Positions 1 to 64,000 of a stretch of DNA of 64,000 nt are shown here, piece after piece (the first letter of the stretch is position 1; each line of letters begins with the position of its first letter). Location: positions 69,591,901 through 69,655,900 of the forward strand of contig CM037591.1 of the NCBI GenBank assembly GCA_021018995.1, in the 5' to 3' direction. Below the pieces are notes generated by a model that was not told the DNA's origin, searched no databases, and worked only from the letters and a program-made list of their open reading frames with translations. The DNA comes from Chloranthus sessilifolius. Lineage: Eukaryota > Streptophyta > Magnoliopsida > Chloranthales > Chloranthaceae. The translations under genes were made by a program, and so were the position numbers.

Positions 1-307
1 ACTAATGATCGCATGCCAAATAAAGAAATATTCGAAGATGCCCAAGGCGCGCTAACAGGTCCACCGTATTCAAATATGAACCACAAACATCATATGGTAA
101 CACGGTGAGTAAACAGAGGCCCTGTATGTCGGGAAAAACACTTGTTCCTCGAGGCAATCGGTCCCCAAGGGCTTAGCGACATTACTGGGCATGACCGAGG
201 TGGTGCGAGTCACGAAAGCCCAATGTGTTGAAAAAATGTCCGCTCCTCTATATGATTGATGAGGCATGATATTTGAGTTTCATTTTGAATAAGACAACCC
301 CTTTAGC

Positions 308-322
308 GGGGGGGGGGGGGGG
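308..322. repeat. Homopolymer G tract (15 G)
   Basis: Fifteen consecutive G bases in the spacer of element A. Simple slippage tract; its length may be unreliable in assembly. Confidence 0.9.
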
Positions 323-831
323 TGGCCGACCTATACTTCAAGATGGGCGCAAGCAAAGACGCGAAGATCAACAATATGTGTCGAATCCCATGAGGCATTG
401 ACTGCCCCATTTGATCAGTCATGAGTGCCCCTACATGAGATAGGGTTCAAGATTTTTGGGTGAACCCATCGATCCCAAAGATAATTTAGCACAACTACCC
501 GAGCAGAGTGAATATTGATGTCGCAACACCTTTTGGGAGTTTGTGCCACTTTTTCCAAGCCACATATTTTGGTTATTTTATGTTTTTATGCATTATTTTA
601 TGCATATATATATATATGTTTTTTTTATTTTTTTTTATTTATTTCTTTGAGATTTTTTAGAGCGTGCTCGTTGACCTTCAAACACCTTTATTTTGGCCCA
701 ATTTCCCGAGCAGATCAAATGAAGGTAGATGCGCTTTTTTAAAACATGTGTGACACCATGGCCTGGCCATTTAAACCTGCCCATCGGGCCATCCCCAAAA
801 AATGAAGCAAATTCCAACAGGTGCAGAATAA

Positions 832-860
832 GCCTAGCGTATGTATTACATACGCTAGGC
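832..860. repeat. Element A palindrome, upstream of PMD gene
   Basis: A perfect 29-bp odd palindrome centred on T846. The half-site is GCCTAGCGTATGTA, mirrored on the right. It lies about 670 bp upstream of PMD exon 1, matching the position of the B (34225-34292) and C (57896-58123) palindromes relative to their PMD genes. Confidence 0.95.
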
Positions 861-1530
861 CAAAATTCGGGGATTTTATGCCAAAAATGGATTTAAAACG
901 GCCGGGGACGACCAGGGACCCGAAAATACTTATTTTTCTAAAAATTTCTAAAAACCCTTTTCTTTTGAAATTTCTTTGATCTTATGCCAATGTGGTTAGG
1001 GTTCTTGCATCTAGATGATAAAAGGGGTGTTTCTTCTTACAAATGTGATCCCTATTGTGATTCTATGTTTATTTGAAGGGATTTTGGTGAAAACTTGGGT
1101 GAATCATGCCCCCTCCTTTGGGTTTTCTTGACTTTCTTTTTCTTTATTTTATCAATTCATTTAGGACTAAGATAAAAAGGGTTTTTTTTGAGAAAACAAA
1201 ATGCCTTTGATTGAATCGGTGATGTGTATCCACTTTTGGAATGGATTATGGCAAAAATTTGATTGATGGTGATCTTTTTGAAAACGTGTGGGATAAGAAA
1301 ACATGGATTTTTCTTGGTAAAGAGATTTTTATATTTATTTTGATTTTTGTTGGTTTGTTTTTTTTTTTGGTTATTGTTTGCTTTTGTTTTTGAATATTCC
1401 GGTATGAATGAGACATACTTACCTTTGTTGGGTTCCATGATCCTTTAGACAAGTGTAGCATCTCCTCTGGCTCATCATCCTTTAACATTTTGGCGGTGTA
1501 TCTCATTTCTGGATGGCCCAAAATTCATCA

Positions 1531-3525
1531 TGTGATGAGGACCAGGCCCACGAGGGGAGTCCTGATGTGATTTTTGGTATCAGAGGGGAACGTCTCATCC
1601 TGGTGTAGAGATCCATTCATATTTGGTACGAGATGCAACGTGATGCGGCCTGCAGTGGGTTACTTCATCAACAACACTCCCAATTTTCTAACTTCGGGAT
1701 TGCCAGCCAAGTAAAGAAAGTTCTTTAGTTGCTTCTTCTCTTTTTTTTCTTTTTCAGTTCATGCTCTTTAATCCTGGATCTGATATCCTCCATACTTTTG
1801 ATATAGCCCTTGCCCCATATCATGTTTCATGGGGGGTGGTTTCATCTTCAGAATTTGTATGCCCAACTCCTCTTTACCGTGCGATTTCTCATGGCCCAGG
1901 CAGGTTTTGGAGACTTTCTATCCTGCCCTGCTATGCGGGGCGACACAGCCTATGTGAGGGCTCTGGTGGAGAGGTTTCATCCAGAGATGATGACCTTTCA
2001 TATGCTTGTTGCTGAGATGACCATCACTCTTGTAGACTGGGCTATGATCACGGGGGTTGGGATAGGGGGAATGCAGGTAGTCTGTCCTCGCGTTCCTAAT
2101 CATGAGGAGGTGGCTCGGCTGATCAGGGCATATCCCTCCTCCAACAACATGTCCGGCTTCGAGGTCAAGTTATCCTGGTTGGAGAGTCTATTTGAGACCG
2201 ATGAGTTGATTGACCCATTCCAACTAGATGTGGACGTTGTCATTGAGTCTGAGTGTGCCCTAGTGTTGGCTCATATCTCCCTTCTGTACATTCTGGGCAA
2301 GACAATTCTTACTAATGCCAATGGGGGAAGTGTTGTGTTGTCCCTCCTCTAGTTGATGGAGAATTAGGGGGACGTACATCGCTTTGACTGGGGCAACACC
2401 GGTTACGCGGTGCTGATGGATAGCCATGCCAGAGCGTCTATTGGGGATTTTGCCTCTATCCTCAGTTTTTGGCATGTGATTGAGGTAGGCCACTTTATTT
2501 TGCCCCTCTTAGTTCATTACCTCTGACTTTCATTGTTTGGTTTGATATGTTCTTTATTTGTTCATCCTTTTTAAGATTTAGGGGTACTTGCACTTCCTAC
2601 CTGGCCGTCCCCTGCTGTTCTTAGACGAGTGTACCTATCCTCTCATGAGTTGCTGGCTCCCAGACCATTGCTGAGAGGCAGGGATGAAACACCTAGAATT
2701 CGGTCTGAGGTCATAATTTGACCTGATGATCCCTGAACAAGTTTGAATCTCCTTTTCCTTGATTGGTTGGATTTTCTGAGCTATGAACGCATTGATTGAC
2801 TGACAGATTTTTTCTTTCTTGTGTAGATTGTTTTTGATTGGCTCTCCATGTTGTTGACCGTCGGGTCATCTTTTTCTATGGTGCCTGGGTCCAAGACTAC
2901 TATCTGGGGGAGAGGGTTGTGCACCAGTACCGGGACCTCTTTGTAGTGCCAATGGGTCTCCCCGAGGATGTTGGGGCATCTGCTGTAGGGGTTCAGGGTG
3001 CTTTCAAGCACATGGGTGATGCATTTCTTTCTAGCTTGTCTGCCGATGTAGCTAAGTGTGCTCGTCTTTCTGCCGAGGCGGTTAGAGTTCCTCCCCCTGA
3101 GTTGATCCCTGGGGTGAGTTATTTTCTATTGGTAACATGTCTTCTTTAGTCTTTTCATGCTACTGACCTTTCTATTCTTCCCCCTTTTGTAGGTTTATGA
3201 GTCAGCCATTTAGCAAGAGGACTACTATTGCCATATTGTAGACCTCCGGGAGGCTGAAGTGGTAAGTATGATATTGGGTTATCCCTTCTGCATTTTGGTT
3301 GGTTTACGCTATCATGCATTGATCCTTCTTGTATAATGCTTTCAGCGCACTAGGGAGAAGGAGTCTCGTTCACTACTCAACCATCTGTCCAAGGCATGGT
3401 CTCACGTGGGGGATACTTAGACATTTCAACAGGCTAAACGCTCACGGAGAGGGACTTTAAGGACCTGGAGAATGATAGAGGCTGCCTCTGTGGCCTTTTC
3501 TTTTCCTTTGTTTATGAACATTTGA
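1531..3525 (+). pseudogene. Plant mobile domain (PMD, aminotransferase-like) gene of element A, antisense to the element
   Basis: I read about six exons: 1531-1710, 1807-2484, 2576-2750, 2827-3113, 3195-3261 and 3346-3525, with GT/AG borders in most cases (donor GTAAAG after 1710, donor GTAGGC after 2484, acceptor before 2827). Exon 2 holds the PMD core: FGDFLSCPAMRGDTAYVRAL, then RFHPEMMTFHM, EMTITLVDWAMITGVGIGG. Exon 4 carries RVIFFYGAW and YYLGERVVHQY. In-frame stops occur at 1606-1608, 2350-2352, 2365-2367, 2579-2581, and once each in exons 5 and 6. PMD proteins are known both as host factors (MAIN/MAIL1) and as passengers in plant transposable elements; the tight alignment with B and C says this is the element-borne type. 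Intron borders are my inference from three-way comparison. It cannot now make a full protein. Confidence 0.8.
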
Positions 3526-3999
3526 ACTTTGGGCACTTTTTGGAAGTAATTTGTAATAATGATGTGACTGCTTGGCAAACTTTTGATATTCTTTTAAATG
3601 GATGCCTTTAATTTTTTTCTTTGCCTCGTTATTTCTCATTTTGTATGTGACCCTCTTGCTTGAGAACTGAAAACACTATTGGATGACTTGTGAAACTGCA
3701 ATTTGTGTCTCATATTTTTCTACATGTTAGCCATATGCTTGGCAAAAAAATAGGGATTTCCCCCTGATTGATGGGGTTCATATGCTTCTTCTTTGTTTAT
3801 TGATAGCAATGGTTCCTGCAAAAGAAAATGTAACACAGGTTAAGTGATAAAATCCAGGTGTCCCAGCTCGTGGCTTGGGCTGCCAAAAAAAGTATATTAT
3901 ATGCAGGTGAATAAGTAAAAAAGAGAAGGGAGGACAGACCTTCCTCACATTTTCTTCTTTATTATTTATTATATATATGTATATTATTTTTTTTTTGGT

Positions 4000-4120
4000 C
4001 TAGCATATGTATTACATACGCTAGGCATTTCTAGGCATTTTCTGGCCTAGCGTATGTAATACATACGGTAGGCAAATTTTGGGGATTTTACGGCTTAGCG
4101 TATGTAATACATAAGCTAGG
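4000..4120. repeat. Element A palindrome cluster (3 copies) downstream of PMD gene
   Basis: Three copies of the CTAGCGTATGTA-W-mirror palindrome at 4000-4024, 4046-4072 and 4094-4120, each with one or two mismatches. They sit past the 3' end of the PMD gene, matching the C cluster at 53982-54100. Confidence 0.93.
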
Positions 4121-4470
4121 CATCCCTTGGATGACAGTGGACTTATAAAGCCCGGGAACACACTCATTTCGCTTTATCTTGAGTAGGGTTTTGGATTTTG
4201 CTCCCAAATTTATTTTTTCTTCCCGAGGGTGAGTCCATTGTCCTACATTAAATTGTGATTCTTTAAAACATCTTTGTATGACCATGGACCTGCTTTCCAA
4301 CCCCGTCTTTCTCGGGGGGTCTGGGACTTTTATACTTCCCTCTTTGGATGTGGGGCCCTAGCTTGAACAAGAATGAGCTTGCGGGTTTGAATCAACTCAG
4401 GCTGGCTTGTCTTTTGTCTTTCCTTAAAGTTCCTCTATTCTCATTCACACAGCAGTTTCGAATTGGGAAG

Positions 4471-5980
4471 TGGAAACTAACTAGCTACTTATATGTGTAT
4501 CTAATTAAGTTCCAACCTATTGCAAGCGTACAATAGAAATTATAACATAGCATAGGATCGTTACTACAAGGACATGTCTTTATATGTGTGTATATTAATT
4601 TTCTGAAAACTTATACTTATCTATTAAGTTCCTAAACTACTTGAGAAATATGAATAAAGAATGGTTTCTTAAACTAAATTTTGTAGAAAATAATTCCTAA
4701 ATACTCCTTATTCAGATTATGGTCGTTAATCACAATATTCAACTATCAGATGCTTACAATTTTAAAATACCGTTACACTATATTTCAGTCTTCTAGAATT
4801 TGGATGTCAATCAAAAACTAGCATCCTTCAATATAGATTTATACTAATCTTTAATCTACCAGAAATTTGGGCGTCAATCAAACTCTAGAAAATTAAAGAT
4901 GGAATATAAAAACCCTTACACTAATCTGTAAATCTCAACCTGAGTCGTCAATTCAAATTAAAATTTAAAGATGTTTACAAAACAAGAACTTGTAATACAA
5001 TAAATCTAAACTAGAAAGTAATAAAATTATATCTTTCACCCCTCAGCCGTAGGCATCAATTTCTTCTGAGAAACTACAGATATCTACTCTAATCTTCCAG
5101 TTCTCAATTCCATCGTCAATTGTGATCGAGGAGCCGTGGATATCTAAACTAAACTACTCTAATGATTGGAAGAAAACCCAACCCCAGGTGTCAATTGATG
5201 CTGAGAATTTCTTCGATGATAATTCCTATACCAAGCCGTCTTATTTATAGATCATAAGGGGCCGACTTACAAACTTCTACTTCTAAAAAAAGAAACTACT
5301 AAAACAAAACTATCCTAATCTAACTCTACTTCTAATCTTATCTTACCTTGCTTTCAATCATTTGATGTACTTTCAGATTTTCTTTCTTTATTTCAGCAGC
5401 AAAGTCCTTTAAGAGTCTTCTTCGTTAATCTTCTCAGATCTGTGATTGGTCAGACTTCTAACGTCAAGAATTCTTCTAATTTTATGTATGGCGGTGTAAA
5501 TTCTCACGTGATCAGCAACTTCAGGAAGGTGGCTTTCTGTAAAATCATAAATCATGATTTTCTAATTTTACTCTCTAGATGATTCTTCATTTACGATTGT
5601 TCGTCTTTTCTCTCAACACAACTTCCTATAGAACGATTTTTTATTTACTTTTCTTTATGATCAATCACTTTTTGTTATATCATGCTTCACTCTTGAACAA
5701 CTTTCTCTGAAGAATCATAAATTACGATTTTCTACTCTATATTTGCATTGTTTCGCAAAGTCGTAAAACATGATTTTTCATCCTTCAATAGGCGATGATT
5801 CATCTTTTGGTTCAATCATCTTTTTATTGCTTGATGAGTTCATTTTGACAAATATTATCACTTTAGTTCTCTTTTGCTATTTTTCTGGAATATCTGCATA
5901 TCAGTAACTTATTAGTAGCAAACTAAGTCCTAACATCACTAAGTTAAGGGTAATAAAATTATATATTATGTGACTGATCA
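4471..5980 (-). mobile_element. D1: LTR of element family D
   Basis: On the minus strand the sequence starts TGATCAGTCACATAAT at 5980 and runs about 1.5 kb. It aligns with the D3 LTR (38474-39082 continued at 61373-62240) and the D2 fragment at 24357. A TATA box (TATAAATA on minus) lies at 5249-5242. At 5981 and beyond, the minus strand has a purine-rich tract ending GTTTGGGGGTG, a polypurine tract, so this is a 3' LTR. The distal end near 4471 is placed where D similarity gives way to element A. No coding sequence is seen. Confidence 0.8.
5541..5776. repeat. Family D palindromes in the D1 LTR
   Basis: Variants of AATCGTAAWTTACGATT occur at 5541-5560, 5713-5729 and 5758-5776, with a half copy near 5581. 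The 5713-5729 copy differs by one base from a perfect 17-bp palindrome. Confidence 0.8.
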
Positions 5981-7609
5981 CACCCCCAAACTTACGCTTT
6001 GCTAGTCCCTAGCAAAGAAGGAAATATAAAATATCCTGAACTATGAATTTAAATGCCACTCTCGTAGGCAGCACGATTGCATTTAGCAGATGCAACAAGC
6101 CTTTAAAACTCCTAGGTGATCCCTAGTGGAGGAGTTATAGTCTCCTGAAGGTTTTCAGTGAAGTTACCTACAAACTTCAAATATTTAGATTTTTTTACAT
6201 ATTTTTTAAAATTTTAAAAGAACAACAGGTTAAAAATCTAACTAATTTTGTACACTAAGTTAACTAAGTTGATCGTCACATAGTTATTATGATTTTCTAA
6301 AATTTACCAATCATTTGTCCTTTCCATTATAATAGTTTTCCTTGATTAGAACTCTAACAATTTCAATTCACAGTAAGGAGGGAGTGTATGCATGAACAAA
6401 TAATTTATTCTTCATAAATTTATCTAAACTGCAGATTTAGAAAACATTTTTATTCAAAAAGTCATTATTGACATACTCTCAGAAAGATATCAAAATATTT
6501 GGGTTCTCACAGTATATTTTTCAGAAAAATTCAATCAAAGGATATTTGAAAAAAAATTTCTTCTCATGGAAAAGATATTCTATTCTATTCATATGATTCC
6601 TTGTGCAATCCATAGTATCTACTATTCATAACTCTACTAGGCTTATACTTTTGCAAATTGTAAATCAAAAAGGTCTTTCCTTCGGCTTGTAATGGGGCTT
6701 TAGATTTCAGAAGGTGTCAAAGAAAGGTAGAAAATGATTCAAAGTTTTTCTGAGAATTTAGCTCTTCTTTTTCCTATATTTTTTTTCTTCTTTTATTCTT
6801 TCAGTAAGTATCCGTAAGTATCCACTAATGTGGATAACTTCTTCCCATTTATTTCTTCATATTTTTCTTATTTTGTAAATCCCATTTCTTCAATTGATTT
6901 GTAGAATCGTATTTCATGATTTTTTTTTCTTTTCTTTATGAATCGTCTTTTATGATTTTTCACCTTTTCTCCCATATTTTTCATATTAATTCCGTCAGTT
7001 GTACCATATTTTTAGTATTGCCCTTATTTGTCTTTGCTTTTTACTCCTTTCACTCCGTCTTCTTCCCTTCTTTTGTTTTCTAAACTCATAGAAAATGTAA
7101 GGGTTAAAGGTTGAAAGCTTTGGGTACTACATATGGTTATGGGCATATCAGATTTTGGTTTAAAGAAATTTGATTAAGCTTCAAATATGGGTTCAAAAGA
7201 TATGTTATTTTATGGGATTTTGGCTTTTTTGTCTTTGATTTAAAAAGAAGATGACCTTTAATCATCTTTACGATTTACTAGCATAGATGCCTTATTGCTT
7301 TGATATTTCTAATCAATAGTTCTAGACAAAAAATCAGGTTAGCATAGTCATAGAATATTTTGATTCTAAATTTAGTAATATGAGATTTCATACAAAACAG
7401 TAAAGAAGGTCAAAGAAATAGAAACAGTCTCTCTCTCAAAGACAGGAAAATTAGTCTTTAATGCTCAATGGTTTATAATTTTTAACTATAGTCTAAAATA
7501 TTGTAGTTCAGATCAATCTATTATTTCCAAAATTCATTCTGATATAGTAATCAACGAGCTAAACATGAATTACAACTGTTATATATTCACGATTACTGAA
7601 CTTCTACTA
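5981..7609 (-). mobile_element. D1 3'-internal (non-coding) region and polypurine tract
   Basis: AT-rich sequence without a credible ORF. It matches the D3 3'-internal region on the opposite strand (37939-38473), including a shared block around TGTGAGAACCCAAA near 6520 and 37960. It also shares with E (21080-21245) and H (26010-26190) a block about gag-less retroelement ends: CCTCCACTAGGGATCACCTA. Two further D palindromes lie at 6904-6921 and 6941-6957. It ends where the F LTR starts. Confidence 0.65.
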
Positions 7610-9718
7610 TGATGGATCATACTTATTCTTCTATTTCATGGTATTGATGCATAAATAAAAATAGTTTGAATTAACATAGTGTCAAATACATCGAAGTAAA
7701 ACTATTAACTAACCCATAAATATAAAAATATCTTATAGCATGATCTAGATGATATGCAGAATGGGTACATAGTAAAGCAGGAAATCAAAATAGGAACCAT
7801 AGCATATATCTTTGAATAAGCGTATGAGAAAGAGGAGTACATATGTCAGAGAATCAAAAACATATCAGGTCACATCAAATTTTCAAAATTCAGGACATTA
7901 GTATAAGTATCCCATAGCAGGAAAAGAGTAGTCCGAAGCAGACACAAGGTCTGAAAAACCCTTGGGGACTCCACCCCTCTCTTGGAGACTCCACTGCCCT
8001 TACAACCAATGTCGACTCAGCACATCGTGCACAGGTCTCAAGGTAAAGCATCCCGCAGCAGGAACAAGTTTGTAAACTTCGGGGACTCTACCGCTCTAAT
8101 GGATGCTTCGCTCCTCTAGGCACAAGATCTCGGAAGCGTATGACACAAGCCACAAATTGAGTTTCGTGAAATTGAAAGGAACGATTGATATGCATCAATA
8201 TGACAGTTTTAATACCATGATCATGTGCAAATGGTCAAATCTTAATCATTCATCGAGTTTCAAATATGCATATATGTATATATATATCATGTTATCGAAA
8301 GTATCAATTCATTTAGTAATCACATCATTAGCCATGAATCGAGAAAACATATAATCGGGCATCGTGATTTTTCCCTACCTTAATATCAGAGTCGTGTGAA
8401 ATAAATAGCGTAAACTGACACGGAGATCTTATCTATGGTATCCTACATTTATCCTAGATCAAAATGTTCCTATACTATATGTTAGTGACAAAACCTTGCA
8501 TGAAGCAGGGTCCCCTTGGCTTAAACAGACCAAAAATGTACCTTTCAAGAATAGGGGACCTCGCTACAGCGAGCTCATAGGGTCTCTATAGTGACCCCTT
8601 CAGAATTTAGCTCGCTACAGGGAGCATCACAGGTCGCCACAGCTAGCCTATGAGGTACCCTACTGCTCGGTACAACGGGTTTTCACATAGCCATTTTGGC
8701 TTAAATATTCAAGTAGCACTCGTTACAACGAGGGTTCATAATTGACCCCGCTACAGCGAGCTCCAAAGCTTACTACAGCGAGCCTGACAGAACTCGAAAA
8801 CCCCTGGCTACTTCTTCTTAGTCCGAAATCTTAAATCCCTTAATGAGTTTTCATTCTAACCATCTAGTCTGACCTAATTTCGTGCAATAAGGTGAAATCT
8901 TGGCTTTCTACCTCAGAATATTGTGCATGCAACATCCCAAAACATCGGAATCAGAGAAAATCGGTGAGTATGCCTCTCACGCATTCGATCTTTTGAGTTT
9001 TTCTTGTATAAATTTTGGAACTGAAATAATTTGACTTTAAACTTATTAATTTGAGGTTTACGGAAATGGTTTAAGGTTTATACCTTCATAGATTCTTTAC
9101 ATGCGAAGTCTCCGTCTTCGGCATCGAAATTTATTATCGGTTAAGCGATCTCTCGTCCAATTGTTCGATCAAGGAATTTCAGAGATCGTGTTCGCATTGT
9201 AAGGAAAGAAATAGCAGAGATTCTCTCAGGGTGGATGATTGGTTGTAGCAGTGATCCAACGGTTGGTTTTCAAGGTGGTGAAAAGGAGTGATGGTTTCCT
9301 TTCCTTCAATAGGGCTGGTCCTTCTCTCTCAATCTAAAAATTGAAAACCCATGTAATGTGCGTGGGAAGGTTTGATATACAAAAGGGTACAAATTATGTG
9401 TGTAGCCTACACATCGAGCACGGTGTACTGGTCTTGTTTAAAAGAATAAAAATAAAAGAATACCAGTCAAGGTCTAATGCCCTTGACAGGTTTGGAAACT
9501 AAAACCATACGTCCCCATCCCAAGGGCTTTACCTGTGGTGCCCTCGAGGAGTCTATGCACTAATTTCACAGTCTAATACACATATCCTATTATGAAGGCA
9601 CACATTTTAACTCGTTAAATAGAATGACTGGCTCCAAGGTCTAAGGTGCAGACCACTTCCGGTCTCAAGTACGAGTACATACTCAGCGTATTTGGGTTTG
9701 AATATGGATGGTGTTACA
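7610..9718 (-). mobile_element. 3' LTR of element F (chromovirus)
   Basis: On minus the LTR starts TGTAACACC at 9718, directly after the polypurine tract TTAAGGGGGGGAGGA (9719-9733), and runs to about 7610, roughly 2.1 kb. Bases 7617-9060 are repeated in the same orientation at 62578-64000 (G). A TG...CA boundary is seen at the 9718 end; the 7610 end is set from alignment with G. The short frames on either strand are not credible genes. Confidence 0.8.
8560..8784. repeat. F-family palindrome cluster in the LTR
   Basis: About eight copies or variants of CTCGCTACAGCGAG within 225 bp: a perfect-type copy at 8560-8573 and variants near 8582, 8610, 8632, 8665, 8719-8732 (CTCGTTACAACGAG), 8747 and 8768. 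Each is two inverted arms around a 2-bp centre. Confidence 0.9.
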
Positions 9719-10560
9719 TCCTCCCCCCCTTAAGATAATTTTCGTTCAAAAATTGGTGATGGGTATCGGGGACGAAAGGCACGTCGTCGGGCAGTATCTT
9801 TATGGATGATCTATATTATGCCATCAAATCAACCCATGAAATTTCATAACAAGGATGTGTTTTCAGAGGTTCATACTAAAGTCATGTAACGTATGCGCGA
9901 TAACCCATTTCCCGTTGCGTCGGGGTTCGCGTGTGCAATGGTTTATAAGTATCATGATATGTTACACATTCTTGCAGAGATGGTATTATTTAAAAACAAC
10001 AATTTAACTAGTAACTAGTAGTATTACTCTTCGATCAGAACATTCGACAGGCATCATAATGCTACTTTGTCACTCACATCTAACTTTACGAAGATGAATA
10101 GACTAATCATGACTAAGCATCTATAATTTACGATCTAATTGTTAACAATACTGAACCATCCATAATTCAAGGTATCTAAAGGCAATCACAAAATTTACCA
10201 CTTCGTAAAATTTTACTGTTTGTCACCGAACTTCACCCATTCATTACAGGACTAGTATTCGCAAAAATAACATGCAAGATTTATGCATATCAGTTACCCT
10301 TACTGAAGGCACCTCAGTGCCATAATTCAAAAAGTAATTTGTTTTTCTGACATCCAGAGAGAATTTAACCTGTTATAATTACAGTCCTCCAACATCATTA
10401 AAGACACTCAAAAGACAGCTATATACCGAATCTTCAATGATCCGCAGGCTCACCTACCTACTTTGTTGGTTGTTCCTTAGTACGCCCTACTCCAGAGCTG
10501 GAGGCACCCCTTGTATATCCTGAGGTATACTCTCTTGGGTGAGCTACAAATGGAGGGTAG
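9719..10560 (-). mobile_element. Element F polypurine tract and 3' untranslated region
   Basis: Begins with the G-rich polypurine tract at 9719-9733 (minus). The remaining sequence is AT-rich with no ORF I can support. Confidence 0.6.
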
Positions 10561-11734
10561 CTGGTTGGGTACACCTTTCAATCAAATGCAGGAGGATGTC
10601 CTCATGGAAATCTAGGCATCGGTGCAGCATGTAGTTCTGTTGGTGCAACACGTCCATTTGCCGATTTAACTTTGAGAATGTGAGGACGTCGCTAGGAGGG
10701 GAAAGTGGCTATTAGGGGCTGAGTTGGCACTTGTTGTGGCGTAGGCATTTGAGGTGCAGCCCCAGGTGCGGGTTGTTCTGGGTCTCCTTGCTGAACACCC
10801 CCTGCCAACCTCTGAAGTTTCTAGTTTTGGACATTGCGCTGACACCTTTAAGAGTTCATGCACCACATGTTCTTGGAAATTTTTTGGATATTATCGGTTA
10901 GCACTTCCTCATCGGCCGGTACTTCATACGGGTCATCGTTCTCAGTGTCCTTGTTTCCCTCTAGAAGGCATGAGATAAGTTGGGAATACGGAATAGAGTG
11001 TAAGGGTTAGGGCATGGTGCTCAACATCTTCTTGTGGGTGTAAGTAATGCCCTCAAAAACAAGTTGTGGTGCGCTAAACCACTGATTCTCATGCACGAAA
11101 AAAAGGGCTTGCAAAAGTTCTTCTAGTCTCTCTTGGTCATGACAGAGGGGGTACAGATTGTTCCTAAATACATCGTCTATCGCTCACATCTCCATTGGTA
11201 GCTGGGTTATTCTCATGGATTGGCCATAACCTGGCTCGCCTCTAGTCATCTTGGCGATAATGCGGTGGAATGGCACCTCCTTGGGGCGCGGTGGTGGGAG
11301 GCCCTGGTTTTCCATGAAATGTGGGTGGCATCGCCTAGCCTTGGCAATGTCACGAACGTCTAAATGAAATATCCGACCATCAATAACAGTGGTCATTTGT
11401 CGGCCACCGACCTCTATTTTAAAATTTTTAAAGAACAATTTCACCAGGCGAGGGTAAAAGTGTGTGTGGAATGGTGTGAGCAACATATCCAATTTCGGTC
11501 GTCTAATATTGTCTATCGACCACGAAGTCGTATTGTCATTGATAAATACTTCTGAGTCAAAAGACCACTTGGGTTCAAATGCTTTCACGTTCCTCCACGC
11601 GATGGGTTATTCCCGAATCGATGGGGCCTTAGAAATGGGTGCGGTATCTAAGGTCGATGGGGTCTTGCCCTTTGATTGTTTGGAAGATTTTGCACTAACA
11701 GGAGGGATTTTAGACATGGGTTTCTTCTTGGATG
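10560..11734 (-). pseudogene. Extra ORF of element F, resembling the 'putative plant transposon protein' family
   Basis: On minus an ATG at 11734 opens a frame with a basic, Ser/Pro-rich start (MASKKKPMSKIPP), one in-frame TAA, then a globular part at 11588-11184: FDSEVFINDNTTSW, YPRLVKLFFKNFKIE, RIFHLDVRDIA. After a TGA at about 11185 the same frame continues as weak similarity, then a Pro/Gln-rich tail. The pattern (F/Y-x-R-L-V-K-x-F-F, then I-x-L-D-V-x-D-I-A) is what I recall of a plant transposon domain of unknown function (PF20167); I could not check it. It has the same strand as F pol, between the chromodomain and the 3' LTR, where chromoviruses usually have only a short untranslated region. 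It may be a passenger gene or a separate insertion. Confidence 0.5.
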
Positions 11735-11999
11735 CCATTAACAGAGGAATTAACTTGAAACGAGAAGAATTATTACCTCAGCTTGGAGATCAATTCGTGG
11801 AACCCTAGTTGATGGAGGAGCATGCACGTCGATCTGTGAGGCTCGTCGGGTGGACCACCGAGAATCATGGGTTTTTGATAGGGGGATTCACCCTATTCTT
11901 CACGGGAGAGGAGGCAAAAGCGATGGTATTAGGTTTGAAATGTCAAAAATGATAGAAATTAGGGGTTTTGGCCCCCTTAAAAAAACCCTAAACCCGATG

Positions 12000-12078
12000 G
12001 CCGCTACAGTGAGGGTTAGTGGTCATTGTAGCGAGCTTTGATTCCTGAAGCTCTCACTATAGCAAGGCTGTAGCGAGC
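12000..12078. repeat. F-family palindrome variants upstream of the extra ORF
   Basis: Four variants of the CTCGCTACAGCGAG motif at 12000-12014, 12022-12036, 12050-12066 and 12066-12078, about 270-340 bp upstream (minus sense) of the extra ORF's ATG. They match the LTR cluster at 8560-8784. Confidence 0.85.
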
Positions 12079-12339
12079 TGTACAAAATTTATGTGCCCTA
12101 TATTGTGTGTTTTGTTAGCTATACTCTTAACTTTTCACCATACGTCTGCTTGCCTTTACTCTCAGCTTCGATTTTTCTATCATTATATCTACTATTGTTT
12201 GTTCCCGTCGATATCATAGATGAATAATTAAGATTTAAATCTCACAACTATACAAGTGTGGACATTGGTCAGACATACATGAATTAAGTTCAATTTTGAC
12301 ATATTTTGGCATAGTTGTACTCTGAGAAGTGACTGACCT

Positions 12340-13710
12340 TACGGAAACAGAAGAGGGTATTGATCACAGATTTTTATCACACGTTCCCAAGTGGCTTCGG
12401 TGGTTGAATGATTTTGCCATTATACCAACACTAGTGAAATATGCTTGGTCCTTAGGATTTGATCCTTGCGATCCAAATTTGCATCGGTTCTTCGGTCAAA
12501 GTCAGATCGTCTAGGATCTCTATTGGCTGATAGCCCAATATGTGTGTTGGATCCTTCATGTACTTCTGTTGCATTGAAATGTGGAACATGTTGTAAAATT
12601 TTGACAATTGTGGAGGCAAAGCGATCCTATATGCCACTTTGCCGACCCAGCCCAAAATTTTGAAGGGTCCAATGGAGTGTGGACTGAGCTTTCCATGCCA
12701 TCCAAAGCGCATAATGCCCTTAGTTGGTGAAATTTTGATGAATAAGTAGTCCCCATTCTGAAAAAATCAGAGCGTTAGAATGGTAAGCAATTAATTGGAA
12801 ACATAAAACAAGATTTCAAATCAAGTTTACTTGAAACTCGACGTTTGTTCTTTTGAGACCGGCATAGCTTTTCTGCCGGTTTTGAATGACCTTTAACCTT
12901 TCACGAATAATTCGAATGGTCTCATTCATGCTCTCAATAAGTTCTAGACCTAACAGAATATGTTTTCCAACCTCTTCCCAGTTGATTGGAGATTTACATC
13001 AACGACCATAAAGTGCTTCAAATGGGTCTATCCCGATGCTCTCTTGATAACTATTGTTGTATGCGAATTTGATCAAGGGTGAATGTTTATCCCATGATCC
13101 TTGGAAATCTAGAATACAAGTCTTGAGCGTATCTTCAATCACCTGATTCACCCTTTCGGTTTGTCTGTCAATCTGAGGATGAAATATTGAGCTGAATTCC
13201 AATTTTGAGCCCATTCCTTCTTAGAAACATTGCCAGGACTGTGAGGTATATAGAGGATCGCTGTCTGACACAATGCTAGCAGGTATGTCGTACAATCTCT
13301 TTCAGGTATACTTCTGCAAGTTTGTTTGCTATATACTACGTGTTGTAGCGTAGAAAATGAGAAGATTTGGTTAATCTGTCGATGATTACCTAAATGGCTT
13401 GGTACCCTTTCTGTGTTCTCGCCAGTCCCAATATAAATCCATGAAAATATTCTCCCATTTCCATTCGGGGATTGGTAAAGGCTGTAATAGACTAGAAGGG
13501 TGTTGATGGTCGACTTTGACTTGATGACAAACCAGACATTTTATGACATATTCTGTGACTTCCTTCTTTAACCCCTTCCACCAACAACTCTTCTTAAGGT
13601 CTTGATACATCTTGGTGCTCCACTGGTGGATACCATATATAGATTTGTGAGCTTCATCTAAAATTGCGTGTTGCAGTTCGGCGTCAGCAGGTATGCACAA
13701 TCGGCCTCAG
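12340..13710 (-). pseudogene. Element F integrase with chromodomain
   Basis: On minus, the zinc-binding part is at 13700-13500 with H-x-G-I-H and CLVCHQVK. The catalytic core starts at WENIFMD near 13440 and includes HPQIDRQTERVNQ at 13170, which holds the catalytic Glu. The C-terminal module is at 12756-12452 with MFHISM, DPTHILGYQPI and LTEEPMQI. A degraded chromodomain follows at 12450-12340 (EATWE in frame). This order and wording are typical of the Tekay/Del chromovirus lineage. Several stops and frameshifts separate the pieces, and part of the core around 13400-13220 is badly eroded. Confidence 0.85.
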
Positions 13711-14191
13711 AATACTAAAGATTTGTCCTCTTTGATAGAGAAATTAGTCCGTTTTCCATCAACTACTTGTCTGATGGTCACCAGTTCTTCATCGGTCAAT
13801 TGCTGCTCGCAGATTCAAGTGAAGAGTGTTGACCGAATAATAAGGATGGCCATTAGAGCCCTAGATTCCTTTACATTAAATGTCATGTCAACCAAGGCTA
13901 AATCCTCAAGTAGATGACATTTGCGGATTCTTCTGATGAGGTGTGATAATAGGGCAGATGATTTTCGGCTCAGCGCGTCTGCTACCACATTTGCCTTTCC
14001 TGGATGGTAGTTAATAGCTCAATAATAATCTTAAGGACTTTCATCCACCTCCCCTGCCTCAAATTCAGATCCCTCTGGGTGAAAAGATACTTGAGGCTTT
14101 TGTGATCAGTGAAGATTTCAAATGTTTCACCATATAGATAGTGCCTCCATATCTTCAAAGCAATGATTATAGCTACTAGTTCAAGGTTGTG
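13711..14191 (-). pseudogene. Element F RNase H / linker portion
   Basis: On minus, downstream of the E insertion, the frame reads [17 protein letters not shown] and then [14 protein letters not shown], the known end of Ty3/gypsy RNase H leading into integrase. Broken by stops. It continues across the E insertion at 24010-24356. Confidence 0.75.
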
Positions 14192-14657
14192 TGTTAGTCA
14201 CTATTTTATACCATTTTATTCCCTTTAAACCTGGCCTTTGTCAGTACTTAGAATGTTTAATAATTGCTTTTAATGTTGTTTGGCAGTAAGGAAGTAATTG
14301 CAACCTTAGTGCAATTTTTTAGTTAGAAGTGTCAATCAGAGGAGGTTTGGAATTAATCAACAGCTACAAGAGAGAAATGAAAGGAGTGGTGCTATGGCTT
14401 GTTGCTAAGAATAAAAAAAATAGTAGCTGATTGTGTGTCTGAGATAAAAAGAATTTGCAGCTATATGCACAGTTGGGCATCTCAGTTAAAGCTTCAGCCT
14501 CATACAGCCATGTGGTTCGGCCAAACAAACAGTGGCATGATCTTGGACTTGATGAGCTATAGCAGCCATCACATTGAGCCACAACAACAAGCATTTTCAG
14601 CAACTGATGCACCTACACTTCAACTCCCAAAAGGGGTTTAGCTACCGCATTTCAGAA

Positions 14658-15378
14658 CCTGTCGATTTAGAGAATGGCTCTTGCATAATTTCAGCTATCC
14701 TTTTGAAGTGAACAAAACAGCCAAGCAACCTGCCAAGTTAGAGCTTTTATCTTCACAAGTTGCAGCTACAGATCAGTTGTATTTGTCCTGCTACCATTAA
14801 ACCTCTCGGATTAATGCTGAAACAGAAATGCGCAAGTCAAGAGGATCACTTTGCAGCTCCAGCCATCTTATCAGCACTCATCTATAGTAGCATATCTGTC
14901 GAGTTGCACCATCAAACCAGCCAACATCCCCTGTCGAAGCAGCACTCGAGCAGTGCTGCAATGAATGGACGAGGACCTGAACGTATCGAGTGGTTCATTT
15001 GGCTGGAAATCCAACCTATCGAAGAGACCACACTCCAAACCTTGATCCTGTCGATTGGTTCAGCTCCCAAGCTCATCCTATCGAATGGATTAATGAATCT
15101 CTAGCCAACCTGTCGAAGGGAAGGTGCTGACCTTCAACACCTATCGAGCAGATGAGGACTCTTATTTAACCTGTCGACACCTTCAAGCTATAGCTTCAGC
15201 AACCTGTCGAGATTCACTCTGAACCTCTCGACACCTTACCTGTAGTTGCTGTCCTTTAAGTCTTCAACTTCCAACATCCTGACAGCAGCTCACATCTTCA
15301 GCGAACCCATCGAATAGACCCTTTGCACCTTCCCATCCTCTCAAAATATTGCTGCAGCAATCCACATACCTCTCGAAG
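14658..15378. repeat. CCTRTCGA site cluster in the E 5' LTR
   Basis: At least fifteen copies of CCTGTCGA, CCTATCGA or CCTCTCGA in about 720 bp, for example at 14658, 14930, 15011, 15045, 15078, 15107, 15140, 15170, 15202 and 15222, often about 30 bp apart and in the same orientation. The 3' LTR repeats the cluster at about 21715-22430. Confidence 0.9.
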
Positions 15379-15846
15379 CCCTCACACATCCTCTTGAGCT
15401 CATCTCTTAACTCCACGATGAGCCACCTGATGCTACTATAGTTTTGAAACTACATTAGCTACCTCTTTAGCTATAATGACCATCACAACAATCATTCAAG
15501 CAGCCACCATTTGACCTCTTCAAACTGATCCAACAGATCGAAAGTGAGAGGGCTGTTTTGATAGGGGCTGCAGCTGGAGTTATATTTTGGGGTTTCATAA
15601 GTAAAATATTCTTGGTCGGTAGGGGCAGATTTGGGAACTCCAAAGCATAAGAAAGGTCTGCACATGCAAACTGATTTTCAACTCAAATTCTTGGCAGAAA
15701 ATAAACTATTGCAATTGGGTAGAACTGAATTAAACTCTCTTCTCTCTGATTGGGCAGAGCACAAAGCACATGGATTAAGCTTAAACTGAAATCAAACTCT
15801 CTTCATTGATTGGCTGCAATGAAAAGCACTTGGATCACTGCATTTG

Positions 15847-15854
15847 TATAAATA
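15847..15854 (+). promoter_or_regulatory. TATA box of E 5' LTR
   Basis: TATAAATA followed by AGGCTCC, conserved in the 3' LTR at 22875-22882. Probable LTR promoter core, by position. Confidence 0.6.
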
Positions 15855-16955
15855 AGGCTCCTCGCTGCTATAATTTCTCAGCACGGAAACCATAGAATAG
15901 CTTTAGTTCTCCTTGACTCATTTAGGTTTACTTTTACTTTTATTTTTCCCTTTTTCTCTTCCCCCTTCTCTCCCTAATCCAGCCTATTGGATTAGATCTA
16001 GATAGTATTCCAAACCTGGTTTTTTGGCATGAAGATGTGTTGATTGATACACAGACTGAAGGTCTAAGAACAAGTTTATTGTAAGTTGTTTGATTCAATA
16101 AATTATTGGTTTTAATGTCCAATTAAATCTAAAGATCTTGTGGTTTCATTAGATGTTTGTAGGATCCATGTATTTGATAATAGCCCATTCAGTTCCTAGT
16201 AGATTTATTATTTACCATCTGATTTCCCTTGATTTAATATCCCTGTGGATGCCTGTGCTTATAACCTTGCATCCACAACATCTGTAGTGATTTTAATGTT
16301 CTAATTGAAACCTTTGATTTGGAGAAAATCCCTAGGATGATTGGTGACCATTCAAGTGGACAGATCATAGCCTTAAGGTCAATTCTAACCTCTGGTCTAG
16401 ATTGGATTCTTCTATCTTAAACCTTTGATTTGGAGGAAATCCCTAGGATGATCTATGACCATTCAAGTGGAGTGATCATACCCTTAAGATCAGTTCAAGC
16501 CTTTGGTTTAGAGTGGATTCTTCTACCTGGCACTTGAGGTTGTAGCCAAGTGAAGGACAACTGCAAATTCACATGCCTTAATCTGTTTTGCAATGAAAAC
16601 CAGTCCCAAGCTGTCTATTTCCCCCCATTTTATATTTTATTTTACTATTCATCTTCCTCAATTTTAGATTTAGTTTTATAATTATGTTTTGTAGATTAGA
16701 TCTAGTGACACCCAAAAAACTCTCTTTCTTCTTAGATTGCCAGATCTGTAGCCAGATCTGGAGGTCTACTATACTGCGTTCTAGGTTTTAGATCACTACT
16801 CCCTATGGAGCAAACTCTTACTTATTAAAACTTGCTACAAAGGACCTTGTTTCTCACAGGTCTAGGTATTTTAAGATTGCTATTTTCACCCTTTATTTTT
16901 ACTTTGTTTTAATTAGTTTTCAACACAATAATTACCACCTGAAATATCCGCAACA

Positions 16956-16980
16956 AATTTTTGGCGCCGCTGCCGAGTAG
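16956..16980 (+). promoter_or_regulatory. Primer binding site of element E
   Basis: Just after the 5' LTR, TTTTTGGCGCCGCTGCCGAG resembles the plant Athila-type primer binding site for tRNA-Asp, with some decay at the end. Confidence 0.75.
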
Positions 16981-17418
16981 TTTTGATCTAGTTAGTAGAT
17001 CTAAGTTTTTCATTTTGTAGATCTGATTTTTTTTATTTTTTTTTAGTTTTTATTGCTTTCAAACTGTTTGAATAAATGCCTACTGTAGTTTTTGTATAGA
17101 AAATATGTTTTAATTTTGCAGTATGTCTGATTTTTCTAAAATTTTCATTGCCTTGTATCTATTTTGATAAATTACTGCTGTAGTTTTTGGATTTTTATAG
17201 ATCTGGAGCAGTAGCCACAAGTGGAGCTTATGGATTGCAGCTGGAGCAGCTTTGCCTGAGTTTGCTTTCCCTACTCATTTGTTTTCTTTTCAATTTTTTA
17301 AAACCAACAGTTCTGCTGTGTTTTCTATTTGTTTTTGTTCCTATTTTCTGCTATATTTTTGTTCTTTATGTGTTGCTTAAATCTACACTGCAGTGTATAT
17401 ATTTATGTGCTATTTGTA

Positions 17419-18790
17419 ATGGGTGAGCAATTAAAGACCTTGAAGGAATTCAATGCACCAGGGGCATACACATCTCCCTTTTACATTCAATTCCCTGTTG
17501 TTCAAGGGAATTATGAAATCAAATCATCCATTATTCAAATACTGCCCTCATATCATGGACTAAGTAAAGAAGACCCCTATAAGTACATTGATGAATTTGA
17601 AGGACTGTGCACCACTTTCAATATTTCAGGTTTGGGGGAGGAAGCCACCAGGCTGGGGCTCTTTCCTTTTTCACTAAAGGATCGAGCCCAAACCTGGCTT
17701 TCTATTCACCCAACCAACAGTTTATAGTCATGGAAGGATCTTCAATGTCAATTTTTGGCCAAAATTTTTCCCATATCCAAAACAAGCCAGTTGAGGAAGA
17801 GTATAATTTCCTTTGCTCAATCCCCAACTGAGGATTTTCATCAACCCTAGGAAAGATTTAAAGAGCTTTTGAAGCAATGTCCCCATCACCAAATTTCTGA
17901 ATGGCAGCTTGTTCAAAGCTTTTATCAAGGAATTGATCCCAAGAGCAAAGATTTGGTGGATGCCTTATGTGGTGGTACATACCTCCACAAGACAACTGAT
18001 GAGGCTTGGGAACTTTTTGAGGTCATAAGTGAGAATTCCATGGAGTAGGAGACCCTACCTCATGACAGTGAGACCCTTGCTAAACCGTTAAAAGAGAACA
18101 CTCCTAGGGGTAGGATGTATAAAATCAATGTGTGTACTGCCTTGGAGAGTAAGGCAGACAGTTTGGCACTTCAGTTTGATAAATTAATGAGGGTATTGAA
18201 GCCCCCAATGGTAGCACAAGTGCAGGAAGCATGTTGATATGCCAGTCCCCCATACACTCCATTCAAGACTATCCATCTGCTGGTCTTTGTCCTACTTTGG
18301 TCATCGAGAATGCCAATGCAACCGAATCCTATGGGCAGCAACAACAACAATCTGCTAGGTATCCATGGAGGAACCACCCCAATATGAGGTGGAACCAAGA
18401 GAATCACTCTCAATCCTAGCAGTAGCAGGCAATACCCCATAAATTCCAGCAGTACCCACACAATTTTCCCTCAAATCATTAGTCCCAACAGCCAACACCC
18501 CCATCTAGTGCACCCTCCTTTGAGGAACAGGTTCTATCTTCATTAAAGAACCTCAGCTCTTTAGCACAAACTATGCATTCCCACAGCCAAAGCATCAAAT
18601 AGATTGAAGACCAGCTTAGTCATCTCTCCAATGCCCTGACTAAAAGGGAAGAGGGTAGACTTGCCAGCCAACCAATCAATAATCCAAGGGGATTACACAT
18701 GATGGGTGAATCTTCTTTCCCAGAGATGGCAGATCACAAGGCTATTTTTGAACCAAAAAGAGGTGTAGAAGGCCAAGACAACATGAGTCC
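17419..18790 (+). pseudogene. Element E gag (Athila-like)
   Basis: The ATG at 17419 opens MGEQLKTLKEFNAPGAYTSP, then SSIIQILPSYHGLSKEDPYK and LGLFPFSLKDRAQTWL, the pattern of plant retrotransposon gag. A TAG at 17725-17727 stops it; the frame continues as SWKDL, FKELL and KDLVDALCGGTYLHKTT with further TAG stops near 17850 and 18046. After 18230 it becomes Gln/Asn-rich and frame-shifted, with no clear zinc knuckle. No protease, RT or integrase follows before the 3' LTR, so E depends on other elements if it ever moved. Athila affinity rests on the gag pattern and the primer site. Confidence 0.75.
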
Positions 18791-21247
18791 TTACTGCAAT
18801 TTTCATATTTAAAGCATGCTAATTTTTTATAAATCAATAAAAACAAATAAAAAAATAAAAGAAATTTAAACAGCAATAAAAATTTCTGACTTGTTTTCAT
18901 TATTGTTTGTATTCTTCAGTAGTAGTAAATAAGGGCTCTTGCTAAGCCCAACTGATCCAAAACAAATAAAAAATAGAAAATTATAAAAACATAAAATTTT
19001 TCAGATGGGCTGTTTTTCTTTGTTTTCATTCATAAACCCCCATCTAGAATTGCTGAGATCATGTTTTTAAATTTTGAGGATTCATGAAGGTTAATGAACA
19101 GTGGATCATATTTTTGCTTTGTAAATTCAATGGGGCTTCTGATTTTATCTACTTCCAAGACCTTTCACCATTAATGGGTCTCAGCTGTGTATGAATCCTA
19201 TTTTTACTGTGTGCCTCCATGCTTCATCAATTTGAAATTCATATTGATTCATACACATCCACAACACACACAACAACACAGAGGGGAACTTCCTTTATCA
19301 TATCTGACTCTTAGAATTTTCTGTTTTAGGACTTTTAGTTTAAATATTATTTTTTGTTTGTTGATTTTTCTTTCTTAGGATAATGTGTATACTATTTTTA
19401 CTGTTTGTCTACATTTTTGTAGGTTTGTATTCAGTTTTTGAGTTTGGTTTTACTGTTTTTGTATCTAAATTTCTGTTTTTATAGGAATTTTACTGCATTT
19501 ATATAGCATTTCTGTTATTTTTCTGTCCATATATTCAGTTTATAGCTTTATTTTTTCTTTTACTGCATATAGCTTTTATTTTGCTAATTCATTTTCTGTT
19601 TTGTTTTGCCCTGCTGCCCTTAGTTACTCGCTGTGTAAACATTGAGGACAATGTTCATCTTAGGTTTGGGGGTATGGCAGGTGTGCCGATGGAATAGTTA
19701 ATGCTAGTGCAGCTATGTTGAATAAATTTTTTGAAAATAAGGTGATTTCCCACATGATTTTTTTGAAAAAGAGGAAATTAAAAACTTTTTGAAACTGAAA
19801 TGGGTTTTAGTTCTAACACTTTCATGAAGCAAATGTCAAGAATTTTTCAAAAATTGATGCTTAGTGAACTTCAAAAGAGAGAAAATTGTGAGGATATCAC
19901 CCAGGAATTTGATGGAGGACCATACCCAGTGAGATTTGGGCCTGAAAAATTTTCTTTGAAGAGTGTTTTGGCAATTTTTCAGCTCTAAGGACTGATTGAA
20001 CCTATTCTTGCTCACTAGAAGTTAAGCAAATCCAAGTTAAAATAAATTGATAGCAATCATGACATTGAGGACATAATGTTAGGCCATTCTTTGGATAGTT
20101 TAAACTTAAAAATCCTTACCCTTTAAACTGCCCTTGATACACACCATTTGAGCCTTAAAAATCCAAGTTTTTCTTTGATAAAAACTAGAAAATTTGAACC
20201 CAAAACTCAGTGGCCTGATGCAACCTAACCCTCATCCAGAGATTTTAGAAGGTAAAGGTGAGGGAATTGAAGAAAGTAGAGCTGGTTTGACACTTGGTTG
20301 AAAGAAAAGAAAACACATTTGTTGGCAGTTGTGGCATTCCAGCCCATAAAAGAAAAAATTGAGAAAAATATAAAAGAAAAATCATACAAAAAGAAGGAGA
20401 AAAACAGAAAAGCAAAATAAAAGAATGACAAAGAGAAGTCATTTTATTGAAAAATTGAAAAGAAGATTAGGAACTGATCACTTCAAATCTGAAAATTCAA
20501 GAAGTAGATGGAATAATGCTGAAATGACGATTGTGAAGTTACAAATCACCTCCTTACCTTACTGATTTCTCAAATTTTGAATCCCATCCTACCTTTTATT
20601 CTTTATAAGCCTCACCCATAAGCCACATTACAACCCAATAAAAAGACCCTACTTATTTGAAATGGATTGAGCTATCATGTGGAGATAAGGATTTGTGTAA
20701 TCTATGGGGAAAATAGTTAGAAAATTTTAGAAATTAGAATAATACCTATGCTCATGCTTGCAGTCCTATTTGAGGGCTGTAACTACTATTGAGCTGTGTG
20801 AAATGATGCACCCTTCTATTTTTATTGTGAGTGACAGCCCTGGTAAGACTTGGGTTTGAAATTGAATTTGTTGGGGGCATTATCCAAATAGAATTCTCAA
20901 TTTGACAGTAAGCTCTACATTAATTTTCATACACAATGCCTTTGCATGAATTGATTGATGGTGAAGGATTTACAGCAGAATTTCAGTTTTAAACTGCTAT
21001 TTTTCTTCTGAGAATCCTCTAAAAATTGAATGGGTAAGTTGCAAAATGAATTTTATTTTATTTAATTTGTGGGTACCTTCACTAAAAACCTTCAGGAGAC
21101 TCCACTCCTCCACTAGGGATCACCTAAGGGGCTTGTGCATGTGCCAAATGCACCCGTGTTCCCTACGAAAGTGGTATTTAGTTTTGTAGGTTAGCTGTTT
21201 AAAATTTCACTTTGCTCGAGGACTAGCAAAGGTTAGGTTTGGGGGTG
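18791..21247 (+). mobile_element. Element E non-coding internal region and polypurine tract
   Basis: AT-rich, no coding signal. Homologous to element H's internal region on the opposite strand: ATGTTCATCTTAGGTTTGGG near 19650 recurs (reverse) near 27590, and AAATAAGGGCTCTTG near 18926 recurs near 28540. It ends with the polypurine tract GGTTTGGGGG at 21236-21245, before the 3' LTR. Confidence 0.8.
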
Positions 21248-24009
21248 TGTTAGTCACTGTTTTATACCATTTTATATCCTTTAAACCTGGCCTTTCTCAA
21301 TACTTAGAGTGTTTAATAATTGCTTTTAATGTTGTTTTGCAGTAAGGAAGTAATTGCAACCTTAGTGTAGTTTTTTAGTTAGAAGTGTCAATTAGAGGAG
21401 GTTTGGAATTAATCAATAGCTGAGAGAGAGAAATGAAAGGAGTGGTGTTATGGCTTGTTGCTAAGAATAAAAAAAATAGCATCTGATTGTGTGTTTGAGA
21501 TAAAAAGAATCTGCAACTATGTGCACAGTTAGGTATCTCAGTTAAAGCTTCAGCCTTATACAGCCATGTGGTTCGGCCAAACAAATAGCGGTATGATCTT
21601 AGACCTGATGAGCTATAGCAGCCATCACATTAAGCCACAATAGCAAGCATTTTCAGCAACTAATGCACCTGCATTTCAACTACTAAAAGGGGTTTAGCAG
21701 CTGCATTTCAGAACCTGTCGATTTGGAGAATGACTTTTGCACAATTTTAGCTATCCTTTCGAAGTGAACAAAATAGCCAAGCAACTTGCCAAGTTAGAGC
21801 TTTTATCTTCACAAGTTGCAGCTACAGATCTGTTGTATTTAGCCTGCTACCATTAAACCTCTCGGATTAATGCTGAAACAGAAATGCGCAAGTCAAGAGG
21901 ATCACTTTGCAGCTCCAGCCATCTTATCAGCACTCATCTATAGTAGCATATCTGTCGAGTTGCACCATCAAACCAGCCAACATCCCCTGTTGAAGTAGCA
22001 CTCGAGCAGTGCTGCAATGAATGGAAGAGGACCTGAACGTATCGAGTGATTCATTTGGCTGGAAATCCAACCTATCGAAGAGAACACAATCCAAACCTTG
22101 ATCCTGTCGATTGGTTCATCTCCCAAGCTCATCCTATCGAATGGATTAATGAATCTCTAGCCAACCTATCGAAGGGAAGGTGCTGAACTTCAACACCTAT
22201 CGAGCAGATGAGGACTCTTCTATAACTTGCCGACACCTTCAAGCTATAGCTTTAGCAACCTGTCGAGATTCACTCTAAACTCTCGACACCTTACCTGTAG
22301 TTGTTGTCCTTTAAGTCTTCAACTTCCAACATGTCAACAGCAGCTCACATCTTCAGCTAACCCATCGAATAGACCCTCTACACCTTCCCATCCTCTCAAA
22401 ATATTGTTGCACCAATCCACATACCTCTCGAAGCCCTCACTCATCCTCTTGAGCTCATCTCTTAACTCCACGAAGAGCCACCTGATGCTGCTATAGTTCT
22501 GAAACTACATCAGCTACCTCTTGAGCTGTAATGACCATCACACCAATCAATCAAGCAACCACCATTTGACCTCTTCAAATTGAACCAACAGATCCAAAGT
22601 GAGAGGGCTGTTTTGATAAGGGCTGCAGCTGGAGTTATATTTTTGGGTGGGTTTCATATGTAAAATATTCTTGGTCGACAGGGGAAGATTTGGGAACTCA
22701 GAAGCACATGCAAACTGATTTTCAACTCAAATTCTTGGCGGAAAACAAACTATTGCAGTTGGGTAGAACTAAATTAAACCCTCTTCTCTCTGATTGGGTA
22801 GAGCACTAAGCACATGAAATCAAACTCTCTTCTCTGATTGGCTACAATCCAAAGCACTTGGATCACAACATTTGTATAAATAAGGCTCCTTGTTGCTGTA
22901 ATTTCTCAGCAAGGAAACCATAGAATAGCTTTAGTTCTCCTTGACTCATTTAGGTTTAGTTTTAATTTCATTTTTCCCTTTTTCTCTTCCCCCTTCTCTC
23001 CCTAATCCAACCTGTTGGATTAGATCTAGATAGCAGTCCAGATCTTGTTTGTAATTGTAATTTGGCATGAGGATGTGTGGATTGATGCATAGACTACATA
23101 TATGAGAACAAGCTCATTGTAAGTTGTTTGATTCAATAAATTATTGATTTTAATGCCTAATTAAATTTAAATATCTTGTGATTTCATTCGATGTCTATAG
23201 GATCTATGTATTTGGGAATAGCCCATTCAGTTTCTAGTAGATCTATTGCTTACCATTTGATTTCTCTTGGTTTAATATCCCTGTGGATGCCTGAGCTTAT
23301 AGCCTTGCATCCACAACATCTATAGTGATTTTCATATTCTAATTGAAACCGTTGATTTGGAGGAAATTTCTAGGATGTTCTATGACCATTCAAGTGGATA
23401 GATCATAGCCTTAAGATCAATTCAAACCTTTGGTCTATATTGGATTCTTCTACCTTAAACCTTTGATTTGGAGGAAATCCTTAGGATGATCTGTGACCAT
23501 TCAAGTGGACAGTTCATACCCTTAAGATCAGTTCAAGCCTTTGGTTTAGAGTGGATTCTTCTACCTGGCACTTGAGCTTGTAGCCAAGAGAAGGACAACT
23601 ACAAATTCACATGCCTTGGTCTGTTTTGCAATGAAAACCAGTCCCTAGCTATCTATTTCCCCCCATTTTATATTTTATTTTATCATCCATTTTCCTCAAT
23701 CCTTTAGATTTAGTTTTATAATTCTATTTTATAGATTAGATCTAGTGATACCAAAAAAACTCTCTTTCTTCTTAGATTAGGCTAGAATTGTTAGATCTGT
23801 AGCCAAATCTGGAGGTCTACTATACTACCTTCTAGGTTTTAGATTACTACTCCCAGTGGGGCAAACTCTTACTTATTAAAACTTGCTACAAAAGACCCTG
23901 TATCTCGCAGGTTTAGTTATTTTAGGATTGCTGTTTTCACCCTCTGTTTTTACTTTGTTTTTAATTAGTTTTCAACACACAATAATCAGCACCTGAAATA
24001 TTCGCAACA
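21248..24009 (+). mobile_element. 3' LTR of element E
   Basis: Direct repeat of 14192-16955, same TGTTAG start and CGCAACA end. TATA box at 22875-22882. Contains the CCTRTCGA cluster at 21715-22430. Small indels relative to the 5' copy. Confidence 0.92.
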
Positions 24010-24356
24010 GTCGTTTGTTGGGTAGTTCTTCTCATGATCTTTCAAATGACATGAACCATTGGCAATGCATTTATCATTCTGATTTAGCACACAGCCTAGC
24101 CCACTATGTGATGCATCACTGAAAACTACAATTCTCCCACTACCTAATGGAAGAGTGAGTACTGGCGGGATGGTTAACCTTCTCTTGAGCTCCTGAAAGC
24201 TCTATTCACATGACTTAGTCTACTCAAATTTTGTATTCTTTCTAGTGAGTTCTGTTAGTGGTCCTGCAATATTGGAGAATCCTTCCATGAATCTCCTGTT
24301 GTAACCAGCTAATCCCAGAAAGCTATAAATTTCGATTATGGTTTTGGGTTTCTCCC
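24010..24356 (-). pseudogene. Element F reverse transcriptase tail / RNase H start
   Basis: On minus the frame reads RRFMEGFSNIAGPLTELTRK, then FQELKRRL, PVLTLPLGSGRIVVFSDASH and GLGCVLNQ. This is the RT-to-RNase H junction of Ty3/gypsy and joins 14191 across element E. It is cut at 24357 by a D LTR; the RT core, protease, gag and 5' LTR of F are not in the window. Confidence 0.8.
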
Positions 24357-24794
24357 TGATCAGTCACATAATTTACCATTTTATTACCCTGAACTTAGTG
24401 ATGATAGGACTTAGTTTGTTACTAACAACTTAACGATGTGTAGATATTATGGAAAAATAGTAAAAGAGAGCCTAAGTGTTAATATTCATCAAAATGAACT
24501 CAAAAGGCAATAGGAAAGACAATTGAGTGAAAAAGATGTTTTCTGCCAACTAAAAGCCAGAAAATCATAATTTACGATTCTGCAAAAGCGAAAATTCATA
24601 ATCTAAAGAATCGTCAACTATGAGGAAGCTATGACAGATAGAAAATCGTGATTAACAATTTCCTAAGAAGAGAGACAGAAATGATAAATTGTGATTAACG
24701 ATTTTCCAGAAAAGAAGCTTTCCTACTATTTCTTTTGCTACTGATCACATGAGAACTATCACTGCCACGAACAAAATTGGAAGATGCAACACTC
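24357..24794 (+). mobile_element. D2: 5' part of a family D LTR
   Basis: Starts TGATCAGTCACATAAT and follows the D3 LTR (38474 onward) for about 440 bp, including AGTAAAAGAGAGCCTAAGTG. Palindrome variants at 24563-24579, 24642-24661 and 24686-24705. It breaks off at the H junction. Confidence 0.8.
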
Positions 24795-24805
24795 CCCAGA
24801 AGATG

Positions 24806-26006
24806 CAACAGGGGTGATGAATTAAGGGAAGTTGCATGCGGATGAGTGAATCTAAAGAAGTCTAATGCACTAAGGTGAACATTCAGAACCCTCGACATGA
24901 CTCCAATGGAGAAGACACAAATTACAGCAACCTTTTAAAATCCGAAATTACAATTACAGAGCACGGCTTCTTAGAGAGCCCTCAGACTTACAGTCTTGAA
25001 TCCGAACTTGGAAGTACAAATCACTCACAATGGCTCTCAAAGGTAAACTACAAGAAGGGATTACAGGGGTTGGATAAGCTATCGTAGGAATGAGAAAGCA
25101 GAGATGAAAACTCTAAAATCTGGATACCCAAATTGGGCAAATGGTTAAATCTATTTATAGTTTTCCCTAAGCCACTCAAATGTGTATCAACCAATCAATT
25201 GGATAGATCTGTATCAACCAATAGGAGTTGAGCACTAGGATCCGGATCCGTTTCGCCAATCGAATCGCTTGATCTGGTTCAGCCAATCAGGAAATAGAGG
25301 CATCAATTCTGTTATGCATTTTGAAAGTTTGTTAGAGTTTCTAGAAGTTCCTGCCAAGTAATTTCATCTTTGGGTGTTCACATGGGGTGGAATATGCCTT
25401 TGGTTCGTGCTCAGAATCTTCCGGAATGTCTCTGGGCTTTTCAATGCATTGGGGCGCGTGTAGCAGATTACTGAATTGCCCTTGTTAAAGCTGCGAATCT
25501 CCAGAATACCTTTTCGCAGAGTTCAGGGGCCTTTTCGCAAAGTTCAATCTTCTTTTCGAGGAGTTCAGATGCTCTTCGAAAGCTACACCTGGAGTTTTAG
25601 TCCTTTTCGCAAAGTTCAATGACTTCTGAAGCTCTGTTCGCAAAGTTTAATCTTCTTTTCGAGGAGTGTTTTGTTTTTTTCACAAAGTTCAAGGTTCTTC
25701 TGAAAAGTGCAAGTTCTTCTTGAAAAGAACTCAGAGTGCATTTCTCTGTTGAAATGTTCCTGCTACTCTTGCTGTGTCTTTGCCTCTTCTATTTAGACCT
25801 TTCCACGGTGATGAGGTTGTTTCTTCACTTCCTTCCTTTGGTGACATGGATTGTCATCTTTTGGCACTTTTGAGTCTGCTTTTATGGTTAAGCATGTCTT
25901 TATTGTTAGCTGCAACATAGGCACTTAAAATACTTATTTAGTTCTCTCAAGGGTCTATCAAGGCCCAGATTAAGGGGTGAAAAATGGTATTTTCCAGTTC
26001 TCAACA
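24806..26006 (-). mobile_element. 3' LTR of element H, truncated at its 3' end
   Basis: On minus it starts TGTTGAGAACTGG at 26006, directly after the polypurine tract GGTTTGGGGGTG, and matches 30513-31634. A TATA box (minus) lies at 25159-25152. The end beyond 24806 is missing compared with the other H LTR, which continues to about 29950. Confidence 0.8.
25508..25737. repeat. H-family TTTTCGCAAAGTTC cluster
   Basis: Repeated short CG-containing units: TTTTCGCAAAGTTCA (three or more) alternating with TTTTCGAGGAGT. The other H LTR has a shorter array at 31207-31350, including TTCTTTGCGAAAAGAA, a near palindrome. Confidence 0.8.
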
Positions 26007-28763
26007 CACCCCCAAACCTAAGCTTTGCTAGTCCCTAAGCAAAGACAAAATTTAAAAATAGAATGAAAAGCCATTTTTGTAGGGAGCACAGTTGCATTTA
26101 GCATATGCAACAAGCCTTTTAAACCCCTAGGTGATCCCTAGTGGAGGAGTGAAGTCTCTGAGGGTTTTGAAGGTACCCACAAACTTCTCCAATAAATCGT
26201 TAAGATCAATGCGATTCTGTTAAAGCAAACTTTTATCGAATCGATTATTCACATCTGCATCGGTCAAAGTTGTAAGAAGATTTTAAGAAAACATCAGTTC
26301 AAAACTAAAATTCTTGTAATTCCTTTACCATTCACTCGGTTGGTGTCAAAAGTTTTACAAGAAAAATTAATGAAAAGCTTGCCTTCTATTTGAGAATTCA
26401 GTTTGATGTTACCCCAAATAATTTGATTTCAAACTCAACTCTCACTGTGGTTTTCACTCACCATGTAAATATGAGGGTTGCACTATTTCACCTGACTCAA
26501 GAGCAATTACAGGTCCTCAAATAGGATTGTAAGGCAGCATAGGCATTGCTTTTCGATTCTGAATTTATTACTTTTTTCACCATAGATTACACAAATCCTT
26601 ATCTCCATGTGACTCAATCCATCAACGATCGATGGGACTTTAACTTGGGTTGTAATGTGGCTTATGGGTGAAATTTATCAAGAATAAAGGGGTGGAATGG
26701 AGTTCAAAATCAACATTGTCAGTCAAGGTAAGGAGGTGATAGACACACCTTCTTCAATTCAGCACAATTTCATCTTCTTCTTTGAATTTTCAGATCCAAA
26801 GTGGCCATCTTTTTCTCTTTCTTTTTCAAACTTCCAATGAAATGCCTTCTCCTTTTCTTTTCTTTTTTTTTTTTTTTTTTTTTTTTTTCAAATCAACATT
26901 GACTGGAATGCCACATTTCTTCTGCTGATACATCATTGCCTTCAATTATTTTTCTTTTTCTTTTTCCAAATCATACCCAACTCACCTTTCTTGACTTTCT
27001 TTCCTTTACCTTACGAATTCTCAGAGTGAGGGTTAGGCTAAATGAGGTTGATGAGGTTTCAAAGAAATCTTGGATTTATAAAGCTCAATTGGTGTGTATC
27101 AAGGGCAGTTTGAAAAGGTTGGGTTTTTTGAAGTTCAAACTGTCCAAAAGGAGGCCTTACATCATGTCTTTAATATCATGATTGCTGTCAAGATATTTTA
27201 ACTTGGATATGTGTAACTTCTAGTGAAAACAAGCAGGTTCAAACAGTCCCTAGAGCAGAAAAAACTGCCAATTTATACCTCCAAAGAATACATTTCAGGT
27301 CCAAATCTCACTGGGTGTGGTTTTCTATCAAATTCCTGAGGTATATCATCACTGTTTTCTCTCATTTTAGGTTTACTAAAACATCAATTTTTTTATTTTT
27401 TAGAAATTTTCTGACCTTCACTTCATGAAAGTATTAGAATTACACTAGAAATTAATTTTAAAAAGTTTTAACTTCCTCATTTTTCAAAACAACAGGTGTG
27501 AAATTACTTCATTTTCAAAAATTCTGCTGGTCATAAGCTGCATCAAGCATTAACTTATTTCATTGGCATACCTGCCATACCCCCAAACCTAAGATGAACA
27601 TTGTCCTCAATGTTCTAGACAATGAGAGACTAGGGGCAGCAGGGTAAAAGAAGAAAGAAAAACTAAGAACAGAAAAAATCTAAACTATATGCAGCAGAAA
27701 ATAAAAATGTAAAACTGAAGATATGAGCAAGGAAATGGAAAACAGGATATACAAATGCAAGAAAAATCAACAAAACAATGCTAGAACTGCTAAATAAAAT
27801 CTAACAAATAGAAGGATTACTATGCAAATGAAAGGAAACTAATGCTAATAACAGAGAAATAGTAAAAGCAAGGTAAGGGACTGAATACAAAGTTAAAAAA
27901 GAAAAAGAAAAGTGTTGATACAAAAACTGAATTTGTGAATGCAAAATAGGAAAACAAAGTTATAAACTAACTATACTCACAGAAAAATGACGAAAATCAA
28001 GAAACGAGGACAAATTAACCTAAGAGAGAAAAAAATCGTGATCTAAAAGAATTTGAAACTAAAATTCCTAAAGCAGAAAATCTAATGCCAAATGATGTAT
28101 CCTAAGCCCAAAGAAACAAACCCAAAAGCTGAGATACTTATGAATCTAAGTGATTATAAAAATGATTAGCGGGAATACGGTGAAAAGCAAGATTCATAAG
28201 ATTGACCCCTTTGTTGATGATGTGTATGAAAAAAAAATAATGAAGCATGGGAGCACATATTAAAAGCAGGTTCACACAATGAGACCCTTTATGATGAAGA
28301 AATCTAAGGAAAATAAAATTAGTGGGTCCATTGAATATTCAAAACACCTATGATTCACTACTCATTATCCTACATGATTCCTAAAAAAAAATGATCTCGA
28401 GGTCCGGATGGGAAAAGTCGACGCAAATGGAGAAAAATAGCCTATCCGGAAGATATCTATATTGTTTTTATAATTTTCTATTTTTTTATTATTATTATTT
28501 TTTTTACTTGTTTTGGATCAGCCCGGGCTCAACAAGAGCCCTTATTTACTACTGCTGAAAATAATGAGAAACAACTCAGAGATTTTCTATTTGTGTTTTC
28601 AGCTTCTTTTATTTTGTATTTGGTTTTGTAAAAAAAATAAAAAATCAGCATGCCTAAAAGACAGCAGAAATTATAATCAAAACAAACATTAAACACAGCA
28701 GAATTGCTGGTTCTCAAGAATTTAAAAATAGAAAATGAATACAAAGGAGAAGGGGATGCAAAC
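26007..28763 (-). mobile_element. Element H non-coding internal region
   Basis: AT-rich, with a T tract of about 30 bp near 26860-26888. Homologous on the opposite strand to E 18791-21247. No coding signal; the short frames inside are not credible. Confidence 0.7.
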
Positions 28764-29437
28764 TCAAGCAGATCTGCTCCAGCTTTGGTCCAGATGCTCC
28801 TTGTTGGACGGCTGCTCCAGATCTGCAAACATCCAAAAACTGCAGCAGTACCTCATTATGGATTGCCCAGATCCAACCATTCCTTGTGTCAAATGGGCAG
28901 CCATGTCTCTAAAAGAGGCTATCTCAGGAAGGGCCAGGGGTCCCTCAGGGTTAAATCGAAAAGGAATTCCCAAGGCATGCCCAATGTCTTCAGCAGTTAC
29001 TAGAAGATCACAGTTGTCTATGAAGATTACTAGGGTTGGCACATCAGCCTGATCTTCTGTCACCATGGTGAGGTTTTGGTACCACAACTTTGTCATCCGT
29101 GGGTAGATTTTCTCAGGTAAAGGGGTAAGGATGGTGTTGATGCCGTGAGATATCTTAAAGGCAGTTCTGTCTGGTTTGGAGGAGAAAAAAAGTTTCTTCC
29201 ACCAGTAATTCGGGGAGTATCTTCAGGGCATCAATAAAGGGATTGGGCAAAACCAAATGGAGGGGTAGGGGAGGCAGTGAGATTCGGGTTGGAAACATCG
29301 TAGAGCTCTTCATGGCGACTTTTCTTTCCTTTCATTCTATCTGCTTTGTTCATGGATAATTTTCTCTTTGTAGATTTTGGGCTTTGCCTTTGGCTTTGGG
29401 GTGTTTTGCATCTTCTTGGTGAAGATTTAGGGAACAT
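28764..29437 (-). pseudogene. Element H ORF, resembling the 'putative plant transposon protein' family
   Basis: On minus an ATG at 29437 opens a basic Lys/Ser-rich stretch (KRKLSMNKADRMKGKKSRHE), then after breaks a frame at 29096-28764 with KLWYQNLTMVTEDQ, VFIDNCDLLVTAEDIGHALG and IASFRDMAAHLTQGMVGSGQ. The layout, a basic start followed by a part with an x-x-D-I-x-x-x-L-G-I-P motif, is similar to what I recall of the plant transposon domain PF20167 and distantly to the F extra ORF. It occupies the place where E has gag. Identity to a family is uncertain; that it belongs to H is inferred from strand and position. Confidence 0.5.
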
Positions 29438-29949
29438 GGCGCAAGGGATTTCTCTGTTTTTCCCATATTTAAAATGGCCTCAAGTGTATGCTTAACTACC
29501 AAGAATCATGAAAAATTTGAGCAAGAATAGAGAAAGTTCTGTGATCTAGGGGTTTCCTCTGTTTGGGTTTCTTTGCTTTGAACAGATCGCGCAGCTGGGC
29601 TCTACCCTTTTGATTTCTGACAAGAGAAAAAGCGCAGAAGATTAGAATAGATGGTGGTTATTCGTGTGAAGCTCGTGAGAGAAGAGGGTGAGCTAGGGTT
29701 TTGAAAAGGGGTTTTGCTTGGGAGAGTGTTTGCAGATATCCAGTGACTTTCAAAATGACCTAATATACTAACAAGTAAAATCGCAAAGCACCCTTAAGTG
29801 TTCGAAAAGTTCCAAAAGAGCCCTTTTCTCTATTTCGAATAGCAAAAGTGTCTTTCGAAAGGTAAAAAAACTTGATGTCGCTCCAAGTGTGCCATAATTG
29901 TGTGCATTATGAATCAAAAATTAAAGAATTAAAGAATGCTAGGTTATAT

Positions 29950-31634
29950 GGATGTTAACTTATGAAAGGGATATCAGCACATTGGGGCTAACACTGGCCT
30001 GCAAGATCAGGGCCAATTGTAGCAAGTTTTAAAAGTAAGTATTTCAAGATCGTCCACAGAGAATTTTGTCTAAACTGAGAGATAAACCTCCAGATCTGTG
30101 CTACCAGATCTGGCTCTATAATTATCTAAAAAAAATAATAGATAAAAGAGAGTGTTGGATTGTGTCACATTTAACTATAAGCAAATAAAGAAAAGAACTA
30201 ACTACATGATCCAGATCCGAGTTGGGGAGATGTTTAAAATAAGACAAATGCAGAAATAATAGCTTCATGTACTTTAGCCTCTAATTTTAATGGAGAATCT
30301 GTAGTTCAACAGAGCAGATTCAATCTTCATCTGGCTACCAGCACAGATGTAAGAGAAATAAATCCGTAATAAGCAATAGGATTAGACTTATGGCTATGAT
30401 CTTCCACTTAAATGGTCACAGATCATCCAATAGTTGTGGCCTATTCTTTAGTTCGTAACATGAACATCAGTAAATCTTTGCTAGAATTAGGTTACCAACG
30501 CTAGTTCGCCCAGGGGTGATGAATTAAGGGAAGTAGCAGGCGGATGAGTGAATCTAAAGAAGTCAAATGCACTAAGGTGATCATACAGAGCCCCCGACAT
30601 GACTACAATGGTAAAGACACAAAAGAACCTTTTAAAAACCAAAATTACAATTACAAAGCCCGGCTTCTTAGAGAGCCCTCAGTCTTACAGTCTTGAATCC
30701 TGACTTGGAAATACAAATCACTCACAATGGCACGCAAAGGTAAACTACAAGAAGGATTTGGGGGTTCGAGGATAAGCTATCCGACCGGAATGAGGGAAAC
30801 AGAGATGAAAACTCTAAAATCTGGATACCCAAATTGGGCAAATGGTTAAATGCCTATTTATAGTTTTCCTAAGCCACTCAAATGTGTATCAACCAATCGA
30901 AATTGGATAGATCTGTACCAACCAATAGGAGTCGAGCGCTAGGATCCAGACTGCCAATCGCTCGCTTGATCTGGTTCAGCCAATCAGGAAACAGAGGCAT
31001 CAATTCTGTTATGCATTTTGAAAGTTTGTTAGAGTTTCTAGAAGTTCCCGCCAAGTAATTTCATCTTTGGGTGTTCACATGGGGTGGAATATGCCTTTGG
31101 TTCGTGCTCAGAATCTTCCGGAATGTCTCTGGGCTTTTCAATGCATTGGGGCGCGTGTAGCAGATTACTGAATTGCCCTTGTTAAAGCTGCGAATCTCCA
31201 GAATACCTTTTCGCAGAGTTCAGGGGCCTTTTCGCAAAGTTCAATGACTTCTGAAGCCTGCTCGCAGTTCAATCTTCTTTTCGAGGAGTGTTTTCTTCTT
31301 TTCGCAAAGTTCAAGGTTCTTTACGAAAAGTGCAAGTTCTTTGCGAAAAGAACTCTGTAGTGCATTTCTCTGTTCGAAATGTTCCCTGCTACTCTTACAG
31401 GTCTTTGCCTCTTCTATTTAGACCTTTCCACAGCTGATGAGGTTGTTTCTTCACTTCCTTCCTTTGGACTGACATGGATTGTCATCTTTTTGGCACTTTT
31501 GAGCTGCTTTTATGGTTAAGCATGTCTTTATTGTTAGCTGCAACATAGGCACTTAAAATACTTATTTAGTTCTCTCAAGGGTCTATCAAGGCCCAGATTA
31601 AGGGGTGAAAAATGGTATTTTCCAGTTCTCAACA
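29950..31634 (-). mobile_element. 5' LTR of element H
   Basis: On minus it starts TGTTGAGAACTGG at 31634. Bases 30513-31634 match the H 3' LTR; 29950-30512 match the R-U5 part of E's LTR (for example 30385-30425 against 16350-16380, sharing GGTCACAGATCATCC-like sequence in reverse). TATA box (minus) at 30862-30855. The exact 3' end and the primer binding site are not clear. Confidence 0.7.
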
Positions 31635-33128
31635 CCAACACATCGGTGGGAGGAGCTTGGGGCATGGCAAAGAGAGGGCGATACTGATGAACCACTCTCT
31701 CCCCTAAATAGTAAGCCCTAGTCCAGGACCCGTAGAGGAAGATGATGCGATGGTCCAACAAAAAGCGAGAAGGACCCACTGAAGCCAAGTTCCAGAAGGG
31801 AGATCCTATGTAGGGGTCGAGGATGATCCGCAAAAGAAGAGAAAACAGAGGAAGGATACACACATTTGGTCAGAACCCATAGCAGACAAGAGCTATCAAA
31901 TTTATAAAAAGGGAATTATTTTACCTGCTCTAGGATCAACAGGTCGAACTAAGAGCGCAGCCCTAACTCCAAATGCTTCATACCTGAGTCCCGACGGCAG
32001 CTCACGCGCCAGTTACTCATGAGGGGGAGCGTAGCAACTTCAGACTGAAGCAGAGGGCGACCCGATTGGAATTGAAGATACCCCCAAATCTGAGAAAGCA
32101 AGCAGATAAAGACAAGTATGCCATAAAAGAAAATTGGATAAGCTAAAACCAAAGGATAAAATACCTCAATTGCAGGCCAGAAACCCACAATGGAGCTAGA
32201 CTCCCTAAGAACGGCTCACTTTAGGCTGGACATGAGTACCGCATAGCCAGCGCCGCCCCAATCGAATCGATGCACGGTTTCCTTGTTCACCATTAGGATG
32301 AGGAGGGACAACGAGACTCGCCCTTCGCTGGTGTTGGATAGGAGTGTCTTACCCAGGAGGAACAACAGAGCAATGCAGGCCAACATATGTGAGCGTGCAG
32401 GCTCGAGATAAATGGCCATGTCAGGTTGGCCCTGGTCCACTAACTCATGAGGCTCAAACTGATCAACCAGCCAGGATAGCTAGACCTCAGAACCTCGAAT
32501 ATTCCCGGAGGTCGGGTAGGCCCCTATCAGTCGAATCACCTCCTCCTTACCCGGTGTACAGGTAGGTACCACGGGCTCCCCCTCCATTGCGGACCCCAGT
32601 GATCATAGATCACTCCACAGGTGTAAATGCCATCTCTGCCATGGCCATGTGGAATGTCATGGTCTCGGGGCGAAAACGCTCTATCAGAGCCTTCAAATAG
32701 GCCGTATTGGCCCTCACGGCGGGGCACGAAATGAAATCCCCGAAACCGGCATCGGAGAGCAGGTCCTTCACCACTCGGGGAAGGTAAAGCACGAGATGCT
32801 GGAGGTCAAACCAACCACCTTGGAACATAATGTGCGGCAGGGGCTGCAAACAGAAGGCATCAGTCAGATAGGGGCAAGGTGGTATAATGAAGACATCAAA
32901 GGAAAACAAAAGTGGAAAAGGGGGGGGGGCTCATCTGTTTACCTGACTGACGATCCCAAAGTTGGACATGTGGGTGTGCTGGCAGTAGAGGAGGCCGGTA
33001 TGGGCAGCCTCACCTTGCATTTCATACCAAGGATGGGAGGAGCGCTGAGACACGATGAACTGTTCCCCATGGGGACCGTAGGTCATCTCCGGCCCTTCTT
33101 GCTGATCATGCCCTTCGTCACCGGACAT
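31635..33128 (-). pseudogene. Plant mobile domain gene of element B, antisense to the element, truncated
   Basis: On minus the ATG at 33128 starts MSGDEGHDQQEGPEMTYG; exon 1 ends at about 32943 before GTAAAC. Exon 2 begins after TTTGCAG near 32850 and reads PHIMFQGGWFDLQHL, GFGDFISCPAVRANTAYLKA, RFRPETMTFHM, EMAFTPVEWSMI. Later parts give KTLLSNTSEGRVSLSLL and HRFDWGGAGYAVLM, then GYLQFQSGRPLLQSEV (exon 3) and RIIFLYGSWTRAYYLGERVV (exon 4). The 3' end is lost at 31635, where element H joins. Frameshifts follow the WSMI motif, and a stop is present in exon 3 at the same codon as in A. Exon 1 is intact, unlike A and C. Confidence 0.8.
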
Positions 33129-33169
33129 CCTGAAAATATGAGACGCATCGGCATATGAGAAGGGTGCCA

Positions 33170-33790
33170 ACACAAAAAAGTAAAGAAAAAAAATTATATG
33201 CACTAATCCAAAGACAAAAAAAAAATCTCATCAAAAAAAAAAAAAAAAAAAAACCCATGTGTGTATGTGTACTAATCCATCAAAAAATAATTAAAAAAAA
33301 AAAAAAACAAAAAAAAAACAAAAAAAAAAATAATAATAATACAAATATTTACGTGTGTGTGTGTGTGTATGCTAACCCATTGAAAAAATGTGTGTGTGTA
33401 CTAATCCAAAAAATGCGTGTACCAACCCATGTGTGTGTGTGCTAATTCATAAAAAAAAAATAATAATAAATATATATGAGTATGCTAACCCGTCAAAAAA
33501 AAAATGTGTGTGTGTGTGTGTACTAATTCATAAAAAAAAAAAAAAATGTGTGTACTAACCCATTAACAAAAAAAAATGTGTGCGTACTAATCCAAAAAAA
33601 AAATGTGTGTATAAATGTACTAACCCATCAACAAGCAAAAAAAAATGTGTGTGTATACTAATCTACCAAACCAAAAAAAAAACATATATATATATATATG
33701 TATACTAATATAGGTGTGCGCTAATCCCAAAAAAAAAAAAGAGACGCACCAATCTATCAAATAAAATGCACTAATCCATCAAAAATAAAA
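33170..33790. repeat. Degenerate minisatellite of poly-A / (GT)n / ACTAATCCA units
   Basis: About fifteen irregular units of 30-45 bp, each a poly-A run, TGTGTGTGT, then ACTAATCCATC or ACTAACCCATC. It lies just upstream of the B PMD start codon (minus sense). A and C have simpler T/A-rich runs at the same place (1100-1400; 56950-57500). Confidence 0.85.
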
Positions 33791-34224
33791 AAGAAAAAAA
33801 AAACAAAATGAATGAATGATGGATGGGAAATAGGCCTAAGGAATCAAACATTTCAAAAAAGGAAAGGGGGAAAACAACAAAAACAAAAAAATAGAGAAAA
33901 AGGAATATAGGCATCACAGAGCATTTCACCATAAAGAAAAAAAAAGAGGCATTCAGCAACAATATCATCAAAAATTCAAAAGAAAAATAAAGGAAGGGTA
34001 ATGAATACCTTCAATGGGAGAGAAAAACAAATATCGGCGGAGGATAAGCGTCTTTCGATCCACACCCGCAACCTCCGGTAATAGAACTCAAGCCAAATCA
34101 AATGCAAAAACCCTAGGGGCTGTCCCAAACTCAAGAAGGAAGGAGGGAGGAAGATAGAATTTGAAAAGGGGGGCCCCTTTTGTGCTCGGGCTCGGGCAGT
34201 TTTGTAACAGCCAGTTTTTAGACA

Positions 34225-34292
34225 GGCGTCTATAATATATACGCCCAACCATTTTCACCAGATTTTGGTCAGGCGTATATAATATATATGCT
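34225..34292. repeat. Element B palindromes upstream of PMD gene
   Basis: Two copies at 34225-34245 (one mismatch) and 34272-34292 (two mismatches) of the palindrome with half-site GGCGTATATA around a central W. Confidence 0.9.
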
Positions 34293-34299
34293 CAACCAG

Positions 34300-36347
34300 A
34301 AATGGTAATTTTTTTAAACTGCCCGGCCATTTTTCGACTTTGAGGCCCGACGGACCCCCTCGCATGCTATGAATCACGGCTCGGTCCCCCTTAGAAGCCC
34401 GCGTACCGCAGAGCGATGGTGCACGCATCCCCAAATGGCCCTTTGAGTTTCCTTCAATTGGCCCAAAGGGACCGCGCTACAATAAACGGATCTAGATCTG
34501 TGGGCGCCCACCTAGCGCGCCCACAAAATCAAAAACAAAAAAAAGAGAAGAAAGAAAATGCTGAAAGTGACACTAGTTCTCAAAGGAGCGTTGCGATGAC
34601 CATTTGTGCCACTCCGAGAACCGTGTTAAATCAATTCAGAATGATTAGGTTCACCCGAAAGTTCTCGAACCCCGTTTTATACAGGGACACCCAATACCTG
34701 ATCCGGCAGGCAAATAATTTTACCCATCTCTGGTCACTGTTCCCTGCAGCGTCCCCCAAGAGTCAATACCTGATCCGGTAGGTAAATGAACGTCATCCAT
34801 CACCGATCATTCCAGGGAGCATACACTTAGCCCCAGATCTCCCCAGCAGAGGTCGAGGCCTGATCTGGCAGGCAAACCAAGAACCCATCACCGGAATGCA
34901 CACGTCCCTAAGGTATATCAACATGGCTGGTTGATTCGCCTAAGGATACGTGTAGAAATAAAGGCAATTTGAGCATGCCCAGAGTCTCAATCGGACATTA
35001 AAAAAAAAAGAAAAAAAGAGAGAAGAGAAAAAAGAATAGAAAAAAGGAGAAGAAATAACAACCTATTGTTGCATAGTAAAAATCCTGAGTGGGTTGACCC
35101 CACCTTCTAAGCATTCGCTCTGGTCATCCCCCTTCGGATCTATGTTGACCAAGAGTGCCCTCGACTTCAGACCATTCAAAAAGTCTATTGTCAGTTGAAA
35201 CCGACCTGTCAAAAATGAAATTACAACCAACCAAACTATGTGCAAACATACAGACCGAAGGGTTTATTCCCTTTTATTTCCTTTTACACAGGCTTAAAAC
35301 CTGTATAGGCACGGTGTCCCTGTTGAATGTACGCACTTGCGTCTGGGTATCCGCAGGATGGTCGTTTGTCCTCGTAAATTGTACCTTAGGGTCTAGGCTT
35401 CCGTTTGCGCCTATTTTGCTGCTTATCGCCCCCGATGGGTGTCTGTCTGTGCATAGTTAGTAAGATGTGATTTCATTAGGGATGGAGGCTAGAATTGGCC
35501 ATCTCTTTTAAGGGATGATTGGTCCTAGCCCGATCTTTTTTAGCTTTGTCTCATGTTAAGGCACTCCGGTTCACGTGAATCAGGAGCACCTCACCACTGG
35601 AACGTGCACAACCCCTAGGTGTACCTATCCCCGGCATGGCGCACACACTCTTAAAAGCGTATCGGCTGGCATTTGATCCACTTAAAGAGTTGTGCAATAA
35701 TAAAATTGTCAGAGGTCCTTGAGCTCTGTTTAGAGGCCTCGAAACAAAAGAAAAACAAAAACCCCAAAAGTTTTACTCAGAAAATTGGCATGCATTCCCA
35801 AGAAGTGTTGCGACATCAATATTCGCTCCACTCAGGTAAATCATGCTAAAGCAACCTCAAGGTTGATGGGTTCACCCAGAAACTCTGAGCCTTACCTAGG
35901 TAAGGGCACCCGTGACCAATCCAATGGAGTTGTCAATGACCCATAGGATTGGACACAGTTTGTAAGCCTTCACTTTGTGTGCTTCGCATCACTTTCAAAG
36001 CATAGATTGAACACCCCGTTTTATGGAGCTGTCTGGTTTAGATTAATACTCAACATCACCAATCTATAATTTCCCTCAGGAAGTGGATGATATCCTGGCT
36101 AACGGGCTTACACTTTTTGTGGTCACCGCAGTTATGCCCAGTAATGTCGCAATGCACTTGGGGACTGTTAGCACTGAGGTACGGACGATATCCCGAAATG
36201 AGAGGGCTTACGTACACTCACCAACACCATGGATGTTTAAGAATTGAGTTGAACCATGCGGACCCATCAAACGTGCCTTGGACCTCTTCGGATGTCTCTT
36301 GTCTTTGGCATTCGATCATTAGTGATCGAATACCAAAGAGAGGCATC
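34300..36347 (+). mobile_element. Element B spacer between PMD gene and 3' LTR
   Basis: Non-coding. Contains a module seen in A and C with TTGCGA, ATTCGCTCC and GGTTCACCC landmarks, present twice here (about 34582-34690 and 35795-35930). Between them are three copies of an ACCTGATCCGGCAGGCAAA unit at about 34696, 34769 and 34858. It ends with the polypurine tract AAAGAGAGGCATC before 36348. Confidence 0.7.
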
Positions 36348-36734
36348 TGTAGACACCCAAATTCGGCCCAAGGCCCGATCTGTCTGTACTACGAGAGAGA
36401 TATACTCTTGTGCTTCCGATGGCGCCCCTGAACCCTTAGGAACCTATCTAGACCTTTAGGAATCACCCTAAACCCTTTAGAACCATCCCCTAACCCTTAG
36501 AGATCATCCCTAAACCCTAGATTCCCTTCCCAGACCTAACTTAAACCCTTCTAAGCAGTTTATGGGAGAGGAGCTACAAAACTTTATACAGACCACCACA
36601 AAGGATGCTCCATAAACCTTTGGAAAGAGAACTTCTCCAGGTTTCCAACAAGTCAAAAATCACCCAATTTGGAGCTACGGTTCAAAAGTTATGGCCGATT
36701 GAAGTTTCACATAAAATCATAGAATTTTTGCTCA

Positions 36735-36949
36735 GGCGTGTATATTACATACGCCCAGCCAATTTAGCCCCAGATTAGTCAGGCGTATATATTATATACG
36801 CCTGCCTATTTTGGGGGAAATTTGGTCGGGCGTATATAATATATACGCCCAGCATAGGTGGGACCCACCACGGGCTTCATCTTCCCAAAACTCCTCTGTT
36901 TTTGGTGAAAATCACTGTGCCTAAACTAGGCGAATATAATATATACGCC
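36735..36949. repeat. Element B palindrome cluster in the LTR
   Basis: Four copies at 36735-36755, 36782-36802, 36829-36849 and 36929-36949. The second and third are perfect 21-bp palindromes. The first has right half TACATACGCC, the element A version. Confidence 0.95.
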
Positions 36950-37229
36950 CAGCTTAGCTACAGTAACTGTCATCAGTTGCTTGGAATTCCTTCATCTGGT
37001 TTGACCTTTTGACCATCCCCTTTGTTGGGATGGGTGTCTTGAGGTTCGTTGCACCCCCTTTGAGCTTATTGGCAACCCTTAAGTCACTCATGGTCTCACC
37101 CCATCATCCGCCATTGAAATCAGTTTCCCAAAACCCTAGGACCTTGAAAACCTAGAAAACCTTAGATGGGGGATTACCTAATTGTTAAACCAATTAGCTC
37201 TTAAGTAAGCCCCTAACCCTCCTCTTCTC

Positions 37230-37237
37230 TATAAATA
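37230..37237 (+). promoter_or_regulatory. TATA box of B LTR
   Basis: TATAAATA in the context CTCTATAAATAGAG, matching the C LTRs. Probable promoter core. Confidence 0.6.
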
Positions 37238-37938
37238 GAGAGGCCCCCCTTCTCCCCCAAGGGGTCTGAAAATTTGGTTGAAAGAATAGAGAGCTTAAGA
37301 GAGAGAGCCCTAGTGAGAGAAAATGCCATTTATTTTCCAGAATTCCAGCAAGCTTAGATCACCTATTCCACTCCATTTCTACCATTAGATCACTCCCTTT
37401 AGCTAAAGTCTAGCCTTTGGCCTCACCCTACACTTCCTATTTTATTGAATCCTAGCATTAGAACCCATTTTCACTCCATTTAAGCCATCAGAAGCACGCC
37501 AAAGCGAAGGACTTCTACGGTGCAACAAGGGCCCGTGAGCTCCGGCTCACCCCTCTCTTCCTCTACCTTCTTGGTATTTCCCCCGTCCAAGAATTCAAGC
37601 CGTTACGCCGCCGAAATTTTGATTTGGCTCAAAGCTTGATAGGACCGTATTGCCTTCGGGCAAGGGGAAACTCCGCCCATTTATTTTGATTTTTTGGCCA
37701 TAGATAGAGAGCTATATGCGGATTGATCGGGTGCCTAAATCCTTCCCGATCGATAACCGAAGCCCCTACCCTAGAGCCTTTGGCAAAGACCGGTAAATCA
37801 GAGTCATATTTAGCACTTCGGTGCTCAAAATATTGATTTAAAGGTTTCCCGGGTCACCAAAAGCTCTGGGTGGCGACTCTACATTTCATCCAAGGCTAGC
37901 GCATCGCCGCGACGGGTTCGAGAGGATCCATGGTAGCA

Positions 37939-38473
37939 CAATCTACAATATTGTGAGAACCCAAAATTTTGATTATTTTTTAGAGTATGCCAATAAGTGA
38001 TAGTGTGAATGAAAATATTTTCTAAAAATTATAGTTTAGAAAAAATTATGGTGAATAAACTTTTCACTGATATGCACACACTCCACACTATACCGAATTG
38101 AAATTATTGTGTTCTGATAGAGGATAATTACGATGATGGAAAGTTAAGGATAACAGATTTGAAAATTTTTGAAAAATAATGAACATATAATGATTGACTG
38201 AGAAATTAGTATATAAAGAAATCTATATTTTGAATTTTTTGTTTTGAAAAATATTTTGAAAAATCAAAAATATTGGAAGTTTGTGGGTAACTTTATTGAA
38301 AATCTTTAGGAGACTACAACTCCTCCACTAGGGATCACCTAGGGGTTTAAAGGCTTGTTGCATTCGCTAAATCCAATCGTGCTCCCTACGAAAGGGGCAT
38401 TTAAAATTTTAGTTTAAGGATAGTTTAATTTTCCTTGTTTGCTAGGGACTACGAAAACTTCAGTTTAGGGATA
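37939..38473 (+). mobile_element. D3 3'-internal region
   Basis: Matches D1 minus-strand sequence near 6000-6530. It ends with a decayed polypurine tract before the LTR at 38474 and contains CTCCACTAGGGATCACCTAG, the 3'-end block shared by D, E and H. Confidence 0.7.
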
Positions 38474-39082
38474 TGATCAGTCACATAATTTACCATTTTA
38501 TCACCCTTAACTTCTTTATGCTTGGACTTATTCTACTACTAAAAAGTTAATGATGTACAGATATTAAGGAAAAATAGTAAAAGAGAGCCTAAGTGTTAAT
38601 AGTTGTCAAAAGGAACTTAAAAAGCAGTAAGAAAGACGATTGAGCGAAGAAGACGTTTTCTGCCTACTAAAAGCCAGAAAATCGTAATTTACGATTCTGC
38701 AAAAGAAACAAAAGAAGAAAAGTGAAAAATCATGATCCAGAGAATCATCAACTATGAGGAAGCTATGAAAGATAGAAAATCGTGATTAACGATTTCCTAA
38801 GAAGAGAGACAGAAATGATAAATTGTGATTAACAATTTCCTAAGAAGAGAGATAGAAATGATAAATTGTGATTAACAATTTTCCAGAAGAGAAGCTTTAC
38901 TGCTATTGTTGTTGCTGCTGACCATGTGAGAACTATCACCTCCATGAATAAAATTAGAGAACTTCTAGAATTAGGCGTCTGATGAATCATGGATCTGAGA
39001 AGATTGATGAAGATCTACTCTGAAGGACTTTGCCGCTAACGATTAAAGAGCAATCCAGAAGCACATCTACTATATAAGCAAG
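38474..39082 (+). mobile_element. D3 LTR, first part (interrupted by element C)
   Basis: Starts TGATCAGTCACATAAT. A perfect 17-bp palindrome AATCGTAATTTACGATT lies at 38680-38696, with related copies at 38777-38795 and to 38880. Continues after element C at 61373. Confidence 0.85.
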
Positions 39083-39510
39083 TGTAGATACCCAAATTTG
39101 GCCCAAGGCCCGATCGTAACACTTTTCGAGAGGGGCACACTTATGGGCTTTTAATGGCATGTATGGAACCCTTAGGAACCACCCAAAAACCCTTAGGAAT
39201 CACCCCAATCTCTTAGAAATCACCCTAGATCCCTTATGAACCTACCTCGAACCTTTACAAACTAATCCCGACCCTTAGAACCCATTTCGAATCCTAAACC
39301 GAACCCTATCAAGCTATGGATGAGGAAGGGTACACCGGAACTAGCTACAGCTGGCTACTATGAATAAATCTCATACCATTAAAAAGTACAGGGCGTCAGC
39401 TTTCCAATGGTCCAAGAATCTCCCCAATCGGAGTTGTACATAAAAAAAAAAGACGGTCTGAACCCGGAGGACAAAAGAGTAAAATCAAGTGGCCCCCCCC
39501 ATAGGGATTT

Positions 39511-39753
39511 GGCGCCACTAATAGTTCTCCCAGGCTATTTCTCCCCAGAATGGCCTGGCGCAACTAATAGTTGTGCCAACGATAATTTTGCCTGGCTCAA
39601 TTATTAGTTGCACTAGGCCACTTCTCCCAGGATTTAAGCCTGGCGCAACTAATAGTTGTGCCAGTATTAATTGTGGACCCCACCTCGGATAGCCAACTTC
39701 TAGGCACTATTTTAATGCACATTTGCCTGGCACAACTATTAGTTGCGCCAGGC
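39511..39753. repeat. Element C palindromes in the 5' LTR
   Basis: Five copies of half-site CCTGGCGCAACTA around a central W, near 39511-39530 (decayed), 39554-39580, 39591-39617, 39639-39665 and 39725-39753. The last is 29 bp with one mismatch. Confidence 0.93.
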
Positions 39754-40033
39754 ATATGAACAGTAAATGTTGGTTTTTACCCCAAATTTTGTGATTGGGG
39801 TTTGACTTGTTAACCACCTCGACCATTGGGGAGTGTTTTGCTAATTTCGTTGCACCCATTTGCACCCTATTTCTAACCCTTTAAGTGGCTTAAAGCCTCA
39901 CCCTATTATCCACTGTTGGAGGACCTTCTCACACATTTCAAGGCTCTAAAAACCCTAGGAAACCTTAGATGTGCGATTACCAAATTGCTAAACCCATTTA
40001 GCTCATTAGTAGCCTCCTAACCCACCCTTTTCC

Positions 40034-40041
40034 TATAAATA
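40034..40041 (+). promoter_or_regulatory. TATA box of C 5' LTR
   Basis: TATAAATA, matched at 60635-60642 in the 3' LTR. Confidence 0.6.
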
Positions 40042-40761
40042 GAGCCCCACTCCCCTTGGTTTAAGGGTGATAATTTTGGCCTAAGAGAGAAAGAGCTTAA
40101 AGTGAGAAGATCTTTCTCCCTTTGGTGCACACTTCCCATACAAAATCCAGAATTTCAAAACCTCCTTTGAGTGATATTTTTCACCTTAGATCCCTTAGCT
40201 TAGGAATATGCTACCCATTTACCTTCCCTCAACACTTCCTAGCTAGCAAGCCTTAGAGGTTAGACCCCCTCTTTCCACCATACAAGCCTTCAAGAGCTCA
40301 TCAAAGCAAGCCACGCAAGGCTCTCCTACGGTGCTACAAGGGCCCGAGGGCTCCGGCTCTCCCCTTTCTTCTCCTATCTCTTTCTAGCTCCATCCATCCT
40401 CCCATTAGTGCCATTACGCCGCCAACTTTTCAGTAGGGATGGAGGGCCACAAATAGGATTCTAAGCCCTTTTGGGCAAGAGAAAGTTATTTTCTTTTCTT
40501 TTACTTCATTTTATTTTTGGCCTTTAGTAGAGACCGCTTTAAGCGGGTTGATCAGGTGCCTAACACCTTCCTGATCGATAACCGAAGCCCCTACCCAAGA
40601 GCCTTTGGTGTGTACCGGAATCAGAGTCATATTTTAGCACTTCGGTGCTCATAAATCTGAACTAGGTTTCTTGGGACACCGAAAGATCTGGGTGGCGACT
40701 CTATTTTTTTTGCAAGCGGGCGCATCACCATGATGGGACCGTCACGAATCCTACGGTTTCA

Positions 40762-42250
40762 TAGATGGGGACTCTGCTGGGGATTAGCTAGTAGAGCTTC
40801 CCCTTGAGCTAGGCCTTTTTTTTTTTCCTAACATTTTATTGCTATTTTTAAAATTTATTTTCTACTATTTTTTTTTCACTCACCCTCCAATTAAGTCACT
40901 TTACTTACCCTACTTTTACGTCATTTACGAGCCTTAGCCGATTGGCGGGTCTACCTGCATATAGTCTTTAAATTTCTTTACTTTTCTATCATTTTAAGTG
41001 CCTTAGTCAATCAACGGGCCTACTTGAGCATTGCCTTTTAATTTCTTTAATTTTTCATCATTTAAAGTGCCTTAGCCGATTGGCGAGCCTACTTGTGCAA
41101 ACATATCCCAACAGTGAACGCCGACCCGTAGTGGCAGCACAAGGTTATCCCCCTCGGTCTTTGAACTAAAGAAAACATCGAAAAAAAAAAGAAAAGCTTT
41201 GAAAAAAATTATAATTGACCAAGTTAGGGAGCTTAATTAATTTGTTTTTACAGGGTAGATTTTAAAAGGGTTGGGATTAGGCAAAAACACAACCACTTGG
41301 GTCTTAGTATGGCGGCAGCCCCTAGTGGTGATGATCCAGAAAAGTCGCAGCCCACCTAGTATCTGAGAAGGCACTTGCGCCAGAGGTATATTGGGTGGGT
41401 TCCCATTCCGAAGCTTAAAACCCTTGGGGAGCGCTCTAGCGAGTTATACCGGACTCCAACCCGCTAGGTACGGTAAGGAGAGAATCGATCACTGAAAAAT
41501 AGCTCAGTTCCTGGAAGCCAAGCTTCCACAAAACCCAAAAAAAGAGACTCATTCTGGGTGTTGATAGCTGCTTTCATACATTCTGGAGCATCAATTTTTG
41601 CCTGGCGCATATATTAGTTGCGCCAGTGCAAAAAACTGGAATTTATAACTAGCGCAACTAATAGTTGCGCCAACTTTAAAATTCAAGTTTTTACCTTGGC
41701 GTAACTAATAGTTGTGCCAGTATAAAAACAGTTCCCTGCAACCTGGGCGCATGTACTAGTTGCGCCAGGTCTGTTTAACAGCACACTAACTTGAACCTGT
41801 GGCCTTCTTCACCTCCCGAGTCCCCCGATCAGTGTGCTTAGTGCCTTGTTTAGGCATCGCCATCTCCGACAACCAATACGCCCCCGCCAATCAAAAGAGA
41901 GCAACTTCTTTTTGACTTATTTCGAGGGATCGGGTTGTTTGCCTCAATTTTCGTGCCTTGAATAAATCGAAGGTTCTCTTTCGATTCTTTCGAAGTGCGT
42001 CGGAATCGTCGCCGCTGGTCATGAATGACGGTACTAGAGCCACACAAAAAGGGAATTCCAAGGCCTCGGAACCTTTGTTTTTCAAAACTTTTTCAAAAAA
42101 ATTTTAAATATATATATATAATCAAAACCCAAAAAATTTATATATAGTTTGTGGTGCCAGCACAACGGCATCATCTTGCCGTCCACCGTCCCGTAGGGGA
42201 AGGAGGAGGATATTTGGGGTTTAACCAAGGCACCCTTACCCAACCCGTTC
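40762..42250 (+). mobile_element. Element C primer binding site and leader
   Basis: Directly after the LTR, TGGGGACTCTGCTGGGGA is a plausible tRNA primer site of the Ogre/Tat kind (tRNA-Arg in that lineage, from memory). The rest is non-coding leader with four palindromes at 41601-41770. Confidence 0.65.
41601..41770. repeat. Element C palindromes in the leader
   Basis: Four copies at 41601-41626, 41652-41670 (perfect over 19 bp), 41694-41720 and 41741-41770. Confidence 0.93.
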
Positions 42251-42253
42251 CCA

Positions 42254-43963
42254 ATGGATGGCGTGGGTAGTGGACTCGGCTTACGCCGATCCTGACTCAT
42301 CCCAGCCACATTCTCCAACCCACTCCCATTCGGGAGAAGTTTTTTCCACCATCCCCCTTACCCAACCCCCCTTTACCTTTACCGGCCTATTTGGCCCTCC
42401 CATTTTCCCCCCAAAATATCCAAAGTCAAACCCCCCATTCCCCATCTTTTGCCCAAACCATACCCATGCCAAGTCCAACCCATTTCCCTTCCACTTCCAC
42501 ACAAAATTCATTCTCCCAATCCATATCCATGCCCCATTTCCCATCTTCCCCCTATAGGCCCGATCCACCCACATTCACATACACCAATTCCTCCCTATCC
42601 AACCCCCCACAAATCCCCCTATCTACTCGGGTCATGGCCATTTTGACCTGGGCCATGCCCGGTTTCTTCCAAACATCCACACCCCACCAACCACCATCCC
42701 TAAACATCCCTAATCCCTCCCCATACTTTACCCCACCTCAACTCTCCAATCCACCCCATATCCCATATCTTACTAGGGCCATGGCCGATCATACCGGGGC
42801 CATGCCCAATTTCCCCCCTCCACCCCCCCCATCCAATCCTCCTTCCATGACCATGATGGAGGAGATGTTCCAAGCCTACTCAATGTGGAAGGCTTCTCAA
42901 AACACCTCCCCTCCACCACACCCCACATCCCTAAACCCCATCTCACACCGAAGCCAATCTCCATGCCGCACTCCTCAATGACCCTCATCAACCCCCCATA
43001 ATCCACCCCATCCAAACTCCCATTACCCACATGCCCCAAGGCCAAATGGCTCAAACCCCCTTTTCCCCCACACCCCAAGGCCCATTGGCCCAAACCCCCT
43101 TGTCCCACATATCCCAGGGCCCCATGACCCAATACCCCACCACCCAAACCTACCCAAGGCCCATGGCCTAGACCTATCAAGACCCCTTGGGCCAAACCCA
43201 TCAAGGGCCCATGCCCCATACCAACCAAGGGCCCATGGCCCATACCTACCAAGGCCCATTGGGCTAGACCTATCAAGGGCCCATAGCCCAGATCAACCAA
43301 GGCCCATTGCGCCAAACCCATCAAGAGCCCATAGCCCATATCCACCAAGGCCCATTGGGCCCACCCCATCAAGGGCCCATGGCCCAGACCCACCAAGCCC
43401 CATTGACCCAAACCCACCAAGGCCCATTGGCCCAAACCTACCCAGGGCCCATGGCCCAAGCCTACCAAGGGCCCCTGGCACAAACCCATCAGTGGCACAT
43501 AGCCCAAAATGACCAAGGCTTCATGACCCAAACCCAAACCCCACACTCATACCTTCCACAATACCCCCAACATTTCACCCAACCTTCACAGCCAAGTCAA
43601 ACCCATGCCATACCCCAAACCCAATTTTCCCATGGCCCCACACCCCAAGGCCATCTCCAAACCTTCCCCCATACCCAATGGCCCCATCAGGCCCCACCTC
43701 TAAACCAAAATCCCATCACCCAACAAACCTTCACAGCCAGGTCAAACCCATGCCATACCCCAAATCCAATTTTCCCATGGCCCCACACCTCAAGGCCATC
43801 TCCAAACCTTTCATCACCCCCAATGGGTTCACCCCACCCCCACTTATGACATTCTCGTCCAACCCGGGCAACAATAATAAGAAAATCCCGCCCTCACTGC
43901 ACATTATGCCGACCAACAGTATAAGGAGGACGAGATTAGGAATAGTGGGGCCTACGCTGGGAC
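42254..43963 (+). pseudogene. Element C proline-rich N-terminal gag region with 24-bp repeats
   Basis: Pro/Ser/Thr/Gln-rich frames at 42258-42557, 42391-42981, 43307-43849 and 43678-43968 in different phases indicate one long low-complexity coding region with several frameshifts. From about 43034 to 43520 the DNA is a tandem array of about 20 units of 24 bp, translating to an 8-residue repeat HQGPLAQT with variants. A long proline-rich start before gag is common in Tat/Ogre elements. The minus-strand Gly/Leu frame over this region is a shadow of the repeat. Confidence 0.65.
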
Positions 43964-43964
43964 A

Positions 43965-45355
43965 TTGACCAGCCTTAAACCTCCTCCTATAAATGCCCAC
44001 CCCTTGGTGGCCCAAAGTGAAGTCCAACCGATGGCCGAGAAAGCAGCCCCTGCATCGAAAGAGTCAAAACAGCTAAAAGCGCAGTTGGACAAAATACAGA
44101 AGCAGCTGATGAAAATGGGTGGTGTTGAAATCTACGCCACGGACTTCACAAATTTGTGCTTGTTCGCTGAAGTCCCCCTGCCCCCCAAATTTAAAATGCC
44201 AGCCTTCGACAAATATAATGGCACTGGCAATCCTATTGTGCACTTGAAGTCCTACTATGGGGACATGTGCCAATATGGAGGGGATAAAAGACTACTAATA
44301 AAAGTCTTTCAGAAGAGTCTGACCGGGCCGACTTTGAGATGGTTCATATCTTTAGAACCATCCATGATGAAAACATGGAAGGACCTGACGCACCTCTTTC
44401 AAGAACAATATGTCTACAATATAGACATTGAGCCGCGTAAGTCAGACTTAGCCCGTTTAAAACAGAACCAGAATGAGACCTTCAGTGACTACTTGGGACG
44501 CTGGAGAGCACTTGCAGCTCAGGTTAGAAACAGAATACCAAATGATTAGCATATAGAGATGATCTCAAAGCATACTCTGCCAGTGATCTCAAACTTTTTG
44601 GTGTACCAGCAGCATTCTAGCTTTACTGATCTGGTGAGAAATGCTAACCGATATGAGGATGCCATCAGGGAGGGCCATCTGTGTAAGAACATGCCAAGTG
44701 GACCCAATGGGGTTAGGAGGTTTTCGGAGCAAAGGAATGATAAGAGAACAGGGGGTGAGGTTCAGAACATAGCCAATACCAGGCCCAATAACAACACTAC
44801 CCCATTTCAATTTCAGGCAACTCCCTTAGCACCAGTCAGGCCTGAGCAGATGCAGAGAATAGGGAATGGGCAAGGAATGCAAATGACTCTAGAGCAGAGG
44901 ATAGCTCGCTACGACCAAGTTTTTACGCCTCTGGGGCAATCATTGAGTGCACTTTTGCCTTTGTTAGTAGAAAAGGGATTAGTCACTATCCGTCAACCAC
45001 AACCACCTCCTCACCCGATCCTAAGGAATTATGGCCCGAATACCCACTGCAATTTTCATCAGGGTCCGGGTCACCCAACTGATCATTGCTTCCCCTTGAA
45101 GCATGCCATCTAGGATTTAATCGATACTGGGAAAATCATTCCCCTGCACCTACTCAGCATGCTACCGGAGGAGCAGGCCCCAGACCCACCGTCGGAATGA
45201 TAGAAGATGAGGGAGAGTTTGAATTTGACCCATCTGATTATATCAGTGATCGGGAGAGTTATGTGGCACCATTGTCAAGGAACATGGAAGAGAGGAACAT
45301 AGGGGTAATTGAACCCCTAAATTTGTTAGAATATTTCCCTAACCTAACCTCGTAA
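43965..45355 (+). pseudogene. Element C gag
   Basis: Gag core at about 44160-44540: FKMPAFDKYNGTGNPIVHLK, LTGPTLRWF, WKDLTHLFQEQYVYN and SDYLGRWRALAAQV. The reading frame continues past a TAG at 44547-44549 to YEDAIREGHLC and a zinc-knuckle-like HCNFHQGPGHPTDHCFPLKH (45050-45110), then a TAG at 45111-45113 where this lineage normally has Gln. A frameshift near 45140 leads to the frame ending at 45355. Structural protein of the virus-like particle; not functional as read. Confidence 0.85.
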
Positions 45356-45460
45356 TTTGAACCCTTAGATCTCAGGGCATACTTTCCATCCACCACATCC
45401 ATCAACTATGTACATATCAATGCATACCAACCATACATCACCACCCCCATCAATTACCCG

Positions 45461-46955
45461 ATGAGCCAACAGGCCCCCAATCCCACACCCGCGCCCATCA
45501 GTTATCAATGGCCTACGCCCATCCCATCACCCCAAGTTCTGCCTGTGAACTTCACCACTCTGGTCAATTACCTAACGGCCCATCAGATCCCCCATCTCCC
45601 ACCAGCGCCCACTAGCCATCAATGGCCTACTTTTACCTCCTTCCCTCCAATGCCACCACCCTCAAACTTCACCACCCCTATCTGGCCCGATTTTTCCACC
45701 CAACCCGCTACAACCAAAATAAATCAGGTATTGCCCACACCTCTTGAGCTTGTAATACAAGTACCAACAGCCATACCTTTCTAGCTCTCGAGACCAGCCT
45801 ATGATCCTGATCAGGTCCTGCTAAGCTACGAGCAAACAGATGTCAATGTTGGCAACACTAGCAGAGAAGGGGCAGTAGATTTTGTTACCAGGTCAGGGAG
45901 GATATCGAAGTAGCTAGAAGTGCCAGCAGCAGCGTAAGCCCAACCAGTGGGGAAGAAAGACAGTGTTGTGATCGAAAAAATGAGTCGAGAATATATACTA
46001 CAGGCTCAACTGAGAAGAAGGCCCGCCCATATAACCGTTTGGGATCTGTTGATGACGTTCCCACTCCATTTTCAAGCATTAATGGGGGCGTTAAAAAATG
46101 CACATGTATCACTCCAAGTTAGCCCAGATGAAGTCGGGCAGATAATTGGGCAAGTGATGGCTCCAAATGCCATTTCATTCTCTGATGCTAATTTACCAAA
46201 AGAAGGGTGTAGCCACTCCAACTCATTAACAGATTGGGGTCAATCAATGCATGCTGAGGCCCACCAGAACCAACGCAGGAGGGTTTGACAATACCAGGAG
46301 AGAAATAATGGGAGAAGTTGATATTGAGCTGCTGATAGGGCCAATGACCTTTTCCATCTTATTTCAAGTCATGGATATCAAATCTTTATTTAATCTATTG
46401 TTGGGGTGCCTGTGGTTGCACGAGGTCGGAGCCATACCTTCCACTTTGCACCAAAAACTCAAGTTTGCGTCTAGGCATAAAATTATTACAATCATTGGTG
46501 AGAGGTATAGCGAGAAAGAAAAAGTCTCCAATAGCATCAAAAAACTGAATGTGTTGGATATACCGCACACCGCTGAGGATGTCGACCTCCGCAATTTTAA
46601 ATATGAGGCGTCAGCGATACTCTCGGAGCCCATTGAAGGCATCATGCCTAAAACAAGAGGCGGTATGGTAGCGGCGGTAGCTATGCTCCAAAAGTGGGGC
46701 TACCAGAAAGGCCGAGGGCTCAGGCCTAGATTACAAGGCAGGAGAGAGCCACTTGTTGCTAAGGGGCAAAGAGTAAGATTTGGGCTGGGGTACAGGCCCA
46801 TAGAGGAAGTGGTCCGAGAGGCCAAAGAAAAGGCCAGGGTTGCCACAGCGGCAAGAGCACAAGGAATCAACATAGAAGAGAAACCTCGCCCTAGGCAGCA
46901 CAACTGGGATTCCTTTGTCAGCGCTGGGGTCGTAAGATCGATCAAAATGGGGTAA
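45461..46955 (+). pseudogene. Element C protease region with G-patch
   Basis: A proline-rich stretch (45461-45784) is followed by VDFVTRSGRISK (45880), typical of the start of Tat-type pol, and the pre-protease part at 45947-46220. The protease C-terminal half is at 46251-46500: FDNTRREIMGEVDIELLIGP and LLLGCLWLHEVGAIPSTLHQ. The segment that should hold the catalytic Asp between about 46220 and 46240 is missing. A G-patch follows at 46660-46800: AMLQKWGYQKGRGL and RFGLGYRP. Several frameshifts and stops. Confidence 0.8.
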
Positions 46956-47422
46956 CCCATTTGACCGCACACAATCCCACAGCCCCAATGCATCCCACCA
47001 ATCCCCATATCTCCCTTCCCAGCTTCGAAATAGATTTGGCTGCGTTATCCCTCTTCGAGGAACGACGGCCAGTACCTGAATAAACACCCCCTGTGATAAA
47101 TCACCACAAAATGGTATTGACAAAATGGGAGTCAACATGATGGAGGCTAAATCCAATGAGCCATATCAGTCAACACCCTCCATCCAAATAGGTAAAAGAG
47201 TGGCTCCTTAGGTGCGCAACTGGGCATCTTTGCCCCAAACTCTAGAAGCAGGGAGTGGCCTAAAGTTTGACACATGTTTCCTAAAAAAACAACCTATAAA
47301 AAGTGAGATAAGCCCTTGGCAGGCAATACCTTGTATATATAGTAACCCGCTTTGCCAAGGGTCCGTCTCTGTAGAAAACAAAAATCTCAAAAACATGGAA
47401 AAAATACAAAATCCCAAAAACA
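46956..47422 (+). other. Linker between protease and RT of element C
   Basis: No conserved domain. Ogre-like elements have an intron between protease and RT; this AT-rich, frame-poor stretch is where one would be, but I cannot define splice sites. Confidence 0.3.
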
Positions 47423-48500
47423 TTGAAAAAATATCAAAGTCCAAAAATATCGTCATTTAAAATTTCAGAAAAAGTTCCACAAAAGGATGCCGTAATCGAA
47501 ATACGCGTCCCACATAAAATCAACCCCTTTCCTATAGAAATACAAGAAGAGGTAGGAGTTACAAGTCTGGACAAGGAGAGTCCTTTGGAGGAGCTCCCCA
47601 ATTATCTCCTTTACCGGTTTGCCGACTTTGAGCATGGCCCTACCCTGGTTGACGAAGAGACAGAGGATATCAATTTAGGGACTGAGGAGATTCCTAGAAT
47701 AACCAAAATCGAAATGTCGTTGTCCCTTGAAGAAAGAAAAAGCATGATTGAATTCCTTCGATCATACCATGATGTTTTTGCCTGGTCCTACGAGGACATG
47801 CCTGGTCTAGATACTGATTTGGTTGAGCATGAGTTGCCTCTCTACCCTGATATGAAGCCAGTTTAGCAGAAGCTGAGACGTCTCTGATCCGAGTGGATGT
47901 TGAAAGTCAAAGATGAGGTCATCAAGTAATATGATGCCTGATTTCTCATGGTATTCAAATACCTGCAGTGGCTAGCCAATATCGTGCCCGTACCGAAGAA
48001 AGATGGAAAGGTCTGCATGTGCATCGATTTTTATAATTTGAATAGAGCGAGCCTAAAAGATGATTTCCCACTACCACACATCGACATCTTGGTCGATAAC
48101 ACTGCTAAGCACGGGATGCTTTCATTTATGGATGGATTCTCAGGATACAATCAGATCAAGATGGCAGAGGTTGGTCATGAGAAAATGACATTTATCACTC
48201 CTTGGGGAACCTTCTACTACAAAGTCATGCCGTTTGGGCTAAAGAATATCGGTGCAACATACTAGAGAGCGAAGCGAGATTGAAGTGTATGTCGATGTCG
48301 ATGATATGATAGCCAAGTCACTGGAGCGAAGCGATCACTTGGGAAACCTTTAAAAGTTGTTTCAGAGCTTGAGAAAGTATCGACTATGTCTGAATCCATA
48401 GAAGTGCGCTTTTAGTGCTATGTCCAAAAAATTGTTAGGATTCATTGTCAGCCGGAGAGGGATCGAGGTCCACCCAGTAAAAGTTAATGCCATCACTTAA
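47423..48500 (+). pseudogene. Element C reverse transcriptase
   Basis: Pre-RT acidic stretch, then SYHDVFAWSYEDMPGLD, WLANIVPVPKKDGKVCMCID, LSFMDGFSGYNQIKMA, TFITPWGTFYYKVMPFGLKN. Stops at 47864-47866 and about 47887, 47927 and 47939; TAG at 48263-48265. A deletion follows, then the catalytic YVDD region at 48288-48306, which reads YVDVDD because GTCGAT is tandemly duplicated at 48291-48302. Belongs to the Tat/Ogre group by its wording (PGLD, PVPKKDGK, DGFSGYNQI). Confidence 0.9.
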
Positions 48501-49010
48501 ATGCTGCCACCGTCTACTGAGAAGGAAGTTAGAGGGTTCTGGGACATAATACAATATATCAGTCGGTTCATTACACAGCTAACTCCAATCTGCACGCCAA
48601 TCTTCAAGCTACTAAGGAAGAACTCACCCGTTGAATGGAGCGATGACTGTCAAGCAGTGTTCAATAAAATTAAAGGCTACTTCCTTAATCCATCTTTTTT
48701 GGTACCACCCGAGCCAGGGAGACCACTCCTGATGTATCTCTCCATGACAAAAATCTCGATGGGATGTGTCTTAGGGCAGCATGATGAGACAGGAAGAAGA
48801 GAACTGGCCATTTACTATTTAAGCAAAAAGTTTACTGATTATGAAATGCACTATTCTCATCTGGAGAAAGCATACTTGGCTCTTTTATGGGCTACTCAGA
48901 GGCTCGGCCATTACTTTCTATCTCAGGCCATTCTACTCTTAGCCCAAATGGATCCATTGAAATACCTGTTCGAGAAGCCTGCTGTCACTGGGCGAACTGC
49001 ACGATGGTAA
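48501..49010 (+). pseudogene. Element C RT connection and first RNase H
   Basis: Frame with EKEVRGFWDIIQYISRFI, PLLMYLSMTKISMGCVLGQH and YYLSKKFTDYEMHYSHLEKA, ending RTARW then TAA at 49008-49010. This is the gypsy-type RNase H that in the Tat lineage acts mainly as a linker. Confidence 0.85.
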
Positions 49011-49016
49011 TTTTTA

Positions 49017-49490
49017 TTGTCTGAGTTTGACATCATGTACATCACTCAGAAGTCGATTAAGAGGCAGGCACTCGCCGATCATCTTGCCGACAATCCTTTG
49101 CCAGATTATGAACCTTTGAGAACTGAGTTTCCAGATGAAGATATCTTGTTCATGACGGAAGACGATACTAAGGAAGCAAAAGAATCATGGGTAATGCACT
49201 TCGATAGGGCAGCAAATGCCGAGGGCCAAGGAGTTGGCACCATCCTGATTTCATCGAAAGGATCCAACGTACCCGTCTCTATCAAGCTCAACTTCCCTAG
49301 CACAAACAATATGGCTGAGTATGAAGCATGTGTCGTTGGTCTACAGGCAGCTCTCGATCTAAATATAACTCACCTTCGAGTGTTTGGTGATTCATAGTTA
49401 ATCATATGCTAGACGAACGGTGACTGGAAGACGGAAGATGAGAAACTGATCCCTTATTATGAACACCTCAAGGATCTGATAGCTTACTTC
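49017..49490 (+). pseudogene. Element C second (archaeal/plant-type) RNase H
   Basis: WVMHFDRAANAEGQGVGTIL, then NNMAEYEACVVGLQAAL and LRVFGDS. The Asp of HFD, Glu of AEYE and Asp of GDS fit the known acidic active-site residues. A TAG at 49395-49397 directly follows GDS and another at 49410-49412. Two RNase H domains in tandem are a known trait of Tat elements. Confidence 0.8.
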
Positions 49491-49496
49491 CAAGAT

Positions 49497-50904
49497 GTGA
49501 CATTCTCATATGTCCCCCGGATAAGGAACCGTTTTGCCGATGCTCTAGCAACTTTGGCGTCAATGATAGAAATCCCGTATGGTGCTGAGATGAAGCCGAT
49601 CATGCTCAAGCAGAGAAGTGAGCCAACCTTCTGCCTCCAGATTGAGGAACCTACAAAGCCTGATGATGAGCCACCTTCGTTCTCAGATATCAAGAATTTT
49701 CTCGACACCCTAACTTTCCTTGAGGGAACGTTCAAGACAGATCGAAGGACCATTCAGTGTCTAGCAGCAGGTTATGTCATTTGCGGGAATGCCTTTACAA
49801 GCGATCGTACAATAACATCTTACTCAGGTGCCTTACAGAAGGTGAAGCAGTAAATATTATGAAGGAGATCCACGAGGGAGTATGCGGAGCCCACGTCAGC
49901 GGTCACGTGTTCGCCAAGAAAATTCTACGGTAGGGATACTTTTGGACCACTATGGAATCAAATTACTGTAAACATATTTAGAAATGCTACAAGTGTCAGG
50001 AACACTCCAGTCTGATACACGCTCCTGCCATTGATTGCATGACCACTACTTGGCCATTTGCTACCAGGGGCCTTGACGTCGTCGGAATGATTAGCCCAAA
50101 AGCATCAAACGGACATCGGTTCATCCTCATCACCATTGAATACTTTACCAAATTGGTAGAAGCAGTGTCATATGCCAACATCACTGCCAGTCACATCGAG
50201 AAGTTTCTCAAGAACAATATTGTGTGCCCATTTGGAGTATCCAAGGACATCATCATAGACAATGGCACCAATTTTGTAAATAAGCGTACCTGAGCTTTCT
50301 ATGAGCAATACAAAATCAAGCACCATCGCTCGTCACCTTATCGACCTCAAACTAATGGAGCCGTGAAAGCTGCAAATAAGACAGTCGTCCGCATCCTAGA
50401 GAAAATGGTCGTCACTTACCGAGATTGGAGCAAAATGCTGCCATTTGCTTTGTGGGCCTATAGAACATCAATCCATACCACTACAAGGGCAACACCATTC
50501 TCTCTTGTGTATGGAACCGAGGTCGTCCTACAGGTAGAGGTGGAAGTACCCTCACTTTGAATCCTCATGGAATCAGGCTTACCCGAAGCGAAGAGAAAAA
50601 GTTCACACTTTGAACAATTGTACTTATTGGACAAGAAGAGACTCCTAGCCTTATGTCATACTCAAGTTTACCAGGGGAAATCGCACGCGCTTATAATAAA
50701 CGTGTCTGCGGTCAAGATATAAAGGTAGGAGATACTATGCTGAAGAAGATCTTCCCATCCCTCCACGCTGATCCGAGAGGAAAGTTCAAGCCAATCTGGG
50801 AAGGACCTTACGTTATTCGAGAAGTGCTACCGAGATACGCCATCCGCCTCGCCACCATGGACGGAGATCATCTTCCTGAGCCCATCAGCGCTGGATACAT
50901 CTGA
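49497..50904 (+). pseudogene. Element C integrase
   Basis: Linker FSYVPRIRNRFADALATLAS (49503), zinc-binding part at about 49860-50010 with GAHVSGH and KCYKCQ, catalytic core with LDVVGMISPK, then IIIDNGTNFVNK and PYRPQTNGAV. The position of the third catalytic residue, a Glu in this lineage, reads Lys (AAA, 50366-50368). C-terminal part 50653-50904 with FKPIWEGPYVIREVL. No chromodomain, fitting Tat. Stops at 49931, 49979, 50291 and 50558; a frameshift near 49850 and another before 50653. Confidence 0.88.
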
Positions 50905-52300
50905 CGGCTCTACTCTTAGTCTATCGTGATAAGGTAAGTATTGGTAAAACAGATACGTGACTGCTTAAGAACCACTCAAAAGAGGCCATTATTCCAAACA
51001 CAGTAGCCAAATAGCATCCCTGAAATGGTGATATCCTTTGCTATCCCATTTGAGCCTGGGCCTTTCTTTCAATAACTCCTTTGCCCAAAAAAAAATGTGT
51101 GTGTACATATACAAAAAAGGGAAGTAAAGTTACCATCAAAATAAAAAAAAAATTGAAAAAGCAAAACCTCAAAAAGAGATTACCTGAAATAGAGTAAAAA
51201 GAATAAAAAAAAATGTGTAGAGGAATCACGGGGCATATACAGTAGAACCCCCAAGGGAGAAAGTATGTTGAGAAAACTGAAGCCATATCAAGGAAACCCA
51301 TTTAGACTAGCATACCTTCAAATCCTAACCTAACCCATGGCCAAGCTACACCCTGAAGGAAGCCCTCTTCATAACTTCACAAGCAGTCATAGCATCTGTT
51401 ACGTCAACACAAGCCGAGTTGTGACACGACACTAGAGCCCCATCCAGCCGAAAGTATGATGGAATCAACGTCTATGTCATGGCTATTTTAAAAAAAAAAT
51501 AGAAAGAAGAAAGGAGAATAAAAAAATAGTAAAACAAAAATAGAAGCTCAAAGCAAGATGGACGTAGTGAAAACTCGAAAAGGCATTACGGGTAAAAACA
51601 GTAAGCTTGTGTGGACCAGGCGAAAAACCCAAAGGGCACTTGGGGTAAGAGAGCTAAACCCATGGACGTGGTGAAAACTCGAAAGGGCACCGCGGATAAA
51701 AAAAGGAGATAAATAAGAAAAGAAAAGAAAAGAGAAAAAACTGAAAAAGAAAGATTTGGACTGATTGAGAAGATTAATATTTGAGGAGCCCTTTTACTAC
51801 TCTCCCTATACCCTCTTGTCCGACTGGGCTGCTCATGCTAGTTCGAATCAGGTCCCTACCAGAATTGTCTTTTTGAAACCGCACTGTCAAACGTATGACT
51901 CAAGGTAAGGAGAAAGGTTTAACTCAATCTTAAGGGGATGAACATTCCGGCCTTGGTAGGACTGCTGAAACTCTTTCAGAATCAACCAGTAAAACGGGGG
52001 GGTTCGACCATGCTCAAAAGAGGACTCAGGGTTTCACATGGTGATTAAGGCACCACACAAAAAGAATACACAAAACAAAACCAAAAGACCAAAAGATCTG
52101 TGTAGATGTATATAGTAAACTGCCTTTTGCACCACTTACACCACATCCCAAAAAAAACAAAAATAGCCGGTGTGATGACTAGCGTGCTTTCCTTTTTACA
52201 AGTATAAACAAAAACAATATATATATATATATGTATACCAAAAAAAATGTGTGCATTTGTAAAGGTGTTTTCACGCCCCTTTTCTGTGTATCTGATCTAT
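50905..52300 (+). mobile_element. Element C post-integrase non-coding region
   Basis: A-rich with GT and AT runs (for example 52216-52232). Two copies of a unit with ATGGACGTRGTGAAAACTCG at about 51559 and 51662 are about 103 bp apart. No coding signal. Confidence 0.6.
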
Positions 52301-53720
52301 GCAAAAAGTTATGTGTGCAGGAAGGAGTTAGTGGCCTAGCTCGCACTTCAATGCGCTAATCTCAGCATGTAGGTCATCTTCCCGGATATTCCGCTCAGTC
52401 AGCCAGCAACCATGCAGACTCTTATGCCTCTTCTGAGAAGAGTCGACGGCTCCAAAAGTGATGCTCAGTGATCCCTTCAAACGGAGGACCTCGCTCTTTG
52501 CTGTGTCTGCCCTAACTTTTTTTGTGCCAAATGTTCTTGCAGGACCCTCATCTCGTCCACAAGAAGCTCAATACGGGCTCGGAGTGTCGTCTCCAGCTTT
52601 GTCTAGGGGTTTCCAGTATCAACAATCTCTGTCGAATCTGGACCATCAACAACAGGCCACTCAGTCAATAGCTAGGCCTTGTACTCAGGAGAAGTTCTAA
52701 CCAAATCTCCCTACTCAATATCGCACATCAGCGTCAACTGATGTGTTTCCCAAAGAGCAGCAATCCGGTCCATGTCTCCAGAGGACCCCTAGAAAAGATC
52801 AAATCACATAGAGGGGGTTTGGCCTCACAGGGCACCTGTTGAGGGCAGCCAAATTGACGCAGTACCCGAAATGGGAAGTAGAAGGTGCTGCCATTCAAAC
52901 TTAGGAGGGTAATGCCCTCATGGTCTCTACTGCGAACTATTAGGAAGGTCCGGTCCAACGAAGGAAGCCTCCATGTCAGCTCGGCGGCGGTCAACCAAAG
53001 TTTCAGAGTAGACACATCGCCCTATGGAAGCAAGTGGCACTTAGCTAGAAAGCACTGAGCCACCTCACCTCGGGCAATATAAAAGTGGGGCACAGGCCCC
53101 AGAACAGCAAGGTGCTCACCCAACTAGACCTAAGGGCACCCTCGAAGGCCCTCCACCTTGCCCAAAGCAAATGAATCAAGGCCTCGATACCGCTCGGCAG
53201 GAAGCAAATGCATCATGGATCAACCCACCTCCAGCTCCATCAAAACATCTCAAATTGCCAATGAGAAGCTCTCCCCCCCGATAAAAAAATAGATTTTAGA
53301 GATGAGGCTGAGTGCTAGAGCTCTCACATTGTATATGTTCCTAACTGGCAATTTTCGGAGACTTTCATCATCAAAAATTTCTTTGAGGAATTTTAGCGAA
53401 CATCTTGTGGGCCCCCCAATGAGACTTTTCTCCTACTCAAGTTTCTTCAAACCGAGAGTAAGGTGGATGGATTTGGAGTAGCTCGGCCGAGGCGTGACTC
53501 ATACAAGACCCCTGTGAAGCTTTAGGCCAGATAGTTTGGACAGCTTCTCGAGGGTTGGGTTAGCTCCCGCTTCACAAAAAGGAATACATGGAAATTCACA
53601 TTCCAAAATGAAGCGGCGGCGTAAAGGAGTTCCCACCGTGGAAGAGCCCCTAGAAAGGAAGAAAGGCGAGATAGCCCAAGGCGCGCCAAGTTGGCGAGCT
53701 CACTCTCATTCAAGCTCCGA
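52300..53720 (-). pseudogene. Element C antisense ORF block of unknown family
   Basis: On minus, the frame 53015-52734 reads TAAELTWRLPSLDRTF, RDHEGITLL, FYFPFRVLRQFGCPQQVPCE. Neighbouring minus frames around 53280-53700 (for example WKLLYAAASFWNVNFHVF) look like the N-terminal part of the same protein, with frameshifts. The Y-x-P-x-R-V-L-R-Q-x-G wording recalls DUF7745-like plant transposon proteins, but I am not sure. It lies downstream of the PMD gene in the same antisense direction, separated by the palindrome cluster at 53982-54100. Confidence 0.4.
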
Positions 53721-53981
53721 AATCAGGCCGTTAAAAATTTGGGCCCCAAGCCCAACAAAGGGGGTAAATTGGCTCCAAGCCCTCCACGTAAGGGAGGGTT
53801 AGAAAGCGGGTCCATGAACGTACAAGGATCTTTTGAGAAGATAAAAATCGATGTATGGTGATGGACCCGCCTTGGAAATGCAAGAGCAAAAGGAACCAGT
53901 CAAAGAGACCAAGTCAAACAAAAAAGAAATGATTTTTAGACTAACTCAGGTATATAAGGACCCACTGCCCCCCAGGTTAAA

Positions 53982-54100
53982 CCTGGCACAACTATTAGTT
54001 GTGTCAGTGCATTTTGGTCCCCATTTTTCCTCGCGCAACTATTAGTTGTGCCAGCACAAGTTGCCTATGATTTCAACCTGGCACAACTAATAGTTGCACC
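53982..54100. repeat. Element C palindromes between the two antisense ORFs
   Basis: Three copies at 53982-54006, 54032-54054 and 54077-54100. Same position relative to the PMD gene as A's cluster at 4000-4120. Confidence 0.93.
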
Positions 54101-54479
54101 ACCCTACAAGCCCCCCCTCTTCAGCCATCTCGGGACCTAGCGGTGGGGACTTACACCCCTTTTGTTTCTTTGTTAACACACCTCTTTTCATTTAATGATT
54201 GGGCATTTGTTTTGTTTATTCATGTGTAGGACTGATCCTACATCAAAGCGTACGACCCAAAAGGTCGCTTTCTGAGCATTTTGGGCAAGCACATCCTGTA
54301 GAGAAACAGATCCAATACAAAGGAATCATGGCATAAAATCAAAGCAGAAATATTTTCCCAAAAATAATAATCCAAAGTATCACATCAACCATCCCCAACA
54401 TGTTTAAACAAATCCAAATCAAATCCCAAAAGAATACTGAGTTTTTCAAAGCCAAAAACTAGAAGACTATTCCTTGCTT

Positions 54480-56915
54480 TTGCCCTTGGATTTCTTGTGA
54501 TGGCGAGAAGAGCTCTGAAAAGTCCGCATGTCCCCCACCCTAGACCACGCCTGCGAGATCCTACAGAGCAAGGAGTGCGACTCCTTGGCACGAGCACACT
54601 ACGAGACATGAACAAAATCAAGAGTCAGGATCAGTTGAGGGACAAAGGGTAATGGAATAAATGAAGAGGAGTAGAATAGCAAGGCACTCACCATCTCAAC
54701 CTCCCTAAGCTCCACCAAGTGACGATGATACTCCACATACCCATGGCCGAGTTGAAGTCCTACGTTCAGAATGATACAATATCAGCTATTAGGAAAATCT
54801 TAAAAGCATGTATAGAAGGAAATTGAAATGAAGAGAGATTGGGTCATCAGAAGACTTACTCCTAGAACCACATCAGGAGGAGGAACACGGGCCACCTCAG
54901 CAGAAAGTCGCGCCTATAAATCCACATCAGTGCTGAGGCTCAAAAGGAAACTATCATCCAGGCGTCAGAAGGTCCCGTAAACCATGGGTAGATCACCACC
55001 AAGGATACCAGCATGAGAAGTCTCCGACAGACTAGCACCTGAAGAGCCCTCACCCGAGGGGCCCACACCAGAAGGACCATCACTAGAGGGATCAACCCCT
55101 GACATATCAGCTGCACTTAGCTCACCTTCACCATCCGAATCATCCCCTGAATCAAACTGTGAACAAAATAAAGATCCGATTAGAGGGGATAAAAGCTGAA
55201 TAAAAGCATAAAGGGAACTAATCCAAGCCAAGATAAATTACCTGACCGAGTGGGCCACCAAATGCGAGAAAATTGGCGCTAGGTACAAAGCGCGGCAAGA
55301 GGAACCGATGGGGCAGGCACTCGTACCAAAGATGATAGTCCCCGGGCACATGGAGAGCATGGATAGGGAGCACATTGTTGAAAAAGGCCACTGTGAGCTC
55401 CTCGATACTGCCAATGGGATTCCAATTGTCTGCCAGAGGGTCCACAGGTATGGCATAGTAGCCCTAAAACTGGTGCACCACCCGCTCTCCCAGATAATAA
55501 AATTTGGCCCATGATCCATAGAAGAAAATGACGCAGCGGTTATTGAGCAGGCGAGAGGGGCCTACAGCTGCCTGATCCCAGAAGGGAGATGAAAGGTACG
55601 GGTCAAGGAGGATTTGTCCAAGCCAAAAGAAATCCAAGCAGGTAGCACATCAGTCAAAGGAGATTTCCGAGCTAGAACCAACAAGGGTTGAAAAAGGGTT
55701 TTACCTGCTCGGGATCCATCAAGTCAAGTTTGGACCTTAGACCAATCTCCAAATGCTTTAGGCCCCTGTCACGACGTTGGGCCTGATTCTAGTTACTGAG
55801 GAGAGGATAGGTAAGCCCCTCCGAGTGAAGAACCGGGCGCCCAGGATGGAAGTGATGATATCCCCATACCTAAAAAAGGAGACAGTACATAGGAGCAGGT
55901 TAGTAGAACATAAAGATCATTCAAGAAAATTGACAAAAGCAAAATAATGAGGGATTACCTCTAAGGCGGCCCAAAAACTGTCAGCACACTTGGAATCCCC
56001 AATGGTGACTCGAGCTACATTGTACATCAGCCATGCATACCCGAACCCTCCCCAGTCGTACTTATAGACGTCACCCCAATTGTCCATCACACTCAGCAAT
56101 GCCAGGCTGACTCGGTCCCTGCTGGCATTAGTAAAAAAGGTCTTGACTAGCAAGAGTAGGAGAGTGATGCGGGCTAGGACGATCGCCCGCTCTGGCATGA
56201 TGTAGAGAGGCCTATCTTGCTGATCCAGATCCACTAACTCATTAGGGGTGTAAAGTGAGGTCAGCCAACACATCTTAACCTCGGTACCATGGGGCCTGCC
56301 TGCGAGAGGGATAGGCCCCAATCAGTCGGACAATGTCCTCTCGACTCAGCACTGCGAGATCAGATATTGGTATCCCCCTATCCTGACGTCAATAATCATG
56401 GCCCAATCAATGGGTGTCAAAGTCATCTCTGCATATGGCATGTGAAAGGTCATTATCTCAAGGTGAAACCTTTCAATCAAGGCTTTCAGATAGGCAGCGT
56501 CAGCCCTCATGGCAGGGCAAGATAGAAATTCTCCGAAGCCCACCTATGCTAGCAAGACCTTCACCATGGGAGGGACATAGAGGTAGAACTCATGGAAGTC
56601 GAGCCACCCACCACGGAATACGATGTTGGGCAGGTCCTGCACCTAAGAAAATGCACATTAGACCACAAAGACAAAGCAAAAACTGCACAATAGAAATAAA
56701 TTGAACCTCTCTTTTACCTTGCCCGCTATCCCGAAATTGAAAATGTGGGTATGCTATTGGTGAAGGAGGTCGACTCGGGCAGCCTCGCCTTACATCTCGA
56801 GCCATGAGCCCGCCCTCCGATCTACCCAAATGAACTCTTCCCCCCGCAAGCCGTATACAATCTCAGGCCCCTGCTCGTGGCCCTCCTCAGGAATATGCTC
56901 ACCTTCGCCCGACAT
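54480..56915 (-). pseudogene. Plant mobile domain gene of element C, antisense to gag-pol
   Basis: On minus the ATG at 56915 starts MSGEGEHIPEEGHEQGPEIV; exon 1 runs to about 56720 with a TAA and a TAG that read Gln in B. Exon 2 begins after TTCTTAG near 56645 and carries GFGEFLSCPAMRADAAYLKA, RFHLEIMTFHM and TPIDWAMI. A frameshift near 56330 follows, then TFFTNASRDRVSLALLSVMD, YKYDWGGFGYAWLM and a donor near 55962. Exon 3 is about 55869-55707, exon 4 about 55568-55259 (CVIFFYGSWAKFYYLGERVV). The rest extends to about 54480 (basic, Arg-rich). An Asp/Ser/Gly-rich stretch at 54990-55150 may be a hinge. Antisense ORFs between integrase and 3' LTR are known in Tat elements; a PMD there fits the PMD-C class. 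Confidence 0.8.
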
Positions 56916-57797
56916 GCTGGGGCAACAAAAGGAAATCACATCTGATCAGGAATAAAGATACACGTGCAACGAATTTGTTTACAAAAAAGAGATCAACAAA
57001 AAAATCCTTTACTTCGTTTATAAAAAAATAAAAATCCTTATACCTCAAAAAAAAAAAAGAGAAGAGAGAAGAAATCAGTATCAAAATAAAAAAAGTCCTT
57101 TTACTTTGTTTAAAAATTCCTTTCAAAAATCAAAACACAAAAAAAAAACTTTTTACTTTGTTTAAACAAAAAAAGGAAGAAATAAGAAAGGAAAAAACCC
57201 TTATAATTCAAAACGCTCAAAAAAGAGAAGAAAAAAAAACCTTTTCCTTAGTTGGTTTTCAAAAAAAATGCACAAAGACCAAAAAAAACACACACATTTC
57301 CTTGCTTAACTATAAAGGTAAAAAATCATTCTTCTTAAAATTTTTGAAAAAAAGAAATCGAAAATCCCTTTTTCCCTAAATTAGTGTTCCAAAAAGAGAC
57401 CAAAAATTAGTTGCTTTATTTTGCAAAAGAGAAACAAAAAATAATAAACAATATAAAAAAATCCCTTCCATACACAAATAAAAAACAAAAAATATATATA
57501 TTAGGCACCAATAAATCCATAAAATAGCAAAAATAGGGCATTGATCATAAGAAACAGTTCACACATCATCAATAAACATACATACAATGAAAAAAATAAA
57601 CCATTATTCATCAAAGAATGCAAAATCCTCATCATATTTGCAAGAAAAAGCAAGAAAAATCAAGAAAGACGGATTTTAATGGTTACCTTTTCAGAGAAAA
57701 TGGGGTCTTTGATCTAGCGTGAGCGGACAATCGATCCACACAAAAAAAGCAACGGCAATGGGGCACGCGTAGAGGCAATGTGAAGGAACCCTAAGAG

Positions 57798-58015
57798 GGG
57801 ATGGTTTTCAGTTTCAAAGAGGAAGGAGGGGGAGAAAATTTTGAAATAAAGCCCCCCGACCCAAACTCGGGCTGTTTAAGTTCCCTAGCAAAGCCTGGCG
57901 CAACTAGGGATGGTTTTCAGTTTCAAAGAGGAAGGAGGGGGAGAAAATTTTGAAATAAAGCCCCCCGGCCCAAACTAGGGCTGTTTAAGTTCCCTAGCAA
58001 AGCCTGGCGCAACTA
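57798..58015. repeat. 109-bp tandem duplication ending at a palindrome axis
   Basis: Two nearly identical 109-bp units start GGGATGGTTTTCAG at about 57798 and 57907. The first unit ends in the half-site CCTGGCGCAACTA and then jumps to the next unit, so the junction falls at the centre of the palindrome; the second unit carries on into a complete palindrome. Confidence 0.92.
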
Positions 58016-58123
58016 TTAGTTGCGCCAGGCAAAATTTTGCCCCCTTTTTGCTTGGCGCAACTATTATTTGAGCTAGGCTCTTTTGAGGCCCCTAGTGGCC
58101 TGGCGCAACTAATAATCCACCAG
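57893..58123. repeat. Element C palindromes upstream of PMD gene
   Basis: A half copy ending at 57906, a perfect 29-bp copy at 58002-58030, a variant at 58051-58077 and a decayed copy at 58099-58123. Confidence 0.93.
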
Positions 58124-59829
58124 CCACTTAGGCCGGGTCTTGGGCCTGGTACGGGCCAGATGGGAAGACCGATCCCCCCATTGTTTTTGTTTGTTCTATT
58201 GCCCCCGACAGATGCACGTGCTCCCAAGGCGGCATTTCGATCATCCTTCGACTTGCCAAGAGAGCCGTGCTAGAATAAAAGTGGACCGAGATCAATGAGC
58301 ACCCCGGCCCTACACAGGAAAATATAAAGAAAAATCCAACAAAGAATCCCCACAGAGAAGCCGGAAACATTCACAAGAAAAATCCACATAAAAAAATAGC
58401 TTCAAAAAAATTAAAAAAAAATCACATAAAATAATAAACTCCAAAAAATCACATAAAATAACAGTTGAAAAAAATTCGAAAAAATCGCATAAAATGATAG
58501 AAAAGTCAAAAACAGATTTGTATTCCCCACAGAGACACACACTTGCATGTTTTCAATGCGGTAAAATGTCAATATTTTATCAACAATGTAGCTATGCCAT
58601 ATTAAGGTCCCAAGTCTAGGGTTCACCTCAGATCTTTGGATCCTGCCTTAAGGTAGGAGCAACTGTATCAGTCTCGGCCAAACAGTCAGTGTTTCGATCG
58701 AGTCGACTCCACTGCTAAATCTTTGCGATAAGCGCTCTGTTTTGAATTCATGTGAACTTAAGTATCTTAAGCTTCAGATTCTCCGTTGGAGAAGGTCAAT
58801 CGTTGGTTGAGACCAACCTGTTGAGAATGAGATGACGTGTCAATCAAACTATGTGCAACCATGCATTCAGAAGGGATCATCTCCCTTTCTTATTTTTTGC
58901 AGGCTTAAAACCTGTATGGGCAGCGATATCCCTATAAAGTGTACGCCATGCGTCTGGGTATCCGTATGATGGTCGTTTCTCCCTGTAAATTATATCCGGG
59001 CAGGTCCGAGTCAAGGCTTCCATCACCTTTGTTGTTGCTTATTGTCCCTGATGGGTGCATGATTATGCATAGTTAATTGATGTTTATGATCATTGTCAGC
59101 AGAGACCAGGATTGGATGTCTCTTTAGGGAGACACCCCAATGTTTGGTTGGATCTATTTAAGGTAGTCGAAGTTGGATGCTCTAGATCATGTTAAACTAA
59201 GGCATGTCTTCGAAAATGGCACGTCCTCCCAAAAAGCGTTGCGATTTCTATTCGCTCCGTGCAGATAGTCATGCTAAATAAACTTCGAGGTCGATAGGTT
59301 CGCCCAAAGATCTCGAACCCTACTTTCAGCAGGGGCACCCGTGAATAGTCCGATGGGGCCATCAAATGCCTCGTAGGATTAGACACAAACTGTGGAGCCT
59401 TGCATATTTTTGCTTTGCGCCTATCTTTGAATGTGGGTCGATCACCCCTCTTACTTACAAAGCTGTTGTATTCAGAATGAATCTCAAACATCAATCACCT
59501 TCAAATTATCTCGAGAAGCGAATGTTTTTCCTGACTAACGAGCTTTCACAACTCGAGAAGCAAATGTTTTTCCCAGCTATTGGGCTTTCACAACTCATTC
59601 CACCTCGGTTAGGCCCAGTAATGCTGCTAAGCGCTTGGGAATTGATTACCTCAAGAAACAAATGTTTAGCCTGACATCCTAGGGCTTTTATTTTCTCACC
59701 GTGTTACTCACCCAATGTTTGAAGTTTATTCTGAATGTAGTGGACCCGTCAGTAATTCCTTAAGCCTCTTCGGATGTCTCTTTTCTCTAGCATACTATCA
59801 TTAGTGATCGGATACCAAAGAGGGGCATC
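58124..59829 (+). mobile_element. Element C spacer between PMD gene and 3' LTR, with polypurine tract
   Basis: Non-coding. Shares the TTGCGA...ATTCGCTCC module (59237-59350) with A and B. Three copies of a unit with AAGCGAATGTTTTTCC and GAGCTTTCACAA at about 59513, 59565 and 59655 form a short tandem array. Ends in the polypurine tract AAAGAGGGGCATC (59817-59829). Confidence 0.75.
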
Positions 59830-61367
59830 TGTAGACACCCAAATTTTGCCCAAGGCCCGATCGAAACACCTTTTGAGAGGGGCACACTTCTGGGCTTTTG
59901 ATGGCATGTATGAAACCCTTAGGAATCACCCCAAACCCTTAGAAATCACCCTAGATCCCTTAGAAACCTACCCCGAACCTTTAGAAACCAATCCCGACCC
60001 TTAGAACCCATTCCGAACCCAAAATTGAACCCTATCAAGCTATGGATGAGGAGGGGTGCACCGGAACTTGTTACAGCTATCTACTATAAACAGATATCAT
60101 ACCATTGAAAAGTAGAGGACGTCAGCTTTCCAACGGTCCAAGAATCACCCTAATTGGAGTTGTACATCAAAATCTATGACGGTCCGAACCCGGAGGACAA
60201 AAGAGTAAAATTAGGTGGCCCCCCCTAGGGATTTGGCACAACAAATAGTTGCGTCAGGCTATTTCTCCCCAGAAATGGCCTGTCATAACTAATAGTTGCT
60301 CCAATGATAATTTTGCCTGGCGTAACTAATAGTTGCACCAGTATTAATTGTGGACCATGAACAGTAACTGTTGGTTTTTGCCCCAAATTTCATGATTGGG
60401 GTTTGACTTGTTGACCATCTCAACCTTTGGGGTGTGTTTTGCTAGTTCTGTTAGACCCATTTGCACCCTATTTGTAACCCTTTAAGTGGCTTAAAGCCTC
60501 ACCCTATCATCCACCATTGGAGGACCTTCTCACACATTTCAAGGCTCTACAAACCCTAGGAAACCTTAGATGTGGGATTACCTAATTGCTAAACCCATTT
60601 AGCTCTTAAGTAGCCTCCTAACGCACCCTTTTCCTATAAATAGAGCCCCCCTCCCCTTGGTTTAAGGGTTGAGAATTTTGGCCTAAGAGAGAAAGAGCTT
60701 AAAGTGAGAAGATCTTTCTCCCTTTGGTGCACACTTTTCATATAAAATCCAGAATTTCAAAACCTCCTTTGAGTGATATTTTTTCCCTTAGATCCCTTAG
60801 CTTAGGCATATGCTACCCATTTACCTTCCCTCTCTACTTCCTAGCTAGCAAGCCTTAGAGGTTAGACCCCCTCTTTCCACCATACAAGCCTTCAAGAGCT
60901 CATCAAAGCAAGCCACGCAAGGCTCTCCTATAGTGCTACAAGGGCCTGAGGACTCCAGCTCTCCCCTTTCTTCTCCAATCTCTTTCTAGTTCCCTCCATC
61001 CTCCCATTTGTGCCGTTACGCCGCCAACTTTTTGGTATGGACGGAGGGGCACAAATAGGATTCTAAGCCCTTTTGAGCAAGAGGAAGCTATTTTCTTTTC
61101 TTTTACTTCATTTTATATTTTGCCATTAGTAGAGACCGCTTTAAGTTGGTTGATCGGGTGCCTAACACCTTCCCGATCGATAACCGAAGCCCCTACCCAA
61201 GAGCCTTTGGTGTGGACCGGAATTAGAGTAATTTTTTTAACACTTCGGTGCACATAAAAATGAACTAGGTTTCCCGGGACATCGAAAGCTTCGGGTGGCG
61301 ACTCTATTTTTTTTTGTAAGCGGGAGCATCGCCGCAACGGGACCGTCACGGATCCTACGGTTGCGCA
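59830..61367 (+). mobile_element. 3' LTR of element C
   Basis: Starts TGTAGACACCCAAATT, ends near GGTTGCGCA; about 1.54 kb. Same order as the 5' LTR but about 140 bp shorter, lacking two palindrome units. TATA box at 60635-60642. Followed by ACAAG, the right target flank. Confidence 0.92.
60233..60341. repeat. Element C palindromes in the 3' LTR
   Basis: Three copies at 60233-60258, 60279-60302 and 60316-60341, against five in the 5' LTR. Confidence 0.92.
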
Positions 61368-61372
61368 ACAAG

Positions 61373-62240
61373 GAAAAGATAAAATTAGGAATTAGAGTTA
61401 TATTAGGAATCTTTTATTTTTAGTAGTTTCTTTTATTAGAATTAGAAGTCTTTGTAAACCGACTCCTTATGATCTATACATAAGAGAGCTTAGTGTAGGA
61501 ATAATCATCGAAGAATTTCAGCATCAATTGACAATTGAGGTTGAATTTTCTTTCGATCAAAGTAGTGTAAAATAGTTAAAGTAGATTAGATATCAGAGAT
61601 TTCTCAAGAGCAATTGACGACTGCAATTGAGTGCTGAAGATTAGTGTAGATATCCTAGTTTCTTAGAAGCAATTGGCGACTGCTGCTGAGGGGTGAAAGA
61701 TATATTAATTTACTTTCTAGTTTAGATTTTATTTTGCTTTATTTCCATGCGTTGTAAACATCTCAAAGTTTTAATTTGAATTGATGACTCAGGTTAGAAT
61801 TTTCTAAGGTTTGATTGACGCCCAGATTTTAGGAAGTTTTTGATTAGATTCAATCTATATTGATAGGATCTTGGACTTGGTTAATGACCAATGCTAAGAA
61901 TCTTGAGATATAGTATAATGGTACTGTTTAAATTAATAAATAACTGATAGCAGAAGCTTGAGATTGACGACCTCAATCAGAAGGAGGATTTAGATATATT
62001 TTATGCACTTTAGATTAAGAAACCATTCTTTTATTCATATTTCTCCAGTAGATTAAATCTTAAAGATAATAGACATTTTTAAAATAAGGATTTAAGTAGA
62101 AGATATAAATAAGAAGTAATTTGATAAATGAACTTCCTCATGGGAACGATCCTATGCTAGTACTATAATTTCCATTATGCACTTGCAATAGGTTAAGACT
62201 TGAATTTAATATAATTTTAATATACATAATAAGCCGATCA
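61373..62240 (+). mobile_element. D3 LTR, second part
   Basis: Continues the LTR interrupted at 39082, giving about 1.48 kb in total, close to D1 (1.51 kb). The stretch GAACGATCCTATGCTAGTAC near 62141 matches D1 minus near 4550. Ends AAGCCGATCA. Confidence 0.8.
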
Positions 62241-62577
62241 TGTTTTTGGTGCCGCTACCGGGGAATCTGAATTTATATTTATTTCTATTTTTATATAATA
62301 TTTTTATTCTTTTAGAAACCAATATTTATCTTGTGCTGGATAATAATCCAAATACTGTATCCAGTATTAACAGTATAACTATCCACTCTCTAACAAAAAT
62401 CTAATAGGGCTAATTAAGGGAAGAACTCCTCGGGTTGTTCTTCCTCCTATGCTGGATAATAATCAGGATCCTCTTCTTGTTCTGGATCCTTTTCTAAGTC
62501 TCCGCTTGCAGCTACGACGTATAGTCAAGGGATGAGCTACAGTCTAAGCTCAGTAGGGAGAATATAGTGCTAAATCA
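62241..62577 (+). mobile_element. Family D primer binding site and 5'-internal fragment
   Basis: TTTTTGGTGCCGCTACCGGG at 62244 is an Athila-type primer site with small changes. The following sequence has the frame RTPRVVLPPMLDNNQDPL, a possible gag start, but is cut at 62578 by G. Confidence 0.65.
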
Positions 62578-64000
62578 CATCTTATCCTTCTATTGCATGG
62601 TGTTGATGCATAAATAAAAACATTTCTAATTAACATAGTGTCAAATACATCGAAGTGAAACCATTAACTAAACCGTAAATATCAAAATAACTTATATCAT
62701 GATGTAGATGATATGCGGAATAGGTACATAGTAAAGTAGGGAATCAAAACAGGAACCAGAGCATATATCTTTTAATAAGCATATGAGAAACAGGAGTATA
62801 TATGTCAGAAAATCAAAAACATATCAACTCACATCACATCTTTGAAATTCAGAACATTAGTGTAAGTATCCCGTAGCGGGAACAAAGCAATCCGTAGCGG
62901 ACACAAGGTTTGAAAAACCCCTGGGGACTCCACCCCTCTCTTAGAGACTCCACTCCCCTTACAACCAACATGGACTTAGCACATTGTGCACAAGTCTCGT
63001 GGCAAAGCATCCAGTAGTGCGAACAGGTTCGTAAACCCCAGGGACTCCACCCCTCTAATGGAGGCTCCACTCTTCTTTCCACATGATCTCATAATCGTTT
63101 GATACATGCCACGGATTGAGTTTTGAGAAATTGAAAGGAACGATTGATATGCATCAATATGACAAAGTTCTAATACCATGATCATGTGCAAAAAGTCAAA
63201 TCTTAATCATTCATTTAGTTTCAAATAGCATATATGTATATATATATCATGTTACTGAAAGTATCAATTCATTTAGTAATCACATCATTAGCCATGAATT
63301 GTGAAAACATATAATCGGGCATCGTGATTTTTCCCTACCTTAATATCGGAGTCATGTGAAATAAATAGCCTAAACTGAGATGGATATCTTATCTACGGTC
63401 TCCTACATTTATCATAGATCAAAATGTTCATATACTATATGTTAGTGACAAAACCTTGCATGAAACAGGGTCCCCTTGGCTTAAATAGACAAAAATTGTA
63501 TCCCTTTGAGAACAGGGGACCTCGCCACACCACGAACTCACAGGGTTGCTACAGTGAACCGTTTAAAATTCATCTCGCTATAGCGAGCATCATAGGTCTC
63601 TACAGCGAGCCTATGAGGTACCCTACTTCTCGCTACAATGAGTTTTCACAGAGTAGTTTTAGCCTAAAAATTCAAGTAGCACTTTTCGCTTCTGAGGAGG
63701 AGTTGAATTGACCCACAATGAGCTCCCACGACTTCTTCCTAGTCCGAAATCTTAAATCCCCTAACAAGTTTTCATTCTAAGCATCTAGTTTGACCTAATT
63801 TCATGCAATATGGTGGAATCTTGGATTTCTACCTCAGAATATTGCGCATGCAACATCCAAAAACATCGAAATCTAAGCAAATCGACGACTATACCTCTCA
63901 CGCGTCCGATCTTTGGAGTTTTTCTTGAATGAATTTCAGAACCGAAATAATTTGAATCTAAACTTATTAATTCGAGGTGTACGAAATTTGTTTATGGTTT
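62578..64000 (-). mobile_element. G: LTR of the F chromovirus family, partial
   Basis: Aligns in the same orientation with the F LTR from 7610 to about 9060; continues beyond the window. Palindrome copies at 63521, 63545, 63574-63587 (CTCGCTATAGCGAG, perfect), 63595-63611 and 63629-63642. It lies directly against D internal sequence without an F primer site, so it is not simply F's own 5' LTR. Confidence 0.8.

Follow-up and report, generated by a model that had tools for sequence, protein, structure and literature searches.

Which sequence feature recurs as a long, odd-length palindrome at this locus, and what might it do for the elements that carry it? We addressed this question in a window of 64,000 nt from Chloranthus sessilifolius (GCA_021018995.1, contig CM037591.1, positions 69,591,901-69,655,900, forward strand), where a first-pass annotation had proposed that three families of elements share versions of one such palindrome.

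A 21-bp palindrome shared by three related retrotransposons

Scanning both strands with the 21-bp pattern RGCGYAWNTAWTANWTRCGCY (RGCGYAWNTA-W-mirror) at up to three mismatches returned 26 matches, against a mean of 0.17 and a maximum of one in 100 shuffles. This strong enrichment over shuffled background, one of the checks initially named for the proposal, bears out an odd-length palindrome in three element families. One further copy, at 39511, is decayed (four mismatches) and lies in register within the 5' LTR array of element C. Self-comparison assigned the resulting 27 copies to three related elements, designated A (4 copies, at 836, 4002, 4049, and 4097), B (6 copies, at 34225, 34272, 36735, 36782, 36829, and 36929), and C (17 copies); the earlier count of about 30 was thus exact for A and B and too high for C, which had been credited with about 20. 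The half-sites are AGCGTATGTA in A, GGCGTATATA in B, and GGCGCAACTA in C, and perfect palindromes extend over 29 bp (832-860 and 58002-58030), 25 bp (36780-36804), and 23 bp (36828-36850).

A palindrome scan that made no use of the motif (10-bp arms, at most one mismatch, at least four G/C) identified 23 palindromes, 14 of them of the RGCGYAWNTA type, and the remaining nine slightly exceeded the 3-8 found per shuffle (10 shuffles). Together, the shuffles of both scans rule out a chance origin of the motif copies, and the palindrome is a real feature of three related Ty3/gypsy elements. An unclassified repeat pair in the same window (14189-16955 and 21245-24009) yielded zero matches in the scan at up to three mismatches.

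Structure of the elements and their antisense genes

Judged by its sequence, C appears to be a 22-kb Ogre-like element of the Tat lineage (Ty3/gypsy), with LTRs, pol domains, and an antisense plant mobile domain (PMD) gene (Table 1). Its domains follow the order gag (43.9k), RT (47.9k, just below the Pfam cut-off), RNase H (RT_RNaseH match in piece 48501-49007), a second RNase H-like domain (RVT_3 in 49011-49394 and 49413-49850), and integrase (50.0-50.6k, with an rve match in 49982-50290 that is below the Pfam cut-off). A second RNase H placed before integrase, as in C, characterizes the Ogre and Retand clades within Tat; a PMD domain is most prominent in Ogre, where 57% of elements have one (Neumann et al. 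2019, PMC6317226). The extra reading frame is likewise of PMD type in all three elements, with a match above cut-off in A (PF10536, E 7.9e-14) and matches below cut-off in B and C, which are similar to A. A Ty1/copia Sirevirus host was rejected on the basis of these Ty3/gypsy-type domains and their order, integrase coming after RNase H.

The two LTRs of C differ by a K2P distance of 0.105 over aligned blocks and are flanked by a target duplication alike at four of five positions (GCAAG, 39078-39082; ACAAG, 61368-61372). The repeat hosting C (37948-39082 plus 61368-62194) has a second copy beside A (6515-4514, minus strand), which represents the empty site, with a single GCAAG near 5.35 kb. Directly 3' of the 5' LTR lies TGGGGACTCTGCTGGGGA, a likely primer site that may be of the tRNA-Arg type. 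Palindrome units present in the 5' LTR (39594-39749) are absent from the 3' LTR (60315-60345), a pattern consistent with unit loss by deletion between repeats. Ahead of gag, 24-, 39-, and 96-bp tandem repeats lie inside proline-rich open reading frames (43012-43536). Element A lies on the minus strand and is truncated by the end of the window, with its LTR outside.

Table 1. Positions of palindrome arrays and other features of elements A, B, and C within the window; the right ends of both C LTRs were read by eye, and TATA-like boxes and start codons are pattern matches
Feature	Position	Strand	Remarks
A single palindrome	836..856	-	657 bp (end to start) upstream of inferred antisense start codon
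A antisense PMD-type gene region	1513..3146	+	in pieces; PMD match in piece 1807-2349; inferred start codon 1513
A array of 3	4002..4117	-	spacings 47, 48; beyond 3' end of antisense gene region
B antisense PMD-type gene region	31683..33128	-	similar to A and C; weak PMD matches below cut-off; inferred start codon 33128
B internal array of 2	34225..34292	+	spacing 47; ~1.1 kb upstream of inferred antisense start codon
B LTR array of 4	36735..36949	+	spacings 47, 47, 100; 300-494 bp upstream of TATA-like box 37229
C 5' LTR	39083..40761	+	begins TGTAGA; TATA-like box 40034
C 5' LTR array, 5 units	39511..39749	+	spacings 46, 37, 48, 87; 305-523 bp upstream of TATA-like box
C 5'UTR array, 4 units	41604..41766	+	spacings 47, 47, 48
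C gag-pol pieces	43881..50901	+	domain profile matches
C post-pol array, 3 units	53985..54100	+	spacings 47, 48; beyond 3' end of antisense gene region
C antisense PMD-type gene region	54968..56915	-	weak PMD match in piece 56349-56543, below cut-off; inferred start codon 56915
C array of 2	58006..58074	+	spacing 48; ~1.1 kb upstream of inferred antisense start codon
C 3' LTR	59830..61367	+	TATA-like box 60635
C 3' LTR array, 3 units	60235..60339	+	spacings 47, 37; 316-400 bp upstream of TATA-like box

The antisense genes are broken into pieces in all three elements, and lie between pol and the 3' LTR in C and before the LTR in B. In the longest alignments, A and B differ at 64, 41, and 101 sites of the three codon positions (each of 195), and A and C at 13/78, 13/79, and 40/77, while in a 248-nt block B and C differ at 45/81 third positions versus 23/82 and 9/83 of the others; five shorter blocks also have one phase highest, the frame there being unassigned. 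This concentration of differences by codon position suggests that the antisense gene has been under past protein-level selection. Over a 45-residue common block, PMD protein identities are 30 for A-B, 32 for A-C, and 31 for B-C, i.e., the three are about equally distant. Domain profiles found no DNA-binding domain in the PMD-region pieces scanned, and among 209 protein candidates for homologues of the A PMD piece none reached an E value of 0.001.

The palindromes recur at corresponding places around these genes. In all three LTRs within the window (one of B, two of C), an array lies 300-523 bp upstream of a TATA-like box, and the antisense start codon has a further group upstream of it, at 0.66 kb in A and about 1.1 kb in B and C, with both boxes and codons defined by pattern matching. 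Arrays past the 3' end of the antisense gene region occur in C and A, and an array in the 5'UTR occurs in C. The position ahead of TATA-like boxes, the antisense PMD gene, and the regular 46-48 bp spacing described below are additions to the first-pass annotation. Another symmetric sequence, the inverted repeat TTTGGCATTCGATCATTAGTGATCGAATACCAAA (36304-36337 in B), immediately precedes the likely polypurine tract and 3' LTR; its counterpart at the same position in C (59785-59822) is imperfect, and that of A (1-21, minus strand) is cut by the window, its visible part being similar.

Mirror symmetry and element-specific versions

In family consensuses, which were built from the same 27 copies that had been picked by motif and register, 14 of 14 pairs are symmetric in A and C and 11 of 14 in B. 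The half-sites initially proposed are correct, but their symmetry is not common to the families in its outer part; what all three share is the 21-bp core. Within this core, every difference between consensuses is mirrored in both arms (two pairs between A and B, three between B and C). Across the 27 aligned copies, a sample of three families from one 64-kb window and hence of few independent events, 82.3% of cells are paired, compared with 72.9% when partners were redealt (a value reached by 0 of 500 redealings) and 25-37% when the arms were slid out of register. Cells with double changes numbered 39, versus 19.5 after redealing, whereas neither the number of pairs with double changes (nine, reached by 70 of 500 shuffles) nor that of pair types (20, reached by 86 of 500) was clearly above shuffles, as expected when only three lineages are sampled; single copies also decay asymmetrically.

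This mixed outcome bears on the central interpretation of the first-pass annotation, namely a two-fold symmetric site under selection whose paired arms co-vary. Enrichment, mirrored consensus differences, pairing far above the slid controls, and the keeping of cores and spacing all argue for it, but the counts of double-change pairs and pair types do not. The copies have also decayed, with Watson-Crick pairs in 226 of 270 core pair cells (the other 44 comprising 17 sense G-U, 9 A-C, and 18 other combinations) and 34 of 54 core CpGs intact; the central TAWTA is among the most conserved parts of the motif in the 27-copy alignment.

The version of the site is specific to the element. When arrays were compared with each other, pooling the two C LTRs as one array, the closest copy in another array belonged to the same element for 27 of 27 copies, and core identity among the four C arrays was 0.79-0.83. 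The "coordinated drift between families" suggested initially can thus be refined, as separate arrays of one element carry that element's version. Two sites of the C 5'UTR array (41604-41624 and 41746-41766) resemble hybrids: the right half is of the C type, whereas the inner bases on the left look like those of B (ATATA) or A (ATGTA).

Spacing and the extent of unit copying

Adjacent sites are mostly separated by a near-constant distance: among 18 spacings, 14 are 46-48 bp (47 eight times, 48 five times, 46 once), the exceptions being 37 (twice), 87, and 100 bp. These spacings, like the 27 copies, count the two C LTRs separately even though they are copies of each other. Relative to a 10.5-bp helical turn, spacings average half a turn (R 0.91), yet this phasing is only suggestive because 14 of the 18 are essentially a single value and both 37-bp spacings belong to the LTR pair of element C. 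A GGGG or CCCC core in A/T-rich surroundings is seen in several spacers (e.g., 4074-4092, 36807-36824, and 54010-54027).

The sequence between sites is far less alike than the sites themselves. Between-array 18-bp spacers of C have a mean identity of 0.413, compared with 0.382 when shuffled (142 comparisons), means per array pair range over 0.37-0.50 against nulls of 0.34-0.40, and the best single spacer pairs reach 0.83 in A (836 vs 4049), 0.56 in B, and 0.72 in C. With cores about 0.8 alike and spacers mostly near the shuffled level, spacing has therefore largely been kept despite spacer divergence.

These values also bear on the possibility that the arrays have no selected function, and are simply tandem repeats spread by unit copying. 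Symmetry would then be maintained by hairpin-templated correction of imperfect palindromes. Traces of unit copying do persist in the spacers and, because separate arrays of an element can have similar spacers (0.83 in A), such copying can explain part of the common version and of the spacing; in addition, the two C LTRs differ by lost units, and tandem arrays, themselves variable, are common in Retand elements (PMC11963269). Copying of whole units is nevertheless mostly countered by between-array spacers near the shuffled level beside well-kept cores, with the exceptions of the 0.83 pair and values up to 0.72 elsewhere, and by the fact that arrays occupy matching positions from one element to the next (in U3 and ahead of the antisense gene). 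We consider an origin free of selected function improbable. Palindromes serving as insertion targets were rejected as well, since those described in PMC6911290 average 5-6 nt at target sites, unlike the ones found here.

Candidate roles of the palindromes

On balance, we favor a cis-regulatory role in which the palindromes, as DNA, are each bound by a two-fold symmetric factor matched to its element, for which the PMD protein is the obvious candidate. What the sequence shows directly is where the sites lie, how symmetric and how far apart they are, and that one version is common to the arrays of an element; protein binding, a regulatory role, and the binder are what we infer. A dimeric factor may contact the outer GCG together with the inner bases around the TA-W-TA center, and the spacing of mostly 46-48 bp could allow bound dimers to interact. 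Arrays upstream of the TATA-like boxes might then serve the LTR promoter and those upstream of the antisense gene its own promoter, with further arrays in the 5'UTR and behind pol. The latter two do not occupy plain promoter positions and lie within genomic RNA, which counts against a role as promoter sites.

Alternatively, the palindromes may act as RNA, either as stem-loops of the genomic RNA (in packaging, dimerization, or translation control) or as hairpins feeding small RNAs. The 5'UTR, post-pol, pre-LTR, and 3' U3 arrays all lie within genomic RNA, and stretches from five of the nine arrays, two of them lacking one unit, are much more stably folded than shuffled sequences (z -7.4 to -12.8), although any palindrome folds and these scores are for this reason not independent evidence. 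Small RNAs concentrate at the palindromic clusters of Sirevirus LTRs (PMC10760457, PMC5311732) and, taken with the folding of the arrays, this makes an RNA or silencing role possible, if quite unlikely in our assessment. Hairpins would not need a 46-48 bp spacing, TAWTA, which would form the loop, belongs to the best-conserved parts, and the strand bias is unclear (17 sense G-U vs 9 A-C). We thus favor a dimer site in DNA over an RNA hairpin because TAWTA is conserved, sense G-U pairs are not clearly in excess, and spacing is mostly fixed.

If the palindromes are read as DNA, the binder could also be a single family of host transcription factors for which the arrays act as enhancers, a reading that differs from the favored one in the binder only. 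Sirevirus motifs and the BII boxes of the Tnt1 retrotransposon, for instance, have been suggested as enhancer sites for host factors. The position of arrays upstream of TATA-like boxes and the outer GCG common to all families would suit such a factor, and database comparison of Sirevirus motifs mainly recovered sites of stress factors (PMC2829016). A single factor would not, however, demand that three elements in one genome differ in their inner half-sites, each kept across that element's arrays (27 of 27 copies), and we regard this option as rather unlikely. Such element-specific versions within one host point instead to different readers for different elements, unless they reflect within-element copying alone.

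Returning to an element-matched binder, the antisense PMD protein is a candidate because it is the sole extra gene recognized and shows constraint, and might act as an activator or anti-silencer. A self-recognizing PMD system is possible on this basis. In its most specific form, which we put forward tentatively and deem unlikely as a whole, the antisense PMD protein of Ogre-like elements would be a sequence-specific dimer that reads its own element's arrays, both those of the LTR and those by its own promoter, and counteracts silencing there, in a VANC-like manner but independently evolved, with protein and sites co-evolving by family.

Relation to known systems

Neither the motif nor palindrome arrays in Ogre/Tat elements were found described in searches of open-licence full texts. 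The initial statement that no description was known holds for the motif in these texts, but not for the kind of feature, which has been described for Sireviruses of the Ty1/copia group (Bousios et al. 2010, PMC2829016). The Sirevirus palindromic motif, termed Sirevirus-specific in that report, is present in 8-32 copies per element, clusters in the LTR upstream of the TATA box and upstream of the ENV-like gene where present, and has a core common to families with differing intervening bases (PMC2829016). The elements studied here similarly have palindromes at both places, ahead of a TATA-like box in the LTR and ahead of an extra gene, as located by pattern-matched boxes and start codons. They differ in having a GCG-N13-CGC core instead of CGG-CCG, longer palindromes of odd length (21-29 bp) mostly 46-48 bp apart, additional arrays in the 5'UTR and behind pol of C, and an extra gene that is antisense and of PMD type.

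A second parallel is provided by VANC proteins of VANDAL MULEs, which bind tandem repeats, the motifs of which are element-specific, and lift silencing (Sasaki et al. 2023, PMC10398659). As with VANC targets, the arrays are noncoding tandem repeats whose short motifs differ between related elements (for 27 of 27 copies here), on elements that carry an extra gene. PMD and VANC are nonetheless different proteins, and binding and anti-silencing have been demonstrated for VANC in DNA transposons, whereas the PMD protein here is a candidate binder.

Closer relatives also combine repeats with extra genes: Retand elements carry tandem repeats along with antisense TRP28 genes predicted to bind DNA (PMC11963269), and a regulatory role has been suggested for the PMD reading frames of Ogre and the antisense TRP28 frames of Retand (PMC6317226, PMC11963269, PMC7264820). 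In their available text, the word "palindrome" is absent from PMC6317226 and appears in PMC11963269 solely within a reference title. PMC5418596 describes the function of the PMD domain as still to be determined and speculates on anti-silencing for MULE-borne copies; proteins of the PMD-A clades come exclusively from Gypsy elements, and the host PMD proteins MAIN and MAIL1 are tied to transcription and silencing (PMC7156037, PMC5418596). A promoter motif is present in most of the genes whose expression is reduced in every main and mail1 background examined (PMC7156037), and the available text of PMC7156037 and PMC5418596 reports no direct DNA binding by PMD. An element-specific 21-bp site near promoters makes the role of Gypsy-borne PMD genes testable through binding and reporter assays and, if MAIN and MAIL1 share ancestry with the element PMD proteins, would have a bearing on how these host proteins find their targets.

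Among viral contigs, the A and C cores had 0 matches, the B core matched two contigs at a single site each with no sign of relatives, and the RNase H piece gave no confirmed match. Among genome contigs, the C core matched four, one site each, compared with an estimated two or so expected, and the search yielded no relatives. A more distant parallel comes from Silene, in which palindromes are common to otherwise different satellites (PMC3212565).
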